From the NCBI RefSeq assembly GCF_003991905.1, contig NZ_RSCL01000016.1, forward strand, positions 1 to 64,000: DNA of 64,000 nt, read 5' to 3'. The DNA is from Dulcicalothrix desertica PCC 7102. Its GTDB lineage: Bacteria; Cyanobacteriota; Cyanobacteriia; Cyanobacteriales; Nostocaceae. This document shows positions 1 through 64,000 of the stretch, one piece after another; position 1 is the first letter of the stretch; each line of letters starts with the position of its first letter. The notes under the pieces were generated by a model. The model searched no databases and was not told the origin of the DNA. It saw only the letters and a list, made by a program, of their open reading frames with translations. The position numbers were made by a program, and so were the translations under genes.

Positions 1-2
1 AA

Positions 3-194
3 AATTATATTGTAGTTATATTTTTACCCTCTGTCATTGGCTTTATACGGGTTTACCCGTTAGGTGCAAGATATAAGGTAGGCAAAGCAGTAAAACAAAA
101 TAAAGTATATATAGTTCCTGATTATTGGATTGGCAGCGGTATGTTAGCAGCAAATGCGGTTACTGATGATTTATTTAAGTATTTAGTTAAATGA
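3..194 (+). CDS. C-terminal end of an unrecognised protein (partial)
   Basis: An open frame runs in from the left edge and ends at a TGA at 192-194, giving the last 63 residues. It has a hydrophobic start, then a soluble stretch with GARYKVGKA, YIVPDYWIGSG and AANAVTDD, and ends at KYLVK. The composition is coding-like. I cannot assign a family from this fragment. It has the same orientation as the ABC transporter pair but is separated from it by about 400 bp. Confidence 0.6.
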   Translation, partial: NYIVVIFLPSVIGFIRVYPLGARYKVGKAVKQNKVYIVPDYWIGSGMLAANAVTDDLFKYLVK

Positions 195-602
195 GAAAAT
201 TTTATTATGGAAGACTTTTGCCGTCTACCTAAAAATACTTCATCAACAGGAAAAATTATGTTTACTATCCATTGTAACTATCCGTAATCAATACGTTTTC
301 TGTAAGCTTGCAGCGTAAGTCCTAAGAATGTGAACACTCAGATATAAATATATATTTATCTGTTGAACAACACTAAATATTATGATTTTAAATTGTAGTC
401 ATACAATACCTGCCCAACTCAAAAATTCCGCCTATGGTTCAAAAAATTCCGTTTAACGTTCATTATCATCATCCGCAATCAATGCGTTTCCTGTAAACTT
501 TATAATAATTCTTTTATTGCTCTATTTCAAGTATGATTCCTAAACCATTGTATAAACAGACCACTAGCAAAAAAATAATAGTTCTTGTGTTCTAGCATTT
601 CA
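195..602. other. Intergenic region with a 30-bp imperfect direct repeat
   Basis: No gene is seen in this 408-bp stretch. It holds two copies of a 30-bp sequence at 280-309 and 471-500 that match at 26 of 30 positions (both contain AATCAAT and end in a CTGTAA-type tail). Short AAAAATTCCG repeats lie between them. The function is unknown. Confidence 0.5.
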
Positions 603-2336
603 ATGAAAAAATATACTAATTTATTATCAAAATATCTTCTGCCTCAAAAAACGCGCGCTATTTGGTTGACTCTTGCGCTGTTATCTAGTATTGCTCTACA
701 ATTAATCAATCCGCAAATCATTGGCTACTTTATTGATACTGCTGTTGCGGGTGTTTCTACTCAAACACTTTATTTCGCTGCTACTATTTTCATTGCCGTT
801 GCAATTCTAACTCAGCTTTTCTCTATAATTACAACTTACCTCAGCGAAAATGTTGCTTGGACTGCTACTAATGCGCTTCGCAGCGACTTAGTTACTCACT
901 GTCTTTCTCTTGACTTTTGTTTTTTTAAGTCTCGTACACCTGGTGAGTTAATAGAAAGAGTAGATGGTGATGTCAATGCTTTATCACAATTCTTCTCGCA
1001 ATTGGTTATAAATATTTTAGGCAATGTTATTTTACTTGCTGGTATTTTAATCATACTGTTTTTACAAGATTGGCGTATCGGCGCCTCTTTAACTATATTT
1101 AGCTTTATAGCACTCAGTATACTAGTAAGTTTACGACCCCTTGCAATTATACCTTGGACTGCTTATCGTCAAGTAAGTGCAGAATTTTTTGGATTTATTG
1201 GGGAATATATTGTAGGACTAGAAGATATCCGCGCGAATGGTGCTGTGAATTTTGTCATGCACCGTTTTTATAAATTTTTACAACCTTGGCTGTCTATTTA
1301 CCATAAAGCTCGTTTTGCCGATACTACTGTTTGGGCAACAACGGTAGGATTATTTGCTGTTGGGAATGCTCTCGCTTTAGGAATAACTGCTTATTTATGG
1401 AACCAAAAAGCAATTAGTATCGGTACAATTTATGTATTATTCCATTATACAAACTTACTACAAGAACCAATCGAGAAAATCCGCGAGGAATTAGAAAACT
1501 TTCAACAAGCAGAAGCTAGTATTTATCGTATTCAGGAAATTTTAGACCATCCAGTAAAACGAGACGTGACTAATCTACAGGCATTAGAAGCTGGAGCATT
1601 GTCGGTGGAATTTGACAATGTTTGTTTTAGTTACGAGTCAGATAATCAGCGCGCGCTTAATAATCTATCATTTTACTTACCCCAAAATCAAGTATTAGGA
1701 ATTTTAGGACGCACTGGAAGCGGTAAAACTACAATTACACGTTTACTATTAAAATTTTATGAACCGCAATCTGGTTATATACGTTTAAATAATATTCCCA
1801 GTCCACAAATATCTTCAAAAGAATTACGTACACGAATAGGTATTGTTACTCAAGATGTACAGCTATTTCACACTACAGTGCGTAATAACTTAACTTTTTT
1901 TAATCCTGCCATTGACGATACAGAGATTATAGATATTTTAACAGAATTAGGTTTATATAAATGGTTATCTTCACTTCCAAATGGCTTAGATACAATCTTA
2001 GCATCAGATAGTACAGGTCTTTCTGCAGGACAAGCACAATTACTTGCTTTTGCTCGTGTTTTTCTCAAAAACCCCAGTTTAGTTATTCTTGATGAAGCTT
2101 CCTCTCGTCTTGACCCCAACACAGAAAAAAGTTTAGAAGCAGCAATTGATAAATTATTATTAGGACGTACTGGAATCATTATAGCCCATCGTCTCCAAAC
2201 TATACAGCGAGCTAACCAAGTTCTAATATTAGAAAATGGACAAGTACTGGAATATGGCAGGCGCCAAGATTTACAAAATAATTATCATTCTCATTTTGCT
2301 CAGTTGTTAAGGACTAACTTAGATGAATCAAAATAA
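603..2336 (+). CDS. ABC exporter half-transporter, subunit 1
   Basis: A 577-residue fused membrane/ATPase half-transporter of the type I exporter fold. Residues 1-300 hold about six membrane helices, and the nucleotide-binding domain fills about 330-577. Walker A GRTGSGKTT lies near residue 368, the signature LSAGQAQLL and Walker B LVILDEASSRLDP follow, and the H-loop is IIIAHRLQTI. The ATG at 603 is preferred over an upstream in-frame TTG at 585. It overlaps subunit 2 by 14 bp, so the two are probably co-translated and form a heterodimer. Signature and Walker motifs look active. The substrate is unknown: no peptidase C39 domain and no biosynthetic gene is adjacent. Confidence 0.9.
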   Translation: MKKYTNLLSKYLLPQKTRAIWLTLALLSSIALQLINPQIIGYFIDTAVAGVSTQTLYFAATIFIAVAILTQLFSIITTYLSENVAWTATNALRSDLVTHCLSLDFCFFKSRTPGELIERVDGDVNALSQFFSQLVINILGNVILLAGILIILFLQDWRIGASLTIFSFIALSILVSLRPLAIIPWTAYRQVSAEFFGFIGEYIVGLEDIRANGAVNFVMHRFYKFLQPWLSIYHKARFADTTVWATTVGLFAVGNALALGITAYLWNQKAISIGTIYVLFHYTNLLQEPIEKIREELENFQQAEASIYRIQEILDHPVKRDVTNLQALEAGALSVEFDNVCFSYESDNQRALNNLSFYLPQNQVLGILGRTGSGKTTITRLLLKFYEPQSGYIRLNNIPSPQISSKELRTRIGIVTQDVQLFHTTVRNNLTFFNPAIDDTEIIDILTELGLYKWLSSLPNGLDTILASDSTGLSAGQAQLLAFARVFLKNPSLVILDEASSRLDPNTEKSLEAAIDKLLLGRTGIIIAHRLQTIQRANQVLILENGQVLEYGRRQDLQNNYHSHFAQLLRTNLDESK

Positions 2337-4071
2337 AAAAATAGATATCAAACAACTTTTATGGCGAATGATTCGCTATAATTTTAGGCTTTATTTAATC
2401 GATGCTTTTTTTTGGCTATTTATTGCTGGACTCCCTATTATACCAGGATTGATTATTCGAGAATTTTTGAATACCCTTACTAATCAATCTCAATTTAGCT
2501 TATCACCTTGGACGTTTGTTATACTCTTAGTTGCAACTGGAATTGGCAGAGTAATATTTATTTTCATTGGTCGCGTCACAAAAACTCAGCACCGCTTCAC
2601 GATGAGTGCTTTGATACGACATAATTTATTGCGTATAATTCTCAACCGTCCTGCTGCACTAGCTTTGAAAAGAGAAAACCAATCCCAAAATAATTTAGCA
2701 TTAGGAGAATTAATTAGCTACTTCCGTGATGACGTTGAACTTATAGAAGATAATGTTGTTAGCACTTCTGAACTATTTGACGCGGGAGTGTTTGCGACGA
2801 TAGCTTTTATAATTCTAGCTAGCATCAATTGGCAGATGACTATTTTAATATTTCTGCCTGTAGTTGGAATTGTAGTTTTCATCCAACAAATGGAACACCG
2901 CATTAAACGCTATCGTCGCGCGAGCCGTATGGCAACTGAGAATGTCACAGGATTAATAGGTGAAATATTTAACTCAGTACAAGCCATCAAAGTTGCAGGC
3001 GCCGAAACATCAGTAATTAATCATTTTCAAAAGCTCAACGACCAACGGCGCCGAACTATGCTCAAAGACCAATTATTTACCGCTATTTTAAACTCTAGCT
3101 TTCAAAATCTAGTAAACTTTGGCACAGGAATAGTATTACTATTAAGCGCAAACTTACTAAAAAATAATATCGGATTAACAGTTGGAGATTTTGCTTTATT
3201 TGTATATTACTTGGCGTATATCACCGACTTTATCACATTCTTTGGAGAATTTATGGCTTTAACTAAACAAACAGAAGTCTCTTTCGAGCGGATGACCGAC
3301 TTAATAGAAGATAATACTAATTTATCTAATACCTTAGTTGCCTCTCGACCACTTTACTTAAATAATATCTGGGGAGAAAGACAAAACTTACCTAGAATAG
3401 AACCAATACAACAAACCTACTCAGACTTACAAACATTAACCGTTCAAAACCTGACCTACTTACATCAAGGAAGCAACCAAGGAATTAAAAATATCACCTT
3501 TGAAATACAACGAGGAACTTTAAATGTAATCACAGGAGACATTGGAGCAGGAAAAACAACCCTATTACAAGTTTTATTAGGACTATTACCCTTACAAACA
3601 GGTAAAATTTACTGGAACGGCTGCTTAATAAATGACCCAGCAATCTTTTTTACACCTCCTCGCAGCGCTTACGTACCACAGATTCCTCAATTATTCAGTC
3701 AAACATTACGAGATAACCTTTTACTTGGTAGACAGGCGCCACGAGAAGACATCGAAAAAGCACTATATAATTCAGTCTTTGCCGAAGATATTGGCGCCAT
3801 GCCCTTGGGACTAGAAACACTAGTAGGTTATAAAGGAGTTCGCCTTTCAGGTGGTCAACTACAACGAGCAGCTATAACGCGCGCTTTAATACATCAACCA
3901 GAATTATTAGTATTTGACGACATCTCCAGCGCATTAGACGTACAAACAGAAGAACAACTTTGGCGGCGCCTGTGTAACACTCAAAAGCAACAACATACTA
4001 TCTTAGTAGTATCACACCGTGAATGGCTAATCAATCGCGCAGACCAAATTATTGTAATTAATCAACAGTAA
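2323..4071 (+). CDS. ABC exporter half-transporter, subunit 2
   Basis: A 582-residue ABC exporter half, the partner of the preceding gene. Membrane helices occupy roughly residues 20-310 and the ATPase domain roughly 370-580. Walker A is GDIGAGKTTLL near residue 404, the signature LSGGQLQRAAITRAL, and Walker B LLVFDDISSALD. The Walker B motif ends in Asp where the catalytic Glu is usual (FDD rather than DE), so one of the two composite ATPase sites may be degenerate, as in many heterodimeric exporters. The start codon lies inside the end of subunit 1, consistent with translational coupling. The exported substrate is not evident. Confidence 0.9.
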   Translation: MNQNKKIDIKQLLWRMIRYNFRLYLIDAFFWLFIAGLPIIPGLIIREFLNTLTNQSQFSLSPWTFVILLVATGIGRVIFIFIGRVTKTQHRFTMSALIRHNLLRIILNRPAALALKRENQSQNNLALGELISYFRDDVELIEDNVVSTSELFDAGVFATIAFIILASINWQMTILIFLPVVGIVVFIQQMEHRIKRYRRASRMATENVTGLIGEIFNSVQAIKVAGAETSVINHFQKLNDQRRRTMLKDQLFTAILNSSFQNLVNFGTGIVLLLSANLLKNNIGLTVGDFALFVYYLAYITDFITFFGEFMALTKQTEVSFERMTDLIEDNTNLSNTLVASRPLYLNNIWGERQNLPRIEPIQQTYSDLQTLTVQNLTYLHQGSNQGIKNITFEIQRGTLNVITGDIGAGKTTLLQVLLGLLPLQTGKIYWNGCLINDPAIFFTPPRSAYVPQIPQLFSQTLRDNLLLGRQAPREDIEKALYNSVFAEDIGAMPLGLETLVGYKGVRLSGGQLQRAAITRALIHQPELLVFDDISSALDVQTEEQLWRRLCNTQKQQHTILVVSHREWLINRADQIIVINQQ

Positions 4072-4104
4072 TACAAATGGCGCCACGACAAAACCACAAC
4101 GTAG

Positions 4105-4165
4105 GGTGCGATCAGTCTATAAAAAACCCTCAACATCTTAACAAAACTTGTGGACTGATTGCACC
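4105..4165. repeat. Inverted repeat downstream of the ABC exporter
   Basis: GGTGCGATCAGTC at 4105-4117 pairs with GACTGATTGCACC at 4153-4165 with one mismatch, across a 35-nt loop. It follows GTAGG, like the longer GGTGCGTGACGC hairpin between nifS and nifU, so it probably belongs to a dispersed palindrome family. A short frame overlapping it (4077-4265) is not considered coding. Confidence 0.6.
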
Positions 4166-4393
4166 AGCAAGCAAGGAAAGGCAACCACGGAAAAGCAGAA
4201 TTAATAAAATATTAAAATGCTTTAATGTCGCCAAAAGTTTATACTACACCAACTTAAGGTTATAAGTTATTACATATAAAATCAAAATTTAATTATATAA
4301 AATTACAAAAAAAACAGTAATAAATTATACAATAAATATTTACCTTTTTTGGGTTTTAACTTATTATTTAAACATGATTCATCCAGGGTATTA

Positions 4394-5245
4394 ATGATGA
4401 GCTACGATAACGTTTGTAAAATATTAGCTGAAAAATATCCACTTGATTTTGCGAAATGGTTAATCTCAACTAAAGTACGAAAAGTCAAAGTGCTAAAAAC
4501 AGAATTGAGTATAGAGCCAGTTCGCGCGGACTCCGTATCATTTTTGCAAACACGAGAACGTATTCTTCATATAGAATTCCAAACTCTACCTCCATCCAAA
4601 CCTCCAATACCTTTTCGGCAGTTGGATTATTCCGTCAGACTTAAGCGACAGTACGATCTTCCTGTGACGCAAGTGGTTATTTTCCTAAAATTCACAGATG
4701 ACCCAATCGCTTATACAGACGAGTATAGAGACGAAACGACAGTCCATAAATATCAAGTCATTCGCATGTGGGAGCAAGACCCTGAGATATTCTTAAACAG
4801 CGAAGGATTGTTACCACTGGCGCCATTGGCAGCAACAAGTTCGCCAGAAGCCTTACTGTCGCAAGTTGTCGAGAAGATTGCTACAATTTCAAATAGAGGT
4901 GATAGACAAAACACTGCTGCATATACACAAATATTAGCTGGTCTCAAGTTTGACAAAACAATGATTCGCAATTTATTAAGTGAGGACATCATGAAAGAAT
5001 CAGTAATTTATCAGGATATATTACAAAAAGGAGAAAAGCAAGGGGAAGAGAAAGGTGAAAAGCGAGGTGAGAAAAATGAGGCTTTTCGCCTTGTAAGTCG
5101 TCAATTAAATCGAAAATTCGGCGCCATCGACTCATCAATTATTGAACGTCTCCAAGGCTTGACAACAGAGCAACTTGAAGCTTTAGGAGAAGATTTTCTA
5201 GATTTCTCAAGTATTTCTGATTTAGAAGCTTGGTTAAATAGATAA
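4394..5245 (+). CDS. Rpn-family PD-(D/E)XK nuclease-like protein
   Basis: A 283-residue protein of the cyanobacterial Rpn/transposase-like (PDDEXK) group. The N-terminus has SYDNVCKILAEKYP and FAKWLI, then LHIEFQT in the nuclease core, and the C-terminal third has the KGEKQGEEKGEKRGEK charged linker followed by a DUF4351-like helical tail (ALGEDFLDFSS). The ATG at 4394 follows a short AGGG and is better than the upstream TTG at 4349. Rpn proteins are linked to recombination and are common and fast-evolving in this group. It stands alone. A truncated relative lies at 28,144-28,683. Confidence 0.8.
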   Translation: MMSYDNVCKILAEKYPLDFAKWLISTKVRKVKVLKTELSIEPVRADSVSFLQTRERILHIEFQTLPPSKPPIPFRQLDYSVRLKRQYDLPVTQVVIFLKFTDDPIAYTDEYRDETTVHKYQVIRMWEQDPEIFLNSEGLLPLAPLAATSSPEALLSQVVEKIATISNRGDRQNTAAYTQILAGLKFDKTMIRNLLSEDIMKESVIYQDILQKGEKQGEEKGEKRGEKNEAFRLVSRQLNRKFGAIDSSIIERLQGLTTEQLEALGEDFLDFSSISDLEAWLNR

Positions 5246-5349
5246 TTAAGAGTCTAACTTTAAACTATATATTCTCAGGTCAAAGATAAAAACTTTGACC
5301 TTTTTTATAATTGTGTCAGCAGTTTAATAACCTCTCCCCTTACCCCTCT

Positions 5350-5505
5350 CCTACAAGGATACTGCTGACGAATGGTAGATCTGACCCCTCATTTCACACA
5401 AATTGGCGGTAGAGACCGTATTAATTCGGTCTCTACGTAGGTCTGGAATAAGGCAAAATCGTTGTCGTGATGGGCGCCCCGAATCGCCAGCAGTATCCTC
5501 GTAGG
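5350..5505. repeat. Palindromic interspersed element, copy 1
   Basis: A 156-bp element with 21-bp arms: CCTACAAGGATACTGCTGAC at 5350-5369 against the complement of 5485-5505, with two mismatches. A 28-nt palindrome (5409-5436) sits inside. A second copy is at 25,543-25,720, where the outer and central parts are alike but the inner arm sequence differs on both sides together. GGGGTTAGG repeats flank it. No gene is visible. Confidence 0.8.
5409..5436. repeat. 28-nt GTAGAGAC palindrome
   Basis: GTAGAGACCGTATT is followed directly by AATTCGGTCTCTAC, with one mismatch between arms. Similar 28-nt units occur at 12,707, 18,498, 25,604 and 26,766, and diverged ones at 9,221 and 17,396. This copy is nested in the larger palindromic element. 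Confidence 0.8.
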
Positions 5506-5747
5506 GAAGGGGTTAGGGGTTAGGGGTTAGGTTCTTAGTAAACAAGTTACCCATATAAAATACATATCTGCATTGACTTGTAAGAAGATTATGCTGACCA
5601 ATATGATGCAGTATGTGAATATAGTCAAATTATGCAGGTTAAGATTTAATTTATAATATTTAAAAATATGTACTTATCTGACGCTTCCGGAAATCTCTCT
5701 AGAAGCGTTAGTTTTACGTTTTCCTTTGAGAAAAATAAGTACACCTA

Positions 5748-5782
5748 TTGACAAGCAGTAAAAAGAGAATGATAATCATTTC
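5748..5782 (+). promoter_or_regulatory. Sigma70-type promoter overlapped by Fur/Zur-like box
   Basis: TTGACA at 5748-5753 is followed after exactly 17 bp by GATAAT at 5771-5776. The -10 lies inside AATGATAATCATT (5768-5780), a perfect 6-1-6 palindrome that matches the Fur box consensus at 15 of 19 positions. The position suggests repression of the uptake operon starting at 6181 when the metal is plentiful. Fur and Zur boxes overlap in sequence, so the regulator is not settled. Confidence 0.75.
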
Positions 5783-6039
5783 AATCAAAACAAATAATTC
5801 TCTTTGCAACTGATACAACAGATGTAACGGATAAGTTATTGGTAAGTATGGTTATCTAAAATAACCTATCCGCTACATCCGCTCATCATCCGTTGCCAGG
5901 TTTGCCAGCTATTTTAGAGGGGAGGACATGGATATATTTCAGAATTGGATGATAGAATCTGCTGGGTGTGATATTTGTAACATTTCTACATTAAACACTA
6001 GCCATAACCGTGTTATTGTGCAACAACGTATTCGTTCTA

Positions 6040-6150
6040 ATAAAAATTGTTTATTAGAGTAACGGGGAAAGTTTGGTGAAAATCCAGCGCTGTCCCGCAG
6101 CTGTAATGAGGCAAAACTTGTCTCTAAGTCAGAATGCCCGTCAATAGTCA
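6040..6150 (+). promoter_or_regulatory. Cobalamin (AdoCbl-type) riboswitch
   Basis: The conserved core elements of the cobalamin aptamer appear in order in the leader of the TonB receptor gene: ACGGGGAAAG near 6062, GGTGAAAATCCAGCGC near 6075, CCCGCAGCTGTAA at 6094-6106, and AAGTCAGAATGCCCG near 6126. The aptamer lies 30-140 nt before the ATG at 6181, the usual place for control of B12 transporter genes. No T-run terminator is seen behind it, so control at translation initiation is more likely. Confidence 0.9.
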
Positions 6151-6180
6151 CAAAAAAGTAAAATTATCTGCGAGGTACAG

Positions 6181-8325
6181 ATGAGAAATATTATATGTAA
6201 TTCCCAATGGGGAATAAATTTTGCTGTGTCTCTGACAGCAATGTTAGGGATATTATACGGTCATAGCGCTGTTGCAGAAATTACGCAGGTATCCGAGTTT
6301 CCTAAGAATGAAAAAACTGCTTCAGATTTACAACCCGTTGCAGAAGAAATTGCTCAACAACCTGCATTAACAGAAGAGACAGAACCAGATATTGAATTAA
6401 CTGTAATTGAAAAGTTATTAAATGTACCTGTTTATGCACCTTTTCGTCGTGAGGGGACAGTCAAAGACTCGACTCGTCCTATCTATGTCATTACTGGTGA
6501 AGAGATGGAAGCGCAAGGCGCCAGAACAGTTCGAGAAGCGCTGAAGTTTCTGCCTGGTATACTCCCAGATGGAACGGTTGGAACTGAACCTCATGCTTTG
6601 AGCGGTCAGTTTATTCGTGGTTCTAATAGTGAACAAGTGCTGATACTACTAGATGGTAGACCAATCAATAACTTAGGTGGTGGTCGTTTTGATTTGTCAG
6701 AATTTACTACTACTAATATTGAGCGGGTGGAAGTACTACCTGGTGGGGGTTCAATTTTATATGGTTCTGATGCGATTGGTGGAGTTATCAATATTATTAC
6801 TCGGCGCCCGCCAACAGAAAACAAAATTACTACTGATACAAAGGTAAATTTTGGTTCATATGGACTTAACCAACAAAGTATCCAGTCTGGTGGAAGAACG
6901 GGAAATATTGGTTGGGTAGTTGGATATAACCGTATTCAAGGAAAATATAATTACCCTTTTTCAATTCCCGAAGCTAACTTTAGGGGAGTGCGTAAAAATA
7001 ATGATGCTCTGTTTAATAACTTTAATGTCAAGTTAGAGGCAGATTTAGATAAGCGCAATACTTTAACTTTGTCTACTTTATACTTGGGGAAAGACCAAGG
7101 TACACCTGGGGGAGTTCCTATACTTGTACCGCAATTTGGTCAAGGTTCTGGTAATGTTCTCACCGATAGAAACCGGAAATATACAGACCAAGTATTAAGT
7201 GATTTAACTTGGAATTCTAAACTGGGGAATGGAGATGATTCATTACTAACAGCAAAATTTTATCTTGATTTTACCAATACTCGCTTTGACTCTAATTCTA
7301 TAACTATTCCGCCTCAATTCAACAGAAGATTTGAGACGAGGCAAAGTTCTTATGGTGTTCAAGCTACCCATAGCTGGCAGTTCGACAAAAACCATAGTGT
7401 TGTTTATGGTTTTGATTATCGCAATGTCAATGTCAATAGTAGTGCAATTAGGTTTGCTACAGGCGCCAAAGTCCCCAACTATGATGATACTATTGGTCAA
7501 GGCGCCATCTTTGCCAGGTATGAAACAAGCTTTATCCCTAAAGTCAAGTTAAATTTTGGTGTGCGTCAAGATTTTAATAGTTTAGCTTCAGGTGGAGCAA
7601 CATCTCCATCAGTGGGTGTGAAGTGGGATATAACTAACTCTACTACTCTACGAGCGAACTATATCAAGAACTTTCGCGTTCCAACAATTGCTAACTTATT
7701 TAATGTTAACCCTACTAATGTTGGTAATCCAAATCTTAGACCTGAAAGAGGAGATAGTTACGATATTGGTATTGACCAGAAATTAGGTGATATTGGTTTA
7801 CTGCGCTTAACATTTTTCCAAAATAATATATCTGACCTCATTGCTTTTAAATCTATCAGACCTGCTGTGAACGGAGTAACTGGAACATGGGAAAATATTG
7901 GTTTAGTTGAAACAAGTGGAATCGAAGCTGCATTAAATTTACAACTTGCAAAGAATCTTTACGCTTTTGTTAATTATACAGCAAATGACCCACGCATTAA
8001 AAAAAGCTCTAATCCCGCAGAAATTAATAAAGAATTAAGATTTGCAGGCGCCGATAAACTAGGTTTGGGTGTTTCATATGAAAATCCTCAAGGGTGGTAT
8101 TTTGGACTATTAATGAATTCCCTTGGTGCATATCCAACGAATAATACAAATACCGAATCATTAGCTGGTTACACAACTTTTGACGCCAAAACTCGAATTC
8201 CTCTCAGTCAGAATTTTACACTTAATGCTAGTGTAGATAATATCTTTAATCAAAGGTATCAGTTGTTTGCAGGATTCCCTGATGCGGGTAGAGTGTTCCA
8301 AGTTGGTTTAAGCGCGAATTTCTAA
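6181..8325 (+). CDS. TonB-dependent outer-membrane receptor, probable cobalamin/corrinoid (BtuB-like)
   Basis: A 714-residue outer-membrane receptor. It has an N-terminal signal peptide (about 32 residues, ending near HSAVAE), a plug domain at about 95-215 (RPIYVITGEEME, PGILPDGTVG, QFIRGSNSEQVLILLDGRPI, YGSDAIGGVINIIT) and a beta-barrel to the C-terminus, ending in a terminal aromatic (SANF). The cobalamin riboswitch and Fur/Zur-like box upstream suggest uptake of a corrinoid under combined vitamin and metal control. It is the first gene of a co-directional set with the ferredoxin-like protein, binding lipoprotein and permease. The true substrate could also be a metal chelate. Confidence 0.9.
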   Translation: MRNIICNSQWGINFAVSLTAMLGILYGHSAVAEITQVSEFPKNEKTASDLQPVAEEIAQQPALTEETEPDIELTVIEKLLNVPVYAPFRREGTVKDSTRPIYVITGEEMEAQGARTVREALKFLPGILPDGTVGTEPHALSGQFIRGSNSEQVLILLDGRPINNLGGGRFDLSEFTTTNIERVEVLPGGGSILYGSDAIGGVINIITRRPPTENKITTDTKVNFGSYGLNQQSIQSGGRTGNIGWVVGYNRIQGKYNYPFSIPEANFRGVRKNNDALFNNFNVKLEADLDKRNTLTLSTLYLGKDQGTPGGVPILVPQFGQGSGNVLTDRNRKYTDQVLSDLTWNSKLGNGDDSLLTAKFYLDFTNTRFDSNSITIPPQFNRRFETRQSSYGVQATHSWQFDKNHSVVYGFDYRNVNVNSSAIRFATGAKVPNYDDTIGQGAIFARYETSFIPKVKLNFGVRQDFNSLASGGATSPSVGVKWDITNSTTLRANYIKNFRVPTIANLFNVNPTNVGNPNLRPERGDSYDIGIDQKLGDIGLLRLTFFQNNISDLIAFKSIRPAVNGVTGTWENIGLVETSGIEAALNLQLAKNLYAFVNYTANDPRIKKSSNPAEINKELRFAGADKLGLGVSYENPQGWYFGLLMNSLGAYPTNNTNTESLAGYTTFDAKTRIPLSQNFTLNASVDNIFNQRYQLFAGFPDAGRVFQVGLSANF

Positions 8326-8348
8326 TTATATATACGAGGAAAATTGCC

Positions 8349-9215
8349 ATGACTCAATTTAACCCAATGGTAAAACCATTAAATCAGATTTCTCGCGAAC
8401 CTACTGGTAATGGTTGGAATATAGAGTATGAATATTTTGATTGTCAAAGTGATGTGCTTGCTTGTTTGACTTACACATTATTTCAAGATAACTGGCATCA
8501 AATTGGGTTGGGTCATCTTGAGCAAGGCAGCGTTTTAGAGCTAGAATTTAATGAGGCGCCTAAAAAATGCGTTCTTTATGATGGGTATCTCACGGTTATT
8601 GCTCAAGAGTGGCATTTTCACTTGTGTATCGAAGAAACTCTAGGTGGTCCAGATAACGAGACTCCACCAGAACAGCGACAACAAAGATTAATTAACAAAG
8701 GTGCATTATATCGACGCATCAACCCAGAAGGAGAACCGAGAAGCTGGGGTATACAGTTTTGGAATGGTGCGGGTGAAAAAGCAATGACTATATTTCTACC
8801 AAATCCATATATAGAGGATGAGAATTTATTACCTGATGGTAAAGCGAATTTTGCTAAATTAGACTTTTACCATGAACTTCGGGAAACTTATGTATTGGGA
8901 ACAAAGCAATTACCTTTTACCAAGAACCCTTTTAAGTGTTCTTATGTAGCAGTTTGTACATCTGGACGCTGTTATCCGTCTCAGAAATGGCAACCTACAT
9001 TTGAAGCACTTTTATCAGCAGTAGAAAAAGCCAAATTACATATAGAAGTGCGAACAACTGGTTGCTTACAGGTTTGTAAATTGGGTCCAGTTGCTTTTTA
9101 TTCTGATGATAAAACTTGGTATACTCGTGTTCAACCAGAAGTTGCAGAGAAAATTGTCAGCGAGCATTTAATTCAAGGTAATAAAGTCATAGAATATATT
9201 TACCCACCTGTTTAA
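8349..9215 (+). CDS. Thioredoxin-like [2Fe-2S] ferredoxin-domain protein
   Basis: A 288-residue protein 23 bp after the receptor, with GAGGA upstream of the ATG. The C-terminal part (about 190-275) has the Cys pattern of thioredoxin-like [2Fe-2S] ferredoxins: CSYVAVCTSGRCYPS near 196 and TTGCLQVCKLGP near 235. The N-terminal 180 residues form a soluble domain with EWHFHLCIEET and WGIQFWNG that I do not recognise by name. Its place between receptor and binding protein suggests a redox or reductive-release step in handling the imported metal complex. That role is inference. Confidence 0.8.
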   Translation: MTQFNPMVKPLNQISREPTGNGWNIEYEYFDCQSDVLACLTYTLFQDNWHQIGLGHLEQGSVLELEFNEAPKKCVLYDGYLTVIAQEWHFHLCIEETLGGPDNETPPEQRQQRLINKGALYRRINPEGEPRSWGIQFWNGAGEKAMTIFLPNPYIEDENLLPDGKANFAKLDFYHELRETYVLGTKQLPFTKNPFKCSYVAVCTSGRCYPSQKWQPTFEALLSAVEKAKLHIEVRTTGCLQVCKLGPVAFYSDDKTWYTRVQPEVAEKIVSEHLIQGNKVIEYIYPPV

Positions 9216-9220
9216 TTAAT

Positions 9221-9247
9221 GTAGAGACGTGACATGTCGCGTCTCCC
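9221..9247. repeat. Diverged GTAGAGAC palindrome
   Basis: GTAGAGACGTGACA followed by TGTCGCGTCTCCC lies between the ferredoxin-like gene and the lipoprotein gene. It belongs to the 28-nt palindrome family seen elsewhere in the window. It could form a hairpin in the operon mRNA. Confidence 0.7.
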
Positions 9248-9267
9248 TTACAATATTTTTATTTAAA

Positions 9268-10500
9268 ATGGCTATGATTAAACCGCAAAGAAAGAATAAG
9301 AAAAATTATTTAAAACGATTATTCTTTATTTTCACTATCTTCATCATCTCCACATTAATTATTGCCTGTCAAAGTCCAAAAAGCAACCCTGACTTGGCCG
9401 CGACTAACCCATCATGCGTTCAACAATACGAAAGAACGCGCGACTACTTCCCAAACAAGGTTAAAATCACCCGCGCGAAAGGATTTAATGTAGAATATCA
9501 TAACCACTATAAAGTTATCACCATTAATAACCCCTGGAAAGGCGCCAATACCAACTTTAAATACATTCTAGTTCAATGTGGTACACCCGCACCTCAAATT
9601 TCAGGCGCCCAACTAATAACAGTACCCGTTAATTCAGTCATATCCCTCTCTACTACTCATTTACCTCATTTAGCAAAATTAGGTGTAGTTGATAAATTAG
9701 TTGCTGTTAGCGATACGAAAACTGTCAATACCTCTGAAGTAGTAGAAAGAATCAAATCAGGTAAAGTTGCCAATGTTGGAAGTGATGCTACCGTCAATGT
9801 CGAGCAAATCTTAGAACTAAACCCAGATTTAATTACAACCTATGGGACAGGTAATGCCCAAAGCGATAGTTATCCTAAATTGTTAGAAGCAGGTTTGAAG
9901 GTCGCTATCAACGCTGAGTATATGGAAGATTCACCCTTGGGTAGAAGCGAATGGCTAAAGTTTACGGCTTTATTTTTTAATAAGGAGAAGGAAGCAGAAC
10001 AGATATTTGGAGAAGTAGCAAGAAGGTATGATGAAATTGCAGCAAAGGCAAAAGCTGTAAAAACACGTCCAACTGTATTTGTAGGATTTAATTTTAAAGG
10101 TACTTGGTATATGCCAGGTGGTAATAGCTATGCTGCTAAGTACTTAGAAGATGCTGGTGCAAACTATCTTTGGAGTAATGAAAAGTCATCAGGAAGTTTA
10201 CCTTTATCGTTTGAAGTAATTATCGAGCGCGCGACAAATGCTGATTATTGGCTAAATATGAGCCAAAAGTGGAAATCTAAACAAGAGATATTAGCCGAAG
10301 ACTCTCGCTATGGCGATTTTAAAGCCGTCAAAACAGGGAATCTCTATAATAATAACGCGCGCGTGAATGAAAGCGGTGGTAATGACTACTGGGAAGGAGG
10401 AATTAGTAATCCTGATGTGGTTTTGTCAGATTTAATCAAAGTCTTTCATCCTGAAATTTTACCACAGCACGAATTAGTTTTTTATCGTCGTCTCAGTTAA
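9268..10500 (+). CDS. Periplasmic binding lipoprotein for iron-complex/cobalamin ABC importer
   Basis: A 410-residue FecB/BtuF-type binding protein. The N-terminus has a positively charged start, a hydrophobic run and the lipobox LIIAC with the modified Cys near residue 34. The two-lobe periplasmic-binding fold shows SLSTTHLPHLAKLGVVDKLV, VEQILELNPDLIT and YLEDAGANYLWS. ATG 9268 is chosen because it gives an intact lipoprotein signal; upstream codons in the same frame enter the palindrome. It follows the TonB receptor and ferredoxin-like genes and precedes the permease. It should capture substrate delivered across the outer membrane. Confidence 0.85.
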   Translation: MAMIKPQRKNKKNYLKRLFFIFTIFIISTLIIACQSPKSNPDLAATNPSCVQQYERTRDYFPNKVKITRAKGFNVEYHNHYKVITINNPWKGANTNFKYILVQCGTPAPQISGAQLITVPVNSVISLSTTHLPHLAKLGVVDKLVAVSDTKTVNTSEVVERIKSGKVANVGSDATVNVEQILELNPDLITTYGTGNAQSDSYPKLLEAGLKVAINAEYMEDSPLGRSEWLKFTALFFNKEKEAEQIFGEVARRYDEIAAKAKAVKTRPTVFVGFNFKGTWYMPGGNSYAAKYLEDAGANYLWSNEKSSGSLPLSFEVIIERATNADYWLNMSQKWKSKQEILAEDSRYGDFKAVKTGNLYNNNARVNESGGNDYWEGGISNPDVVLSDLIKVFHPEILPQHELVFYRRLS

Positions 10501-10502
10501 TG

Positions 10503-10684
10503 TCATGCTGAGGAACGTTAACGAAGTTTTCCCGAAGGGTAGCTTCTGGAACGAAGCATCTGGAACGAAGCATCTCTTAAAATTTCAAACTGTCATGCTG
10601 AGGAACGTTAACGCAGTTTTACCGCAGGGTAGCATCTCTTAAAATTCCAAATCTTTTAGATTCTTCGCTGCGCTCAGAATGACA
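10503..10684. repeat. STAR-like GTCATGCTGA repeat cluster
   Basis: Two direct copies of GTCATGCTGAGGAACGTTAA (starting at 10,503 and 10,592), each followed by GAAGC/GCATCTCTTAAAATT-type sequence, and an inverted end AGATTCTTCGCTGCGCTCAG at 10,657-10,676. The outer TGTCAT and ATGACA ends can pair. The same kind of repeat is at 25,477 and 61,880-61,953. It lies between the lipoprotein and permease genes. Confidence 0.75.
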
Positions 10685-10729
10685 TTTATATTACTTTTAA
10701 AATATCGTGCATCGGAGAGGCGCCAATAT

Positions 10730-11785
10730 ATGTATATAACTAAAAACATTTCAAAATACTTAAATCAATACTCATTTTTTATAATATTGATTACCACATT
10801 GATTTTAGCCTTTTTATTAGACATAGCACTCGGCTCTGTACAAATTCCCATAGCTGAAGTTGTCAAAGTCTTATTTGGAGGAGATGCAGAAAAAGCTAGC
10901 TGGACGAATATTATTATGAAGTTTCGTTTGCCAAAAGCCATAACTGCAACAATAGCAGGCGCCGCTTTAGGTGTAAGCGGATTGCAAATGCAAACAATTT
11001 TTAGAAACCCACTCGCAGGACCTTTTGTATTAGGAATAAGTTCCGGTGCATCGTTGGGTGTAGCTTTGGTTGTCCTAACGGCAAATTTAGCTGGAGCAGG
11101 AGCAATTTTCCAAACTTTGGGTATTTTTGGTGATTTGAGTTTAGTTATTGCATCGAGTTTAGGCGCCGCTGCGGTGTTAGGTTTAGTTTTAATAGTGTCA
11201 CGTAGAGTCCAAGATACTATGACATTATTAATATTAGGTTTGTTATTTGGTTATGCTACCAGCGCATTGGTTAGTATTTTGTTGCAATTTAGTGATAGTC
11301 AAAAAATCCAAGCATATTTACAATGGACTTTTGGTAGCTTTGCTGGAGTGACTTGGCGCTCCTTGCCTATCTTAGCAGGTGTAGTATTATTAGGTTTATT
11401 AGTCGCTGTTGCACTCTCAAAACCGTTAAATGTACTTCTCGTCGGTGAGTCCTATGCTTTGACGCTAGGTTTAAACTTGGAAAGAACAAGATTTTGGATA
11501 ATTACGAGTGCTTCTATATTAGCAGGCGCCATTACAGCATTTTGTGGTCCCATTGCTTTTTTAGGTGTGGCAGTTCCCCATCTTTGTAGAAGCATGTTTA
11601 ATACCTGTGACCATCGTATTTTAGTTCCTGCTGTAATGATAATGGGCGCCGTTATGGCACTATTTGCTGATTTAATGTGCGTATTACCAGGGAACCAAAT
11701 GGTGTTACCACTCAACTCTGTAACCGCTTTACTTGGTACACCTGTTGTTTCTTGGGTGATTTTGCGACGCTATTATACAAAATGA
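10730..11785 (+). CDS. BtuC/FecCD-family ABC permease
   Basis: A 351-residue inner-membrane permease of the FecCD/BtuC family with about nine or ten helices. Family motifs include RLPKAITATIAGAALGVSG and GLQMQTIFRNPLAGPFVLG near residues 65-105, and the C-terminal GPIAFLGVAVPHLCR. The ATG at 10,730 has GGAGAGG 10 nt upstream; an earlier ATG at 10,679 falls inside the repeat. It completes the receptor, binding protein and permease set. No BtuD/FecE-type ATPase gene follows, so the ATPase must be encoded elsewhere. Confidence 0.88.
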   Translation: MYITKNISKYLNQYSFFIILITTLILAFLLDIALGSVQIPIAEVVKVLFGGDAEKASWTNIIMKFRLPKAITATIAGAALGVSGLQMQTIFRNPLAGPFVLGISSGASLGVALVVLTANLAGAGAIFQTLGIFGDLSLVIASSLGAAAVLGLVLIVSRRVQDTMTLLILGLLFGYATSALVSILLQFSDSQKIQAYLQWTFGSFAGVTWRSLPILAGVVLLGLLVAVALSKPLNVLLVGESYALTLGLNLERTRFWIITSASILAGAITAFCGPIAFLGVAVPHLCRSMFNTCDHRILVPAVMIMGAVMALFADLMCVLPGNQMVLPLNSVTALLGTPVVSWVILRRYYTK

Positions 11786-11906
11786 GAAACCAGTGAATGA
11801 TAGAACGTGATTCAATACTGCAAGGGATAAAGTTTCTGTAGGTTGGTGTTTAACCGAGCAGTATTGGAACGTAAGTATGTCTGAATTTAATGCAGCATCT
11901 TGAAAA

Positions 11907-12419
11907 TTAAGACCTTGCAAAAGTATTATTTAAAATAATTTGTTCAAAAGACATACCATAAGACATTATATAAGCAAGTTTTCCCCAAGTCGCTTTACCA
12001 ACAATACCATCAGGTACAAGATTATTAGCTTTTTGATATTTAATTACAGCATTTTTAGTATTGGTGCCAAACATACCATCAACAGGAATGATACCATAAT
12101 CAGCAATACCGTAATCAGTTGCGCTTGTTAGTAACTTTTGAAGAATTTTAACATCGTGTCCCTGAGAACCTTGTCTCAACACTGGTTGTGTTTGTATCCA
12201 TACCTCTTGTTTGATTGCAGCTTTTGTCTCATAGCCAACAATACTATCAGCAATTCCCATATGTTCTAGCTGAAACTTAATAACTGCGTTTTTAGTACTA
12301 ACTCCAAACACACCATCAATAGCCCCTCTATAATAGTTCAGAGTTGCTAAATCTTGTTGTAAATCGACAACAGCGGCGCCTGTAGAACCTATTTCTAACG
12401 TAACAAATGTGACTGGCAT
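11907..12419 (-). CDS. Peptidoglycan-binding protein with two PG_binding_1 domains
   Basis: A 170-residue protein made of two peptidoglycan-binding repeats. The first (about 8-65) has GAAVVDLQQDLATLNYY and DGVFGVSTKNAVIKFQ, the second (about 80-155) QGHDVKILQKLL and DGMFGTNTKNAVIKYQ, followed by DGIVGKATW. No signal peptide or catalytic domain is visible, so it may be exported by a nonclassical route or be cytoplasmic. It is convergent with the permease gene. The function is limited to predicted cell-wall glycan binding. Confidence 0.85.
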   Translation of the reverse strand: MPVTFVTLEIGSTGAAVVDLQQDLATLNYYRGAIDGVFGVSTKNAVIKFQLEHMGIADSIVGYETKAAIKQEVWIQTQPVLRQGSQGHDVKILQKLLTSATDYGIADYGIIPVDGMFGTNTKNAVIKYQKANNLVPDGIVGKATWGKLAYIMSYGMSFEQIILNNTFARS

Positions 12420-12946
12420 AATAGTTTAAGTGGTTGCTTACATGGACTTACTACAAGTATTATTGCGGTAGTTACGGAAATTATTTAAATATTTTTTACG
12501 CAATATTATAGATTTTTACTCCCGAAAATAAATTTCTCTGCGCTCTAATAGCCTCTGTGGTAAAAATATTTACTCTAAAACTTAGACAACTGAGCCTGCC
12601 AAGATAGTGATTGTAGCATCTACATATTAACTAATAAAACATAAGGACTATTTCGCAACAATAGATTGATTAATCTCTCACATAGCTGTTATCCTTCCTA
12701 AAAATAGTAGAGACGTGACATGTCACGTCTCTACATGATTTAAAATGGGAAAACCAAATTTACTCATCTATTCAACATTTTTAGTAAAGTTTAACAACGG
12801 TTATTTTTTACGATGATGCGATAGAATGATAACTATTATTACGTTTGCGGTGAGTGTAAAAACTTACTAAATACAGGCTTCTGTTGCAAGTGGTGCAATG
12901 TGGAAACATAACGGGAATACTAACTTTTATGCTTTTGGAAAACAAG
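12420..12946. other. Intergenic region with one perfect 28-nt palindrome
   Basis: No coding region is supported in this stretch. It holds the perfect palindrome at 12,707-12,734 and otherwise AT-rich sequence that acts as the shared upstream region of the two divergent flanking genes. Confidence 0.5.
12707..12734. repeat. Perfect 28-nt GTAGAGAC palindrome
   Basis: GTAGAGACGTGACA is followed immediately by its exact complement TGTCACGTCTCTAC. This is the best-preserved member of the family in the window. Confidence 0.9.
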
Positions 12947-13345
12947 ATGAAAACAGCCTTCTCGATACTCCTAGGGTTTATTCCCCTTTGGTTATTTTCG
13001 GCGCTGCTGCACAGTATAGATATTGATGTCAAGCGCGCGGGTGGTATTAATAACCCAAGAATGCTAATTTCTGTAACAATTATTGCTCTTATTCTTGGTA
13101 TATTTGCCTCTGCTCCACTAGTTGCCTTTCATAAGCTAGGTAGACGGGGATATTGGGTTGGATTGCTGATAGTATCTTGTATACTAAGTATTTATGTTGC
13201 AGCGTTTGGTATATCAGCAACAAACTTGCAGGGTTGGTTATTGGCTTTTACTGTGATAATAACAGTATGTGCCACTATTTTCTTTCTCGCTACTGTTCCT
13301 GGTGTTTTAGCACTGAGGTCTTATCGTTCAAGATTTTCTAGGTAA
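12947..13345 (+). CDS. Small four-helix membrane protein, unknown
   Basis: A 132-residue hydrophobic protein with about four membrane helices (SILLGFIPLWLFSALL, LISVTIIALILGIFASAPL, WVGLLIVSCILSIYVAA, WLLAFTVIITVCATIFFL). ATG 12,947 is preferred because TGGAAAA lies at a suitable distance; an in-frame ATG at 12,929 is also possible. I do not recognise a family. It is convergent with the small gene at 13,361. Confidence 0.6.
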   Translation: MKTAFSILLGFIPLWLFSALLHSIDIDVKRAGGINNPRMLISVTIIALILGIFASAPLVAFHKLGRRGYWVGLLIVSCILSIYVAAFGISATNLQGWLLAFTVIITVCATIFFLATVPGVLALRSYRSRFSR

Positions 13346-13360
13346 TTAATATAAAAACTT

Positions 13361-13693
13361 TTAATCAGGAAAATAAAAATCAGCTTCGTCTTCATCAATG
13401 GGTTCGGAAAGATTTTGATAGTAAGCTTCCAAATCTTCTTTACTAATAGAATTTTCTGTAGGGTTTGTAAAAAATGCCTGCACTCGTAAATATTGACGCA
13501 TTCCTTGGGCACTTGCATCTAAGCGTGTTGCTTGTTGAAAATCATTTGGTAACGTAGCCCTAATTTTTACCCACGCCTGTTGTATAATTTCTTCAATAGC
13601 AGGACTGGGGGCATTATCCATCAGATTTTCCAGGTTTTCTAGAATATCTATCGTTTCTATAATTTGCTTTTGTGTTTCTGGGTTATTAAACAT
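13361..13693 (-). CDS. Small acidic protein, unknown, downstream of DUF1636 gene
   Basis: A 110-residue soluble, acidic protein with a helical N-terminal half (IIETIDILENLENLM) and an Asp/Glu-rich end (EPIDEDEADFYFPD). Only 4 bp separate it from the upstream DUF1636 gene, so the two are probably one transcript, perhaps with thrS. No family is recognised. Confidence 0.7.
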   Translation of the reverse strand: MFNNPETQKQIIETIDILENLENLMDNAPSPAIEEIIQQAWVKIRATLPNDFQQATRLDASAQGMRQYLRVQAFFTNPTENSISKEDLEAYYQNLSEPIDEDEADFYFPD

Positions 13694-13697
13694 CCTC

Positions 13698-14075
13698 TTA
13701 GAGTTGTGGTGGAGGTGGAATTCTTGCTAGTATTCCTTTCTGCAAAATTTCTGGTCGCTCTTGCCGGGGAATAATACCATCAAAACTTGTATAATATTGC
13801 TCGCAGAATTTAAGTATTGCTTCTGCACTTTCAAGGGCTGGCAAATCACCGAACATTAATGAAGTTTTATTTGGCGCCGAAGTAGCTATGGCACAGGGTC
13901 TTTTACATGCGCTCAAACATTCTACTTCTTGAATTACGTACTCAGGACTTAAAGACCATTTTTCTGCTAAATTTTTGACTTGGTTATATAAAATTTTGCC
14001 ACCTTTTTCACCTAGATATTCCCGTTGGGTAAGGGAGAAAGAACAGGATTTGCAAATGTATAATGCGTGAAACAT
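13698..14075 (-). CDS. DUF1636 thioredoxin-like ferredoxin-fold metal protein
   Basis: A 125-residue protein of the DUF1636 type. Cys8 and Cys11 (ICKSCSF) and the later cluster ECLSACKRPCAIA give a four- to five-Cys thioredoxin-like [2Fe-2S]/metal-binding site. Members of this family are often seen near B12 or metal uptake genes, which fits the riboswitch-controlled operon 6 kb away. It lies 118 bp downstream of thrS on the same strand and may share the Zur-like promoter of thrS. A paralogue is at 27,561-27,950. Its biochemical role is not known to me. Confidence 0.8.
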   Translation of the reverse strand: MFHALYICKSCSFSLTQREYLGEKGGKILYNQVKNLAEKWSLSPEYVIQEVECLSACKRPCAIATSAPNKTSLMFGDLPALESAEAILKFCEQYYTSFDGIIPRQERPEILQKGILARIPPPPQL

Positions 14076-14084
14076 AAGATATTT

Positions 14085-14159
14085 GGTGGGAGGGGAGGGG
14101 AGGGGAGGGGCGGGTTTATTATATTGTTTTAAGTGGCGGAATGTTTCGTTAACCCGCCC
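14085..14159. repeat. G-run tract and GC-rich hairpin between thrS and the DUF1636 gene
   Basis: On the + strand, five runs of GGGG separated by single A or C residues (14,088-14,114) could form a G-quadruplex. The end of the tract, GGGCGGGTT (14,108-14,116), is exactly complementary to AACCCGCCC (14,151-14,159) and could form a hairpin with a 34-nt loop. It lies just upstream of the DUF1636 start on the minus strand and after the thrS stop. It may tune read-through between them. Confidence 0.6.
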
Positions 14160-14192
14160 GTACTGGGGTCGGAAAATTCATGTTGAAGTTTA

Positions 14193-16031
14193 TTATATTG
14201 TTGTTTTTTCGGCAATCACTTGTTGTAAGCGACTAATAATATTATCTACTACTAATGCTCCTAAATCTCCGGATTTACGAGTACGAATGCTTAAGGTGTT
14301 TGTTTCTACCTCGCGTTTACCGATAACACCAACGACGGGTATTTTTTCGACTTCTGCGGTACGAATCAATTTACCTAAACGTTCACCTGTATTATCTATT
14401 TCAACACGTAAGCCAGACTGTTTCAATTTTTTTGCTGCTAGTTGAGCATAATCGCGAACTTCATCGCTGACGGGTAATAAACGTATTTGTACTGGCGCCA
14501 GCCATAATGGAAAGTCACCTGCGTAGTTTTCGATTAAAATACCAAAGAATCTTTCTAGTGAGCCAAATATGGCACGGTGAATCATGATAGGACGTTTTTT
14601 GCTACCATCTGGCGCCACATATTCCATATCAAACCTTTCTGGTAAGTTAAAATCTACCTGAATTGTAGAACATTGCCAAAGACGACCAATTGCATCTTTG
14701 ATTTTAATATCTATCTTGGGTCCATAAAAGGCGCCACCACCATCATCAACTATATATTTCCAACCTTTAGTATTCAAAGCTTCAACCAACGCATCAGTGG
14801 CAAGTTCCCAAATGTCATCGGAACCAACTGACTTGCTCGGACGAGTGGAAAGATTTATCTCATAGTCTTTAAAACCAAAATCAGATAAAATCTTCTCTGT
14901 CAAATTTAATACGCCTAATATTTCCGAAGCAACTTGCTCTGGTAAACAGAAAATATGAGCATCATCTTGGGTAAAACCGCGAACACGCATCAATCCATGT
15001 AAAGCACCCGAACGTTCATAACGATAAACTGTTCCTAACTCTGCCCATCTCAAAGGTAATTCTCGGTATGAGTGAAGCTGATTTTTATACGTTAATACGT
15101 GGAAAGGACAATTCATCGGCTTAATTTGATAAGCTTGATTTTCTACAGACATCGAGTCAAACATGCTTTCAAAATAAAAGTCAAAGTGTCCCGATGTTTT
15201 CCATAAATCTAAATTCGCCACATGAGGAGTATATAGCAACTCGTAACCCGCTTCGATGTGGGAACGGCGCCAATAATCTTCTATTTGATAACGGATAGCG
15301 GCGCCTTTGGGATGCCAAAACACCAAACCACCACCAGCTTCATCTTGAATACTAAATAAATTAAGCTCTTTGCCCAACTTGCGATGGTCGCGGCGTAATG
15401 CTTCTTCTCGCTGCTTTAAATATTCTTGCAATTCTTCAGGTGTTTCCCAAGCTGTACCATAAATACGCTGCAACATTGGCGCTTGTTCATCACCTTGCCA
15501 ATAGGCGCCTGCAACATTCAATAATGCAAAAGCCTTGGCATTAATTTCTTTTGTCGAGTTCACATGTGGACCTGCACACAAGTCCCACCAATAGTCTCTT
15601 GGTGGTAAACTATCCGCTGTAAACAGTGAAGACTCGACTTTACGACCATCAGGACTACCAATGTAGTAACGAGTAATAGTCTCACCTTCAGAAATACGGT
15701 CTAATATATCTAACTTGTAAGGCTCATCCAAACTAGCTATTTCCGCCTTAATCTCTTCTCTATCAACCTCTTCTCGAATAATTGGCAACTTTGACTTAAT
15801 TATCCGTCGCATCTCAGATTCTATCTTACCCAAGTCATTGGGAGTAATACTAACCGGACAGTCAAAGTCATAGAAAAACCCTGTTTCCGTCACAGGCCCA
15901 ATAGCCACCTTCGTCCCCTTAAACAGCTTTTGTACTGCCATCGCCATAATGTGGGCACATGTATGGCGTATTTTCTCTATATTCTGACTGTCTTGCTGTA
16001 CAGATTGCGACTGGGCTAAAGAACTTACCAT
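14193..16031 (-). CDS. thrS: Threonyl-tRNA synthetase (possibly the Zur-controlled isoform)
   Basis: A 612-residue class II threonyl-tRNA synthetase. It lacks the N-terminal TGS domain and starts near the editing domain (IRHTCAHIMAMAV). The zinc ligands of the catalytic core are present in MNCPFH, the TQDDAH region and IMIHRAI, as is motif 2 RYERSGALHGLMRVRGF. The C-terminal anticodon domain has VQIRLLPVSDE. ATG 16,031 is chosen because the frame further upstream runs through a Zur-like box. In Nostoc/Anabaena a second thrS is known to be induced by zinc loss through Zur; the box here suggests the same for this copy. Whether another thrS exists in the genome is not visible. Confidence 0.92.
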   Translation of the reverse strand: MVSSLAQSQSVQQDSQNIEKIRHTCAHIMAMAVQKLFKGTKVAIGPVTETGFFYDFDCPVSITPNDLGKIESEMRRIIKSKLPIIREEVDREEIKAEIASLDEPYKLDILDRISEGETITRYYIGSPDGRKVESSLFTADSLPPRDYWWDLCAGPHVNSTKEINAKAFALLNVAGAYWQGDEQAPMLQRIYGTAWETPEELQEYLKQREEALRRDHRKLGKELNLFSIQDEAGGGLVFWHPKGAAIRYQIEDYWRRSHIEAGYELLYTPHVANLDLWKTSGHFDFYFESMFDSMSVENQAYQIKPMNCPFHVLTYKNQLHSYRELPLRWAELGTVYRYERSGALHGLMRVRGFTQDDAHIFCLPEQVASEILGVLNLTEKILSDFGFKDYEINLSTRPSKSVGSDDIWELATDALVEALNTKGWKYIVDDGGGAFYGPKIDIKIKDAIGRLWQCSTIQVDFNLPERFDMEYVAPDGSKKRPIMIHRAIFGSLERFFGILIENYAGDFPLWLAPVQIRLLPVSDEVRDYAQLAAKKLKQSGLRVEIDNTGERLGKLIRTAEVEKIPVVGVIGKREVETNTLSIRTRKSGDLGALVVDNIISRLQQVIAEKTTI

Positions 16032-16048
16032 AAAATACTTGCATGTAA

Positions 16049-16063
16049 TAATAATCATTATCA
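16049..16063 (-). promoter_or_regulatory. Zur-like box upstream of thrS
   Basis: TAATAATCATTATCA matches the cyanobacterial Zur consensus TGATAATNATTATCA (7-1-7 palindrome) at 14 of 15 positions. It is centred about 25 bp before the thrS ATG. A Fur site cannot be excluded. Confidence 0.7.
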
Positions 16064-16392
16064 TAATAGCGCATTGTAAGTTATCTGTCTTGCCTGCCCT
16101 CTCTCTGTGCCCTAGAAATCTCTGTGGTGAAAAGAAAAAATTTGTAGAATGATTACAATTTTCAGAGATTTTTGGCGCCTTCTTGTACAAACAGCATCAC
16201 GGAGATTCACGACTATCCGAAAAATCCACTACATCCGGTCAACATAAAATGTATTCATAGCAATAATGTATCTTGCAGGTATTGATTTTAGTGGAGTATA
16301 AAATACCCTGTAGGCAAATACGGTTGCATCTGTACGAGCGTTGTATCTATAGTAAAAAATTCTCCGTTTAGAATTAATTGGAGTCACTAAGT

Positions 16393-17379
16393 ATGAAGTT
16401 AGCTGTTTATGGTAAGGGAGGAAGCGGAAAAACAACCCTGAGTGCAAGTTTGTTGCAGTTTCTCAGTTATTTCTGCAATTTTCGTGTTTTAGGAATTGAT
16501 GGCGACCATAATTTACATCTTGCCAACGAACTTGGCGCCACTGAAACTGACATGCAACGGGGTGAACAAGGAACCGCGCGAGATATTGGTAATGATTTAG
16601 AATGGTTGCGCGCGTACTTTGCTGGAAATAATCCGCGTATCACTGCTGATTTACCAATGATTAAAACCACTCCACCAGGAGAAGGTTCACGTGTACTCAA
16701 ATTATCTGAGCCTGCAGAATGGCGCCAGCGTTATGTTACTGTTATCGATGGAGTAGAGTTAATTCGTGTCGGTGATTTCACTTCAGAGGACTACCGTAAA
16801 AAATGCTATCACAGTAAAACTGGCGCCATTGAGATATTTCTCAAACATGTCTGGGAAGATAGTAACGAAGCAATCATAGTTGATATGTCAGCAGGGAAAG
16901 ATGTTTTTGCTTCCCCGTTACCCACTTTGTTTGACGGTAATATCTATGTTGTCAAACCAACTCGCAAGTCGTTAGCAAACGCAGTTGATTTTTTGAGTCA
17001 TGCCAAAAACTTTGGTGTCTCCATGCTGGTAGTGGCAACAGATATTTCTAACTGTCAAGAAGTCGCTGCAATAGAAAGTCAATTAGAAAGACCTGTAGAT
17101 GGGATAATTCCCCATGACCCATTTTTCATGCAGCGAGATAGCTTACTATTATCGCGTCCACCTCATGTGCGAGAAGCAAGCTTTGCTGTTTTGGATGCAC
17201 TGTATAATTTAACAGACTTATTGCGACAATTACCATTACACGACTGGGACAAAATATTAACAAGAATGCTGTACCATCACGAAGAAACAGCAGCATCTTG
17301 GGCAGGTGACAAATTTAACGAACAAATTCAGCCTGGTTTCAATCCGTTTAAACACGTTAAATTTGAAGTTTCTGTGTAA
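16393..17379 (+). CDS. CooC/MinD-like P-loop ATPase (metallochaperone type), 1
   Basis: A 328-residue SIMIBI-class ATPase. The deviant Walker A motif is at the N-terminus (YGKGGSGKTTLS, signature Lys before the GG), followed by switch I GIDGDHNLHLA near residue 38 and Walker B-like IIVDMSAGKDVF near 170. The length and motifs resemble CooC/ArsA-like ATPases that load metals into enzymes; the CxC metal site of classical CooC is not seen. ATG 16,393 is used because the glycine-rich loop should be near the N-terminus. It is convergent with a related ATPase at 17,451 and divergent from thrS. The target metal or enzyme is unknown. Confidence 0.8.
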   Translation: MKLAVYGKGGSGKTTLSASLLQFLSYFCNFRVLGIDGDHNLHLANELGATETDMQRGEQGTARDIGNDLEWLRAYFAGNNPRITADLPMIKTTPPGEGSRVLKLSEPAEWRQRYVTVIDGVELIRVGDFTSEDYRKKCYHSKTGAIEIFLKHVWEDSNEAIIVDMSAGKDVFASPLPTLFDGNIYVVKPTRKSLANAVDFLSHAKNFGVSMLVVATDISNCQEVAAIESQLERPVDGIIPHDPFFMQRDSLLLSRPPHVREASFAVLDALYNLTDLLRQLPLHDWDKILTRMLYHHEETAASWAGDKFNEQIQPGFNPFKHVKFEVSV

Positions 17380-17395
17380 GCAAAACTTAAATATT

Positions 17396-17426
17396 GTAGA
17401 GTCGCAACTTATGAAGGCGCCTCTAC
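17396..17426. repeat. Diverged GTAGAG palindrome between convergent genes
   Basis: GTAGAGTCGC and the complementary end GGCGCCTCTAC flank a short AT loop, between the 3' ends of two convergent ATPase genes. It could serve as a bidirectional terminator stem. Pairing is imperfect. Confidence 0.5.
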
Positions 17427-17450
17427 ATAATTGACTTGCTTATAAGACGG

Positions 17451-18293
17451 TCATAATACCTTACTTTCCTCAAATACCTTAAGTTTCACATAAGAATCTT
17501 TTACTAAAGGAAGTGCTTTAATTCTGGTAAAGATTGTTTCCAAATTATGCAGGTTTTCCTCGCCTACCGAGGAAAAATCACAGTTAGTCAAAGCTATATC
17601 CGTGTTTATTTTCCCTATAATTAAGTCTGCAAACTCCCTTTCAAAATCCTTGATTAACTTGTTTTCTGCATTGTATTTATTGAGAATAAAATTTAGCTTC
17701 ATGCCCTGTTTCTTTATCAGACTACAAAGCTGCTTGGCTACTTTTATACTGTTGATATTTCCTTCAACCACCGCAATAATACAGTCAAAGGCAAAGTATA
17801 AACCGTAATTTACCATGTCAGACCCAGCAACCGAGTCTAGTACTAGCCACGACCCACTTTCCATGCTGAGAGTCGGTAGCATGTGCTTGACGGGAGCCGA
17901 TAAAGCGTGGGAGCATTTGTAACTATTCATGATTTCTTCGTCACCAAGTCCCAGCACTATTAAATCCAAATTGGGATTAACCTGAGTCAAATATTTATCC
18001 AGCTTTTCTGTTTTCTCAGTTTGCGGGTATGTAAAATCAACTGGGGTGGATTTAAAATATTCTCTCCACATCCCAACCTGGGGCATATTTGCTAACTGCC
18101 TAAACTCATCGTTAAAATCTTTAAAGTAGTTTACCTCGTAAGGATTCACCCCCAAACAAGTAGATAAGTCCATATTATGGTCTGCATCAATAGCCAGGGT
18201 TCTAATTTTTTTGGCTTGGCTCAAATATTCGGATAAAAGCCAGCTAATAGTGCTTTTTCCGCTTCCCCCTTTTCCTAAGATTGCGACTTTCAT
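17451..18293 (-). CDS. CooC/MinD-like P-loop ATPase (metallochaperone type), 2
   Basis: A 280-residue relative of the preceding ATPase, with LGKGGSGKSTISW at the N-terminus, AIDADHNMDLSTC (switch I) near 38 and WLVLDSVAGSDM near 150. The region IVLGLGDEEIMNSYKCSH holds a Cys that could bind metal. The ATG at 18,293 is preferred to a TTG two codons earlier. It is convergent with ATPase 1 and preceded by a Zur/Fur-like box about 100 bp upstream, so it is likely made when zinc or iron is scarce. The partner protein is unknown. Confidence 0.8.
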   Translation of the reverse strand: MKVAILGKGGSGKSTISWLLSEYLSQAKKIRTLAIDADHNMDLSTCLGVNPYEVNYFKDFNDEFRQLANMPQVGMWREYFKSTPVDFTYPQTEKTEKLDKYLTQVNPNLDLIVLGLGDEEIMNSYKCSHALSAPVKHMLPTLSMESGSWLVLDSVAGSDMVNYGLYFAFDCIIAVVEGNINSIKVAKQLCSLIKKQGMKLNFILNKYNAENKLIKDFEREFADLIIGKINTDIALTNCDFSSVGEENLHNLETIFTRIKALPLVKDSYVKLKVFEESKVL

Positions 18294-18389
18294 AATCAAA
18301 TTTTTTTGAAAGTAAAAACTTATTTTTAAATTATATAATCATCGCTTGACATAAGTGAGCTACACTACAAATCTTACTATGTTCAACAA

Positions 18390-18404
18390 TGATAATCATT
18401 ATTA
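18390..18404 (-). promoter_or_regulatory. Zur/Fur-like box upstream of ATPase 2
   Basis: TGATAATCATTATTA matches the Zur consensus TGATAATNATTATCA at 14 of 15 positions. It lies 97 bp before the ATG of the ATPase on the minus strand. Confidence 0.7.
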
Positions 18405-18497
18405 TATTAGCACAAAAATTTTCCTTTGACAAATATTTTTTGCTTGTATTTGGGCGCCTGCTGATAACCCTACATATCCCACACCGCATAAAACAAC

Positions 18498-18525
18498 GTA
18501 GAGACGTGATTAATCACGTCTCCAC
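18498..18525. repeat. 28-nt GTAGAGAC palindrome
   Basis: GTAGAGACGTGATT followed by AATCACGTCTCCAC, one mismatch. Same family as 12,707-12,734. Confidence 0.8.
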
Positions 18526-18733
18526 ATTAATCACCTCTTCACGACAAAGGATAATTTGACTACAGTTTTTTTGTATTATTAGGTAACAAATGCATTGTTA
18601 ATATCTTAAAGTCACGCACCCATCAGTATAAACATGCGTTTATGACGCTGTGTAATCGTTAATACATTTTCCAACTTATTTGGTAATTGAGCGAAATATA
18701 CCAAATAAGTCGCTTGTGTGGGCAAATAATCAA

Positions 18734-18791
18734 TTTATCTATCTAAAGATAGATAAATAGTGCAAGCTTATCTACCTCTTGAGATAGATAA
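18734..18791 (+). promoter_or_regulatory. Two tandem TTATCTATCT palindromes upstream of hybrid kinase
   Basis: TTTATCTATCT at 18,734-18,744 pairs perfectly with AGATAGATAAA at 18,747-18,757 over a 2-bp spacer. A second unit, TTATCTACCTC/GAGATAGATAA (18,768-18,791), uses nearly the same half-site. Two copies of one half-site pattern, 100 bp before a regulatory gene, look like operators for a dimeric regulator. Which regulator binds is unknown. Confidence 0.55.
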
Positions 18792-18890
18792 ATACTTCTA
18801 TTGTTTAAAGAATAATCTACTGTGATGGGTTGTACATGGGTTTAGAAGCGCAATGGCAGAGTCAAGTGAATGTAGGCAGGAGGCACAAAA

Positions 18891-21800
18891 ATGACCCTTC
18901 GGTTTCTTTTGCTTGATGACAATCAAGAAGATGCCTTAGTAATTAAAGCTACCCTTCGTTCCGGCGCCATTGATTGTGAATTGGTAAGAGTAGAAAGCTT
19001 AGAAGAATTTAGCACTGCACTTTATGGTAATAAATTTGACTTGATATTAGCTGATAATATAGTGCCAGCTTTTGAAGCTCTTTCGATTGCCCGTAACAAA
19101 ATTCCTGAAGTTCCATTTATATTTGTTTCTAGCAATTTAGATGAAAAGCTAGAGATTGAAGCTCTTGAAAGTGGCGCCACAGATTATGTACTTAAACAAC
19201 GGTTGGGACGGTTGGCGCCTATAATTCAACGAGCATTGTCTTCTTCGGAACGACGCTCCAAACCAGAACCCTCTCTAGTTGCACCCCATGAACATGAAGC
19301 TCGTCTCCGTGCGGTTGCTGCTAATTTGCCGAATGCGGCTGTCTTCATTGTGGATAATAATTTGCGCTATTTGTTGGCAGAGGGACAAGCGCTTTTGGGC
19401 GCCGGATTTATTTCAGATGATTTGGTAGGGAAAACTTTATACTCAGTTCTCGACCCGACCCTTGCTACACATTACGAACCTTACTTCCGTCAAGCTCTCG
19501 GTGGCGAACCATTCAGCTTAGAGCATTACAGCCACGGACGTTACTATATCTCTCATGGCACACCTTTATATAACGAACAAGGTAATATTGACTCGGTGCT
19601 AGTAGTGTCCTACGACAACACTGTTCGTAAACAGACAGAATTGAACATAGAATTTCTCGCCACAGTCAGCCAAAATTTGGTAAGGGCAACTACTGTAGAG
19701 GAAATTGTACAAACGATTGGTGAACAATTAAACCGCTATCTCAATATTTCTATTTGTGTCTTTACCGAAATTAATGAAGAGGCACAGCTAGCGGTAAATA
19801 ATTATGATTGGCATCAAAATGATACGCCAAGCTTAGTTGGAGTTTATTCTATCCCAGAGTTTGTTACCGATGAGTTTTTGCAAGCCGCCAAAGCCGGACA
19901 ACCAATTGTCGTTCGGGATGTTAATAATGACCCGCGCGTTGTCGATGCTTCTCGATTTGCTGCACTAAAAATAGGTGCGGAACTCAACATCCCTATAATT
20001 AAAGATGGGGAATGGAAATTTTCGCTAAGTGTGTTTCATCAAACACCTTACGATTGGCGCCTCTCGGAAATTGAGTTGATGCAGGAATTAGCAAACCGGG
20101 TTTGGTTTAAACTAGAACGCGCGCGTGCAGAAGAAGCCTTGCGAGAAAGTGAGAAGCAAAGCCGGAATATTTTAGAAAGCATTAATGATGGGTTTTTAGC
20201 TCTGGATGAAAACTGGCTGTTTACCTATATAAATAAAGCTGGCGAAATAATACTTGAGCGTGCTTCATCCGATTTAATTGGAAAAAACTTCTGGGAAGAA
20301 TATCCAGGTCTTGATGGTAGCGAGTTTGAGCAGGTTTATCGGCGCGCAGCTAGTGAGTGTGTTGCTGGTTCGTTGACAGCGTATTACCCAGACCATAAGC
20401 GTTGGTATGAAGTTCACTCTTATCCAGCCGCAAACGGGATTACCATTTATTTTAGGAATGTTACAGATAAAATCCAAGCAGAAAATGCTTTACGCGAATC
20501 TTTGTCAGCACTGCGCCAAAGTGAATCTCGCTTTCGATTAATGGTTGAAAGTGCAAAAGAATATGCAATATTTACTCTCTCACTTGATGGCATTGTTACA
20601 ACTTGGAATTCCGGCGCCGAACGATTGTTAGGCTATCAAGAAGCCGAAATTATCGGTTGTAACAATCGTATTATTTTTACACCTGAAGACAACGAACATG
20701 GGCAATCCGAGCGAGAGATGCAACTTGCACAGACAGAGGGAAGGGCAGAAAACGAACGCTGGCATGTGAAGAAAGATGGTAGTCGCTTTTGGGCAAGTGG
20801 TTTAATAATGCCGTTGCTTTCTGAAGCAGGCAACACACAAGGATTTGTCAAAATTTTACAGGACAAAACCGCACAAAGAGAGGCAGATAGGCGCCTGCAA
20901 CTGCTGTATGAAACAACGCGCGATTTACTCGCTACTCCCCAACCAATGCAGTTGATGAGTAACTTATTTAACAAGCTCTCAGCCCAACTTGAGTTAGACT
21001 TTTACTATCACTATATGGTTGAAAAGAAAGACAACCAGTTAATGCTGCATCTAAAAAATTATGAGGGCATTTCTGAACAAGCAGCCCAATCAATCGAATG
21101 GATTCAATTTGGTGAATATCTGTGTGGGATGGTAGCGCAAGAGCGGCGCCAAATTGTTTTTGATCAAGCGCAAATTTCCACCCATCCAAACGCCCAGTTA
21201 GTCTACTCATTAGGTATCACGGCATATGCAGCACAACCATTGATTGTACATGGTCGGTTACTAGGAACGCTCTCGTTTGCTAGCCGCACTCGCACCAATT
21301 TTACCTCCGAAGAAATGGACTTGCTGCAATCTACTTGTGAACAAATCGCTATTGCCATTGAGCGAGCAAATTTAATCACCTCAATCCAACAACAAGCCGA
21401 GCAATTGCAACAAGCCAACCGAATCAAAGATGAATTTCTTGCTGTATTATCCCATGAATTGCGCTCGCCTTTAAACCCAATCTTAGGCTGGTCTAAGTTA
21501 ATGCAAACAGGCAAGTTAGATGCAGCGAAAATGGCTCAAGGCTTAACTGTAATTGAACGTAATGCTAAGTTGCAATCAGAACTAATCGAAGATTTACTTG
21601 ATGTTTCCCGAATTATACAAGGCAAACTAGCCCTTAATATCGCGAGCGTTGATTTGGCGCCAACTATTCAGGCAGCAATGGAAACAGTACAGCTAGCAGC
21701 ACAAGTCAAATCGATTCAAATAACCGCAAACCTTGAACCAAATGTAGGACAAGTATCCGGTGACGCAAATAGATTACAACAAATAATTTGGAATCTTCTC

Positions 21801-22523
21801 TCCAATGCTGTTAAATTTACCAACGTTGGGGGACAAGTAGACATTCAATTAAAGCAAAATAACAATACAGCCCAAATTATAGTAAAAGATAATGGTATTG
21901 GTATCAAACCAGACTTTCTCCCCTGCGTATTCGACTATTTTCGTCAAGAAGACGGCGCCACAACTCGAAAATTTGGTGGACTAGGTTTAGGGTTAGCAAT
22001 AGTGCGTCACTTGGTCGAACTACATGGTGGAACAGTATGTGCAGAAAGTTTAGGTGAAGGACACGGTGCCACCTTTACCGTAACATTACCACTTATACAA
22101 AATCCTTCCCCAACAAACTCAGATAGTAACCCATCTGACCCATCCCTCAATTTAGATGGTATCAAAGTTTTAGTAGTAGATGATGATACCGACACGCGCG
22201 AGTTTATTGTTTTTATGCTAGATATGTATGGAGCTTCCGTTACTGCTGCTGGTTCAGGCGCCGAAGCTCTGATAATTTTTTCTCAAGATATACCAGATAT
22301 ATTAGTAAGCGATATTGGAATGCCAGACATGGATGGTTATATGCTCATGCAACAAATAAGAGCTTTACCAAAAGAGCAAGGTGGACTTTTACCAGCAATA
22401 GCACTTACTGCCTTCGCTGGAGAAATAAATATTATTCAAGCTCTAAAAGCAGGGTTTCAAAAACACATATCCAAACCAATAGAACCAGAAACCTTAGTAA
22501 CAGCCATTACCGAGATATTGTAG
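18891..22523 (+). CDS. Hybrid sensor histidine kinase with REC-PAS-GAF-PAS-PAS-GAF-HisKA-HATPase-REC
   Basis: A 1210-residue multidomain sensor. The N-terminal receiver has the phospho-acceptor region DLILADN near 53; a PAS domain follows at about 130-230, GAF at 250-410, PAS at 425-530, PAS at 545-660 (WNSGAERLLGYQEAEI) and GAF at 675-835. The HisKA H-box is LSHELRSPLNP (His near 854). ATPase boxes are NLLSNAVKFTN, DNGIGIKPDF and GLGLGLAIV. The C-terminal receiver has VSDIGMPDMDGYM with Asp near 1140. No membrane helix is seen, so it is cytosolic. The GAF domains lack an obvious bilin-binding Cys-His pair. It stands alone, with palindromic sites upstream. The signal is unknown. Confidence 0.92.
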   Translation: MTLRFLLLDDNQEDALVIKATLRSGAIDCELVRVESLEEFSTALYGNKFDLILADNIVPAFEALSIARNKIPEVPFIFVSSNLDEKLEIEALESGATDYVLKQRLGRLAPIIQRALSSSERRSKPEPSLVAPHEHEARLRAVAANLPNAAVFIVDNNLRYLLAEGQALLGAGFISDDLVGKTLYSVLDPTLATHYEPYFRQALGGEPFSLEHYSHGRYYISHGTPLYNEQGNIDSVLVVSYDNTVRKQTELNIEFLATVSQNLVRATTVEEIVQTIGEQLNRYLNISICVFTEINEEAQLAVNNYDWHQNDTPSLVGVYSIPEFVTDEFLQAAKAGQPIVVRDVNNDPRVVDASRFAALKIGAELNIPIIKDGEWKFSLSVFHQTPYDWRLSEIELMQELANRVWFKLERARAEEALRESEKQSRNILESINDGFLALDENWLFTYINKAGEIILERASSDLIGKNFWEEYPGLDGSEFEQVYRRAASECVAGSLTAYYPDHKRWYEVHSYPAANGITIYFRNVTDKIQAENALRESLSALRQSESRFRLMVESAKEYAIFTLSLDGIVTTWNSGAERLLGYQEAEIIGCNNRIIFTPEDNEHGQSEREMQLAQTEGRAENERWHVKKDGSRFWASGLIMPLLSEAGNTQGFVKILQDKTAQREADRRLQLLYETTRDLLATPQPMQLMSNLFNKLSAQLELDFYYHYMVEKKDNQLMLHLKNYEGISEQAAQSIEWIQFGEYLCGMVAQERRQIVFDQAQISTHPNAQLVYSLGITAYAAQPLIVHGRLLGTLSFASRTRTNFTSEEMDLLQSTCEQIAIAIERANLITSIQQQAEQLQQANRIKDEFLAVLSHELRSPLNPILGWSKLMQTGKLDAAKMAQGLTVIERNAKLQSELIEDLLDVSRIIQGKLALNIASVDLAPTIQAAMETVQLAAQVKSIQITANLEPNVGQVSGDANRLQQIIWNLLSNAVKFTNVGGQVDIQLKQNNNTAQIIVKDNGIGIKPDFLPCVFDYFRQEDGATTRKFGGLGLGLAIVRHLVELHGGTVCAESLGEGHGATFTVTLPLIQNPSPTNSDSNPSDPSLNLDGIKVLVVDDDTDTREFIVFMLDMYGASVTAAGSGAEALIIFSQDIPDILVSDIGMPDMDGYMLMQQIRALPKEQGGLLPAIALTAFAGEINIIQALKAGFQKHISKPIEPETLVTAITEIL

Positions 22524-22686
22524 CATAGGCATCCTGTTATATTTATTTACCTAAATACACATGCATCTAAAATTGTTCTTGAAAAGTATAAGTATCAGTG
22601 AGGTGGGCGGCGCCATTTAGCTTATTGTAGAGTTATTAAGAGATGCTTCTACCTGGTGCATGACAAGAGTAGGCACCGACCACTGA

Positions 22687-23241
22687 TTATTGAGAATATC
22701 TGCCAACTTGATTAGGTTTTGAAGCTAACGCAATGTCACGCGCGATAATTACAGGTTGATTGATGTAATCTTTGTAATATTCGTCTTGTATATTCAGTTT
22801 AAAATCGCGCTCAATTTTGGGAATATTATCTAATCTACGAACTTGACCTGTTACCTGAACTTCTGTACTTCCGTCTTTTGGTAAATTAAAGGGTACACCG
22901 GAAGCATTAATAACTACGATGGGTTCGCCACTAAAAAATCGTCTATCTGCAACAGCAAAAGAACGCAACCCAACACGTTGAACAGCTTTGCTTCTAATTG
23001 TGACGTTTTTACCAATAAAATTATCGGTATCGCGCGTAATTTCAGCTGTATTAGCAATTTTTGGGGTTGTATCTTGATTAGAAGTGAAAAATCCGCTATC
23101 TCTAGTCAACATAGCTAATACAATAAGTATACCCAAAACCGCTATATCTCTAATACCTTGAGACCTATCATCGTTGGAAGCATTATTGGCTTTACTGCTA
23201 GCTTCCTTAACTGCATCACTGATTTTTGGAATTTGATTCAT
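22687..23241 (-). CDS. Membrane-anchored OB-fold-like protein, unknown
   Basis: A 184-residue protein with one membrane helix near residues 32-47 (DIAVLGILIVLAML) and a C-terminal domain that looks like an OB-type beta barrel (NFIGKNVTIRSKAVQRV, STEVQVTGQVRRLD). The AAAGGTGG before the ATG supports the start. The soluble domain would face the periplasm if the N-terminus is cytoplasmic. Conserved small membrane proteins of this kind in cyanobacteria have no known role. The TAXI gene upstream on the same strand is 173 bp away. Confidence 0.7.
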   Translation of the reverse strand: MNQIPKISDAVKEASSKANNASNDDRSQGIRDIAVLGILIVLAMLTRDSGFFTSNQDTTPKIANTAEITRDTDNFIGKNVTIRSKAVQRVGLRSFAVADRRFFSGEPIVVINASGVPFNLPKDGSTEVQVTGQVRRLDNIPKIERDFKLNIQDEYYKDYINQPVIIARDIALASKPNQVGRYSQ

Positions 23242-23414
23242 GACTCTACCACCTTTTACTAGCTCATTTGAGCAACCTACTTAATTCTTATACCGAAGAG
23301 TTTGGTTGGTCTTTCTATCTCAAGAGCGGTTTCATGGTAATATAGGGTAGAGATTAAGGCATAAGTGTTATCTATGATATTAACTTAACAATGTGATAAC
23401 AGTTTATTAACCTT

Positions 23415-25235
23415 TTATTTAATACCATCTGCTGCAACTTGCCAAATTACGCGGAATGATTGGAATGATTCTTGAGATATTCTCTCCTCTATTAAAGCAT
23501 TAACCGCGCGCTTGAAGATAGCATTCATATCTCGACGAATTTCTAAGATTTCTGATTGCAGAAACTTAGTAGAATCACTTAACTGTAGAACCTGTCGTTT
23601 GTTAGCAGTGGTTATACATTTTTGTAAAACTTCATCTAAATCTTTCTGATTGAATTTATTTTTTTCTGTTTTCCGTAATTCATCTGCTGAAGTTACTCTC
23701 AAAATTTTCTGCCAAATATCTGTAGGTTCAATTTGCCAATTATCTACAATTACTGTGGCTTTGTGAGGAATATCATTAAGAATTTCGCCAGAGACATTTA
23801 CAGGAAGTTTTTCAATTCCATTAATAACTTTACGTAAAGTCTTACCGAAAGATATTAAAGACTCATTTGATATCAAGTTTTTTTGACTAGCAAGTTCCGC
23901 AATTCTTTTCTCAATCAGAATTTTTGCCGCTTTATCAATTATCAAATCTTTGAAATTTTTAAGCTGTTGAGTATTGTTAGATTGTTCTGCGTCTAAATAT
24001 TCTACCACTGCTTGAATACAGTCTTCAGCATCCATTAAAGAATTAACTTCTCGAATATAATCATCCGCTTTATTTTTGCGTATTTGCTCAAACCGTTGAG
24101 TTACCCATAAAAATCCAGACAACCCAATTGATGCTAAAGTAATTATAAAACCTAAACTTTCTGAATATCTCTCTAGCCAAGAAGGTTTTTCTCTATCATA
24201 ATATGCTTGGGCGCCTGGATGAATAGGTAGACCAATTCCAGATTTCATATTATCAGGAGGACTCATATTCGCTAGCAATGGCATGGCTTTGATAAATTCC
24301 TGGCGATAGTCATAAAGAATTTTAGTAACTATACGAATTTTTTCTTGATTAGCATCTTTATGTGCTAGTAGTAACCTTGGAGTACTGACTGTTGTTAACT
24401 TTTGCTTATTATCGGCGCTACTGCTTGGTATAGGATTACTACCTCCTCGATAGGCGCCTTCAGGAATTTCCGCTTCTTTTAAATAAGGATTTTTCAGTGT
24501 CATTGCGGCAGCTTGATCAATTGGAACCAAACGTCCACATTCTGTAAGAATTTGTCTTATATTATCATTATCTACCGCGCGCACGTAAAATACAGCATCA
24601 ATTTCTTTCTGATTACAAAGAGCATTTTTGATATTATTCTTTAATTCTACTAATTGTACAAGTTGTTGACCTTCTATAATTAAACCATAATATTGCATCA
24701 GAAACGCAAAAGACTCAATTTGACCACCCTCGCGCGGAGGCATTGCAACTCTTTTATTTTTAGCTAAATCAGAAACACTTTTGATATCAGAATCATTCCT
24801 AACAACTAGCTGGTACATATCAGGAAATAACTCAGACACAAGTTGCGCTTGAGTTAACTGCCTTTGAGGAGATGGAGTCCAAGCAGGAGAATTAACAGGC
24901 GCCAAGCTAGGCAGATTTCTCATAATTAAAATATCAGCTTGAGCAGCTACTATATCAGCTTGCTTTTTCTCCAACATATCTAAGTTTTCTTGCGTCCCAT
25001 CAGTTTCTTTCTCTCCTTTGGCGCCGACAGAACTGCCAACTACAGTTACACAAACCTTATTATCAGAATATATAGGTAAAAACGTTCTCATCAGCAAAGC
25101 AAAATTATGAGCATCTCCACCCTCTCGCCCAGCCGCAATCCTCAAACATCTAGGTTGATTCAAATACCAACCTAAACCTAAAATAATAATTAGCCCAATA
25201 CCAAACCCACCGACGCGCAGCACACGACGTTTCAT
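23415..25235 (-). CDS. TAXI-family solute-binding protein with membrane anchor and cytosolic tail
   Basis: A 606-residue protein. An N-terminal signal-anchor (FGIGLIIILGLGWYL) is followed by a TAXI-type periplasmic binding domain (about 30-345: RIAAGREGGDAHNFALLM, LEKKQADIVAAQADI, VYFVRAVDN-like DAVFYVRAVDN). A second membrane helix lies at about 360-378 (LGFIITLASIGLSGFLWV), then a coiled, charged cytosolic tail of about 225 residues. The tail is not part of classical TAXI proteins and suggests signalling rather than TRAP transport; no TRAP permease is nearby. AGGAGAG lies before the ATG. Confidence 0.8.
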   Translation of the reverse strand: MKRRVLRVGGFGIGLIIILGLGWYLNQPRCLRIAAGREGGDAHNFALLMRTFLPIYSDNKVCVTVVGSSVGAKGEKETDGTQENLDMLEKKQADIVAAQADILIMRNLPSLAPVNSPAWTPSPQRQLTQAQLVSELFPDMYQLVVRNDSDIKSVSDLAKNKRVAMPPREGGQIESFAFLMQYYGLIIEGQQLVQLVELKNNIKNALCNQKEIDAVFYVRAVDNDNIRQILTECGRLVPIDQAAAMTLKNPYLKEAEIPEGAYRGGSNPIPSSSADNKQKLTTVSTPRLLLAHKDANQEKIRIVTKILYDYRQEFIKAMPLLANMSPPDNMKSGIGLPIHPGAQAYYDREKPSWLERYSESLGFIITLASIGLSGFLWVTQRFEQIRKNKADDYIREVNSLMDAEDCIQAVVEYLDAEQSNNTQQLKNFKDLIIDKAAKILIEKRIAELASQKNLISNESLISFGKTLRKVINGIEKLPVNVSGEILNDIPHKATVIVDNWQIEPTDIWQKILRVTSADELRKTEKNKFNQKDLDEVLQKCITTANKRQVLQLSDSTKFLQSEILEIRRDMNAIFKRAVNALIEERISQESFQSFRVIWQVAADGIK

Positions 25236-25542
25236 AGGCTCTCCTATTTGAGAAAGGTAACTATACCCCGCTTTGAGTATATTTATATCTAGATATTAGC
25301 AGGATATAAAAGTACAAGTAATATAATTAGTCGCATTTAATACATAGCCCAAGAAGCAAATTTAATATTAAATAAATCTTCTAATTTTAAACTCTAAATA
25401 ATAATACCTTAACCTAAACTTTACTAGTTTAAGCTAATTGTTTTAGACTTCACTGGTTAACAGCATGTTTAATCTGTCATGCTGAGGTAAGAAGCATCTT
25501 AAAGTATTAATATTAACCAAGAACCTAACCCCTAACCCCTTC

Positions 25543-25720
25543 CCTCGTAGGATACAAAAGAGCGAATGGTAGGTCTGACCCCTCATTTCACGCAAATTGG
25601 TCGGTAGAGACCGTATTAATTCGGTCTCTACAAGGTCTGGAATGACGCATTCATTGTCGCAGACAAATCGTGGGTATGATGGGCGTCACCCTCGAATCGC
25701 TCTTCTGTATCCTCGTAGGG
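25543..25720. repeat. Palindromic interspersed element, copy 2
   Basis: The left end has GTAGGATACAAAAGAGCGAA and the right end, read on the other strand, ACGAGGATACAGAAGAGCGA. The central part, including GAATGGTAGGTCTGACCCCT and the nested 28-nt palindrome (25,604-25,631), closely matches copy 1 at 5,350. The inner arms differ from copy 1 (ACAGAAGAGCGA against ACTGCTGGCG), yet still pair with each other. Confidence 0.8.
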
Positions 25721-25750
25721 AAGGGGAACGATAATATAAAGATTTTAAAG

Positions 25751-25773
25751 CCTCTCCCCGATGCGGGGAGAGG
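25751..25773. terminator. GC-rich hairpin CCTCTCCCC/GGGGAGAGG
   Basis: Nine-base arms CCTCTCCCC (25,751-25,759) and GGGGAGAGG (25,765-25,773) around a 5-nt loop. It may be a stem from a dispersed repeat or a weak terminator; no T-run follows on either side. Confidence 0.4.
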
Positions 25774-26267
25774 TTTGGAGAGGGGTTATATGTATATTTT
25801 TAAACTTTTGCTACAGGCACCTCTCTTGCGTTCAAACAAATCTTAACCTACCGCATATTCTCTAAAGTGGCGTTTAAACGGAGAATGAAAATCAATTACA
25901 ATATCTTGCTTATTATAAACTATTAGCTTTAGTATATATGCTCTAATCGCATTTTGAACCAACCGTGTATTAAGCTAGGCGCCAATACTCTATGTATACA
26001 TATCCTGGCTACACCTGCTGTTAACCCCCATCTAGACCAGAAGGAGCGCGCATAACAGTCAACTGCTTCAAATTTGATAAACGGCGTCTGTGGATGAAGC
26101 TCTGAAAATCTTTGAAACCTTGATGGTGCGTCACTGTAGGGTTATTTTTTAACGAGGTGTCGGTATGCAGGCGCCTGTATAGTGCATAAAAATGGGAAAG
26201 CCAACATACCTGTTAACAGAAAGGGAAAACAACTTTGAATCATCAAAATTAACAGGATAAATTACTT

Positions 26268-26753
26268 ATGAAATTCGTAACCAAATCTATCGCTCTTACT
26301 ACCTTACTTGCTGTATCTTCTGGAATAGGATTTTTGGGCGCCGCTTCCCAAGTATCTGCTACAATGTTTCAAGGGCAACAAGCAAATCCTAGCAAAATTA
26401 GTCAAATCATCAGCAGCAAACCTTCAATTGTTGGTAGTTGGAAAGGGCAGATTATACCCAAAGGTGATGATACTGCCACATTTATAGAGATTGATGTACT
26501 TTCTCAAGCTGGCAACACTAAGCAAGGGACTTGGAAATTTTGGGGATATGATACAAAGACTCAGAAAGATATTGTTATTCAGAACGGTACTTTAACAGCC
26601 ACAGTGAATAATAACGATGTGATTTTGGAATTAAAAGAAAAAGGCAAAACTATGATTAAATTCAAGACCCAAGTGAAAAATAATAAACTAACAGGCGAAT
26701 CTTTTGAAGGTAAAAGTCAGACAAAATATTTAATTAATTTAAAGAAAGGTTAA
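26268..26753 (+). CDS. Small secreted protein, unknown
   Basis: A 161-residue protein with a clear signal peptide (MKFVTKSIALTTLLAVSSG to about SQVSA) and a beta-rich mature part (VGSWKGQIIPKGDDTATFI, GTWKFWGYDTKTQ, KLTGESFEGKSQTKY). The mature fold looks lipocalin-like, but no family is recognised. It is monocistronic. Predicted location is periplasm or outside the cell. Confidence 0.75.
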   Translation: MKFVTKSIALTTLLAVSSGIGFLGAASQVSATMFQGQQANPSKISQIISSKPSIVGSWKGQIIPKGDDTATFIEIDVLSQAGNTKQGTWKFWGYDTKTQKDIVIQNGTLTATVNNNDVILELKEKGKTMIKFKTQVKNNKLTGESFEGKSQTKYLINLKKG

Positions 26754-26765
26754 TAATTGCACGTT

Positions 26766-26793
26766 GTAGAGATGCGATATATCGCGTCTCTAC
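26766..26793. repeat. 28-nt GTAGAGA palindrome
   Basis: GTAGAGATGCGATA followed by TATCGCGTCTCTAC, one mismatch. It lies 13 bp after the secreted-protein stop and could act as its 3' hairpin. Confidence 0.8.
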
Positions 26794-26820
26794 ACAGGTA
26801 TTTAAATAAATCATCAATTA

Positions 26821-26917
26821 CAGCGTTGGCAGCAAGCAAATTTCGCATAACCAGCAATAATATTCCATCCGGGTAAAATTTCAGCAGATATATCGAGTTC
26901 AATACCTTGACTTTGCG
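26821..26917 (-). pseudogene. Remnant of a TonB-dependent siderophore receptor
   Basis: On the minus strand one frame reads TQSQGIELDISAEILPGW then NIIAGYAKFA. This is the barrel signature found near the C-terminus of ferrichrome-type TonB receptors (GIE-D-EILPGW-II--YA). Only about 32 codons remain, without a start or the rest of the barrel. It is a clear gene relic, the first of several in the 26.8-28.8 kb region. Confidence 0.65.
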
Positions 26918-27180
26918 TCTTGCATAATTAGTACTCTAGGTTTGAAATGCTAAGATATTAATTTATGTAAAGAACTATAGCAATCTTTTCTCAACAATGT
27001 AAAGTTATTTATATTTTTGTTAATTATGATTGACATAGAGACAGACGCAAAAACGCACCTGCTTTTCTCGACCGCTTGAAAACTAAAACTGAAACCACAA
27101 AAAAAGGACGTTCTGCAGTTATTATACGAGCTTAGAAGATGTTTTAAATGTATAAAATTAAACTATAAATTTAGGGAATC

Positions 27181-27206
27181 CCCCCAACCCCCCTTAATAA
27201 GGGGGG
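27181..27206. repeat. CCCCCC/GGGGGG hairpin in dispersed repeat
   Basis: CCCCCC (27,188-27,193) and GGGGGG (27,201-27,206) flank TTAATAA. A related GGGGGGTTAGGAGGG tract follows near 27,238. No gene is seen between 26,920 and 27,560. Confidence 0.5.
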
Positions 27207-27560
27207 CTTAAATGCGTCTTTTTTCCAACGAACTCGCGGGGGGTTAGGAGGGATTAAACCAAAGATTATGTATTAAATATAACTTTCTAAATCTTGTTCA
27301 ATAGTTCAAGTGAGTACTAATATCATACTGTTAGTGAGTATAAAGATATGTTAGCGCCAAATAATAACTTACAGATTTTATTCACCTTGTGGCAACTATT
27401 TAAACAAATAATCTAATATTTTATTAGCTCCTAATATATCTATAATGTTCCATTTTTATGAAACAATTTGTCATCAAAAAATGAAAAGCTATCAAGAGAA
27501 ATAGCTTTATCCTACGATATGCTAAGTTGCTCATGATATTTTGGGTTAATTGCACCGCTT

Positions 27561-27950
27561 TTATTCACTCTCAGGCGCCTCATGTGTAATGCCGGGAACT
27601 TTAGTAATAGGGATTTCTTTTAATTCTTCAGGAAATTTGTCGTAGGGAATATTGCCTGTTTTGCTTTGAGTGTGTTTTTGAGCGAATTGTAGAAGTGCTG
27701 GAGCGGATTCTAAGCTAACAGTGCTAAAGACGTAAGTGGGTTTGCGAGAAGCGGAGAAGGCGATGACGCAGGCACGACCACAGTCCCAGAGGCAACTGGT
27801 AGGTTGAACTCGAATGTTATTAAATTCGGGATTGTTGGACTGGTGGGTTTGAACTTTTTCTAGAAGGACGGCGCCATCTGCTGGCTGGTCTTCTGGGTGA
27901 TCTTCGGAGAAGCAGCAGGATTTGCAAACAAAGAGGGTAGATTTAGTCAT
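27561..27950 (-). CDS. DUF1636 thioredoxin-like ferredoxin-fold metal protein, second copy
   Basis: A 129-residue paralogue of the protein at 13,698. The N-terminal Cys cluster is VCKSCCFS (Cys9, 12, 13) and the second cluster TSCLWDCGRACVIAF, in the same order and spacing type as the first copy. The C-terminal third (DKFPEELKEIPITKVP) also resembles it. It is separate from any uptake operon and lies among gene remnants. Likely a [2Fe-2S] or metal-binding protein of unknown function. Confidence 0.8.
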   Translation of the reverse strand: MTKSTLFVCKSCCFSEDHPEDQPADGAVLLEKVQTHQSNNPEFNNIRVQPTSCLWDCGRACVIAFSASRKPTYVFSTVSLESAPALLQFAQKHTQSKTGNIPYDKFPEELKEIPITKVPGITHEAPESE

Positions 27951-28011
27951 AGTTTTTTGAAGATTGATAAGGTATTTTTCAAGATTATCTAGGATAGCAT
28001 TAATCGCGTAA

Positions 28012-28140
28012 ACATTTAGGTTGGGAATCGATGAAATTAGTTTGGTTAAAGGTCAAGGAAAGTTTATTGTTGTACTCGTAGATATAGATACGGGAAAGTT
28101 AATAGGGTTAGTAAAAGAAAGAAAACAAATTGTAATATAA
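28012..28140 (+). pseudogene. ISL3-family transposase fragment
   Basis: A 42-codon stretch reads GIDEISLVKGQGKFIVVLVD then IDTGKLIGLVKERKQIVI and stops. It matches the start of the ISL3-type DDE transposase core (first Asp in GIDE). Neither the rest of the transposase nor terminal repeats are present. Confidence 0.7.
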
Positions 28141-28143
28141 AAT

Positions 28144-28683
28144 TTGATGAAAACGTGGGGAGAAGAAGTTTTAGAAAAAATCGACTGGAGTCGTAAGTAT
28201 GAGTTTCTGGATAAAGAGTTCCAGCAAATTTCTCGTAAAGCCAAACAAGGCAAACGATATGCAGATAAATTAGTCAAAGTATGGGGGCATAAAGGGGAAG
28301 AACTGTGGCTATTGATACATATTGAGCTTCAAGCCAAGCCTGAGAAAGAGTTTGAAATACGTATGTTTACGTATAACTTCCGAATTTTTGACAAGTTTGG
28401 GAAACCCGCAATTAGCTTGGCGATATTATGCGATAACAGTAAGGACTGGCGCCCCAAGGGTTTCAGCTTCACCTACCCAGGTACAAGCTTGGATTTTCAA
28501 TTCGGAAGCAATAAGCTTTTAGACTATAAGGATCAGTGGGCAGAACTCGAAGCGAGCGATAACGTGTTTGCTCACGTAGTAATGGCACACCTGAAAATGC
28601 AGGAAACACAAAGAAAGCCCAAAGAGCGAAAAGAGTCGAAATTTAGCTTGACCAGAACGAAGTTTAACCGCATTAGTAGGTAG
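28144..28683 (+). pseudogene. Truncated Rpn/PD-(D/E)XK nuclease-like gene
   Basis: A 179-codon frame with the Rpn-family start (MKTWGEEVLEKIDWSRKYEF) and nuclease core (LWLLIHIELQAKPEKEFEIR, TYNFRIFDKFGKP). Full members are about 280-310 residues; this one loses the C-terminal half and runs into an ABC-ATPase relic. The frame may still be translated. Compare the complete relative at 4,394. Confidence 0.65.
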
Positions 28684-28810
28684 TTCTGGATGTGGCAAAA
28701 CAACAATTACACGTCTTATTAATAGATATGCTGATGTTAAGAGCGGCGCCGTTAAAATTGGTGGCGCCTTATCTGGTGGAGAAAGACAACGCATAAAGAA
28801 AAATGGCTAG
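28652..28810 (+). pseudogene. ABC-transporter ATPase fragment
   Basis: In the next frame, overlapping the Rpn remnant end, 52 codons read LTALVGSSGCGKTTITRLIN, then DVKSGAVKIGGALSGGERQR before a stop. Walker A and the ABC signature are fused by loss of about 90 residues that normally lie between them. It is a deleted relic of an exporter-type ATPase. Confidence 0.75.
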
Positions 28811-28866
28811 CTTTTTATAAGTTAGCCGCTAACAGAAATTTTCAATCCTCGAAACTACCCTAAACA

Positions 28867-29091
28867 ATGAGCGCTACAGCAAAAACTATGACTCAAACTA
28901 CAAAACGAGAATCATTACCAAAACGGTTAAAAAAGTTGGCGATTGTCTTTCAAAAAGTAAAGCATTTGGATGAAGATACAATCCGCTTTTACCTTGCTAA
29001 CCCTGACCTAGTGCTAAATAATATTGAAAAGTTTAATGTCAATGATATTACCACTCAAGACAGTGACCGACCTGACAAACTTTCGGTATAG
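28867..29091 (+). CDS. Small protein, unknown
   Basis: A 74-residue frame with a basic middle (KRLKKLAIVFQKVKHLDEDT) and a helical pattern. Its last 78 bp overlap the 3' end of the recombinase on the other strand. The composition is coding-like up to the overlap. No family is recognised; it could be a remnant. Confidence 0.4.
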   Translation: MSATAKTMTQTTKRESLPKRLKKLAIVFQKVKHLDEDTIRFYLANPDLVLNNIEKFNVNDITTQDSDRPDKLSV

Positions 29092-30348
29092 CTCGGCTTT
29101 TTCTTGTTCAGGCATGAATTTAAAAAATTGAACATCAGAGAAAGTGTTAACCCATTCATCAATCAACTCGGATGGGTAAGCCACCTTCTGATGTTGCAAT
29201 ATTTGAATTTTAATTTTTGCCATTGCGTCATCTATCGCATCATTTTGAGGTAATTTTTGTAGATTGGCTAGTGTAGCGCGTAGTTCAATAACTTCTGCTG
29301 ATTCTGTGGGTTCTTCAGACAAAGCATAATCTCGTAGCATATTCGCATATTCGGTTAGTGCTTTATCTAAGGATTCGCAAATAAAAGTGAGCGATGTACT
29401 TTTTTTGTTGGTGCAATAAGTCTCACCGTACTCAGCACGTTGTTTACAAGCTAGTAAGTTTTTGTTACGTCTAACGTAGCATTTACCACCACAACACCCA
29501 CAATAAACTAAGCCAGATAGTAACCCCTTTCCGGTTTCTCCTTTGTTATTGCGTCCCCATCGGCGCCTGTTTTCGGATAGTAATGTCTCTATATCTCTAT
29601 AAATTTCCTCATCAATTAATGGGATATGAGTATCTTTTCGCACGTCCCATAACTCAGGACGGTTATTATTAAACTTTCTGTTGTAACAAGTATGACCACG
29701 AAGCGTTGGATTTTTAAGCCAATTAGTTAACCCTGTTGTAGAAAATCGAATTTTGTATACTTCGTAGACATGGTGGATTGTACCGCGAATTGTTGATTGA
29801 TTGCTGAGAAACCAATCAATTATTTCCCGTGCAATCACCCAATTAGATTTACCAGACTCATGCAGTGTTAAGTCAGGAACGTACTTCTCAGAATCACGGC
29901 AGTAACCAAACGGCGGCTGTGGACAAGCTTTAGTTTGTTCACGAAAGTAATTATACCCGTGAATCACTCTGCTTTGTAGCAAATCGCTTTCAAACTGAGC
30001 TAAGGCGCCCATTTGGTTAATTGAGAATTTGGAAAATGGGTTTGATATATCTTCAATTGGTGCATCTAATATAACTAACTTAATATGCTGTTCTTCAAAT
30101 AGCGTAATCGCTTTGCTTATTGTCACTACAGACCTAGCTAAACGGTCTAATCGAGTGACTACTATCTCTGTTATTTTACCTTGACGACACAGAGTTAATA
30201 ATTTATTAAAGTTTTGACGATTGTTAGATTTTCCTGACTTAATGTCTGAGAAAATCTTGCACACTCCAGCTTTTTCAAGACGCGCTATTTGTTGCGTTAA
30301 TGCGTCGTCTTGTTCTCCGGTGCTAACGCGCGCATAGCCTACCCGCAT
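29014..30348 (-). CDS. Large serine recombinase of element C (XisF-like)
   Basis: A 444-residue large serine recombinase. The resolvase domain is at 1-150, with RVGYARVSTGEQ (catalytic Ser) and RLDRLARSVVTI. The Recombinase domain is at about 160-280 (QPPFGYCRD, GLTNWLKNPTLRGHTCYN). The zinc ribbon is at about 300-350 (CGCCGGKCYV, then two more Cys) and a coiled C-terminus follows. It starts 6 bp after the stop of the truncated nifH frame; an upstream TTG at 30,363 would overlap nifH. The best-known relative in role is XisF of the Anabaena fdxN element. Its place next to the nifH breakpoint predicts that it excises element C. Confidence 0.85.
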   Translation of the reverse strand: MRVGYARVSTGEQDDALTQQIARLEKAGVCKIFSDIKSGKSNNRQNFNKLLTLCRQGKITEIVVTRLDRLARSVVTISKAITLFEEQHIKLVILDAPIEDISNPFSKFSINQMGALAQFESDLLQSRVIHGYNYFREQTKACPQPPFGYCRDSEKYVPDLTLHESGKSNWVIAREIIDWFLSNQSTIRGTIHHVYEVYKIRFSTTGLTNWLKNPTLRGHTCYNRKFNNNRPELWDVRKDTHIPLIDEEIYRDIETLLSENRRRWGRNNKGETGKGLLSGLVYCGCCGGKCYVRRNKNLLACKQRAEYGETYCTNKKSTSLTFICESLDKALTEYANMLRDYALSEEPTESAEVIELRATLANLQKLPQNDAIDDAMAKIKIQILQHQKVAYPSELIDEWVNTFSDVQFFKFMPEQEKAELYRKFVRSVTVLSGNIIDIKLFNII

Positions 30349-30356
30349 AAATTTTA

Positions 30357-31175
<819 letters not shown>

Positions 31176-31373
31176 ATGGATTCTAATAAATTACAGAAGT
31201 TACAAAACGAAAATAACAACCCTTCCTTACCTCAAATAAGTGAGGATGTAAATAGTGAACTTTGCCAGGAAGTTGAACAAGAAAGTCTAAAGCCTGAAAT
31301 TAAGCCACAGGGATGTACGTTTGTAAGACCTTGCCCAACAACTGGCAGTCCTTTAGGTTGTGTAGTATGTTAA
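31176..31373 (+). CDS. Cys-rich small peptide, possible RiPP precursor
   Basis: A 65-residue peptide with an acidic, Asn/Gln/Glu-rich N-terminal part (about 45 residues, ending ESLKPEIKPQ) and a sharply different C-terminal part, GCTFVRPCPTTGSPLGCVVC, with four Cys, Thr and Ser and a terminal Cys. This leader-plus-core layout is typical of ribosomally made, modified peptides such as class II lanthipeptides. No LanM or other modifying enzyme lies within the window, so the idea rests on the peptide alone. A decayed second copy of the core end is at 31,758. AAGGT gives a suitable ribosome site. Confidence 0.6.
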   Translation: MDSNKLQKLQNENNNPSLPQISEDVNSELCQEVEQESLKPEIKPQGCTFVRPCPTTGSPLGCVVC

Positions 31374-31509
31374 TTAACTTAAGTACATAATTCAAGGTTT
31401 ATAGCTTGTAATTTGGAAGCACGCACGTTGCTAACAATTTAAAGGTTAACTTGTTAAAGGGGTTTAATTCCCCATCCCCTATGGGTTGCTTGTTTGTCTT
31501 TCCTGCGGA

Positions 31510-31589
31510 ACACTACGTGAACGTGAACGACAATGAATGAGTTGGGGTCTAAATCCCCATCTCAAAATATAATTGCGTTCACGTAGTGT
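31510..31589. repeat. 80-bp palindromic element
   Basis: ACACTACGTGAACG (31,510-31,523) and CGTTCACGTAGTGT (31,576-31,589) are perfect 14-bp inverted repeats, with the nested stem TGGGGTCTAAATCCCCA inside. It looks like a MITE or a structured RNA 3' of the peptide gene. Confidence 0.7.
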
Positions 31590-31757
31590 ACCCTAGGGAA
31601 TTGCGTTACATGCACTTCAGAATTGGTTTAATGTTGGGTGGAGAGTGCGCGCTCCGGACTATATAAAGTCTTAAATTATTTTAAGCTCTAGAGACGATAA
31701 ACACAACTTGGTTTGCCAGAAAATGTAAAATCTGATATCCTGTCGGCATGTGTATAG

Positions 31758-31809
31758 GTAAGACCCTGCCCAACAACTGGTAGTCTTTTCGGTTATTTAG
31801 TATGTGGTT
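31758..31809 (+). pseudogene. Decayed copy of the peptide core
   Basis: About 52 bp closely match the last codons of the Cys-rich peptide gene; translated, it reads VRPCPTTGSLFGYLVCG and stops. Two of the core cysteines remain. Only the core end is duplicated, not the leader. Confidence 0.7.
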
Positions 31810-31937
31810 AATTAATTTTTATAGCACATGTTTCTAATTTGATGACTGAATATTTCATATATTGTATTTTAACACGAATATTAATGTAATCTATTTACAG
31901 GGAGGTATCATTAATATTTAATTAGTTCTTAATCGAT

Positions 31938-34382
31938 ATGTGTGTAATATTTAGTAGCAGTACGCTTGGTAGATTCAGCTTGAAATGTCTAGTAGTGATT
32001 TGTTGTAGTGCAGTAGCATTATTAAAAAACTCTGCTATTGCCCAAATCATACCAGATGCTACATTACCTAATAATTCAAGCGTACAAGCTATTCATAATC
32101 TTAAAATTATAAATGGTGGAACTCAAGCGGGCAGTAATTTGTTTCACAGTTTTGAAGAATTCTCTATACCTGATGGAGCAGGTGCCTATTTTAATAACAA
32201 GCTAGATATTCAAAATATTATTAGTCGAGTAACAGGTTCTAAAATTTCTAATATAAATGGTGTAATTCGCGCAAACGGTACCGAAGTAAATCTATTTTTT
32301 CTTAATCCCAACGGAATTATTTTTGGTAATAACGCCGAGTTAAATATTGGCGGCTCATTTATCGCAAGTACAGCAAGCAGTCTTAACTTTGCTGATGGTA
32401 ATAAGTTTAACGCTTCAGATACTAGACCCCTACATTTGCTAACAGTGAGTGTTCCTACTGGCTTACAATTCGGAAAAATTGCAAACCCAATCCGCTTGAC
32501 ATCTCAAGCAGGTAACGCAACCAACCGTTTCGGGTCTCCAGTTGGTTTACAAGTAAGAACTGGTAAAACTTTAGCACTTATTGGTGGTGATGTGATATTG
32601 AGTGGTGGCAATTTAACGGCAGCAGAGGGACAAATTGAGTTATTAAGTGTAGGAAGCGATAGTAAGGTAAGCTTACAACCAAATCTTAGTGGTTGGGTTT
32701 TTGAGATTGGAGATGTAACGAATTTTCAAGACATACAATTCCTTGAACAAAATGGAATTCCATCGATTGTTGATGTCAGTGGTGAAGGTAGTGGTACTAT
32801 ATCTGTTCAAGGAAAGCGCGTACTATTTACTGGCGCCTCAAGTGTTTTGAGTATAACCTATGGCTCAAAATCAGGAAACAATTTAACCGTAACAGCAACA
32901 GAATCTGTAGAATTAACTGGTAACGGTACGCCCTTGATGGTTGGAACTGAGAGCGTTGGTAACGCTAGTGATTTAATAATTACAGCGAAAAACTTGATTA
33001 TTAAAAATGGAGCGCAAATACTCTCTTATAGTGGAAGTTCAGGAGCAGGAGGACGATTAATTATAAATACTTCAGATTTTCTGGAACTCATTGGTGGCTA
33101 CTCTTTTATATTTCCAGGTACGAGTAGCAACAATTTTATCCCCAGTTCGATTTTAAGTATAGCTTATGCTGCTGGAAATGCTGGTGAAATAGAAGTAAAC
33201 GCTGGTCACTTATATCTAAAAGATGGAGCTAGGATATCAACAGAATCTCTAGGAAATTACTTTGATAATCAATATATACCAGCGACAAGACAAGGAGCGA
33301 ATTTAACAGTAAATGTCAGAGATTCCATAGAATTGATTGGAAATGGAAACAATGGTGAAATAGCTAGCGGTTTATTTACATCAACTCAAGGTTCTGGAAA
33401 TGCTGGAGATTTAAAGCTCAATACAAGGCAATTAGTTGTACGTGATAGTGCTGTAATCAACGTTAGCAGTCGAGTTGAAAATTTTTTGTCTTATAAATCT
33501 AATGAAATAAGTAATTTAGGTTCATCAGGCAATCTGGAAATACAAGCTAACTCTATAATTTTGGATAATCAAGGAAAATTAATTGCTGAAACTGATTTAG
33601 GTAAGGGTGGTAATATAAATTTACAAGTGCAAAACTTACTAAATTTACGACGAAACAGCCAAATATCCACCTCTGCTGGCAAGGCACAGGCTATTGGAGA
33701 TGGCGGTAATATAACTATTAATGCTCCCAATGGTTTTATCATTGCTCATACCTACGAAAACAGCGATATCACCGCTAACGCTTTTACAGGCGCCGGTGGC
33801 AACATTCAAATCAACGCTACTGGCATTTTTGGCATAGTACCGCGCGGTCGAAATGACTTAACAAAAGTATTTGGAACCACAGACCCACTCAAAATAGAAC
33901 CTCAAGGTTTACCAACAAGTGATATCACAGCGATTTCTCAACAAAATCCGACTTTAAACGGGCAAGTAAATATTAATACATTTGAATTTGATCCTAATCG
34001 CGGATTGGCTCAATTACCCACAGAACCAAGTGAGCCTAAGCTAGCCCAAACTTGTATTGCACAAGCAGGTCGAAATGCAAGTAAATTTTCTATTGTCGGG
34101 CGCCAGGGTTTACCAGTTAACCCTAAAGATTATCTTAGAAATACAAATATTAGCGATGATTGGATATCTTTGCCTACAGATGTTGAAAATACTAATTTAA
34201 ATACGCAACAAAAAATACAATCATCAAGTACGCATTCATCAATAATCAACCTGGACACCCCAATTGTAGAAGCAAAGGGATGGATTATTGATAAGAATAA
34301 CGATGTAGTGCTTGTTGAAGAGGCGCCTGCTCCTACTGGGATAAATAGCTTATTTACTCAAGCACATTGCAACACTCAATAA
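31938..34382 (+). CDS. Filamentous haemagglutinin N-terminal (TPS-domain) exoprotein
   Basis: An 814-residue secreted protein with a signal peptide (to about SAIAQ, residue 36) and a two-partner-secretion domain (about 40-160: NGGTQAGSNLFHSFEEFSI, NIISRVTG, NLFFLNPNGIIFGNNA, IGGSFIAST). Beta-helix-like repeats of the form GNAGDL/GNAGEIEVNAG and GGNINLQVQ follow, then a non-repetitive tail. The NPNGI and FLNPNG signatures are those of TpsA proteins. A TpsB outer-membrane partner is not present in the window. Its role is likely adhesion or surface competition. Confidence 0.88.
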   Translation: MCVIFSSSTLGRFSLKCLVVICCSAVALLKNSAIAQIIPDATLPNNSSVQAIHNLKIINGGTQAGSNLFHSFEEFSIPDGAGAYFNNKLDIQNIISRVTGSKISNINGVIRANGTEVNLFFLNPNGIIFGNNAELNIGGSFIASTASSLNFADGNKFNASDTRPLHLLTVSVPTGLQFGKIANPIRLTSQAGNATNRFGSPVGLQVRTGKTLALIGGDVILSGGNLTAAEGQIELLSVGSDSKVSLQPNLSGWVFEIGDVTNFQDIQFLEQNGIPSIVDVSGEGSGTISVQGKRVLFTGASSVLSITYGSKSGNNLTVTATESVELTGNGTPLMVGTESVGNASDLIITAKNLIIKNGAQILSYSGSSGAGGRLIINTSDFLELIGGYSFIFPGTSSNNFIPSSILSIAYAAGNAGEIEVNAGHLYLKDGARISTESLGNYFDNQYIPATRQGANLTVNVRDSIELIGNGNNGEIASGLFTSTQGSGNAGDLKLNTRQLVVRDSAVINVSSRVENFLSYKSNEISNLGSSGNLEIQANSIILDNQGKLIAETDLGKGGNINLQVQNLLNLRRNSQISTSAGKAQAIGDGGNITINAPNGFIIAHTYENSDITANAFTGAGGNIQINATGIFGIVPRGRNDLTKVFGTTDPLKIEPQGLPTSDITAISQQNPTLNGQVNINTFEFDPNRGLAQLPTEPSEPKLAQTCIAQAGRNASKFSIVGRQGLPVNPKDYLRNTNISDDWISLPTDVENTNLNTQQKIQSSSTHSSIINLDTPIVEAKGWIIDKNNDVVLVEEAPAPTGINSLFTQAHCNTQ

Positions 34383-34782
34383 TACAAATAAGATAGAGAG
34401 TGGAATGTATTGGCGCCTGTAAGACTAGTGTTAAAAACTAATACAAATGATTGTTATAAGCATGTGAAGCCTATACCTTAAAGATTACAAATTATTACTC
34501 ACACTATTTTTTATCTTTTTGTTGCCTCACTACTTTACTCACCTATTGGGCTTATAGGCGCCATTGGATTTCACTTCGCTGGAGATATTTATCCATTCGT
34601 ATCACTAAAACGTGATACTATAAATTATAGAAATCGCAGAAGAAAGAAGCGCGCGGCATGAGTTAAAATACTTAGATAAATTATTAGCCTGCATTGAAAT
34701 TAAGTCTAGCAGGCGCCATGCCAGTTTAATTACTGTTAATAGTTACTACAGAAGTGATTTTAGCAATTGAGGCGCCTATACA
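34383..34782. other. Non-coding stretch after the exoprotein gene
   Basis: AT-rich, with four GGCGCC palindromes and a short hairpin AGTATCACTAAAACGTGATACT near 34,598-34,620 (stem GTATCAC/GTGATAC). No gene is supported. Confidence 0.4.
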
Positions 34783-34890
34783 TTTTCAATCCGTAAGAGG
34801 GATTATTAATAATTGCTAGAGTGATACTGTGGTGTCAAGCCAAACGAATAACCGTTTCAATCCCTAAGAGGGATTATTAATAATTGCTAG
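34783..34890 (-). CRISPR. Two-repeat CRISPR remnant
   Basis: Two 37-nt repeats at 34,783-34,819 and 34,854-34,890 flank a 34-nt spacer. On the minus strand the repeat begins CTAGCAATTATTAATAATCC and ends GGGATTGAAAC; the last 8 nt, ATTGAAAC, are the usual crRNA 5' handle of type I/III systems, and AATCCCT/AGGGATT is the stem. The lower-coordinate repeat has two changes (first base, and C to G in the stem), as expected for the trailer end. No cas gene is nearby. Confidence 0.8.
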
Positions 34891-35170
34891 TGCTAGGCGC
34901 CAACTGATTGCTGTATTTGGTTTTCAAGGTGCTGTTCCGCGAACCTATAGCAACAATACCGTTTGAGGTGCCGATATGTCAAGGTATGCATGGTTGAAAA
35001 TCCTCAAAATGATTTACTGGCAAGGGTTTTAGAGTTACCGCGAACCTCCTAAATATATAAAATGCTCCAAAGCTTTACTGTGTAAGTGTTGTAGCCACAA
35101 ATTTTGACCAGGCTTCAAAAACACCCTATGGTTTGCGGTGTTACCTGGGAAAGTGGCATATCTATATTAT
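34891..35170 (-). promoter_or_regulatory. Probable CRISPR leader
   Basis: The stretch next to the intact repeat, read on the minus strand, has GGTTCGCGGAACAGCACCTT then GAAAACC about 50 nt from the first repeat, and GGTTCGCGG again about 100 nt further out. CTTGAAAA near the first repeat is common in leaders of cyanobacterial type I-D/III arrays. No gene is seen. Confidence 0.5.
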
Positions 35171-35277
35171 ATTAATGATGGTGCCTGTATTTTCCACAAA
35201 GTCTGGTAACTCGCGCAGTTCGTAGTGAATTTTGATGAGAGTCAAAACACCTGATGTTTAAAAAGCGCAGCATACCT

Positions 35278-35427
35278 TCACTTTGAAACGCGGACACTTA
35301 ATGTTCTGATCATGTCATCCATCAGATGAAGTGCATCAGCAACCGCGCGCTCGCTCTAAGCAAACAGCTTTCCTTCGACAACGGGCGCCCACTCGCTAAT
35401 TAAAATATCCACAAATCGAATTGAGGC
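35278..35427 (-). pseudogene. Decayed coding stretch, unknown
   Basis: One minus-strand frame reads ASIRFVDILISEWAPVVEGK then LFA, an in-frame stop (35,356-35,358), then SERAVADALHLMDDMIRTLS. The amphipathic pattern and composition are protein-like on both sides of the stop. The family is not recognised. Confidence 0.4.
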
Positions 35428-35493
35428 ACCACTCTAGAACAGTTGTGTGCTCCTGCACTCGCACCCCTTTTACTAATGGCTACTTTTTTAACG

Positions 35494-35536
35494 AAGTCTT
35501 ACTTCAGACGGAAGTCGTCCGTCTGAAGTAAGACTT
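35494..35536. terminator. 19-bp perfect hairpin
   Basis: AAGTCTTACTTCAGACGGA (35,494-35,512), loop AGTCG, then the exact complement (35,518-35,536), followed by TTAG. The stem is very stable; with a T-run on one side only weakly present, it is either a terminator or a palindromic repeat (the words ACTTCCGAC recur twice just downstream). Confidence 0.55.
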
Positions 35537-35617
35537 TTAGTTCCGACGTATTGGGATTTAAATCCCCCGGAACGCGATTGTTACTTCCGACTGTAGACCA
35601 TACACTTCCGACTTTTT

Positions 35618-35833
35618 TTAAATAGATTTACTAACATTTGTGAAACTTCCTCCGCCAGCACAACTACGTTTTTTACAATGTGGTCTAGGTTTATTTGGAG
35701 GAGGTTCAAATGTAACACCTCTGCGTTCGCAGCCTCGATTGGCGACCCTGCATTCTTCAGAGTGTGTTTTTGTTTTCATTGTGTTACTAATAACCATTGT
35801 TAATACAATCAAGCTGATAACTATTGTATTCAT
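35618..35833 (-). CDS. Small Cys-rich protein, unknown
   Basis: A 71-residue frame with a short hydrophobic N-terminus (NTIVISLIVLTMVIS) and a polar tail with four Cys (EECRV, RGCERRG, PHCKKRSCAGG). AGGA lies 9 nt before the ATG. The opposite-strand frame over the same region looks less natural. It could be a small membrane-tethered or exported peptide. No family is recognised and no partner gene is adjacent. Confidence 0.4.
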   Translation of the reverse strand: MNTIVISLIVLTMVISNTMKTKTHSEECRVANRGCERRGVTFEPPPNKPRPHCKKRSCAGGGSFTNVSKSI

Positions 35834-35912
35834 TATTCAAAGTCCTGATGACATACTCCGAGGGAAACTCTTAGGAACGATAATTAGATCAATATTATCT
35901 ACCAATACTTGA

Positions 35913-36477
35913 TTTTCAATGGATATTACAGATGTTTTTATACCTCTAATAAAACAATAAAGCTGCTATCGTTCAGTCAGGTCGAACAATTTTTGGAATT
36001 AGTGGGTCTTGAGCGACACGGAGTATTTACAAAATAAGCTTTTTTCATCTCCGCGCAATTATCACCTAATGCTATCAAAGTCAACTTAATGGTTGATTGT
36101 AAACGAGTTAGGCGCCACCATTAAAAATAAAAATTAAAGAATTTGTTTAATTTACGGCGATTATAGTTAATATTAGAAATTGCCTCAATTAGTTATTTTT
36201 ATTATAGTTTAATATTAAGTCAATCGCATCGCTTAGAAGCTATTGCACAAGCAAATAAACTCAGTATACGCCAAATAAAATGCTCAAATATTTACGTTCC
36301 AAAGGGTGATAAATTAAGCTTTATTACCCTTTTTGCCTTACTCGAAGAACGCTTCACGTTTTTTAACACACTAATAATTCAGCATCGAGTGCAGATTCTA
36401 GCTTTATTCGAGTTCTCCATGAACAGAAATTTTCAACCGACGAACTAAGCTAAAAATAATTGGATCGACACAGAACA
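35913..36477. other. Mostly non-coding, with one start-less open frame
   Basis: A plus-strand frame of about 77 codons without a start (36,207-36,449; LEAIAQANKLSIRQIKC, LSFITLFALLEERF) may be a gene remnant. The rest is AT-rich and shows nothing I can name. Confidence 0.35.
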
Positions 36478-36612
36478 ATGATAATCTCCAAAAAAGTAGC
36501 AGATATCCTGTTAGCAGCAGCAGAGAGGTACTTAGCTTCTCTGCCAGAAGAGGAACGGAATCAAATCTTGAATCGCGCGGTAAAGAACAGCAAGCAACCT
36601 GCCACTAAATAG
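36478..36612 (+). CDS. Small 44-residue protein, unknown
   Basis: ATG to TAG, 44 codons: a helical peptide (KKVADILLAAAERYLASLPE) with a basic tail (RAVKNSKQPATK). The amphipathic helix and even codon use suggest a real gene, but no strong ribosome site precedes it. Confidence 0.45.
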   Translation: MIISKKVADILLAAAERYLASLPEEERNQILNRAVKNSKQPATK

Positions 36613-36651
36613 CCCGCTTCCTCAACGACTTCATGAAAAGTAAACATGCAA

Positions 36652-36764
36652 TTTATATTAGTTCTATCCTGATGCATCCCAACTAACTATGGATACGTAT
36701 ATGGTAGATGCACCCTAATAACGACGGCGCCTTTTATTATTTATGATTGGCGCCTTTTTATTTG
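36652..36764 (+). ncRNA. Candidate small RNA, copy 1
   Basis: First of four copies of a ~110-bp unit. Each has TCCTGAT, then about 30 bp later TATGGTAGATGCACCCT, and then GGCGCC, 15-18 bp, GGCGCC and TTTTT, which is a stem with a T-run as in an intrinsic terminator. The expected transcript is about 60-70 nt. All four copies lie on the plus strand, in two tandem pairs. Confidence 0.55.
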
Positions 36765-36862
36765 TCAACAGAAGTTCTTGCATTTCATGAAGAGGAAGCT
36801 TCTCTAATTCGGCAATTTTTCGGTTGGGTGACACTAACCGTCGGAAATCGTACTAATTAAAT

Positions 36863-36975
36863 TTTGTATTAGTTTTATCCTGATACGTCTCTAGTAACTA
36901 TGGATACTTATATGGTAGATGCACCCTGATAATGACGGCGCCTTTTATAGTTTATAGATGGCGCCTTTTTTATAC
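36863..36975 (+). ncRNA. Candidate small RNA, copy 2
   Basis: Second copy, 211 bp after the first. TCCTGAT, ATGGTAGATGCACCCTGAT and the GGCGCC...GGCGCC TTTTTT terminator are all kept; the differences lie mainly between these blocks. Confidence 0.55.
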
Positions 36976-37109
36976 TTATCCGTTACATCAACTTTCATCT
37001 AAAGCAAATAATCGTCACTCATTCTTCAGTATCAGGTTTTAGGTTGCGGCTTATATTCTTGTGCGATACTATTTATAATTTGGCTTCATTAATCCATAGG
37101 GGTGAAAGC

Positions 37110-37994
37110 ATGGGCAAAAACAAGCTAATAGCTTTTGGATGGTATGGTGGTAAATTTAGTCATCTAGATTGGCTGTTACCTCTTTTACCCGAAGCTGTGC
37201 ATTACTGCGAACCATTTGGAGGTTCAGCAGCAATTTTACTCAATCGCAAGCCAGCTCCAGTAGAAACATATAATGATATCGACGGCGAGGTTGTAAATTT
37301 TTTTCGTGTACTGCGCTCTGATAAAGAAAGGTTAATACAGGCAATTGGCTTAACTCCGTTTTCGCGTGAAGAATTTGAAGTCGCGATTTCCCGACTCACT
37401 CCCGATATATCTGACTTTGAACGGGCAAGGCGATTTTTTATTCGGGCAAGGCAGGTAAGAACGGGTTTAGCGCAAACGGCAAGCTCCGGGAGATGGGCAC
37501 ATTGTAAATTAACATCGCGCGCAGGAATGGCAGGCGCCGTTTCTCGGTGGTTAGGAAGCGTGGAAGATTTACCAGAAATTGTGCAGCGACTTTTACGAGT
37601 GCAAATAGAAAATGACACAGCGATTAAAGTAATTCAACGTTACGATTCCGAGGATACATTATTTTATTGTGACCCTCCTTACCCTCACTCTGCAAGGGGA
37701 GACAGTCAAGCATATGCTTTTGAAATGACTGACGAGCAACATCAAGAACTTGCATCCGTATTACACAATGTTAAGGGTAAAGTGGCGGTTTCTGGCTACA
37801 AATGTGATTTAATGGAAAAGCTTTACGGAGATTGGAATGTAATTACGGCGCCTCAAAAAGTTTGTCATTCTACAAAAGGACTGCGAACAGAGGTGTTGTG
37901 GATTAATTACGATATTAATACTCTTTCTCAAAAAACTCCTAAATCCCAAAACGTAGAAACTGAATGTCAACCCCAACAACTATCCTTGATTTAG
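37110..37994 (+). CDS. Dam-like adenine-N6 DNA methyltransferase of an R-M system
   Basis: A 294-residue alpha-class adenine methyltransferase. The SAM-binding region is WYGGKFSHLDWLLPLLPE and CEPFGGSAAILLN near the N-terminus, the catalytic motif is CDPPYPHSARG (DPPY near residue 187), and TKGLRTEVLWINY lies at the end. ATG 37,110 has GGGGTGAAAG before it. It overlaps the restriction enzyme gene by 31 bp. A duplicated, broken copy of the gene and its leader lies at 55,053-55,798. It should protect the host DNA at the enzyme's site; the site itself cannot be read from the sequence. Confidence 0.9.
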   Translation: MGKNKLIAFGWYGGKFSHLDWLLPLLPEAVHYCEPFGGSAAILLNRKPAPVETYNDIDGEVVNFFRVLRSDKERLIQAIGLTPFSREEFEVAISRLTPDISDFERARRFFIRARQVRTGLAQTASSGRWAHCKLTSRAGMAGAVSRWLGSVEDLPEIVQRLLRVQIENDTAIKVIQRYDSEDTLFYCDPPYPHSARGDSQAYAFEMTDEQHQELASVLHNVKGKVAVSGYKCDLMEKLYGDWNVITAPQKVCHSTKGLRTEVLWINYDINTLSQKTPKSQNVETECQPQQLSLI

Positions 37995-39112
37995 CCTTTG
38001 AAAGAGTTATCAATAATTTGAGCCAATCTCTTGTCCAAGATAGTACGATAAGAGCAAATGTAGAATTTGTTTGTCGCAATCCTCAAAACCGAGCAGGTGT
38101 AAGGCTATTATTAGCTTGTTTATTAGCAAAAGTTCATAGACCGAATTTAGATATTCGTAAACCTTATACAGAAATTGGTAGTGACGACTGTTATTCAGGT
38201 CGTACTTATGATGAAGCTTATATAACAAATTTTATTAATAAACACGAACTTCCATGTAACCCAACAACAGCATTTTTAACACCAGCCTTACGTAATCGAA
38301 ATATAGTTTTAACAGTAGATGTTAATTTGGTTGGTAGACCCCCCATTCTCTATAAAACTGTTCTTCAACTACTTGATAATGTTTATTGCGGCAGCGTTTT
38401 AGCATCCGACTTATTAGCGGAGACTATCAGATATCTTCTGATTGTTAGAGATGAGAAGCGGCAAAGAATATCTAGTTTGCTGGCAAATTTACGAACGGTT
38501 GCGGGTGGCATTCCATTCTCTGCGGAAGCAATTCTTAAATTGATTGAGCAACATTTAAGCTGCCCTAATTCTAGCCGTTTACCTGTTTTGGTTGTAGCCG
38601 CTGCTTACCAATCAGCTTCTACTTACTTAGGTCAACGCTGCTTGTCTCTGAAGAGCCATAATGCTGCTGATGAACAAACAGGAGCGCTGGGCGATGTCGA
38701 AATTACCTTACTTAATGAGGAAAATGTCGTTACTGCCTACGAGATGAAAACCAAAAAGGTGACGATAAATGATATTAACCGTGCCTTACAAAAAATTAGA
38801 GATTCATCTCACAGAATTGACAACTATATTTTTATTACAACTGATATAATTGAGCCTGCTGTCCAGCAATACGCTTTCTTAATTTACGAACAAACTGGTG
38901 GGATAGAATTTGTTATTCTTGACTGTATTAGTTTTTTACGTCATTTTCTGCATATTTTTCATCGGTTACGGATGGATTTTCTAGAAGCTTATCAAGAGTT
39001 AGTACTTGCGGAATCTGAAAGTGCTGTAAGTCAAGCGTTAAAAGAGGCTTTTCTCGCACTGCGACAAGTAGCAGAAAGTAATAAAGGCGATGATTCAGAT
39101 GAACTAGTTTAA
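37964..39112 (+). CDS. Type II restriction endonuclease, SacI-like family
   Basis: A 382-residue protein paired with the methylase by a 31-bp overlap. The nuclease core is GDVEITLLNEENVVTAYEMK near residues 242-261: Asp, then Glu-x-Lys, as in PD-(D/E)XK enzymes, and the whole layout with a helical N-terminus and RVxGxxVSWxG-like strand resembles SacI-type enzymes. The C-terminal FLRHFLHIFHRLRMDFLEA is helical. Assignment to the SacI family is from memory of the motif layout; the recognition site is unknown. A working pair would make element B hard to lose except by regulated excision. Confidence 0.75.
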   Translation: MSTPTTILDLAFERVINNLSQSLVQDSTIRANVEFVCRNPQNRAGVRLLLACLLAKVHRPNLDIRKPYTEIGSDDCYSGRTYDEAYITNFINKHELPCNPTTAFLTPALRNRNIVLTVDVNLVGRPPILYKTVLQLLDNVYCGSVLASDLLAETIRYLLIVRDEKRQRISSLLANLRTVAGGIPFSAEAILKLIEQHLSCPNSSRLPVLVVAAAYQSASTYLGQRCLSLKSHNAADEQTGALGDVEITLLNEENVVTAYEMKTKKVTINDINRALQKIRDSSHRIDNYIFITTDIIEPAVQQYAFLIYEQTGGIEFVILDCISFLRHFLHIFHRLRMDFLEAYQELVLAESESAVSQALKEAFLALRQVAESNKGDDSDELV

Positions 39113-39174
39113 TTGATTTTAAAGAGTCAGGCGAATTATGGCATAAAAGTTTTGAGGAATTCGAGCTACTAATT

Positions 39175-39196
39175 ACACCATTATTAATAATGGTGT
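39175..39196. terminator. 22-bp perfect palindrome after the restriction gene
   Basis: ACACCATTATT followed by AATAATGGTGT, 63 bp after the restriction enzyme stop. It is AT-rich in the centre and no T-run follows, so a terminator role is only possible. Confidence 0.4.
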
Positions 39197-39335
39197 CAAG
39201 GGTGTATTCTGGGAATAATGTATTTTTTGTCACTGTTTTGGGAACTTTTAATCTATATAATTCCCAATTTTTTCATTTTATTCTCAGTTAATGGTGCTAC
39301 CGAAGCCACTGAAAATTATCTGTAAACAAGCACAA

Positions 39336-39377
39336 TGTGATTCAGATCACATCAGCGTATCATAAAGCAAATATAAA
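39336..39377 (+). promoter_or_regulatory. CRP-type site and promoter of the GTPase/kinase operon
   Basis: TGTGATTCAGATCACA at 39,336-39,351 fits the cAMP-receptor-protein consensus TGTGA-N6-TCACA perfectly. TATAAA at 39,372-39,377 would set the start near 39,384, placing the site centre at about -41, the classical class II activator position. Heterocystous cyanobacteria have CRP homologues that respond to cAMP. No good -35 hexamer is present, as expected of an activator-dependent promoter. Confidence 0.7.
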
Positions 39378-39498
39378 ATACTTAGTAACATAAAAAACAT
39401 TTAGCATACAGAATAAGAATCACTCTATCTTCAGGGTAGGGATTTTTGTAATGGGCGCCAAGTGGAATGGTGAAATTTTGTTAGGGGGCACATAAAAA

Positions 39499-39597
39499 AT
39501 GGTTGATAGAAATATTTGTACAGTAGCCGAAATCGATTTGGCTCTTTTAACTCAAAAACTGTACCAGTATTTTAGCTGCATAGTAGGGGAGGGATGA
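39499..39597 (+). CDS. 32-residue leader peptide or small operon protein
   Basis: ATG to TGA, with TTAGGGGG as a good ribosome site 10 nt upstream. The peptide has ICTVAEIDLALLTQKLYQYF in its centre. Its stop ends 1 nt before the GTG start of the first GTPase, so the two are likely translationally coupled. It may be a real small subunit or only a coupling leader. Confidence 0.5.
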   Translation: MVDRNICTVAEIDLALLTQKLYQYFSCIVGEG

Positions 39598-39598
39598 T

Positions 39599-40348
39599 GT
39601 GGGAGTCATTTATATAGGTGACCGCAGCGTTGGAAAAACTCACTTAGCAATGGAGCTAACTAACCCTAAAAATGAATATGTAAAAGTAGTAAAAGTATCT
39701 GATCAAGATTACGAAGCTTTGAAAGTCGGTTTGCTGGACGAGAATTGTAGCGCAAGACCTACAAATACTACTTACCAACGTGACTTGAATATTCAAGTAC
39801 GACTTCCTGCAGGTAATAAGCAAGTAATAGTTGACTGGATAGATTCACCAGGGGAGGTTTGGAGACAAAGTTGGCAAAGCCAGAACCAAAATGAATGGAG
39901 CAAGTTTTTGGATACGATACGCCAAAGTGAAGGCATTTTGCTGATTCTACCACCGCATCGAGGTTTAAACTTTATGCCTGGTGTGGATGTAGAGCAATTT
40001 CTTAGCCAACAGCAGTGGTGTAATCGTTTTGAACGGTGGGTGGAATTTTTTTGCCATGATTGTCCAAAGGCAAGGCACATTCTGATTTGTTTAAATAAAG
40101 CTGACTTGTTTTGCGATTTGCAGCGAGAGGCATTCCAGCTTGCCTATCATCTAGGTGGCGCCCAAATGAATTGGCAGCAGCGTCATAACTATGTTTCACA
40201 GCGATACTTTAGACCAATTCATCCGCAGTTAGAACAAATAAACAAAAATATATTAGGTTTATCGGTTCGCTGCTTTATCACTAGTATCTATAATCGTTCT
40301 TTATTGGAATTACCTTGGATATATTTAGCCAGCTTTTTGGCTAAGTAA
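39599..40348 (+). CDS. Small GTPase of conflict/signalling operon, 1
   Basis: A 249-residue GTPase with all main motifs: G1 GDRSVGKT (residues 6-13), G3 DSPGE near 82, and G4 NKAD near 166. It has no membrane helix. The start is GTG with GGGGAGGGA just upstream, inside the end of the small frame. It is the first of three tandem GTPase-like genes. The NKAD makes guanine specificity likely. Related tandem GTPases next to vWA and kinase genes have been described in bacterial NTP-dependent conflict systems; direct identity with any named family is not shown here. Confidence 0.8.
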   Translation: MGVIYIGDRSVGKTHLAMELTNPKNEYVKVVKVSDQDYEALKVGLLDENCSARPTNTTYQRDLNIQVRLPAGNKQVIVDWIDSPGEVWRQSWQSQNQNEWSKFLDTIRQSEGILLILPPHRGLNFMPGVDVEQFLSQQQWCNRFERWVEFFCHDCPKARHILICLNKADLFCDLQREAFQLAYHLGGAQMNWQQRHNYVSQRYFRPIHPQLEQINKNILGLSVRCFITSIYNRSLLELPWIYLASFLAK

Positions 40349-40405
40349 AAGAAGGGCAAATCAATATAAAGAAGTATTTTTAATAAAATCAATACAAAAA
40401 ATAAT

Positions 40406-41230
40406 ATGGGGAATATTCGTGTAATCGGTCCACGAGGGTCAGGTAAAACTACTTATTTAGCAGCCTTAGCTTATCAACCAGTACAATCAGGCGGCAGGAC
40501 TAAGAATTTTAAGGTACAGGCAATTAATGAAGATACAAGAAAATTGGCTGAGAAGGCAGAAAATATTATTCTTGAAGGAGAATCTTTAGAACCTACAGGA
40601 GTTTTAGTTAAAACTATTGATGATGTACCTGTTTATTCTTTCAATATTCAAATTCAAACATTATTTAATAGAAAAAAAAATATTAACCTGGTAGTGAGAG
40701 ATTATCCAGGTGAAATTTTTGATGAATTAGAACTAGGTTTAACAAGTCAAATTCAAACAGAATTTATTGATGAGTGTTTAACGAAGGATGTAGTTGGCTG
40801 CTTGATTTTGCTAACCGAATGGAAGAAAGGAGCAGACAAGCATTATAGCCGAGTGCTACAACGCTTTATTGAGTTAATGGATATCCAAGGGAGAATAAAT
40901 GATTTACGTTTGGCTGTAACAATGAGTAAGTGTGAGCGTGGAGAACTTTGGCCTGGTCGCTTAGAACCGGAGATTGATTTATTTAGCGCGCGCTTACCAA
41001 AAACTACAGCCATTTTAAAAGAGAAAATTCCGCCTCAGAATTTAAACTTTTATGCTGTATCAACCTTTGGTGTTCTTGGTCGCAATAATCCCCGACCCAA
41101 CCGGGTTGAAGAATTAGGAGGTAGCGGCAGAAATTCAGTTTTGCGAGAAGCACATCGCTGGCAACCTTACAACTTAATAACACCTCTTTACTGGCTGAGT
41201 ACGGGTAGGAGGATGAGAAATGATACGTGA
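40406..41230 (+). CDS. GTPase-like P-loop NTPase of conflict/signalling operon, 2
   Basis: A 274-residue P-loop protein with G1 GPRGSGKTTYLAAL at the N-terminus, G3 RDYPGEIF near 98 and a G4-like SKCE near 174. After the core come FYAVSTFGVLGRN and LITPLYWLSTGRR, a conserved tail shared with GTPase 3. The gene overlaps GTPase 3 by 11 bp. The two are paralogues and may form heterodimers. The changed G4 leaves base specificity open. Confidence 0.8.
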   Translation: MGNIRVIGPRGSGKTTYLAALAYQPVQSGGRTKNFKVQAINEDTRKLAEKAENIILEGESLEPTGVLVKTIDDVPVYSFNIQIQTLFNRKKNINLVVRDYPGEIFDELELGLTSQIQTEFIDECLTKDVVGCLILLTEWKKGADKHYSRVLQRFIELMDIQGRINDLRLAVTMSKCERGELWPGRLEPEIDLFSARLPKTTAILKEKIPPQNLNFYAVSTFGVLGRNNPRPNRVEELGGSGRNSVLREAHRWQPYNLITPLYWLSTGRRMRNDT

Positions 41231-42125
41231 TTTGTTCAAGAAAATTTCTCCGGAATCACTGCAAAGTAACGCAGTACTAAGGGTTATTGGCGACCGTTCT
41301 TCTGGTAAAACAACTTATATGGCATCTTTGGCGCGCTGGCCTAATGCTGACCCTTCAAGTCCTGTGCAGTCTGTTATCTCTATTAATGAAGCTGGGGAAG
41401 AATTAATAACCAAAGCTCAAAATTTATTAGAGCAAGGCTTAACTCTCGAACCAAGTAATCTTGATACTGATGTATTGCAGATGAAGGACTACAGTCTCAG
41501 AATTACCTTAAAAGCACAGTTTTCTTGGAAGAATCCCAAAGCTACAATCGGTTCCCAATTGGTAAACCTCAATATTAGTTCTAAAGACTACGCGGGAGAG
41601 TTTTTCACTGACTTGCTTTATCAAACAGGAAGCTCACAACTCAGTGATTACTTAGATGACTGTTTGCAAGCAACGGGAATTATGTTTTTAATTGATGGTA
41701 ACAGTCATCGGAAAGATTTAGAGTATGCTGCGGGTTTGGACAAGTTGTTAACAGCGTTAGACCGTGCAGATATTAACGCCCTTACGCGGAAAATATCGTT
41801 AGTTTTAACTAAATGTGAGCAATCAAGCTTGTGGGTAAATTGTCACAAACCAGCATTTCTTGCTGAAGCTCGTTTTCCTCAAGTTTACAGAAAGTTACAA
41901 ACATGGCAGCAAACGGGCGCCGGAAGCGTGGATTATTTTACGACTTCAGCTTTCGGAATGTTGGGAAATAAATATCCAGAGCCAAATATGAATTTACTAA
42001 GTCGCGGTCGGGACGGGGTTGCCGCAATCATCAAAGACCCCAGACGCTGGCGCCCATTTGGCTTAGTGGCGCCGATATATTGGCTTTGTACAGGTGAGCG
42101 TCATAAGGAATTAGATAAGGGTTAA
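41220..42125 (+). CDS. GTPase-like P-loop NTPase of conflict/signalling operon, 3
   Basis: A 301-residue paralogue of GTPase 2, with G1 GDRSSGKTTYMASL near 23-36, G3 KDYAGEFF near 122 (Ala replaces Pro), G4-like TKCE near 197 and the shared tail (TSAFGMLGNK, APIYWLCTGER). Only 4 bp separate it from the next gene, so it is probably stoichiometrically linked with it. Confidence 0.8.
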   Translation: MIRDLFKKISPESLQSNAVLRVIGDRSSGKTTYMASLARWPNADPSSPVQSVISINEAGEELITKAQNLLEQGLTLEPSNLDTDVLQMKDYSLRITLKAQFSWKNPKATIGSQLVNLNISSKDYAGEFFTDLLYQTGSSQLSDYLDDCLQATGIMFLIDGNSHRKDLEYAAGLDKLLTALDRADINALTRKISLVLTKCEQSSLWVNCHKPAFLAEARFPQVYRKLQTWQQTGAGSVDYFTTSAFGMLGNKYPEPNMNLLSRGRDGVAAIIKDPRRWRPFGLVAPIYWLCTGERHKELDKG

Positions 42126-42129
42126 ACAA

Positions 42130-44199
42130 ATGGAAGCAAATAATACTATTGAAATTCACGAGTTTAGTACTGGCATTCGCGCGGAAGAAACTGCGGATGG
42201 TGGGTGGGTGTCGCAAGGCTTTACCGGGCAGTACATGAATATGACTTTGGATAAACTTCCGTCTGCCGTCGAAAATTCTATTCATGAAAAGGAATTTGAA
42301 GTAACCGAAGGTGCTTCCAGCGACAAACCAGCAATTATTGGTCGTGTAGTAGGGAGTGATGAGGATACATGGTCTGTCGTCGCTGTAGTTACGCGCGGGC
42401 AAGATAACGTCTCACGAAGTTTTTCTGTATATCGTTACTTTCTTTGCAAGGGGGAGAATATCGAGAAAATTTTAGCTTGGTTAGATAGTCGGGGGATACC
42501 AACTTTTAACCCTTTTGACTCAAAATTTACTAGACAACCTTATCCATGTCCTGAAGATTGTCCTGAATATACTCCAGAAAGCTCAAAAGTTCCGAATATA
42601 AATTTTAAAGATTCAGAACCAACGCTATTAGAACCAGAGAAATGCAACGATTTTAAGATACTTAATTTTTTAGCGGCTAAAAAGTCGGAAGAGAACAAGC
42701 AACCTGTTTCTTGGGCATATAACGTAGAAGCGCTGGAAAAACCCAGAAAATTTCAGTTAATTCAACCAGCAAGTCAACGTGCCCACAACATTTTAGACAG
42801 AGCAATTAAAAACATAGCACATTCCTTGGCGCCAGTTATTATGGATGAAGAAGCTATCAAGTCTGCTATTAGAGGTTTAATTAATAGTTCCCAAGTCAAA
42901 CCCGAAGCAGTGGAAAAAATTGCTGAAGCTATACAAAATGAACAAATTACAGAAAAATACTGGCACAGTTTGTTTGATGCACAGGGAGCAAAAATAGCAA
43001 TCAGCCAAAAAATTTATAGCCCGCAGATGGTACGGTTAATTACCTTAAGAGCGATGGTAATACCTGAAACGCTACCAGAATTTATGGATTGGTTGAATTT
43101 TAAGGGTAATAAAAGTAAACTCGACGATAATCAAACTATTTCTTTAGACTTTCAAAAAGCTATTCAAGGAAAATTTCCTACAGACGGACTTACAAAAGGA
43201 ATCAAGCTTCTACTTCTTGAATTATTGAATAACAAAATTACACCTGAATCTATATATTTGCTATTAATGATAAAAGGTAGTGCTTGGCATTCTTGCTGTA
43301 AAGAATTTACTAATGATGTTTTTGATGATTTACAACTAATTGCCAAACATGTTAAGCCCATATCTGTAGATTTTAAATGTCAAGCAGAAACATGGAATAG
43401 TTTAACTTATAATTGGAGTTCAATTAAATCTAATTATTTTTCTTGTTCTCAATATAAACCTTTAGCTCAGTTGTTTGAGCAGTTAAAAGACTATCGACTA
43501 TCTGCTTATTTTTATCAAGTTAGTACCGGGGAAGTGCCCAAATATATCTTTAAAAAAATATCTAAAGCTCATCAACGCAAAATTGAAGAGGAACTAGGAT
43601 TAGAGCTATATTGCAAATTAGCTTTGACAGAAAAAATTTATAATTATGCTGCAAATCAAGAAGTGCCAATTCAATATCTTATTTTTTTGTTAGCATTATT
43701 CGTATTATTTACTGCTAGTAAAGTATTTTCTGAACCTAAAACCAGGGTTGAATTAGCCGATTTAAGCACAGAAAAAAATCAATCAGTACCCAGTCCCACG
43801 ACTCATAAAACAAAGCTGTGCAACACTAAAAATTTGCCAACTCTCACAAAAGATGAAATAAATAATGCTAACAATAAATTTAATGAAACTCGTGAATCGA
43901 TTGAAAAAATTGTTGATAATTTTCAAAAAAATTCTCTATATAATAATTTAAATGAGGAAGAAATAGCAAAAAAGATTTTACATGCTTTAGGATGTAAAAA
44001 TTTAAATACCGATACCGAAGATTTTAAAGCAATAATTCAAAATAAATCGTTAAAAGTTAGCGCAGCACAACAATCTGAATTAGTTAAAGTTATTTATCAG
44101 TTTCAAGATAAAAACAAACAAAAAGTTGATAAAGCTGATGGAATTATATATATGGATGGTAAGACGTACAAAGAATTAGAGAAACAAGCTCAATTATAA
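42130..44199 (+). CDS. GTPase-operon large protein with central membrane segment
   Basis: A 689-residue protein. The N-terminal 130 residues are a compact domain (EIHEFSTGIR, GGWVSQGFTGQYMN, SSDKPAIIGRVVGSD, WSVVAVVTRG, FSVYRYFL) that is clearly a conserved unit. A helical middle follows (about 190-510), then one membrane segment near 513-532 (YLIFLLALFVLFTASKVF), and a hydrophilic, possibly periplasmic, tail of about 150 residues. It directly follows the GTPases and is likely their membrane partner or regulator. A comparison with GTPase-associated proteins of conflict systems is reasonable but unproven. Confidence 0.65.
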   Translation: MEANNTIEIHEFSTGIRAEETADGGWVSQGFTGQYMNMTLDKLPSAVENSIHEKEFEVTEGASSDKPAIIGRVVGSDEDTWSVVAVVTRGQDNVSRSFSVYRYFLCKGENIEKILAWLDSRGIPTFNPFDSKFTRQPYPCPEDCPEYTPESSKVPNINFKDSEPTLLEPEKCNDFKILNFLAAKKSEENKQPVSWAYNVEALEKPRKFQLIQPASQRAHNILDRAIKNIAHSLAPVIMDEEAIKSAIRGLINSSQVKPEAVEKIAEAIQNEQITEKYWHSLFDAQGAKIAISQKIYSPQMVRLITLRAMVIPETLPEFMDWLNFKGNKSKLDDNQTISLDFQKAIQGKFPTDGLTKGIKLLLLELLNNKITPESIYLLLMIKGSAWHSCCKEFTNDVFDDLQLIAKHVKPISVDFKCQAETWNSLTYNWSSIKSNYFSCSQYKPLAQLFEQLKDYRLSAYFYQVSTGEVPKYIFKKISKAHQRKIEEELGLELYCKLALTEKIYNYAANQEVPIQYLIFLLALFVLFTASKVFSEPKTRVELADLSTEKNQSVPSPTTHKTKLCNTKNLPTLTKDEINNANNKFNETRESIEKIVDNFQKNSLYNNLNEEEIAKKILHALGCKNLNTDTEDFKAIIQNKSLKVSAAQQSELVKVIYQFQDKNKQKVDKADGIIYMDGKTYKELEKQAQL

Positions 44200-44255
44200 T
44201 TGAATAATAAATTAAGACAACCCAAAGAAACAAAAAAAGTTAACGTTGAGAAAAA

Positions 44256-45335
44256 ATGAGAATATATCTTTACATCATAACTGGAATTACATCAGCACTA
44301 CTTGGTTGGAATCTGGGTCAGTATTTCTTGACTGACTTAGGTTTACTAAAACCTTTTCCCGAAATTATTCTATTTCCTTGTGTTGCTGCTTTATTAGCAA
44401 TTGGGATGGTTATGAATGAAATATTTATTAGCAATCCGACTCGACCTAAACTCTGTTTGAGAATTGCTAAAACTCCTTTATTAATTGCGCTCGCTTTAGG
44501 GATTTTGGCGGGTTTGATAGCTGGGATAATTTCACAAGTTTTATTTTTACCCTCAATTCGTGTTCCGACTCCATTTGTTAGAACCATTGGCTGGCTTTTA
44601 ATTGGTTCTTCTGTTGGAATTGCAGAGGGTTTAAGTTGGCGGTGGCATAGTATGGAAGCTGGTGACGTTGCACGGTTTCAACAACGGTTAATTATCAGTG
44701 TTACTGGCGCCAGTATGGCAAGTTTAGTTGCAGCTATATTATTTGAGTCTATTCGTCAAGGTTTTGGTAGGATGCCACCTGAATTTAGAAGCCTTGAAGA
44801 CCCTTTAGGATTCTCAATTTTAGGTTTGTTGCTAGGCTTGATTTTTAGCATTACTAATTCGCCCAGTTATTTAGGCGCCTTGAGAGCAGGTGGTGGTTTT
44901 GAATATACAGGAATAAACTATGAGGAGATTGACCCAAATACTCCTAGCAGAAATCCTCCGCATATTGATAGGAGAGTACTTCAATTTGTTAGCGACAGCA
45001 GAGCTAGTAAAATTGAGGAAGGTCTGTCAATTAAATTACCCGGTACTGGTAAGGTGAGAATTGGTTCTACTTTTAAGCAATGTCAGATTTATATCCCTGA
45101 TATACCTCCCCATGTTGGTAATTTAATTTTAAACAGGCGCCAAGCGCTACTCGAAGTAAATCCTAAATTTCTAAATACTATTGAAGTGAATGGGGAACGT
45201 TTAACTGCTACCAATAAAAAATTTTTAAAACACAACGATATATTGACATTTTTCTCTATTAATGGGAACGGAAAAAATGAAACGAATATTTATCGATTTG
45301 TCTACTATAATCGCTTCCTTGACCCGCAAGGTTAG
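44256..45335 (+). CDS. Polytopic membrane protein with C-terminal FHA-like domain
   Basis: A 359-residue protein. About five membrane helices fill residues 1-190 (ITGITSALLGWNLGQYF, IILFPCVAALLAIGMVM, PLLIALALGILAGLIAG and others). The C-terminal part (about 250-350) has the beta pattern of an FHA domain (SIKLPGTGKVRIGSTFKQCQ, VNGERLTATNKKFLKHNDIL), although the central RSHA-type phosphothreonine residues are replaced by PPHVGN. It may dock other operon proteins at the membrane. It overlaps the next gene. Confidence 0.65.
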   Translation: MRIYLYIITGITSALLGWNLGQYFLTDLGLLKPFPEIILFPCVAALLAIGMVMNEIFISNPTRPKLCLRIAKTPLLIALALGILAGLIAGIISQVLFLPSIRVPTPFVRTIGWLLIGSSVGIAEGLSWRWHSMEAGDVARFQQRLIISVTGASMASLVAAILFESIRQGFGRMPPEFRSLEDPLGFSILGLLLGLIFSITNSPSYLGALRAGGGFEYTGINYEEIDPNTPSRNPPHIDRRVLQFVSDSRASKIEEGLSIKLPGTGKVRIGSTFKQCQIYIPDIPPHVGNLILNRRQALLEVNPKFLNTIEVNGERLTATNKKFLKHNDILTFFSINGNGKNETNIYRFVYYNRFLDPQG

Positions 45336-46557
45336 TTTGTCTATGCTTATGGTAGCCGCTGTTACTTTCCCAGGACAAGCACAAGTAGCGGAAATTGTTG
45401 GTAATCCCACTGTCAATGATGACCGTGTAACAGTTCGGGTTAAAGTCAAAGATGCTGAAGAAAAACCTGTTATGGGTCTACAGGATACGAATTTTAAATT
45501 GTCAGTAGACAGTAAAGAAGTCCAATTTAAAAACAAAGACTGGAAAAGCCCGGAGGAAAGTACACCCCCACCAGCTTGGATTATTGTACTACTAGATTTT
45601 AGTGGCAGTATGGATAAACCAGATAGTCGGGGTACGAAAAAAATTGAGGGAGCTATTAAAGCAATTCGCCATTTCACAAACATGTTAAAAGAACGTGGAG
45701 AAAATACACAAATAGCTCTTGTTCCTTTTGGCGAACCAGGCACTACATGTCAAGGAAACCCTGTTAATGAAGAAACTATTGATAAATTCTTTCCAGCGAA
45801 TGATTTTAAATTACAAAACAATCTTGATTATTTAGCTAGTTTAACTCCTTGTGCTTCTACAAACCTCTATAACCCTTTGCAAAAAACAGTTAGGTTTTTG
45901 GCTAATACCAAAGACCCTCGTTTTTATATACCTGAAGATTCCTCACAACCCAAACCAAGACTTTCAATTATTTTGCTGTCTGATGGTTATCACAATGCAT
46001 CAAATGAAGAACAGGATTTTCAAGAGTTGACTAATCTATTAAAAAGAAACAGTCATATTATTGTACATACCTTGGGGTATGGTTTGACACCAAGGCAGCT
46101 AGGTATAAAATATGGCATTGGGAGAGCAGTTACTCGTCGTGATATTGGTACAGGTAGAGGTAAAGTCCCAGAAGCAGAATTTGTAGATAAACAAAGATTA
46201 GCAGAAATTGCCAAATTAACTGGTGGGATAGCCGAGTTTTCTGGAGATTCAGAAGCGATAGCCGAAAATTTGCAGCTATTTCTCAATGCTTTGTTGGGAG
46301 AGTATGAAATTACCTACACTCAACCCGATGCAGAACGCGGCGCCAAGCACAAAGTAAAAGTTACGGTTACTTATAAAGATGGTCAGCAGATAGAGTCTTT
46401 ACCTAAAGGTTACACAATTACCGTTTTTGGCAGGTCGTTTCCTCTATCTATACGACTTGGCATATTAATCTGCACATTGCTTCTGCTGTCACTAGGTGGT
46501 GTGGCGCCATTTTACTTTTGGGGGAAACATCTAAAAAACCAAGCTTTAGGAGATTAA
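45277..46557 (+). CDS. Membrane-anchored vWA-domain protein
   Basis: A 426-residue protein with a signal sequence (to about GQAQ), a short beta domain (ERVTVRV-like DDRVTVRVKVKDA) and a vWA domain at about 95-330 with the MIDAS motif LLDFSGSMD. The end has one membrane helix near 400 (IRLGILICTLLLLSLGGV). The vWA domain should lie in the periplasm. The ATG at 45,277 is preferred to 45,262; both start inside the previous gene. The vWA metal site is intact, so it can bind ligands or partner proteins. Confidence 0.8.
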   Translation: MKRIFIDLSTIIASLTRKVSLSMLMVAAVTFPGQAQVAEIVGNPTVNDDRVTVRVKVKDAEEKPVMGLQDTNFKLSVDSKEVQFKNKDWKSPEESTPPPAWIIVLLDFSGSMDKPDSRGTKKIEGAIKAIRHFTNMLKERGENTQIALVPFGEPGTTCQGNPVNEETIDKFFPANDFKLQNNLDYLASLTPCASTNLYNPLQKTVRFLANTKDPRFYIPEDSSQPKPRLSIILLSDGYHNASNEEQDFQELTNLLKRNSHIIVHTLGYGLTPRQLGIKYGIGRAVTRRDIGTGRGKVPEAEFVDKQRLAEIAKLTGGIAEFSGDSEAIAENLQLFLNALLGEYEITYTQPDAERGAKHKVKVTVTYKDGQQIESLPKGYTITVFGRSFPLSIRLGILICTLLLLSLGGVAPFYFWGKHLKNQALGD

Positions 46558-46565
46558 TTACAGCA

Positions 46566-47468
46566 ATGAATACTTTACACAAGTTAATTATATTTCCTTT
46601 GATTGTGTTACTTATTTCAGCATGTAATGCATTAAATGCACAAAGCTTAACTGGAAACCAAGCAAATTCTAGTTCTGACAAATGTCCAGACAAACCAACT
46701 GGTTCTCTCAACATCAATAAAGTTGAAAAAATTCAGCTAAGTTCACAACCTGTTACAAAATCCGCTCAAGTCCAAGCGGGTCAATATTTAGGATACACTT
46801 TTACCGCCGAATCAGGTCAAAAGTTAAATCGCGAAACCAAAGAAAATATTTGTATTTGGGTTTATGCTCCAGATAATCAGATTATCACAGGTAAAGATTT
46901 ATTGCAAAGAGGTAGGTATATTATTCAAGTTACGGCGCCGCAAGGTTATACTGCTTTTGATTTAAAGCTAAGTTTAGAATCACCAGCAACTTCTAATTCA
47001 TCTTCTGATGATACTAACAAGCAGATAGCTACATCCCCACCTTCAGCAACCGAAAGTTCGTCTGTAAACACAAATATTCCCATATCAAGAACAGAAAGTT
47101 TACCTGCAACTACAAATAACACGTCTCGACCATCTCCTGAAAAAGTCGTGGAAGATTACTTTGTTAAAATTAATAATAAGGAATTCTTAGATGCATGGAA
47201 TATTTTAACTACTCAAGCTCAAGATAATAAACAATATCATCCAAATGGATTTAATTCCTTTTTGGAATGGTATAGAGACACTGTTGATTATGTAAATATT
47301 CAAAATATAGCTTTAGTGCAGTCTAACCAAGATGTGGCAACGGTGAACTTTAGGAGTAGATATAACGTTAAATATGGCAAAATAGTTCCTGTCAATTTAA
47401 TGTTTTATATGAGGTGGAATGAAGAAAAGCAAAATTGGGCTATTAATAGAATACAAGTTTTAAAATAA
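46566..47468 (+). CDS. Lipoprotein of the kinase operon, 1
   Basis: A 300-residue lipoprotein. The signal is MNTLHKLIIFPLIVLLISAC with the lipidated Cys in ISAC. An N-terminal beta domain (KVEKIQLSSQPVTKSAQVQA, GQYLGYTFTAESGQ, CIWVYAPDNQII) is shared with the next gene. A Ser/Thr-rich linker leads to a C-terminal domain (EKVVEDYFVKINNKEFLDAW, NWAINRIQVLK) that looks like an NTF2-like fold. Start is 9 bp after the vWA stop. Confidence 0.75.
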   Translation: MNTLHKLIIFPLIVLLISACNALNAQSLTGNQANSSSDKCPDKPTGSLNINKVEKIQLSSQPVTKSAQVQAGQYLGYTFTAESGQKLNRETKENICIWVYAPDNQIITGKDLLQRGRYIIQVTAPQGYTAFDLKLSLESPATSNSSSDDTNKQIATSPPSATESSSVNTNIPISRTESLPATTNNTSRPSPEKVVEDYFVKINNKEFLDAWNILTTQAQDNKQYHPNGFNSFLEWYRDTVDYVNIQNIALVQSNQDVATVNFRSRYNVKYGKIVPVNLMFYMRWNEEKQNWAINRIQVLK

Positions 47469-47493
47469 TTAAATACAATTATAGCATCTATTT

Positions 47494-48474
47494 ATGAAAA
47501 CTTATACAGCAATTTCCGTTTCTGGCTTATTACCTACGAATCAAGCAATAAAAATATTTTTAATATTACCAATATTACTGTGTAGCAGTTGTTCAGCATT
47601 ACAGATACTAGCTAAGGATATTTCTAATAATGCTGATGCGAAGTGTAGAGAAAAACCTGCTGGCACACTGGATAGTAAAAACGTCAAAAAAATTCAATTA
47701 GGCTCTCAAACGGTTATAGAGTCTGCTCAAGCAAAAGCAGATGAATATTTAGGGTATGCTTTTGAAGCTGAATCTGGTCAGAAACTGCGCCTTTCTACAG
47801 ATGCTGATGTTTGTGTATGGGTATATGCACCTAATAATCAAATTTTGAAAGGTGAAGATTTGTTGCAAACAGGTAGATACATCATTCAAGTCTCAACGCT
47901 TAAAGATTCCAAAAATTTTGAAATGAAAATGGCTTTGGGTAATCCCCAGGATTTTTCAAATTCTAACTCTTCTGTTTCTAATTCTTCCGTTTCTAATACT
48001 TCTGTTTCTAATAATGCTACTCCTACAGTTCTTCCAAATCCTATTATAGCTACGTCTACATCTACATCTGAAACTAATTTCAGCCAAGAACAAGCACTAG
48101 GGTTAATTCAAGAATGGTATACTGCTAAACCACAAATCTTTGCAGAGCCTTTTGATACAAGTTTAGCTAATAAACTGACTACTGGAAAACTATATGAAAA
48201 AATTGTACATCCAACAGATGGTTCTATTGCTTGGCTTAAAGGCAATAATTCCTACTATAGATATACCCGGCATGAAATTAAAAATGTTATGGAGTTCTCC
48301 AATTATGAAAAACAACCATATATAAAGGTCAGAATCATTGAAGAATTATATTTTTATGATAAAGGTCAAATTAGCAAGAAAAATTCTGGACTTTATCAAA
48401 GAAATTTTATCTACTTTTTTGCTCAAGATGATAACGGAGCCTGGAAAATATCCGATAGTGCAAAAATAAATTAG
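47494..48474 (+). CDS. Lipoprotein of the kinase operon, 2
   Basis: A 326-residue paralogue of lipoprotein 1. The signal ends in LLCSSC. The first domain matches the sister protein (VKKIQLGSQTVIESAQAKAD, EYLGYAFEAESGQKLRL, CVWVYAPNNQIL). A low-complexity SNSSVSNSSVSNTSVSNN linker follows near 155-175, and a C-terminal domain with EQALGLIQEWYTAKPQIF and FFAQDDNGAWKISD that resembles the ARC6-IMS/NTF2-like type. The pair probably arose by tandem duplication. Confidence 0.75.
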   Translation: MKTYTAISVSGLLPTNQAIKIFLILPILLCSSCSALQILAKDISNNADAKCREKPAGTLDSKNVKKIQLGSQTVIESAQAKADEYLGYAFEAESGQKLRLSTDADVCVWVYAPNNQILKGEDLLQTGRYIIQVSTLKDSKNFEMKMALGNPQDFSNSNSSVSNSSVSNTSVSNNATPTVLPNPIIATSTSTSETNFSQEQALGLIQEWYTAKPQIFAEPFDTSLANKLTTGKLYEKIVHPTDGSIAWLKGNNSYYRYTRHEIKNVMEFSNYEKQPYIKVRIIEELYFYDKGQISKKNSGLYQRNFIYFFAQDDNGAWKISDSAKIN

Positions 48475-48477
48475 TAG

Positions 48478-48494
48478 GGTGGGCATTGCCCACC
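48478..48494 (+). repeat. GGTGGGC/GCCCACC hairpin in the operon
   Basis: Seven-base arms around ATT, 4 bp after the lipoprotein 2 stop. No T-run follows. It may partly separate the upstream and downstream parts of the operon. Confidence 0.5.
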
Positions 48495-48550
48495 ATACAC
48501 ATATCTCAAAAATCTGGCAGATATTTTTATATAAATTAAATCATTAGATT

Positions 48551-48934
48551 ATGGTTAAATATAGTTTTTATCTGAAAGTCAAAGTTAGTGGAGACGAACA
48601 TTCTTACTCTTTAGACTTAAATTCAAATCAAGAAAATGCTCCTGAAAAAGTTTTTACTTCCGAGGTTAGAGAAAATATTCGTTTAAACCTGCAAAACCAA
48701 AGTTTATGTGCTATAAAGGATAATCATATAAACCAGATTGTTAATACTTGGATACAAGATATCAAAGAGGGATATCGAGATAGCACACTAACTTTGAATT
48801 TACCTCTATTAATAGAATCAGGAATCGAAGAGCTAAATGAACAAGGGAATCAAGAGATTCCTGCTCTAGTTAATCCTGATTTATCTGATATAGAGCCGAC
48901 GTTTGGAATGTTGCCACCGTTAATTTTTTCTTAA
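48551..48934 (+). CDS. Small cytosolic protein, unknown
   Basis: A 127-residue soluble protein with a mixed alpha/beta pattern (KYSFYLKVKVSGDEHSYSL, RENIRLNLQNQSLCAIKDN, VNTWIQDIKEGYRDSTLTL). It lies 33 bp before the second vWA gene. No family is recognised; its constant place would suggest a subunit. Confidence 0.6.
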   Translation: MVKYSFYLKVKVSGDEHSYSLDLNSNQENAPEKVFTSEVRENIRLNLQNQSLCAIKDNHINQIVNTWIQDIKEGYRDSTLTLNLPLLIESGIEELNEQGNQEIPALVNPDLSDIEPTFGMLPPLIFS

Positions 48935-48967
48935 GTCAAATTTTACACATTATTTAGAGGATTACAA

Positions 48968-50362
48968 ATGTCAGATGCATTAAATATAAGCATTACTCCG
49001 CATCGAGAATTTATGCCTGCGGATACGGCAGGACAGAAATTATTCTTGATGTTGAAAATACGCCCAAATAAAGAAGTAGCTAAAACTCTTCCACCTACTA
49101 ACTTTGTATTTGTCATTGATACCAGTGGTTCGATGTATGAAGTAGTTTCTGGAGAAATAACTCCTACTGGTACTACTTATATACAGGACGGTAAGCAATA
49201 CAACGAAGTAACAGGAGGTAAATCGAAAATCGATATTGTTATTGAGTCTTTGTTAGCACTAGTACGTTCTGGCAAACTAAAAGACACTGACCGTGTTGCA
49301 ATTGTTCAGTTTGATGATAATGCTTCACAGATTATTGGTTTAACCCCTGCGACACAAATTAGTCAGTTAGAAAACGCTATTACTAAACTTCGCAGCTTTT
49401 CCGGTGGTACTCGCATGGGACTAGGGTTGAGTCGTGCTTTAGATATACTTGGTAATCAAGATATGGCTGTCCGACGTACCCTATTATTTACAGACGGTCA
49501 AACTTGCGATGAAGACACCTGCCGAAATATTGCATCAGATTTTGCCGCTAAAAATATCCCGATAACTGCTTTGGGAGTTGGTGAAGACTTTAAAGAAGAT
49601 TTACTTTCTCATTTGAGCGATTCTACGGGTGGAAGCTTATTTTATGTGGTTCCTGGTAATGCTATTGGTACCCAGGTTCCTATATTAGAGTTACCAAATA
49701 AAATTATTGAGGAATACAGCCAAGCACAGCAAGAAGTTATCACAAATTTAGCTTTAACAGTCAAAACTGTTAAGGGTGTAGAACTTACCCGTATTGTTCG
49801 CGCGTATCCTACTCAAGCAGAATTCCCTTTAACTCAAGACCCTTATCCTATTGGTAATGCTGCGGCAAATGATGAAACAATATTTATTCTTGAATTCAGC
49901 ATGGATAACCGTCCTGCGTCGCGCGTTCGTATTGCTCAACTTGGTTTAACCTACGATATCCCTGGACAAAACCGACGTGGTGAACTTCCACCCCAAAATT
50001 TAGTAATTCAATTTGTTGTCGGACAAGGGGGTGCAGCACAAGTTGACCAAGAAGTAATGGATTATGTACAGCAATGTAATATTTCTAATATAGTTGGCCA
50101 AGCCATAACAATTGCCGACCGCGACCCCCGCAAGGCTGAAGAACTGTTAGAAACCGCGCGACGCATGACCGTTAGAATTGGCAATGCAGCAATGGAAGAA
50201 TCACTCAACGGCGCCCAACAAGAGCTACGCAAAACCCAGAAAATTTCTTCAGGAACTCGTAAAACCGTTAAAATAGGCGCCAAAGGTAAAACTGTCAAAA
50301 TGGGCAGTGATATTAATAGCCAATTTTCAGAAGAAGAAATGCGTCAGCTGACAGGAACCTAA
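48968..50362 (+). CDS. Cytosolic vWA-domain protein with C-terminal TVK repeats
   Basis: A 464-residue vWA protein without signal peptide. The MIDAS is VFVIDTSGSMYE near residue 55, with SGGTRMG and FTDGQT completing the metal site. The middle is beta-rich. The C-terminus has two copies of a short motif, RKTVKIG and GKTVKMG (about 430-445). Because the operon has FHA proteins and a Ser/Thr kinase, the Thr in these motifs is a plausible phosphorylation and FHA-docking site (inference). AGAGGATT lies before the ATG. Confidence 0.8.
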   Translation: MSDALNISITPHREFMPADTAGQKLFLMLKIRPNKEVAKTLPPTNFVFVIDTSGSMYEVVSGEITPTGTTYIQDGKQYNEVTGGKSKIDIVIESLLALVRSGKLKDTDRVAIVQFDDNASQIIGLTPATQISQLENAITKLRSFSGGTRMGLGLSRALDILGNQDMAVRRTLLFTDGQTCDEDTCRNIASDFAAKNIPITALGVGEDFKEDLLSHLSDSTGGSLFYVVPGNAIGTQVPILELPNKIIEEYSQAQQEVITNLALTVKTVKGVELTRIVRAYPTQAEFPLTQDPYPIGNAAANDETIFILEFSMDNRPASRVRIAQLGLTYDIPGQNRRGELPPQNLVIQFVVGQGGAAQVDQEVMDYVQQCNISNIVGQAITIADRDPRKAEELLETARRMTVRIGNAAMEESLNGAQQELRKTQKISSGTRKTVKIGAKGKTVKMGSDINSQFSEEEMRQLTGT

Positions 50363-50463
50363 AATTCACCCAATTTTAGATTAGATTCTCGGTTTTAGCT
50401 TTTGAATTGCTAGTTACCAAAAAGATTACCAAAAAAATTATCATAATCACAAGAGAAATACAA

Positions 50464-50961
50464 ATGATTGTCTGTACAGCATGTTGCTACGATAAAAATC
50501 CAGATGACGCTGAATACTGTGACGCTTGTGGTTCAGAATTACAAGCAGCGGTAATTCCTGCACCTAGCGTTATCCAGCCACAAATATCGTCTCCACAAAT
50601 ACTGCAACCCAGTTCTTCAACTACAACAATAGCCAAGCTTATTTCCAAACATCCAGGTTCTCCTGTACCAGAATTTATTTTGGATAGTAATGCTATTGTT
50701 GGTATATTTGACCCAGATATGGGGCCTGTAGATATTGACTTAGAAGAATTTCCTGGTGGTGAAACCGTTTCACGTAGCCATGCAGAAATTTTTTTAGAAG
50801 CAGGAGTCTGGAAAGTCAAAGATATAGGCTCTACAAATGGCATTTTTATTAAACTAAGTGGTCAAACTCGTTACGGCGCCAGAATTACTATACCAGAAAC
50901 TATAAATATTGGAGACGAAGTAGCTTTCGGTAAAGTCCGCTTCCTCTTTCAAAGCGCTTGA
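50464..50961 (+). CDS. Zinc-ribbon FHA-domain protein
   Basis: A 165-residue protein. An N-terminal zinc ribbon (CTACCYDK..., CDACGSE; Cys at about 4, 7, 20, 23) is joined by a proline-rich linker to an FHA domain at about 75-160 (SRSHAEIFLE, VKDIGSTNGIFI). The FHA signature residues Ser-Arg-Ser-His and Thr-Asn-Gly are intact, so phosphothreonine binding is likely. The ATG at 50,464 follows a polar stretch with AGAG; a longer frame from 50,407 looks less likely. Predicted adaptor between kinase and vWA protein. Confidence 0.85.
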   Translation: MIVCTACCYDKNPDDAEYCDACGSELQAAVIPAPSVIQPQISSPQILQPSSSTTTIAKLISKHPGSPVPEFILDSNAIVGIFDPDMGPVDIDLEEFPGGETVSRSHAEIFLEAGVWKVKDIGSTNGIFIKLSGQTRYGARITIPETINIGDEVAFGKVRFLFQSA

Positions 50962-51064
50962 AGGCATTTTGAAACAGTTTTAATACTATGGGAGCAAACT
51001 TTTTCTCCCATATTTATTATATAGCCATGTTTTAAGTAAACGAAATCTACTAATAGGGTATTCA

Positions 51065-52891
51065 ATGATATTATCTTCAACTGACACAAGCGCGACATTA
51101 TTAATCCAAGAAAATCAAAGTTTCCAACTAGAAAACTTTCGAGTAAAAGTTTTATCATACCTAGGTCAACTGACAACAGATACATACTACTTCAAAGTTA
51201 ATATTTTTGAAATAGAAACTGATACTGCTATAGGTAAATTAGGTTTATTGCGTGTGGGTTCAGATAAAGGAGGACTGTATCGAGAGTTGAAGTTAAGAGA
51301 AGCTCTCGGTGATTATAAAATGGTCGCTGAACTTTTAGCTCATACAACAATAGACTCCGTAATCATTAATCCCCACTTGTCTACTGCTAATCTAACGGTA
51401 AATCAAGAATATGAGCAGCATCAGCCAGACCATTCAACACAAGAGGGCGAATTAATAGACAATACAACCTTCAAAACGAGTGAAAATATAGATGAATTTA
51501 GCTTAAGCGAGCAAATTGTAAGTACAGATAGCCAAGTAGAAACAGCCTCTCAGTATTTAGAGGAGGAATATTACCCCGAAATAGAAGCACATTTTGAATT
51601 ATCTTCTAGTAAACTTTTATTATTAACTGATTTTGTAGAAGATACAAAAACACTAGATACTTGGCTAAAATCAGAACCCTCCTTAGAAGATTCATTATTT
51701 ATAACTAGCCAAGTCTGCCAATTTTTACGCTATGCTCATGAACGGAATTGGTGCTTTATCTCAATTGAACCTCGACTTATAACAATAGGAACACCCTGTA
51801 CCTTCTTTGATTTAACCAGTGCTTATGCAGTCGGTGAAACATTGCCTTTTTGTTTGTCAGGAAGCTATTGTGCTTCCGAACTTGCTTCAAACAAGAGTCT
51901 CATCCACCAGTCAATGAGTACTTATACAGTAGGAGCATTGCTATATCATTCAATTCATCAACAACCTTTGTCACCACATCAAACAACCGAGCTTACAATC
52001 AATCCTATTCCTGGCATTTACCAAATATTAAAAATTAGCCTATCTCCAATTCCCGAAGAACGCTTCAGTTTATCTCAGTTGCTCACCACACTTTTAGAAA
52101 ATCGTCAAGCAATTCGGAATCCGAAAATACGATGGAATGTTGCGAGCCGTTCGACAGTAGGGTTATCAGTTAGGCGCCTGCAAAATGAAGACAACTACGG
52201 TGTTAAGCAGCAGTTCAGCGATTTGGAAACAATGATATTGGGAGTTGTTGCTGATGGGATGGGTGGTTTATCTTACGGAGAAGTTGCAAGTAAACTAGCA
52301 GTACAAACAGTTTTAGAAGAGCCAATAACTTCTTTGAAAACCGTAGAAAAACGCAATGAATGGTTAATGTCATTATTCGATAAAGCTAATGAGGTAATAT
52401 CTAATAATGTTAAAGATGCAGGAACCACGTTAAGCGTAGTACTATGTATTTCTCAACAATTAATGATAGCTCATGTTGGTGACAGTCGAATTTATCTATT
52501 ACGTCAAGGTAAAATAAGCCAGTTAAGTGAAGACCATTCGCTTGTCGCGATGTTAATTGCTAGTAATCAAATCACAGAAGCTGAGAGTGAACAACATCCA
52601 GACCGAAATGTACTCATTAAATCTCTTGGCGCCAAAAATCGATTAAGCGATGGTTACGTCCAAAACCTGAAGCGTACTACTCCAGATTTATCAATGAATT
52701 TAGAACATAATGACATCTTACTATTATGTACAGATGGCGTTTGGGATTTTGTATCTAAAAACGAGCTTGAAGAAATCTTTCACAATCATCAAGATTTACA
52801 ACTAGCAGTAAACCAAACTATTGATAAAGTTCTAGAACTAGGCGCCTCGGATAATGCCACCCTTTTAGCAATGCAATATCATGTCCAATAA
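51065..52891 (+). CDS. PP2C-type protein phosphatase with N-terminal pseudokinase
   Basis: A 608-residue two-part protein. Residues about 190-345 have the outline of a kinase C-lobe without catalytic residues: FISIEPRLITI stands in place of HRD-KPxN and FFDLTSAY in place of DFG, followed by STYTVGALLYHSI. The C-terminal 250 residues form a PP2C phosphatase with all metal-binding motifs (NEDNYGV, VVADGMGG, AHVGDSRIYLL, LLCTDGVWD, SDNATLL). It should reverse the phosphorylation made by the next gene's kinase. A pseudokinase fused to PP2C suggests it senses or binds the kinase. Confidence 0.85.
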   Translation: MILSSTDTSATLLIQENQSFQLENFRVKVLSYLGQLTTDTYYFKVNIFEIETDTAIGKLGLLRVGSDKGGLYRELKLREALGDYKMVAELLAHTTIDSVIINPHLSTANLTVNQEYEQHQPDHSTQEGELIDNTTFKTSENIDEFSLSEQIVSTDSQVETASQYLEEEYYPEIEAHFELSSSKLLLLTDFVEDTKTLDTWLKSEPSLEDSLFITSQVCQFLRYAHERNWCFISIEPRLITIGTPCTFFDLTSAYAVGETLPFCLSGSYCASELASNKSLIHQSMSTYTVGALLYHSIHQQPLSPHQTTELTINPIPGIYQILKISLSPIPEERFSLSQLLTTLLENRQAIRNPKIRWNVASRSTVGLSVRRLQNEDNYGVKQQFSDLETMILGVVADGMGGLSYGEVASKLAVQTVLEEPITSLKTVEKRNEWLMSLFDKANEVISNNVKDAGTTLSVVLCISQQLMIAHVGDSRIYLLRQGKISQLSEDHSLVAMLIASNQITEAESEQHPDRNVLIKSLGAKNRLSDGYVQNLKRTTPDLSMNLEHNDILLLCTDGVWDFVSKNELEEIFHNHQDLQLAVNQTIDKVLELGASDNATLLAMQYHVQ

Positions 52892-52947
52892 TCAGAGGAT
52901 TTGTTTTCATATTTCACCTAATTAATTTTGAATTTATTTTACGCAAA

Positions 52948-55041
52948 ATGTCTATTCAATGCCCAACATGTCTGACTACAAATACTGATAGCGCTGTCAG
53001 TTGTATAGCTTGCGGTACACCTCTTACTACCAATAGTAACTCAACTGGATATCATTTACCTCGCGGAACGTTACTAAAGCAAGGACAATATCAAATAGAA
53101 AAATTATTAGGGGAAGGTGGCTTTGGCATTACATATAAAGGAGTATATCTACCAAATTCAGCCCAAGTTGCTATAAAGGAACTTTGGCCTGAAAAAGCAG
53201 TGAGAATTGGCAATACAATAACATGGCCCTCTTCAATACCACCCGCACAAAGACTACACCAAATTAATAAAGTTCAATTAGAAGCTAGTTATCAACAAAA
53301 ATGCGTTCATCCTAGTATTGCTCAAGTCTATGATTGGTTTGAGGAAAATAATACTGCTTATATAGTAATGGAATTCATACCTGGAAAGTCTTTGTATCAA
53401 ATTCTACAAGACGAAGGAATATTAGAAGAAACTAGAGTTAAGTATTATTTTCTTCAAATTGCAGAAGCTTTAAAAGTTATTCATGCTAATAATTTATTAC
53501 ACAGAGATATTAAACCAGATAACATTTTAGTAGACAATAACAGAGCAGTATTAATTGATTTTGGCGCCACAAAAGAATTTATAGCAGGTCAAACAAGCGA
53601 GGTCAGCATAACTTTAACACGAGGTTATGCGCCCTTGGAGCAATACAGTTGTCGAGGTAAACGCTTTCCTGCAACAGATTTTTATGCTTTGTGTGCATCA
53701 ATGTATGAACTGTTAACTGGAAACTTACCCCCAGCAGCTACAGATATTATAAATGGTTGTGATACACTCATTCCACCTCGACAATTACGCCCAAATCTCA
53801 GCCCCTTAATCGAAAAAATTGTTCTCACTGGAATGCAACATCGTGTTGAAGACCGTTTTCAAGGCGCCGATGAATTAATTGATGCTCTCAATAATAAATT
53901 TGTTTCTCCCAGCCAAAAAAGAGCGCGGGAGTTAGTTAAGCAAGGTAAATTGGCTGAAGCAGTTATAGTTTATGAAAAACATCTCAACAGTGAACCGAAT
54001 GATGGAGAAGTTGCTACTGAGTTAGCCTTGGTACAAATGCATTTAGACGACACACAAGCAGAAAACGCGGCATTTGGCGCCATTCAATTAAAACCAAGTG
54101 ATGGTAGAGCATATGGAGTATTAGGACTTGTTAACTGTCGTAAATCAAATTGGTCAGAAGCTTTAATAAACTTGCAAAAAGCAGCAAATTTATCTCCTCA
54201 AGAAGGTTGGATACTAGCAAATTTAGCCTGGGCATTAGGTAACTCCAAGAATTGGCAGCAAGCAGATTTTTTTATCAATAAAGCGCTTCAGCTTGAGCCG
54301 AACAGTACTTTTGCATTAGGTATACAAGCTTGGATAGCAGTTAATCAACAGCAATGGAAACTAGGGGTTAGTACAGCGACTCAAGCAATTTTTAAGATGA
54401 GACAAAACTCCTCTGTAAATTCTCAACAATTACAACAATGGGTATATCCTTATTTAATTTTTGCTTTAGATAAAGCAGTTGTCACTCAGCAAGCAACCGA
54501 CGTAGAAAGACGTATTCAAGAATTTATTGCCCAAGTACCAAATAATAATTTTGGTTTTGGTTTTAGAGGTTGGAAGCAAGCTATGCAGGGTTTATGGAAT
54601 GATGCAGCTTTAAATTTTGACTCTTCAAATAAAAGTTCACAAGTATCTAGTTGGACATTAGTTAATAAAGGAATCACTCAAGAACATTTACATAATTTCC
54701 AAGCAGCTATACAATCTTACGAAACTTGCATAGTAAAATATCCATCTCAATATTTTGCATTATATCGTCTTGGTACTTTGTACGGACAAGCTGGACAATG
54801 GCAAAAAGCACGTTATTACTTAGAAAAAGCAGTCAAATTACAACCAAATTACGCAGAAGCTTATCATAATTTAGGTTGGGTCATGATTAACATAAAAGAC
54901 CAAAACGGTCAAGTAGAAAACTGTACCGAGATTTTATCAGTGTATCGTAAAGCATTTCAACTGTACACGCAGCAGGGAAAACATTCTTTCGCTCAACTTA
55001 TCAAACAAGCTTTTCTAGCAGTTAACGCTGGTAATTTTTAA
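52948..55041 (+). CDS. Zinc-ribbon Ser/Thr protein kinase with TPR repeats
   Basis: A 697-residue kinase. The N-terminal zinc ribbon (CPTC, CIAC) is followed by the kinase domain at about 45-310 (LLGEGGFGITYKG, VAIKELWPE, LLHRDIKPDNILVD, IDFGATKEF, YAPLEQY). Catalytic residues are intact. The second half holds about nine TPR-like helices (AEAVIVYEKHLNSEPNDGE, ALINLQKAANLSPQEGW and so on). It has the same zinc-ribbon type as the FHA protein, hinting at a shared docking partner. It is the last gene of the operon. Confidence 0.9.
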   Translation: MSIQCPTCLTTNTDSAVSCIACGTPLTTNSNSTGYHLPRGTLLKQGQYQIEKLLGEGGFGITYKGVYLPNSAQVAIKELWPEKAVRIGNTITWPSSIPPAQRLHQINKVQLEASYQQKCVHPSIAQVYDWFEENNTAYIVMEFIPGKSLYQILQDEGILEETRVKYYFLQIAEALKVIHANNLLHRDIKPDNILVDNNRAVLIDFGATKEFIAGQTSEVSITLTRGYAPLEQYSCRGKRFPATDFYALCASMYELLTGNLPPAATDIINGCDTLIPPRQLRPNLSPLIEKIVLTGMQHRVEDRFQGADELIDALNNKFVSPSQKRARELVKQGKLAEAVIVYEKHLNSEPNDGEVATELALVQMHLDDTQAENAAFGAIQLKPSDGRAYGVLGLVNCRKSNWSEALINLQKAANLSPQEGWILANLAWALGNSKNWQQADFFINKALQLEPNSTFALGIQAWIAVNQQQWKLGVSTATQAIFKMRQNSSVNSQQLQQWVYPYLIFALDKAVVTQQATDVERRIQEFIAQVPNNNFGFGFRGWKQAMQGLWNDAALNFDSSNKSSQVSSWTLVNKGITQEHLHNFQAAIQSYETCIVKYPSQYFALYRLGTLYGQAGQWQKARYYLEKAVKLQPNYAEAYHNLGWVMINIKDQNGQVENCTEILSVYRKAFQLYTQQGKHSFAQLIKQAFLAVNAGNF

Positions 55042-55345
55042 TTTATTCACTATCATGTTTTAGGTTGCGGCTTATATTTTTGTGCGATAGTATTTAAAAT
55101 CTGGCTTCAATTAATCCATAGTTTTATTCGGGCAAGGCAAGTAAGAACGGGTCTAGCGCAAACGGCAAGCTCCGGGTTCCGGGGCACATTGTAAATTAAC
55201 CGAAGCGCGCAGGAATGGCAGGCGCCGTTTCTCGGTGGTTGGGAAGCGTGGAGGATTTACCAGAAATTGTGCAGCGACTTTTACGAGTGCAAATAGAAAA
55301 CGACACAGCGGTTAAAGTAATTCAACGTTACGATTCCGAGGATAC

Positions 55346-55465
55346 CTCACATCTTGCACCAGGGTTAGAAACCGGGCTTCTTGACAAAAATATCACTAGA
55401 AACCCTAATTTATCGTAAAGAAGCCCGGTTTCTTTTGGCTTGTTGAGAATGCTGCAAGATGTAAG
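55346..55465. mobile_element. 120-bp MITE, copy 1
   Basis: Ends CTCACATCTTGCA and TGCAAGATGTAAG (one mismatch) with an inner stem AGAAACCGGGCTTCTT / AAGAAGCCCGGTTTCT. Flanked by a 4-bp target duplication ATAC (55,342-55,345 and 55,466-55,469). The intact methylase gene has a single ATAC here, so the insertion is exact. Confidence 0.9.
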
Positions 55466-55574
55466 ATACATTATTTTATTGTGACCCTCCTTACCCTCAC
55501 TCTGCAAGGGGAGACAGTCAAGCATATGCTTTTGAAATGACTGACGAGCAACCGAATCGAACTTGCATCCGTAT

Positions 55575-55696
55575 CTCACATCTTGCACCAGTCCTAGAAA
55601 CCGGGCTTCTTGACAAAGACTTTGCTATAAAACGTTGATTTTTCGTACAGAAGCCCGGTTTCTTTAAGCTCCGCAGCGAATGCTGCAAGATGTAAG
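55575..55696. mobile_element. 122-bp MITE, copy 2
   Basis: Same ends and inner stem as copy 1, with a different loop. Flanked by GTAT (55,571-55,574 and 55,697-55,700), single in the intact methylase. GTAT is the reverse complement of ATAC, so both insertions used the same target word. Confidence 0.9.
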
Positions 55697-55820
55697 GTAT
55701 TACATAATGTTAAGGGTAAAGTAGCGGTTTCTGACTACAAATGTGATTTAATGGAAAAGCTTTACGGAGATTGGAATGTAATTACGGCGCCTCAATAACC
55801 GATTTATGCTTTCGCAACTA

Positions 55821-55931
55821 ATTTTTATCAGTTCCATCCTGATACATCCCCAGTAACTATGGATACGTATATGGTAGATGCACCCTGATAACAACGGCGC
55901 CTTTTATTTTATAGATGGCGCCTTTTTATTT
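55821..55931 (+). ncRNA. Candidate small RNA, copy 3
   Basis: Third copy of the ~110-bp unit, after the broken methylase. TCCTGAT, GGATACGTATATGGTAGATG, CACCCTGATAA and the GGCGCC...GGCGCC TTTTT terminator are kept. Confidence 0.55.
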
Positions 55932-55992
55932 TAATTAGATATTTTACAAGACTAACTCCTGAAAATATGCACTTTTAGTTATCTTCCATTGC

Positions 55993-56105
55993 TAATTTAT
56001 TGGTTTTCTCCTGATATATTCTCAGCCACTACGTATACTTGTATGGTAGATGCACCCTGTTAATAACGGCGCCTTTTATAGTTTATAGATGGCGCCTTTT
56101 TATTG
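55993..56105 (+). ncRNA. Candidate small RNA, copy 4
   Basis: Fourth copy, 172 bp after copy 3. The 5' part is the most diverged, but TATGGTAGATGCACCCTG and the terminator stem remain, which marks these as the constrained parts. Confidence 0.55.
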
Positions 56106-56135
56106 CATAGATTAAATAATTTAAATACTAATTAG

Positions 56136-58295
56136 TTAAGTTGATTGACTCCTAGGACGGAAACCCTGTCTCCCATTCACGGGGTCAAAGAGTAGGTCAA
56201 ATCTATCTAAAAAGCCAATACCAGTATTAACAAATACCGGAAATTGTAATTGTGGCGATATACTTAAACTCCAGCGATTAAAACCATCGCGGTTTCCTGG
56301 TGTTAAACTGTAATCAAAAACGCTATTAATTGCTAACCTTAAGGTATTTGCTGTACCTAATACTCCTGCTTTTAGTTTACCAATTGTGGCTGCTGACTTA
56401 ACTTCTATCGAGCCATTAATAGTTGCAGTATCAACAATCATTCTGGCATTACAAGGAATTTTTGTTGCATTAAGAGCGATAGTTACGCAAACTCCCCCCA
56501 GTCGAGAGTCCCATCTGTCACCTTCGACACCATTAATTGCAGGTTGTTTAGTCCAAGCAGCCATTTTAAAACCCGCTTGATTTTCACTTGTTAAACCTAG
56601 AGTCAGATTACTGTTACTGTTACTATTACTATTACCAGTGATAATAAATCCATTACTTAAATTCCCTGGTAACTTTCTTAACGGGTTGTAGGGAAGGGAT
56701 TTTTCAAAATAGTTGACTCCAATAATACCGGAGAAAGGAGTACCGCTCTTAGCAGAACAGTTAGGTCTTTGTGCGGTACATTGGCGACTAGTCACAATTT
56801 GTATGGGTACAGGTTCTGTTGTGGGAATTAAACCAAAGCGAATCGGAGCGTAAACTAATTCACCTTCTAAAATAGTACCATCACTTAATGTCTCCCTAAT
56901 AGTTTGCCCTGTTCTGCGTATGGGAGTATTACCTAAAAATTCTCTGGGCACTCGCAGTCCTGATGAGCCTGTATCTAATAAAATACGTCTTGGGGCGCCA
57001 CCTGCACTCGATAATTCCAGAAAATAACCGCGCGCTCGCGTTAGAGCGCTAGGTCTGGTAAATAAAGGTAAAGAGACGGTTCTAAAAGTTGGTTGGCGAG
57101 GTGTAATTTGAGATACATCACGCCGTCTAGAAGTAGGAAAAAGCGCTGCATATACTGACTGTCGCTGCGGGGCTGGTTCTGGGGCAATATCCCAAAGACT
57201 CTCGTAGTAGAAAAAAGCAACACCCAAACCTCGTTGTTGCGCTGCTTGTACTTGGGATTGAACTTGGGCGATTGTCACCAGACGACCCCGCAATCCAGCC
57301 ATAATACCGATACCAACGGGAATACTTTGTTGACTTTCTAAAACTTCTGGGCGAGTAATTTTACTGCTAAAGCTGTTTAAATCGTCACGATAAACCTGCA
57401 TGACTAACTCGTCAACAATACCCAATCGCACCCAGTTTAGCCAATCTTGCAGATGAAACTTGTAGGCAAAATCGTAGTAATTAGGGGAAACTGAGACAAT
57501 CGCGTTTGGTTTTATTGCTTTTACGCTTTGGTAAAGGTCTACCATAAAGGCAGTAATTTTATCAGCACGCCATTTTATCCAGGCTTGAGCTTGGGGATTA
57601 GATGGGGGAGGATTGCCAGTTTCTTGAGTATAAAGGTTAATAGTATACTTGTCGTAACCGAAATCTACAGGCAAACTCATATGGTCGTCAAATTGAATAC
57701 CATCGGGATTGTATTTGGTCATGATTTCCGTTATGAGTTCGGTGATAAAACTCTGTACCTCCGGATGAAATGGATTCAACCATGCAACTTCTCCTGCTGC
57801 ACTAATTGAAGTTTGAGTTCCATCCCGCTTTTGTGTTAGCCAATTAGGATGTGCTGATGCAAGTTCGGAAGTTAGGGGAACCATAAAACCAAATTCAAAC
57901 CAGGGTATAGCTAGTAACCCTTGACTGCGCGCTTGGGCAATAATATCTGCAAACACATCTTGTCCTTCCGCACCTCTGAAGAAAAAGGGGATACCTTTTT
58001 TTTGGAGAACAGCACTAGGGTATTTTGTATAACCATCGTTCCAAACTACAGGATAAACAGTATTAAAGTTCAGTTCTTGCAGTTTTAGCATGGCAGACTG
58101 TACCTTGGCGCCAGAGCGAAAAACATTTAAATCATTACTACTCAGCCATACACCACGAATTTCTTGCCTATTTTGGGGAGGTAGTTGGGCAATACTAGGT
58201 AGGGAAAAGCTTTGAAATAGTAGTACTGCTGTAAATGAGAGCAAAAATAACAACGGGAGCAGGCGCTTTTTAATATTTGTGACGAACAATCGCAT
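56136..58295 (-). CDS. GHL10-type glycoside hydrolase-like protein fused to aspartyl-protease-like domain
   Basis: A 719-residue exported protein from ATG 58,295; the frame extends to 58,451 but the signal peptide (RLLPLLFLLSFTAVLLFQSF, to about SIAQ) should be near the start. The first domain (about 45-390) is the glycosyl-hydrolase-like GHL10 barrel: EIRGVWLSSNDLNVF, PVVWNDGYTKYPS, IPWFEFGFM, DGIQFDDHMSLP, VVSVSPNYYDF-like IVSVSPNYYDF. The second (about 430-719) begins with a pepsin-like strand LLDTGSSGLRVP and has GIIGVNYFEKSLP. The fusion is unusual. It follows no operon partner and lies next to the recombinase. Confidence 0.8.
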   Translation of the reverse strand: MRLFVTNIKKRLLPLLFLLSFTAVLLFQSFSLPSIAQLPPQNRQEIRGVWLSSNDLNVFRSGAKVQSAMLKLQELNFNTVYPVVWNDGYTKYPSAVLQKKGIPFFFRGAEGQDVFADIIAQARSQGLLAIPWFEFGFMVPLTSELASAHPNWLTQKRDGTQTSISAAGEVAWLNPFHPEVQSFITELITEIMTKYNPDGIQFDDHMSLPVDFGYDKYTINLYTQETGNPPPSNPQAQAWIKWRADKITAFMVDLYQSVKAIKPNAIVSVSPNYYDFAYKFHLQDWLNWVRLGIVDELVMQVYRDDLNSFSSKITRPEVLESQQSIPVGIGIMAGLRGRLVTIAQVQSQVQAAQQRGLGVAFFYYESLWDIAPEPAPQRQSVYAALFPTSRRRDVSQITPRQPTFRTVSLPLFTRPSALTRARGYFLELSSAGGAPRRILLDTGSSGLRVPREFLGNTPIRRTGQTIRETLSDGTILEGELVYAPIRFGLIPTTEPVPIQIVTSRQCTAQRPNCSAKSGTPFSGIIGVNYFEKSLPYNPLRKLPGNLSNGFIITGNSNSNSNSNLTLGLTSENQAGFKMAAWTKQPAINGVEGDRWDSRLGGVCVTIALNATKIPCNARMIVDTATINGSIEVKSAATIGKLKAGVLGTANTLRLAINSVFDYSLTPGNRDGFNRWSLSISPQLQFPVFVNTGIGFLDRFDLLFDPVNGRQGFRPRSQST

Positions 58296-58473
58296 CCAGT
58301 TAAATGCTTTCTTAACGAAAGATATGTTACTCCCTATACTTTTTTTCCACACCATACTTATCATGATTACCAAGTACCAAACAAATTTAGAGTAATTTAG
58401 CCGCAGGATATTTGACGTAATTCTTAACAAACTGTGCCTAAACACTCCCAAACCTACGAATTTTGGGATAAAG

Positions 58474-59883
58474 TTAGATTTTGAGTCGCGCGCTGAATAA
58501 TTGTGTTCTTTCTGTTACCGAACAAACTACTTCCTCAACTAGTTCGTGAAAAATGGCAGTTAGTTCTTCCCTTGTGACTACTTCCCAAAACCCTTCGCTC
58601 ATCGCAATGCTACGCAATACCTGATTTCTGCTGGCATCTGCTACTATATCTAGTTCTGAGGTTTTGATTAAGGCTTCTAATTTTTGCTCTTTTATTTTAA
58701 TAGTGCTGTGAAAGTCGGGGTCATTTAGTTGTTTTAGTTTTAAGATTTGTTGTTTTAACTCTAATATCTCGACTGGTACTACTTCTGTGGTTTCTACTGG
58801 CATATTATCGGCTATACTGTCGGCTTTTTCTTTTAACGCTTGAATTGCAGCATCAATGGCGCCTTCTAACCGAAAATAAGTTCGCACATCGCATTTTTTA
58901 GGTTGACGTGGTTTTGGGTAGGCGCCTGGGCACTTTAAGTGTTCATAGGTTTTACCATTAATTTTTGTAGATCGCTTCTCCATTGTCGAACCGCACTTAG
59001 CACATTTACACAACCCCACCAACGGGTTTGTAATATACCTACGTCTACCACATGGATGGGTTGCCAAGATTTGGATTATTTGTTGGTGTTGTGGTACTGA
59101 TATAATTCCTTCATGGTCTGACTGTATTGTTATTTTTTTCTCTGAGTTGAACGGGTAGTAGCAAACCATCCCACATAATTGAGGATTTTCTAGCCATCGA
59201 CGGAATGAAGACACATCTCTAGGAAAATCCTCAAACTTAAACTTACCAACCCGCTCTAACCCATATTTATCTGTTAGTTTTCTAATAGTTTTCGATAATT
59301 CCCCTGACTCTATAAACATTTCAACACATTCACGGGCAACCGCAGCATGGGTTTTATCTGTATCCCTATATTGTTTATTATTCGGTATAACACTATCGCC
59401 ATCTTTAACAAAACCAAATATTGCTTGGTAAATCTTTCTTTTCTCCTGAAAATATCGATGTCCTTGGGTAGCGTTATATTTATTTTTATCTCGAACCTGT
59501 GCAGACATCGCAGCTAATATCCTGCTGGTAAATAACCCCTCTGGTGTCTCTAAGTCCAAACTTCCACCGTCAAGAAATACCAACTCAACCCCAAAATCCT
59601 GTAATTCCTGACGCGCGACTTCCCAACCTAAAGCCGAGCGCGTAAATCTATCGAAACATGGCACGATGATTTTATCAACCTGACGCGACCGCACTAATTC
59701 TAATACCCGGTTATATCCTTTGCGCTTCTCGCTGGCGCCTGATTCTATATCCCAATGAATTTGTTCATCAGTCAACCCATATTGTTTTAATCGGTCGATA
59801 TAACGCTCCAACCCGTGACCTTCTGTATGCTGTCTTTGGGTGGAAACTCGACAATAGCCCAATGCTCTCGATAAATCGCGCAT
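58474..59883 (-). CDS. Large serine recombinase of element B (XisF-like)
   Basis: A 469-residue large serine recombinase from ATG 59,883 (478 from an overlapping TTG at 59,910). The resolvase domain has ALGYCRVSTQRQ (catalytic Ser), VPCFDRFTRSALGWEVA and LAAMSAQVRDKNK. The Recombinase domain has FGFVKDGD and RRWLENPQLCGMVCYYP; the zinc ribbon has CKCAKCGS with two further Cys; a coiled helix follows. It starts 21 bp after the stop of nifH piece 2, on the same strand, so read-through from the nifH promoter would express it. Its end-adjacent location and the symmetric arms support its role in excising element B. Confidence 0.92.
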   Translation of the reverse strand: MRDLSRALGYCRVSTQRQHTEGHGLERYIDRLKQYGLTDEQIHWDIESGASEKRKGYNRVLELVRSRQVDKIIVPCFDRFTRSALGWEVARQELQDFGVELVFLDGGSLDLETPEGLFTSRILAAMSAQVRDKNKYNATQGHRYFQEKRKIYQAIFGFVKDGDSVIPNNKQYRDTDKTHAAVARECVEMFIESGELSKTIRKLTDKYGLERVGKFKFEDFPRDVSSFRRWLENPQLCGMVCYYPFNSEKKITIQSDHEGIISVPQHQQIIQILATHPCGRRRYITNPLVGLCKCAKCGSTMEKRSTKINGKTYEHLKCPGAYPKPRQPKKCDVRTYFRLEGAIDAAIQALKEKADSIADNMPVETTEVVPVEILELKQQILKLKQLNDPDFHSTIKIKEQKLEALIKTSELDIVADASRNQVLRSIAMSEGFWEVVTREELTAIFHELVEEVVCSVTERTQLFSARLKI

Positions 59884-59906
59884 AAATACTGCGAAAAGAC
59901 GATTTA

Positions 59907-61828
<1,922 letters not shown>

Positions 61829-61879
61829 TTAACGGGAATTTAAAATAATTATTAGGAGCATTAAAATTTGAAAAAATAA

Positions 61880-61953
61880 TGTCATGCTGAACGCAGTGAA
61901 GCATCTATAAATCTTGAATATAAGATAGATTCTTCGCTACGCTCAGAATGACA
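61880..61953. repeat. STAR-like hairpin in element A
   Basis: TGTCATGCTGAACGCAGTGA then AGCATCTA (61,880-61,907) pairs with TAGATTCTTCGCTACGCTCA then GAATGACA (61,926-61,953). Same family as 10,503-10,684. It may end the recombinase transcript. Confidence 0.7.
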
Positions 61954-62011
61954 ATCTATATTTTAGTAAGATTGAGGTGCTTTGAATTTATTTATAATTA
62001 TAATTACTTGA

Positions 62012-62098
62012 TTAGGGAATAATTAGGGAATAATATGATTATATTTTAGCTAGTTTTTATTGAAATATGATTTAAAAAATTTGAAATAATTAGGGAAG
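62012..62098. repeat. TTAGGGAA repeats (possible arm sites), right end of element A
   Basis: TTAGGGAAT at 62,012 and 62,023 (again 11 bp apart) and TTAGGGAAG at 62,090, all in the same direction as the left pair. Confidence 0.65.
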
Positions 62099-62154
62099 AA
62101 TTTAATCAAAGCCTTTTAGAATTCCTTATATATATAGAGAATAGCCTTAATCTA

Positions 62155-62262
<108 letters not shown>

Positions 62263-62307
62263 TTAATCTCCTGCAATTGGTTGATTAGATGGGTCTTTGA
62301 GGTTTAC

Positions 62308-62338
62308 GGGACGCATCTGTAGGTAATGGTGCGTTCCC
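62308..62338 (-). promoter_or_regulatory. Hairpin in nifH leader
   Basis: GGGACGCA and TGCGTTCCC can pair (one bulge) about 52 nt before the nifH ATG. The whole nifU-nifH gap is only 181 bp. nifH mRNA leaders in this group often carry a stem at the processed 5' end. Confidence 0.5.
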
Positions 62339-62437
62339 TTGGGATGAACGTTGCCTTTTATTACGGTGGCGGACGTTCAACCGCTTTTCGAGAATTTGAG
62401 TAGGACATGATATTAGGAACGTGGAGTATTAATTTTG

Positions 62438-63355
62438 TTAATTTCTTACTGGTGAACCAACTGATTCAACGACAATGTTGGGACTAATTCTTTCGCGTAA
62501 GCGCGCTTCGATGGCTATTTTTAGAGTTGCTGTGCTGCTAGAACATGAACCACAGGCGCCTTGAAGTAATACTTTAACGATATCGCCATCTACATCGTAG
62601 AGTTCAACATCTCCGCCATCTGCGATGAGAACGGGGCGAACTTCTTCATCTAAAACTTTTTGAATAAGTGCTATTTTTTGTACGTTAGTCAGTGCGCGAG
62701 GCGCCGATTGAATAACGGGAATTACGGTGCTAGTAGTAGTATTTACTGCTGTCGCTGTGGAAGCTTTCTCTCTAACTTCTTGAATTATATCATCGATGTT
62801 TGCCAGACAGGAACCGCATCCGCCACCAGCTTTGACATAATTTGTTACATCCTCAGCACTGGTTAAATTGTTTTCTAAAATCACACGGCGAATCTTGTTC
62901 TCGGTTATACCGAAGCAACTACAGATTAAGGCGCCTTCGTCATCATCTTCATGAACATCGCGCTCGATGCCACGATAATTATAAATAGCTGCTTCGAGTG
63001 CTTCTTGTCCCATAACTGAGCAGTGCATCTTAGCTTCGGGTAAACCACCCAAGTAATCAGCTATTTGCTTGTTTGTTATTTTTAAAGCATTATCTAAAGT
63101 TAAACCTTTTACTAGTTCTACCAATGCTTCTGATGATGCTATAGCACTGGTACAACCAAATGTTTGAAATCGTGCATCAAGAATTTTATCGTATTCTACG
63201 TCTATTTTAAGGTGTAATCTTAAGGCATCGCCACAAGCAATACTGCCTACTTCACCTGTTGAAATTTTAATCCCTGCTTCGCCTTGGTCTTCTAATACGC
63301 CTTGATTTTTGGGATTATAAAACAAATCAAGTACTTTATCGGTATATTCCCACAT
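62438..63355 (-). CDS. nifU: NifU, Fe-S cluster scaffold for nitrogenase
   Basis: A 305-residue NifU with all three modules: N-terminal IscU-like scaffold (about 1-125; Cys in SIACGD, FGCTS, MHCSVMG), central BFD-like [2Fe-2S] domain (about 140-200; CSCFG, GGGCGSCL) and C-terminal Nfu domain (about 230-305; GACGSCSSS). It builds clusters for nitrogenase from sulfur supplied by NifS. The ATG at 63,355 (MWEYTDKVLDLFYNPKN) is the family start; the longer frame crosses a repeat. It lies upstream of nifH in the same direction. Confidence 0.95.
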   Translation of the reverse strand: MWEYTDKVLDLFYNPKNQGVLEDQGEAGIKISTGEVGSIACGDALRLHLKIDVEYDKILDARFQTFGCTSAIASSEALVELVKGLTLDNALKITNKQIADYLGGLPEAKMHCSVMGQEALEAAIYNYRGIERDVHEDDDEGALICSCFGITENKIRRVILENNLTSAEDVTNYVKAGGGCGSCLANIDDIIQEVREKASTATAVNTTTSTVIPVIQSAPRALTNVQKIALIQKVLDEEVRPVLIADGGDVELYDVDGDIVKVLLQGACGSCSSSTATLKIAIEARLRERISPNIVVESVGSPVRN

Positions 63356-63405
63356 AGTTTTAAGAGAGTGATGAGTTGGGAGTGATGAGTGATAAGCTTT
63401 GAGCC

Positions 63406-63464
63406 GGTGCGTGACGCTATTAGATGGTTGCTTCGTTTTGAGGTTATTAATAGCGTCACGCACC
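63406..63464. repeat. 17-bp perfect hairpin between nifS and nifU
   Basis: GGTGCGTGACGCTATTA (63,406-63,422) and its exact complement (63,448-63,464) around a 25-nt loop. The outer end touches the nifS stop codon. It belongs to the GTAGGGTGCG palindromes; it could protect the nifS mRNA end or limit read-through to nifU. Confidence 0.8.
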
Positions 63465-64000
63465 CTACTTGATTGCTAAGGTTTTTTCGTGTTCTTGTAA
63501 CCAAGCTGCTTTGTCGTCTGTGAATGGAGACAGTGCGCGTAAGCGTTCGATGATGGCAGGTAATACTGTAATAACTGTGTCTATTTCATCTTCTGTGGTG
63601 TAACGACACAAGCTAAAGCGAATTGAGCCGTGTAAAATTGTGTAGGGTAAACCCATTGAGCGTAGTACGTGGGAAGGTTCGAGTGAACCGGAACTACAAG
63701 CTGAACCAGAGGATGCACAAATACCGTATTGGTTTAAACCGAATAAAATTGCTTCGCCTTCGATATATTTGAAACCAATGTTAGTTGTGTTGGGTAAACG
63801 TTCAGAACCTCCACCGTTAACTTCGCAGTCAGGAATTTTAGAAAGTATTGCTTGCTCTAATTTGTCGCGCAATATTCTTTCACGCTTGGTTGCTTCTTCG
63901 AGGTGCATTAATTCCAACTCAGCAGCTTTACCCAATGCGATAATTCCTGGTACATTTGGTGTTCCTGAACGGCGCCCACGTTCTTGTCCTCCACCTATTA
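63465..64000 (-). CDS. nifS: NifS cysteine desulfurase (C-terminal part)
   Basis: The frame enters from the right edge and ends in TAG at 63,465. The visible part has GGGQERGRRSGTPNVPGI (substrate-site Arg), and GICASSGSACSSGSLEPSHV with the catalytic Cys loop, followed by RFSLCRYTTEDEIDTV. NifS releases sulfur from cysteine for NifU. Order nifS-nifU-nifH is standard in heterocystous cyanobacteria. Confidence 0.95.
   Translation of the reverse strand, partial: IGGGQERGRRSGTPNVPGIIALGKAAELELMHLEEATKRERILRDKLEQAILSKIPDCEVNGGGSERLPNTTNIGFKYIEGEAILFGLNQYGICASSGSACSSGSLEPSHVLRSMGLPYTILHGSIRFSLCRYTTEDEIDTVITVLPAIIERLRALSPFTDDKAAWLQEHEKTLAIK

Follow-up and report, generated by a model that had tools for sequence, protein, structure and literature searches.

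The operon at positions 39599-55041 of the window, by which we mean the whole 64,000-nucleotide stretch of Dulcicalothrix desertica PCC 7102 DNA analyzed here, appears to encode a sensor-response system that spans the envelope, is switched by GTP and tuned by phosphorylation, and probably serves in biological conflict; we put the probability of this reading at about 0.5. At the same even odds, the operon would be a kinase-coupled version, found in cyanobacteria, of the systems centred on DO-GTPases, its products working as a single machine across the inner membrane. Conflict systems of the GTPase-centred type have been predicted from sequence, and the variant described here recurs in cyanobacteria; Trichormus (Anabaena) variabilis ATCC 29413, a model strain, has one copy. 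It yields concrete predictions, namely a single phospho-tail, a single FHA reader, a single phosphatase for the reset and a single GTPase-binding region.

Organization of the Operon

The operon consists of 13 intact, co-directional genes on the + strand with short gaps or overlaps between them (Table 1). The cluster noticed in the preliminary description is confirmed, and 13 of its 14 frames look like real genes; the remaining one, a 32-codon frame at 39499-39597, has no convincing counterpart in related loci and is probably not a gene. Orthologs keep the same gene order across different genera, which excludes chance. Pfam also backs most of the domains named at that stage, with DO-GTPase1/2 for the three GTPases, VWA for g06 and g10, PP2C for g12, kinase plus TPR for g13, and FHA for g11, in which the zinc ribbon is sub-threshold.

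Table 1. Features of the operon and of the element that carries it.
Feature	Description	Positions	Strand	Length (aa)	Evidence
g01	GTPase a, DO-GTPase1-like; Walker A, PGE, NKAD	39599..40348	+	249	PF19975 27.2 bits, cut-off 27
g02	GTPase b, DO-GTPase1-like; DYPGE; SKCE replacing NKxD	40406..41230	+	274	PF19975 29.9 bits, cut-off 27
g03	GTPase c, DO-GTPase2-like	41220..42125	+	301	PF19993 27.6 bits, cut-off 27
g04	Large protein at GAP1 position	42130..44199	+	689	No Pfam family over cut-off
g05	Hydrophobic N-terminal half and C-terminal domain	44256..45335	+	359	Kept in cluster
g06	vWA protein; frame overlaps g05	45262..46557	+	431	PF00092 E 6.5e-6
g07	Lipoprotein-like A, variable	46518..47468	+	316	Lipobox-like start in sequence; sub-threshold MecA_N
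g08	Lipoprotein-like B, variable; ARC6-like IMS domain	47494..48474	+	326	PF13355 E 1.7e-19
g09	Small conserved protein, no known family	48551..48934	+	127	Alignment n=27; no Pfam
g10	Cytosolic-looking vWA, Thr-rich C-terminal tail	48968..50362	+	464	PF00092 E 8.5e-17
g11	Zinc-ribbon and FHA protein	50407..50961	+	184	PF00498 E 3.8e-9
g12	Pseudokinase-like N-terminal half fused to PP2C phosphatase	51065..52891	+	608	PF00481 E 3.4e-16
g13	Zinc-ribbon Ser/Thr kinase with TPRs	52948..55041	+	697	PF00069 E 4.5e-39
nifH element	Carries the operon; both copies of direct repeat GGCGGTTTCGCTA included	30779..59945			Repeat positions
Serine recombinase	At element end; candidate excision recombinase	58474..59910	-		Resolvase E 6.5e-22

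The GTPases and the Kinase-Phosphatase Genes

All three GTPases pass their DO-GTPase cut-offs narrowly. At the family level (E≤0.001, 47 members), DO-GTPase1 matches 36 and DO-GTPase2 matches 30. The G-x4-GK[ST] motif occurs in 54 of 54 members of the g01 family, and the conserved Walker B glutamate of DO-GTPases is present in all three families, as a GE motif in 50/54 g01 proteins, as DYPGE in 57/58 g02 proteins and as D[YF]xGE in 55/55 g03 proteins. In a search of solved structures (PDB) g01-g03 match P-loop proteins. No relatives of g03 were found in the phage records searched.

The family also occurs in fusions. A natural kinase-GTPase fusion of 560 aa exists, and in two cyanobacterial proteins the GTPase lies behind a SAV_2336 vWA domain; one of these two adjoins a MoxR-like ATPase in which both published motifs occur. 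The earlier proposal that GTP switches signal across the membrane and are under phospho-control is consistent with the intact motifs and the fusions. An immune or self-recognition role is plausible, since published predicted conflict systems have this GTPase family at their core and a component of the MoxR-vWA conflict systems is fused to it.

At the other end of the operon, g10 matches the general VWA models of Pfam and ends in the motif TRKTVKxGxKGKTVKM (KTVK[ML] in 19/23 sequences; two of the 23 are cut before the tail). CxxC pairs are found in 19/19 members of the g11 family and SRxH in 18/19. The N-terminal half of g12 resembles a kinase, has no Pfam match and shows HRDxK and DFG in none of 12 members; the phosphatase half retains ADGMGG in all 12. 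The g13 family has HRDIKPxN in 10/10 members, N-terminal Cys pairs in 9/10, and TPRs at the C-terminus. When PADLOC was run on ten operon proteins (all except g06-g08), g13 matched mostly general kinase models (PD-T4-6 and others) and g12 one PP2C model, and matches elsewhere were sub-significant.

The Predicted Envelope Side

The g04 protein combines a conserved N-terminal region with the motif IHEFSTG, a middle region, and a fast-evolving C-terminus with a weak PG_binding_1-like motif; a single hydrophobic segment lies near residue 520 (topology read from the sequence). Our g04 alignment holds 52 of 67 sequences, the 67 being 66 relatives and the window protein. PG_binding_1 is the commonest weak family in these members among the families listed, reaching E≤0.5 in 10/52 and E≤0.01 in 4/52, and the window protein itself has no match at these limits. 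By these weak profile matches g04 may be linked to peptidoglycan. A PDB search returned two weak matches for g04 (best E 0.022), and a search of viral contigs gave 31 pattern matches, of which none was confirmed.

With Pfam models g04 could not be identified as GAP1. GAP1 models are absent from the Pfam matches of the window protein and from the families listed for the 52 members (one listing gives 25 of 52 families). GAP1-N2 was found in none of the 386 phylum genomes, with a working positive control, and in 0 of four actinobacterial plasmids; GAP1-M was absent from the host genome, the one genome searched, and GAP1-N1 from 292 genomes, where the control was silent as well.

The label "membrane FHA-like" given to g05 in the preliminary description is not supported, as Pfam finds no FHA domain in it and hhalign of its C-terminal domain against the FHA part of g11 gives a probability of 0.2%. 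The C-terminal domain of g05 is instead common to the end of extra vWA proteins in relatives (hhalign probability 89.3%, E 2.1e-6), 11 of 20 of which match the g05 model at E≤0.01. In the extra vWA proteins that domain gives a probability of 2.3% against FHA, so the fusion counts only as vWA-g05 and not as vWA-FHA. The sequence of g06 has a signal-like N-terminus and a C-terminal hydrophobic segment, and DxSGS occurs in 39/40 members of its family. The two lipoproteins, g07 and g08, had been called paralogous. They do share an N-terminal half, but their C-terminal halves differ, with sub-threshold MecA_N in g07 and the ARC6-like IMS domain in g08. For g09 there is no Pfam family and no PDB relative.

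Recurrence of the Gene Cluster

We named 71 related loci. Among the 45 that have at least five scored core genes (26 have fewer; g07 and g08 were not scored), 35 are collinear with the operon. Seven of the ten others contain rearranged or dispersed genes, and the remaining three (L075, L076, L101) fall outside because of an additional kinase of lower score on the opposite strand. Within the host's order, g04 is present in 61 of 291 genomes, and the g10 ortholog (E≤1e-40) in 46, all of them among the 61 with g04 (hypergeometric P 7.6e-41, calculated over genomes that are not independent). The notion that the genes lie scattered and never together in relatives is contradicted by these recurring collinear clusters. 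Collinearity, the co-occurrence of g10 with g04, and the domain fusions support the view of one machine.

The operon could also be two independent neighbours, a GTPase module (g01-g06) and a TerY-P-like vWA/PP2C/kinase module (g09-g13), which we consider improbable. Clusters with g01-g06 and without g10-g13 do exist, two of them in the host genome (L034/L035 and L036), which carries only one g10, and in another genome (G036, locus L148) relatives of g11-g13 stand beside one GTPase without g04 or g10. However, the g10 ortholog never occurs without g04 among the 291 genomes, and kinase and GTPase are joined in the natural fusion; together these rule out an accidental juxtaposition of modules as the main reading.

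Comparison with Known Systems

DO-GTPases have been described as the cores of predicted conflict systems, with a kinase theme that, in the sections of that paper drawn on here, is limited to actinobacteria (Kaur et al. 2020, PMC7159879). The preliminary description knew of no system with this exact set of genes; the kind has been described, and the exact set is not found in those sections. A literature search returned no direct match to the cluster and, as far as titles and abstracts tell, only comparative genomics and no experiment on a GTPase-centred conflict system.

The closest relative in those sections is the third DO-GTPase/GAP1-N2 theme, with kinase, PP2C and vWA (PMC7159879). Both have DO-family GTPases with the Walker B glutamate and, encoded downstream of these, a large protein whose C-terminal part has a hydrophobic segment. 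Both also have vWA proteins and an NTF2-like domain, and a zinc-ribbon kinase with PP2C and a stand-alone vWA; a constant core with variable components is likewise shared with DO-GTPase/GAP1 systems. In contrast to that theme as outlined there, GAP1-N1, -N2 and -M are not detectable in the present operon, which has a different membrane protein in that place, and we found neither FNIII nor a zinc ribbon on the GTPases. The present operon has three GTPases, an FHA protein and a pseudokinase fused to PP2C, its relatives carry serine-hydrolase or VanY genes, and its host is a cyanobacterium. No FNIII or GASH names appear in the Pfam matches of the 13 genes, and Pfam may hold no GASH model.

The TerY-P triad, as summarized in the source cited, comprises vWA, PP2C and a Ser/Thr kinase with a zinc ribbon at its C-terminus (PMC11090510). 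The operon likewise keeps genes for a vWA, a PP2C and a zinc-ribbon Ser/Thr kinase together, but the zinc ribbon of g13 is N-terminal, the PP2C comes with a pseudokinase, and all are embedded in a GTPase operon. With the MoxR-vWA (VMAP) ternary conflict systems, in the outline given in PMC7159879, it is linked by the GTPase family, which is fused to their SAV_2336-type vWA in two cyanobacterial proteins, whereas none of the 13 genes matches a MoxR AAA+ ATPase over the Pfam cut-off. SAV_2336 is also absent from the NCBIfam matches of g01-g10, the genes scanned (g11-g13 lay outside the scan). Type VI secretion can be controlled by threonine phosphorylation through PpkA/PppA/Fha. That pathway likewise brings together kinase, PP2C, FHA and lipoproteins, but secretion core genes are absent over the Pfam cut-off from the 13 genes of the operon.

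Rates of Evolution and the Variable Region

The fastest-evolving parts of the operon are g04 and the lipoproteins. Median dN/dS is 0.445 for g04, 0.50 for g07 and 0.374 for g08, against 0.185-0.215 for the GTPases (pairs with dS <1.5: 103, 24 and 24, and 57/109/135 for g01-g03; sequences are shared, so that pairs are not independent). No pair reaches 1, the maximum being 0.80. In loci with at least six gene families (at most 41 of the 71), identity of the g04 C-terminus and of the lipoproteins is 27-40 points below that of g03. Tandem g04 copies occur in 14 of the 71 loci, two of the 14 being stretches of a single genome that overlap.

Gene content on the periplasmic side varies as well, and relatives carry serine-hydrolase or VanY genes there. 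Among the families listed (25 of 42) for the 95 of 104 variable-region frames in the Pfam scan, the Beta-lactamase2 family accounts for 11/95 and VanY for 1/95; the window copy has neither a serine hydrolase nor VanY. PADLOC, run without a control set on 110 of 190 upstream frames, gave no clear defence signal, a weak negative since it covers upstream flanks only and has no control. In that scan 23 models match at 1e-10, each in one or two proteins, and several are Cas12f models. Cas12f models can mark transposon TnpB genes.

The same anatomy might serve envelope stress or cell-wall homeostasis, detecting peptidoglycan damage and tuning wall enzymes with no enemy involved, a reading we regard as rather doubtful. 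The wall-related genes of relatives and the PG_binding_1-like C-terminus of some g04 proteins speak for it, as do the lack of a clear defence signal upstream and, in the part of the source cited, the tie of one DO-GTPase to phage-shock-protein operons and membrane stress (PMC11237479). It sits poorly with the patchy presence of g04, its tandem copies, the fast evolution of g04 and the lipoproteins, and carriage on plasmids and the nifH element. A bolder form of the conflict reading, which we hold only tentatively and no more firmly than homeostasis, makes the operon a new class of conflict system. Here the GTP switch and a kinase-FHA threshold inside the cell would drive g04, a fast-evolving receptor that binds the wall, and wall-modifying partners outside, in a form of innate immunity at the peptidoglycan. 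In that case g04 would be a third core component with no relation to GAP1, and cyanobacteria would share the system through plasmids and the nifH element.

For the GTP-switched, phospho-tuned system that we favour, the parts could work together as follows. The three GTPases would form a switch acting on the N-terminal part of g04, which would cross the membrane once and whose fast-evolving C-terminus would touch either peptidoglycan or a variable ligand. A change in the wall may be sensed by the vWA protein g06 together with g05 in the membrane, and by the two lipoproteins. In the cytosol, g13 would phosphorylate the Thr-rich tail of g10, g11 would dock on the phosphorylated tail through FHA, and g12 would reset it, setting the threshold. 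Once triggered, the complex may act at the envelope, in some relatives via a linked serine hydrolase or VanY; the likeliest use would be conflict at the envelope with a phage, a conjugative element or a neighbour cell.

Plasmids, Chromosomes and the nifH Element

Relatives of the GTPases are found on eight plasmid records, four typed mobilizable and two conjugative, and the T. variabilis ATCC 29413 copy occupies over half of plasmid B, which measures 35.8 kb and encodes ParA/ParB. Directly upstream of g01, at 3 to ~390 bp, six loci (L047, L054, which is partial, L060, L076, L101 and L110) have a type IV coupling-protein-like ATPase, confirmed by Pfam in three. These features would suit a transfer, exclusion or maintenance function of plasmids or integrative elements, controlling DNA entry or mating at the envelope. 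We judge such a function distinctly unlikely, because among the 42 named loci whose sequence upstream of g01 exceeds 1500 bp the ATPase adjoins g01 in just three (L060, L076, L101), some copies are chromosomal (for example L055, L071 and L109, by record titles), and the Pfam matches of the 13 operon genes include no relaxase or other transfer gene over the cut-off.

In D. desertica the operon lies, as first described, on a nifH element: a 13-bp direct repeat at 30779-30791 and 59933-59945 bounds ~29.15 kb lying between two pieces of nifH. If the element excises, loss of the operon in heterocysts would follow for strain PCC 7102. The preliminary interpretation joined one machine with discarding by heterocysts; the first part is supported, and the second does not hold as a general property, since the clusters of relatives on chromosomes and plasmids show that retention in vegetative cells alone is not general. 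In this strain, excision would mean that a multi-gene signalling machine leaves the genome of the nitrogen-fixing cell.

Gene Content and Recurrence of the Operon

The genome of D. desertica comprises 11.4 Mb in 109 contigs, and the window covers the opening 64 kb of one of them, C16. The nif genes and closest relatives put it with the heterocyst-forming cyanobacteria. Thirteen genes (g01 to g13) form an intact, co-directional operon. The preliminary description had counted fourteen frames; the additional one, a 32-codon frame ahead of g01, shows no conservation and is probably not a gene. Besides the three GTPases, Pfam identifies two vWA proteins, an ARC6-like IMS lipoprotein, a PP2C, a kinase with TPRs, and an FHA protein whose zinc ribbon is sub-threshold.

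Of the order's genomes, 291 were searched, and 61 of them encode homologs of the large protein g04. The vWA protein g10 has orthologs in 46, all within those 61 (ortholog limit E 1e-40; the weakest among the matches listed, at 1.4e-89, is far from it), and the GTPase g03 occurs in 65, 56 of which also carry g04. We examined twenty stretches from this genome and its relatives (L034 to L053, the first two being parts of one own-genome cluster). One, L037, contains no cluster gene; the cluster-bearing stretches have the same gene order, with incomplete clusters at contig ends or where genes are absent. Scanning named genomes, partly the same ones, yielded 71 loci, all from records named cyanobacteria except L122, a short Chloroflexaceae MAG contig. 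Five or more core genes were scored at 45 loci, and at 35 of these they are collinear on a single strand. Of the other ten, three deviate because of a second kinase elsewhere and the remainder are rearranged, notably several Okeania loci, which lack genes downstream of g04 or have them inverted. The operon is one recurrent system. We put the probability that its genes form one co-operating machine at roughly 0.8. The earlier observation is sound, and its interpretation as one machine, possibly immune, is partly supported.

The same genome holds two further partial clusters, one on contig C47, where AAA_35 genes separate g02 from g03, and a divergent one on C22. At another locus, L148, relatives of g13, g12, and g11 lie close to one DO-GTPase that has a hydrophobic segment, and g01, g02, and g04 are absent; the system may exist here in reduced form.

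Locations of features in the window and in related loci
Feature	Location	Strand	Remark
Operon g01-g13	39599-55041	+	
g04	42130	+	no Pfam family above its cut-off
g05	44256	+	no Pfam family above its cut-off
g07	46518	+	no Pfam family above its cut-off
g09	48551	+	no Pfam family above its cut-off
D12-class adenine methyltransferase, then gene with sub-threshold SacI-endonuclease match	37044-39112	+	just upstream of operon
nifH	62256-30385	-	at least three pieces
nifH N-terminal piece	near 62256-62165	-	
nifH middle piece	near 60270-59933	-	
nifH C-terminal piece	near 30791-30385	-	own end cut again
13-bp direct repeat GGCGGTTTCGCTA	59933-59945 and 30779-30791		flanks operon between nifH pieces
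Serine recombinase gene	29014-30363		nifH C-terminal piece is cut again here
Tyrosine recombinase	60383-61828		inside small nifH insert
Own-genome cluster, C47	L034 8857-20000 and L035 1-4469		partial
Own-genome cluster, C22	L036 5490-12645		partial, divergent
g11-g13 relatives with single DO-GTPase	L148 314-8581		
DO-GTPase + SAV_2336 vWA fusion	L145 8206-12338		
DO-GTPase + SAV_2336 vWA fusion	L144 8049-11723		
DO-GTPase + Ser/Thr kinase fusion	L153 7730-9412		560 aa
Dynamin-family gene	L126 15325-17970		adjoins cluster on plasmid

Conserved and Variable Parts of the Operon

The GTPases g01, g02, and g03 match Pfam DO-GTPase1, DO-GTPase1, and DO-GTPase2 at 27.2, 29.9, and 27.6 bits, respectively, against a cut-off of 27; with 47 family members, DO-GTPase1 matches 36 and DO-GTPase2 matches 30 at E<=0.001. 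All three keep the Walker A motif and, in Walker B, the GE by which DO-GTPases are defined. NKAD is present in 49 of 54 g01 sequences, and [ST]KCE in 55/58 for g02 and 43/55 for g03.

Identity to the window protein was compared relative to g03 of the same loci. Within 6 points of g03 lie g01, g02, g06, g09, g10, g11, the hydrophobic half of g05, and the PP2C and kinase domains (identity of the g13 TPR part is depressed by truncated frames). The C-terminal domain of g05, the pseudokinase half of g12, and the N-terminal part of g04 fall 13 to 14 points below, the g04 middle 19, the lipoproteins 27 to 32, and the g04 C-terminus 40. Median dN/dS is 0.445 for g04, 0.50 for g07, and 0.374 for g08 versus 0.185 to 0.215 for the GTPases; none of the pairs listed reaches 1. 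Tandem g04 repeats occur at 14 of 71 loci (L071 and L073 are from one genome). This is the pattern expected when a switch is conserved and its face diversifies.

Between loci L076 and L101 synonymous divergence is uneven along the operon (about 1.5 in g01, about 0.2 in g05 and g06), which suggests recombination within it.

The Phospho-Module

The g13 kinase motifs are intact (HRDIKPxN and DFG, each 10/10). The kinase-like half of g12 has HRDxK and DFG in none of 12 sequences, and its PP2C half has ADGMGG and GDSR in all 12. The FHA motif SRxH of g11 is present in 18 of 19. The g10 C-terminal tail, TRKTVKxGxKGKTVKM, is near-invariant between distant orthologs (T[RK]KT 20/23, KTVK[ML] 19/23) and would serve as kinase substrate and FHA dock.

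The Probable Envelope Side

The vWA motifs are well kept (DxSGS 39/40 in g06, D[TS]SGSM 23/23 in g10). Extra vWA proteins occur at 16 of the 25 loci spanning the variable region, and 11 of 20 end in a part matching the g05 model at E<=0.01; the C-terminal domains of the two agree (hhalign 89.3%, E 2.1e-6). Such natural vWA-g05 fusions argue for joint action of g05 and a vWA protein. The "membrane FHA-like" label once given to g05 is unsupported, its C-terminal domain scoring 0.2% by hhalign against the FHA part of g11; that of the extra vWA proteins scores 2.3%, which does not support an FHA identity either.

In some members the g04 C-terminus bears a motif resembling the peptidoglycan-binding family PG_binding_1 (among 52 members, 10 at E<=0.5 and 4 at E<=0.01), the sole clearly recurring family in g04 among the matches listed (next best, 2). 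A two-repeat model from another window gene falls mostly on the same place, as a weak match. The variable region of relatives encodes a Beta-lactamase2 serine hydrolase, which accounts for 11 of the 95 proteins and is present at 7 of the 25 loci that span the region; VanY is encoded there in a single case. All 11 hydrolases have SxxK within residues 181-340 and an SDN-like motif, and 9 a late KxG. The window copy of the operon carries neither gene; the C47 cluster ends in one Beta-lactamase2 gene. That the operon acts on or senses peptidoglycan is a tentative reading.

Relation to Conflict Systems

In predicted conflict systems, according to Kaur et al. (2020; PMC7159879), DO-GTPases are the switch and GAP1 is the third component. 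Systems of the GAP1-N2 type are described there with TM segments on GAP1 and with extracellular vWA, peptidoglycan-binding, and NTF2 domains; a zinc-ribbon kinase, PP2C, and vWA join these in actinobacteria alone. The operon follows the same plan, but GAP1 is undetectable: with a control that worked, GAP1-N2 matched none of 386 genomes from the phylum; GAP1-N1 matched none of 292, with a control that was silent.

Two cyanobacterial genomes encode a GTPase (35% identity to g03) fused behind an SAV_2336 vWA domain (454.8 and 504.2 bits, cut-off 200). The L145 fusion adjoins a MoxR-like ATPase whose motifs WKIFKG and PSWRKF fit the WxhapG and PsWRxa given for MoxR-vWA systems in the same paper. 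In a third genome, which also has a full cluster (L039), a DO-GTPase is fused to an intact-looking Ser/Thr kinase. These fusions tie the operon to conflict systems.

Against the immune role proposed earlier count the upstream neighbours of the loci, where 110 of 190 frames, scanned without a control set, gave only scattered known defence models; the absence of g03 relatives from the phage collection and of g04 relatives from the viral collection; and the link drawn in a PSP study (PMC11237479) between a DO-GTPase elsewhere and envelope stress. A conflict role falls, in our estimate, slightly short of even odds. Alternatively, the operon may act in DNA transfer or exclusion, as a type IV coupling-protein-like ATPase lies directly upstream of g01 at six loci (L047, L054, L060, L076, L101, and L110), confirmed by Pfam in three (T4SS-DNA_transf, TraG-D_C). 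L046 and L052, apparently the L076 and L101 genomes, have the same ATPase there, and L055 a short remnant.

The operon is a DO-GTPase-centred, phospho-regulated, probably envelope-spanning system whose third component carries no family assignment. On the reading that combines one machine, a conflict role, and action at the envelope, we are evenly divided. The DO-GTPase-centred kind is known; the phospho-regulated variant without detectable GAP1 is new.

Plasmids and the nifH Element

Eight plasmid records from cyanobacteria contain relatives of g03; the three of these that were examined also have the neighbouring genes. On plasmid B of Trichormus variabilis ATCC 29413 (35.8 kb) the cluster fills over half of the sequence and adjoins ParA, ParB, DnaB, an integrase, and XisF. 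Upstream of the cluster on a Tolypothrix plasmid, neighbours include genes annotated as MoxR, caspase, GUN4, and SUMF1-type, a vocabulary shared with the conflict systems that Kaur et al. describe. On a plasmid of Nostoc sp. ATCC 53789 a dynamin-family gene adjoins the cluster.

In the window the operon sits between two nifH pieces. The site of insertion would fit the variant that Hilton et al. (2016; PMC4874684) name nifH 405. At 1e-20, a search for relatives of the window recombinases across the 71 named loci plus three stretches of plasmid matched plasmid B only. The methyltransferase and SacI-like genes just upstream of the operon may form a restriction-modification pair carried by the same nifH element.
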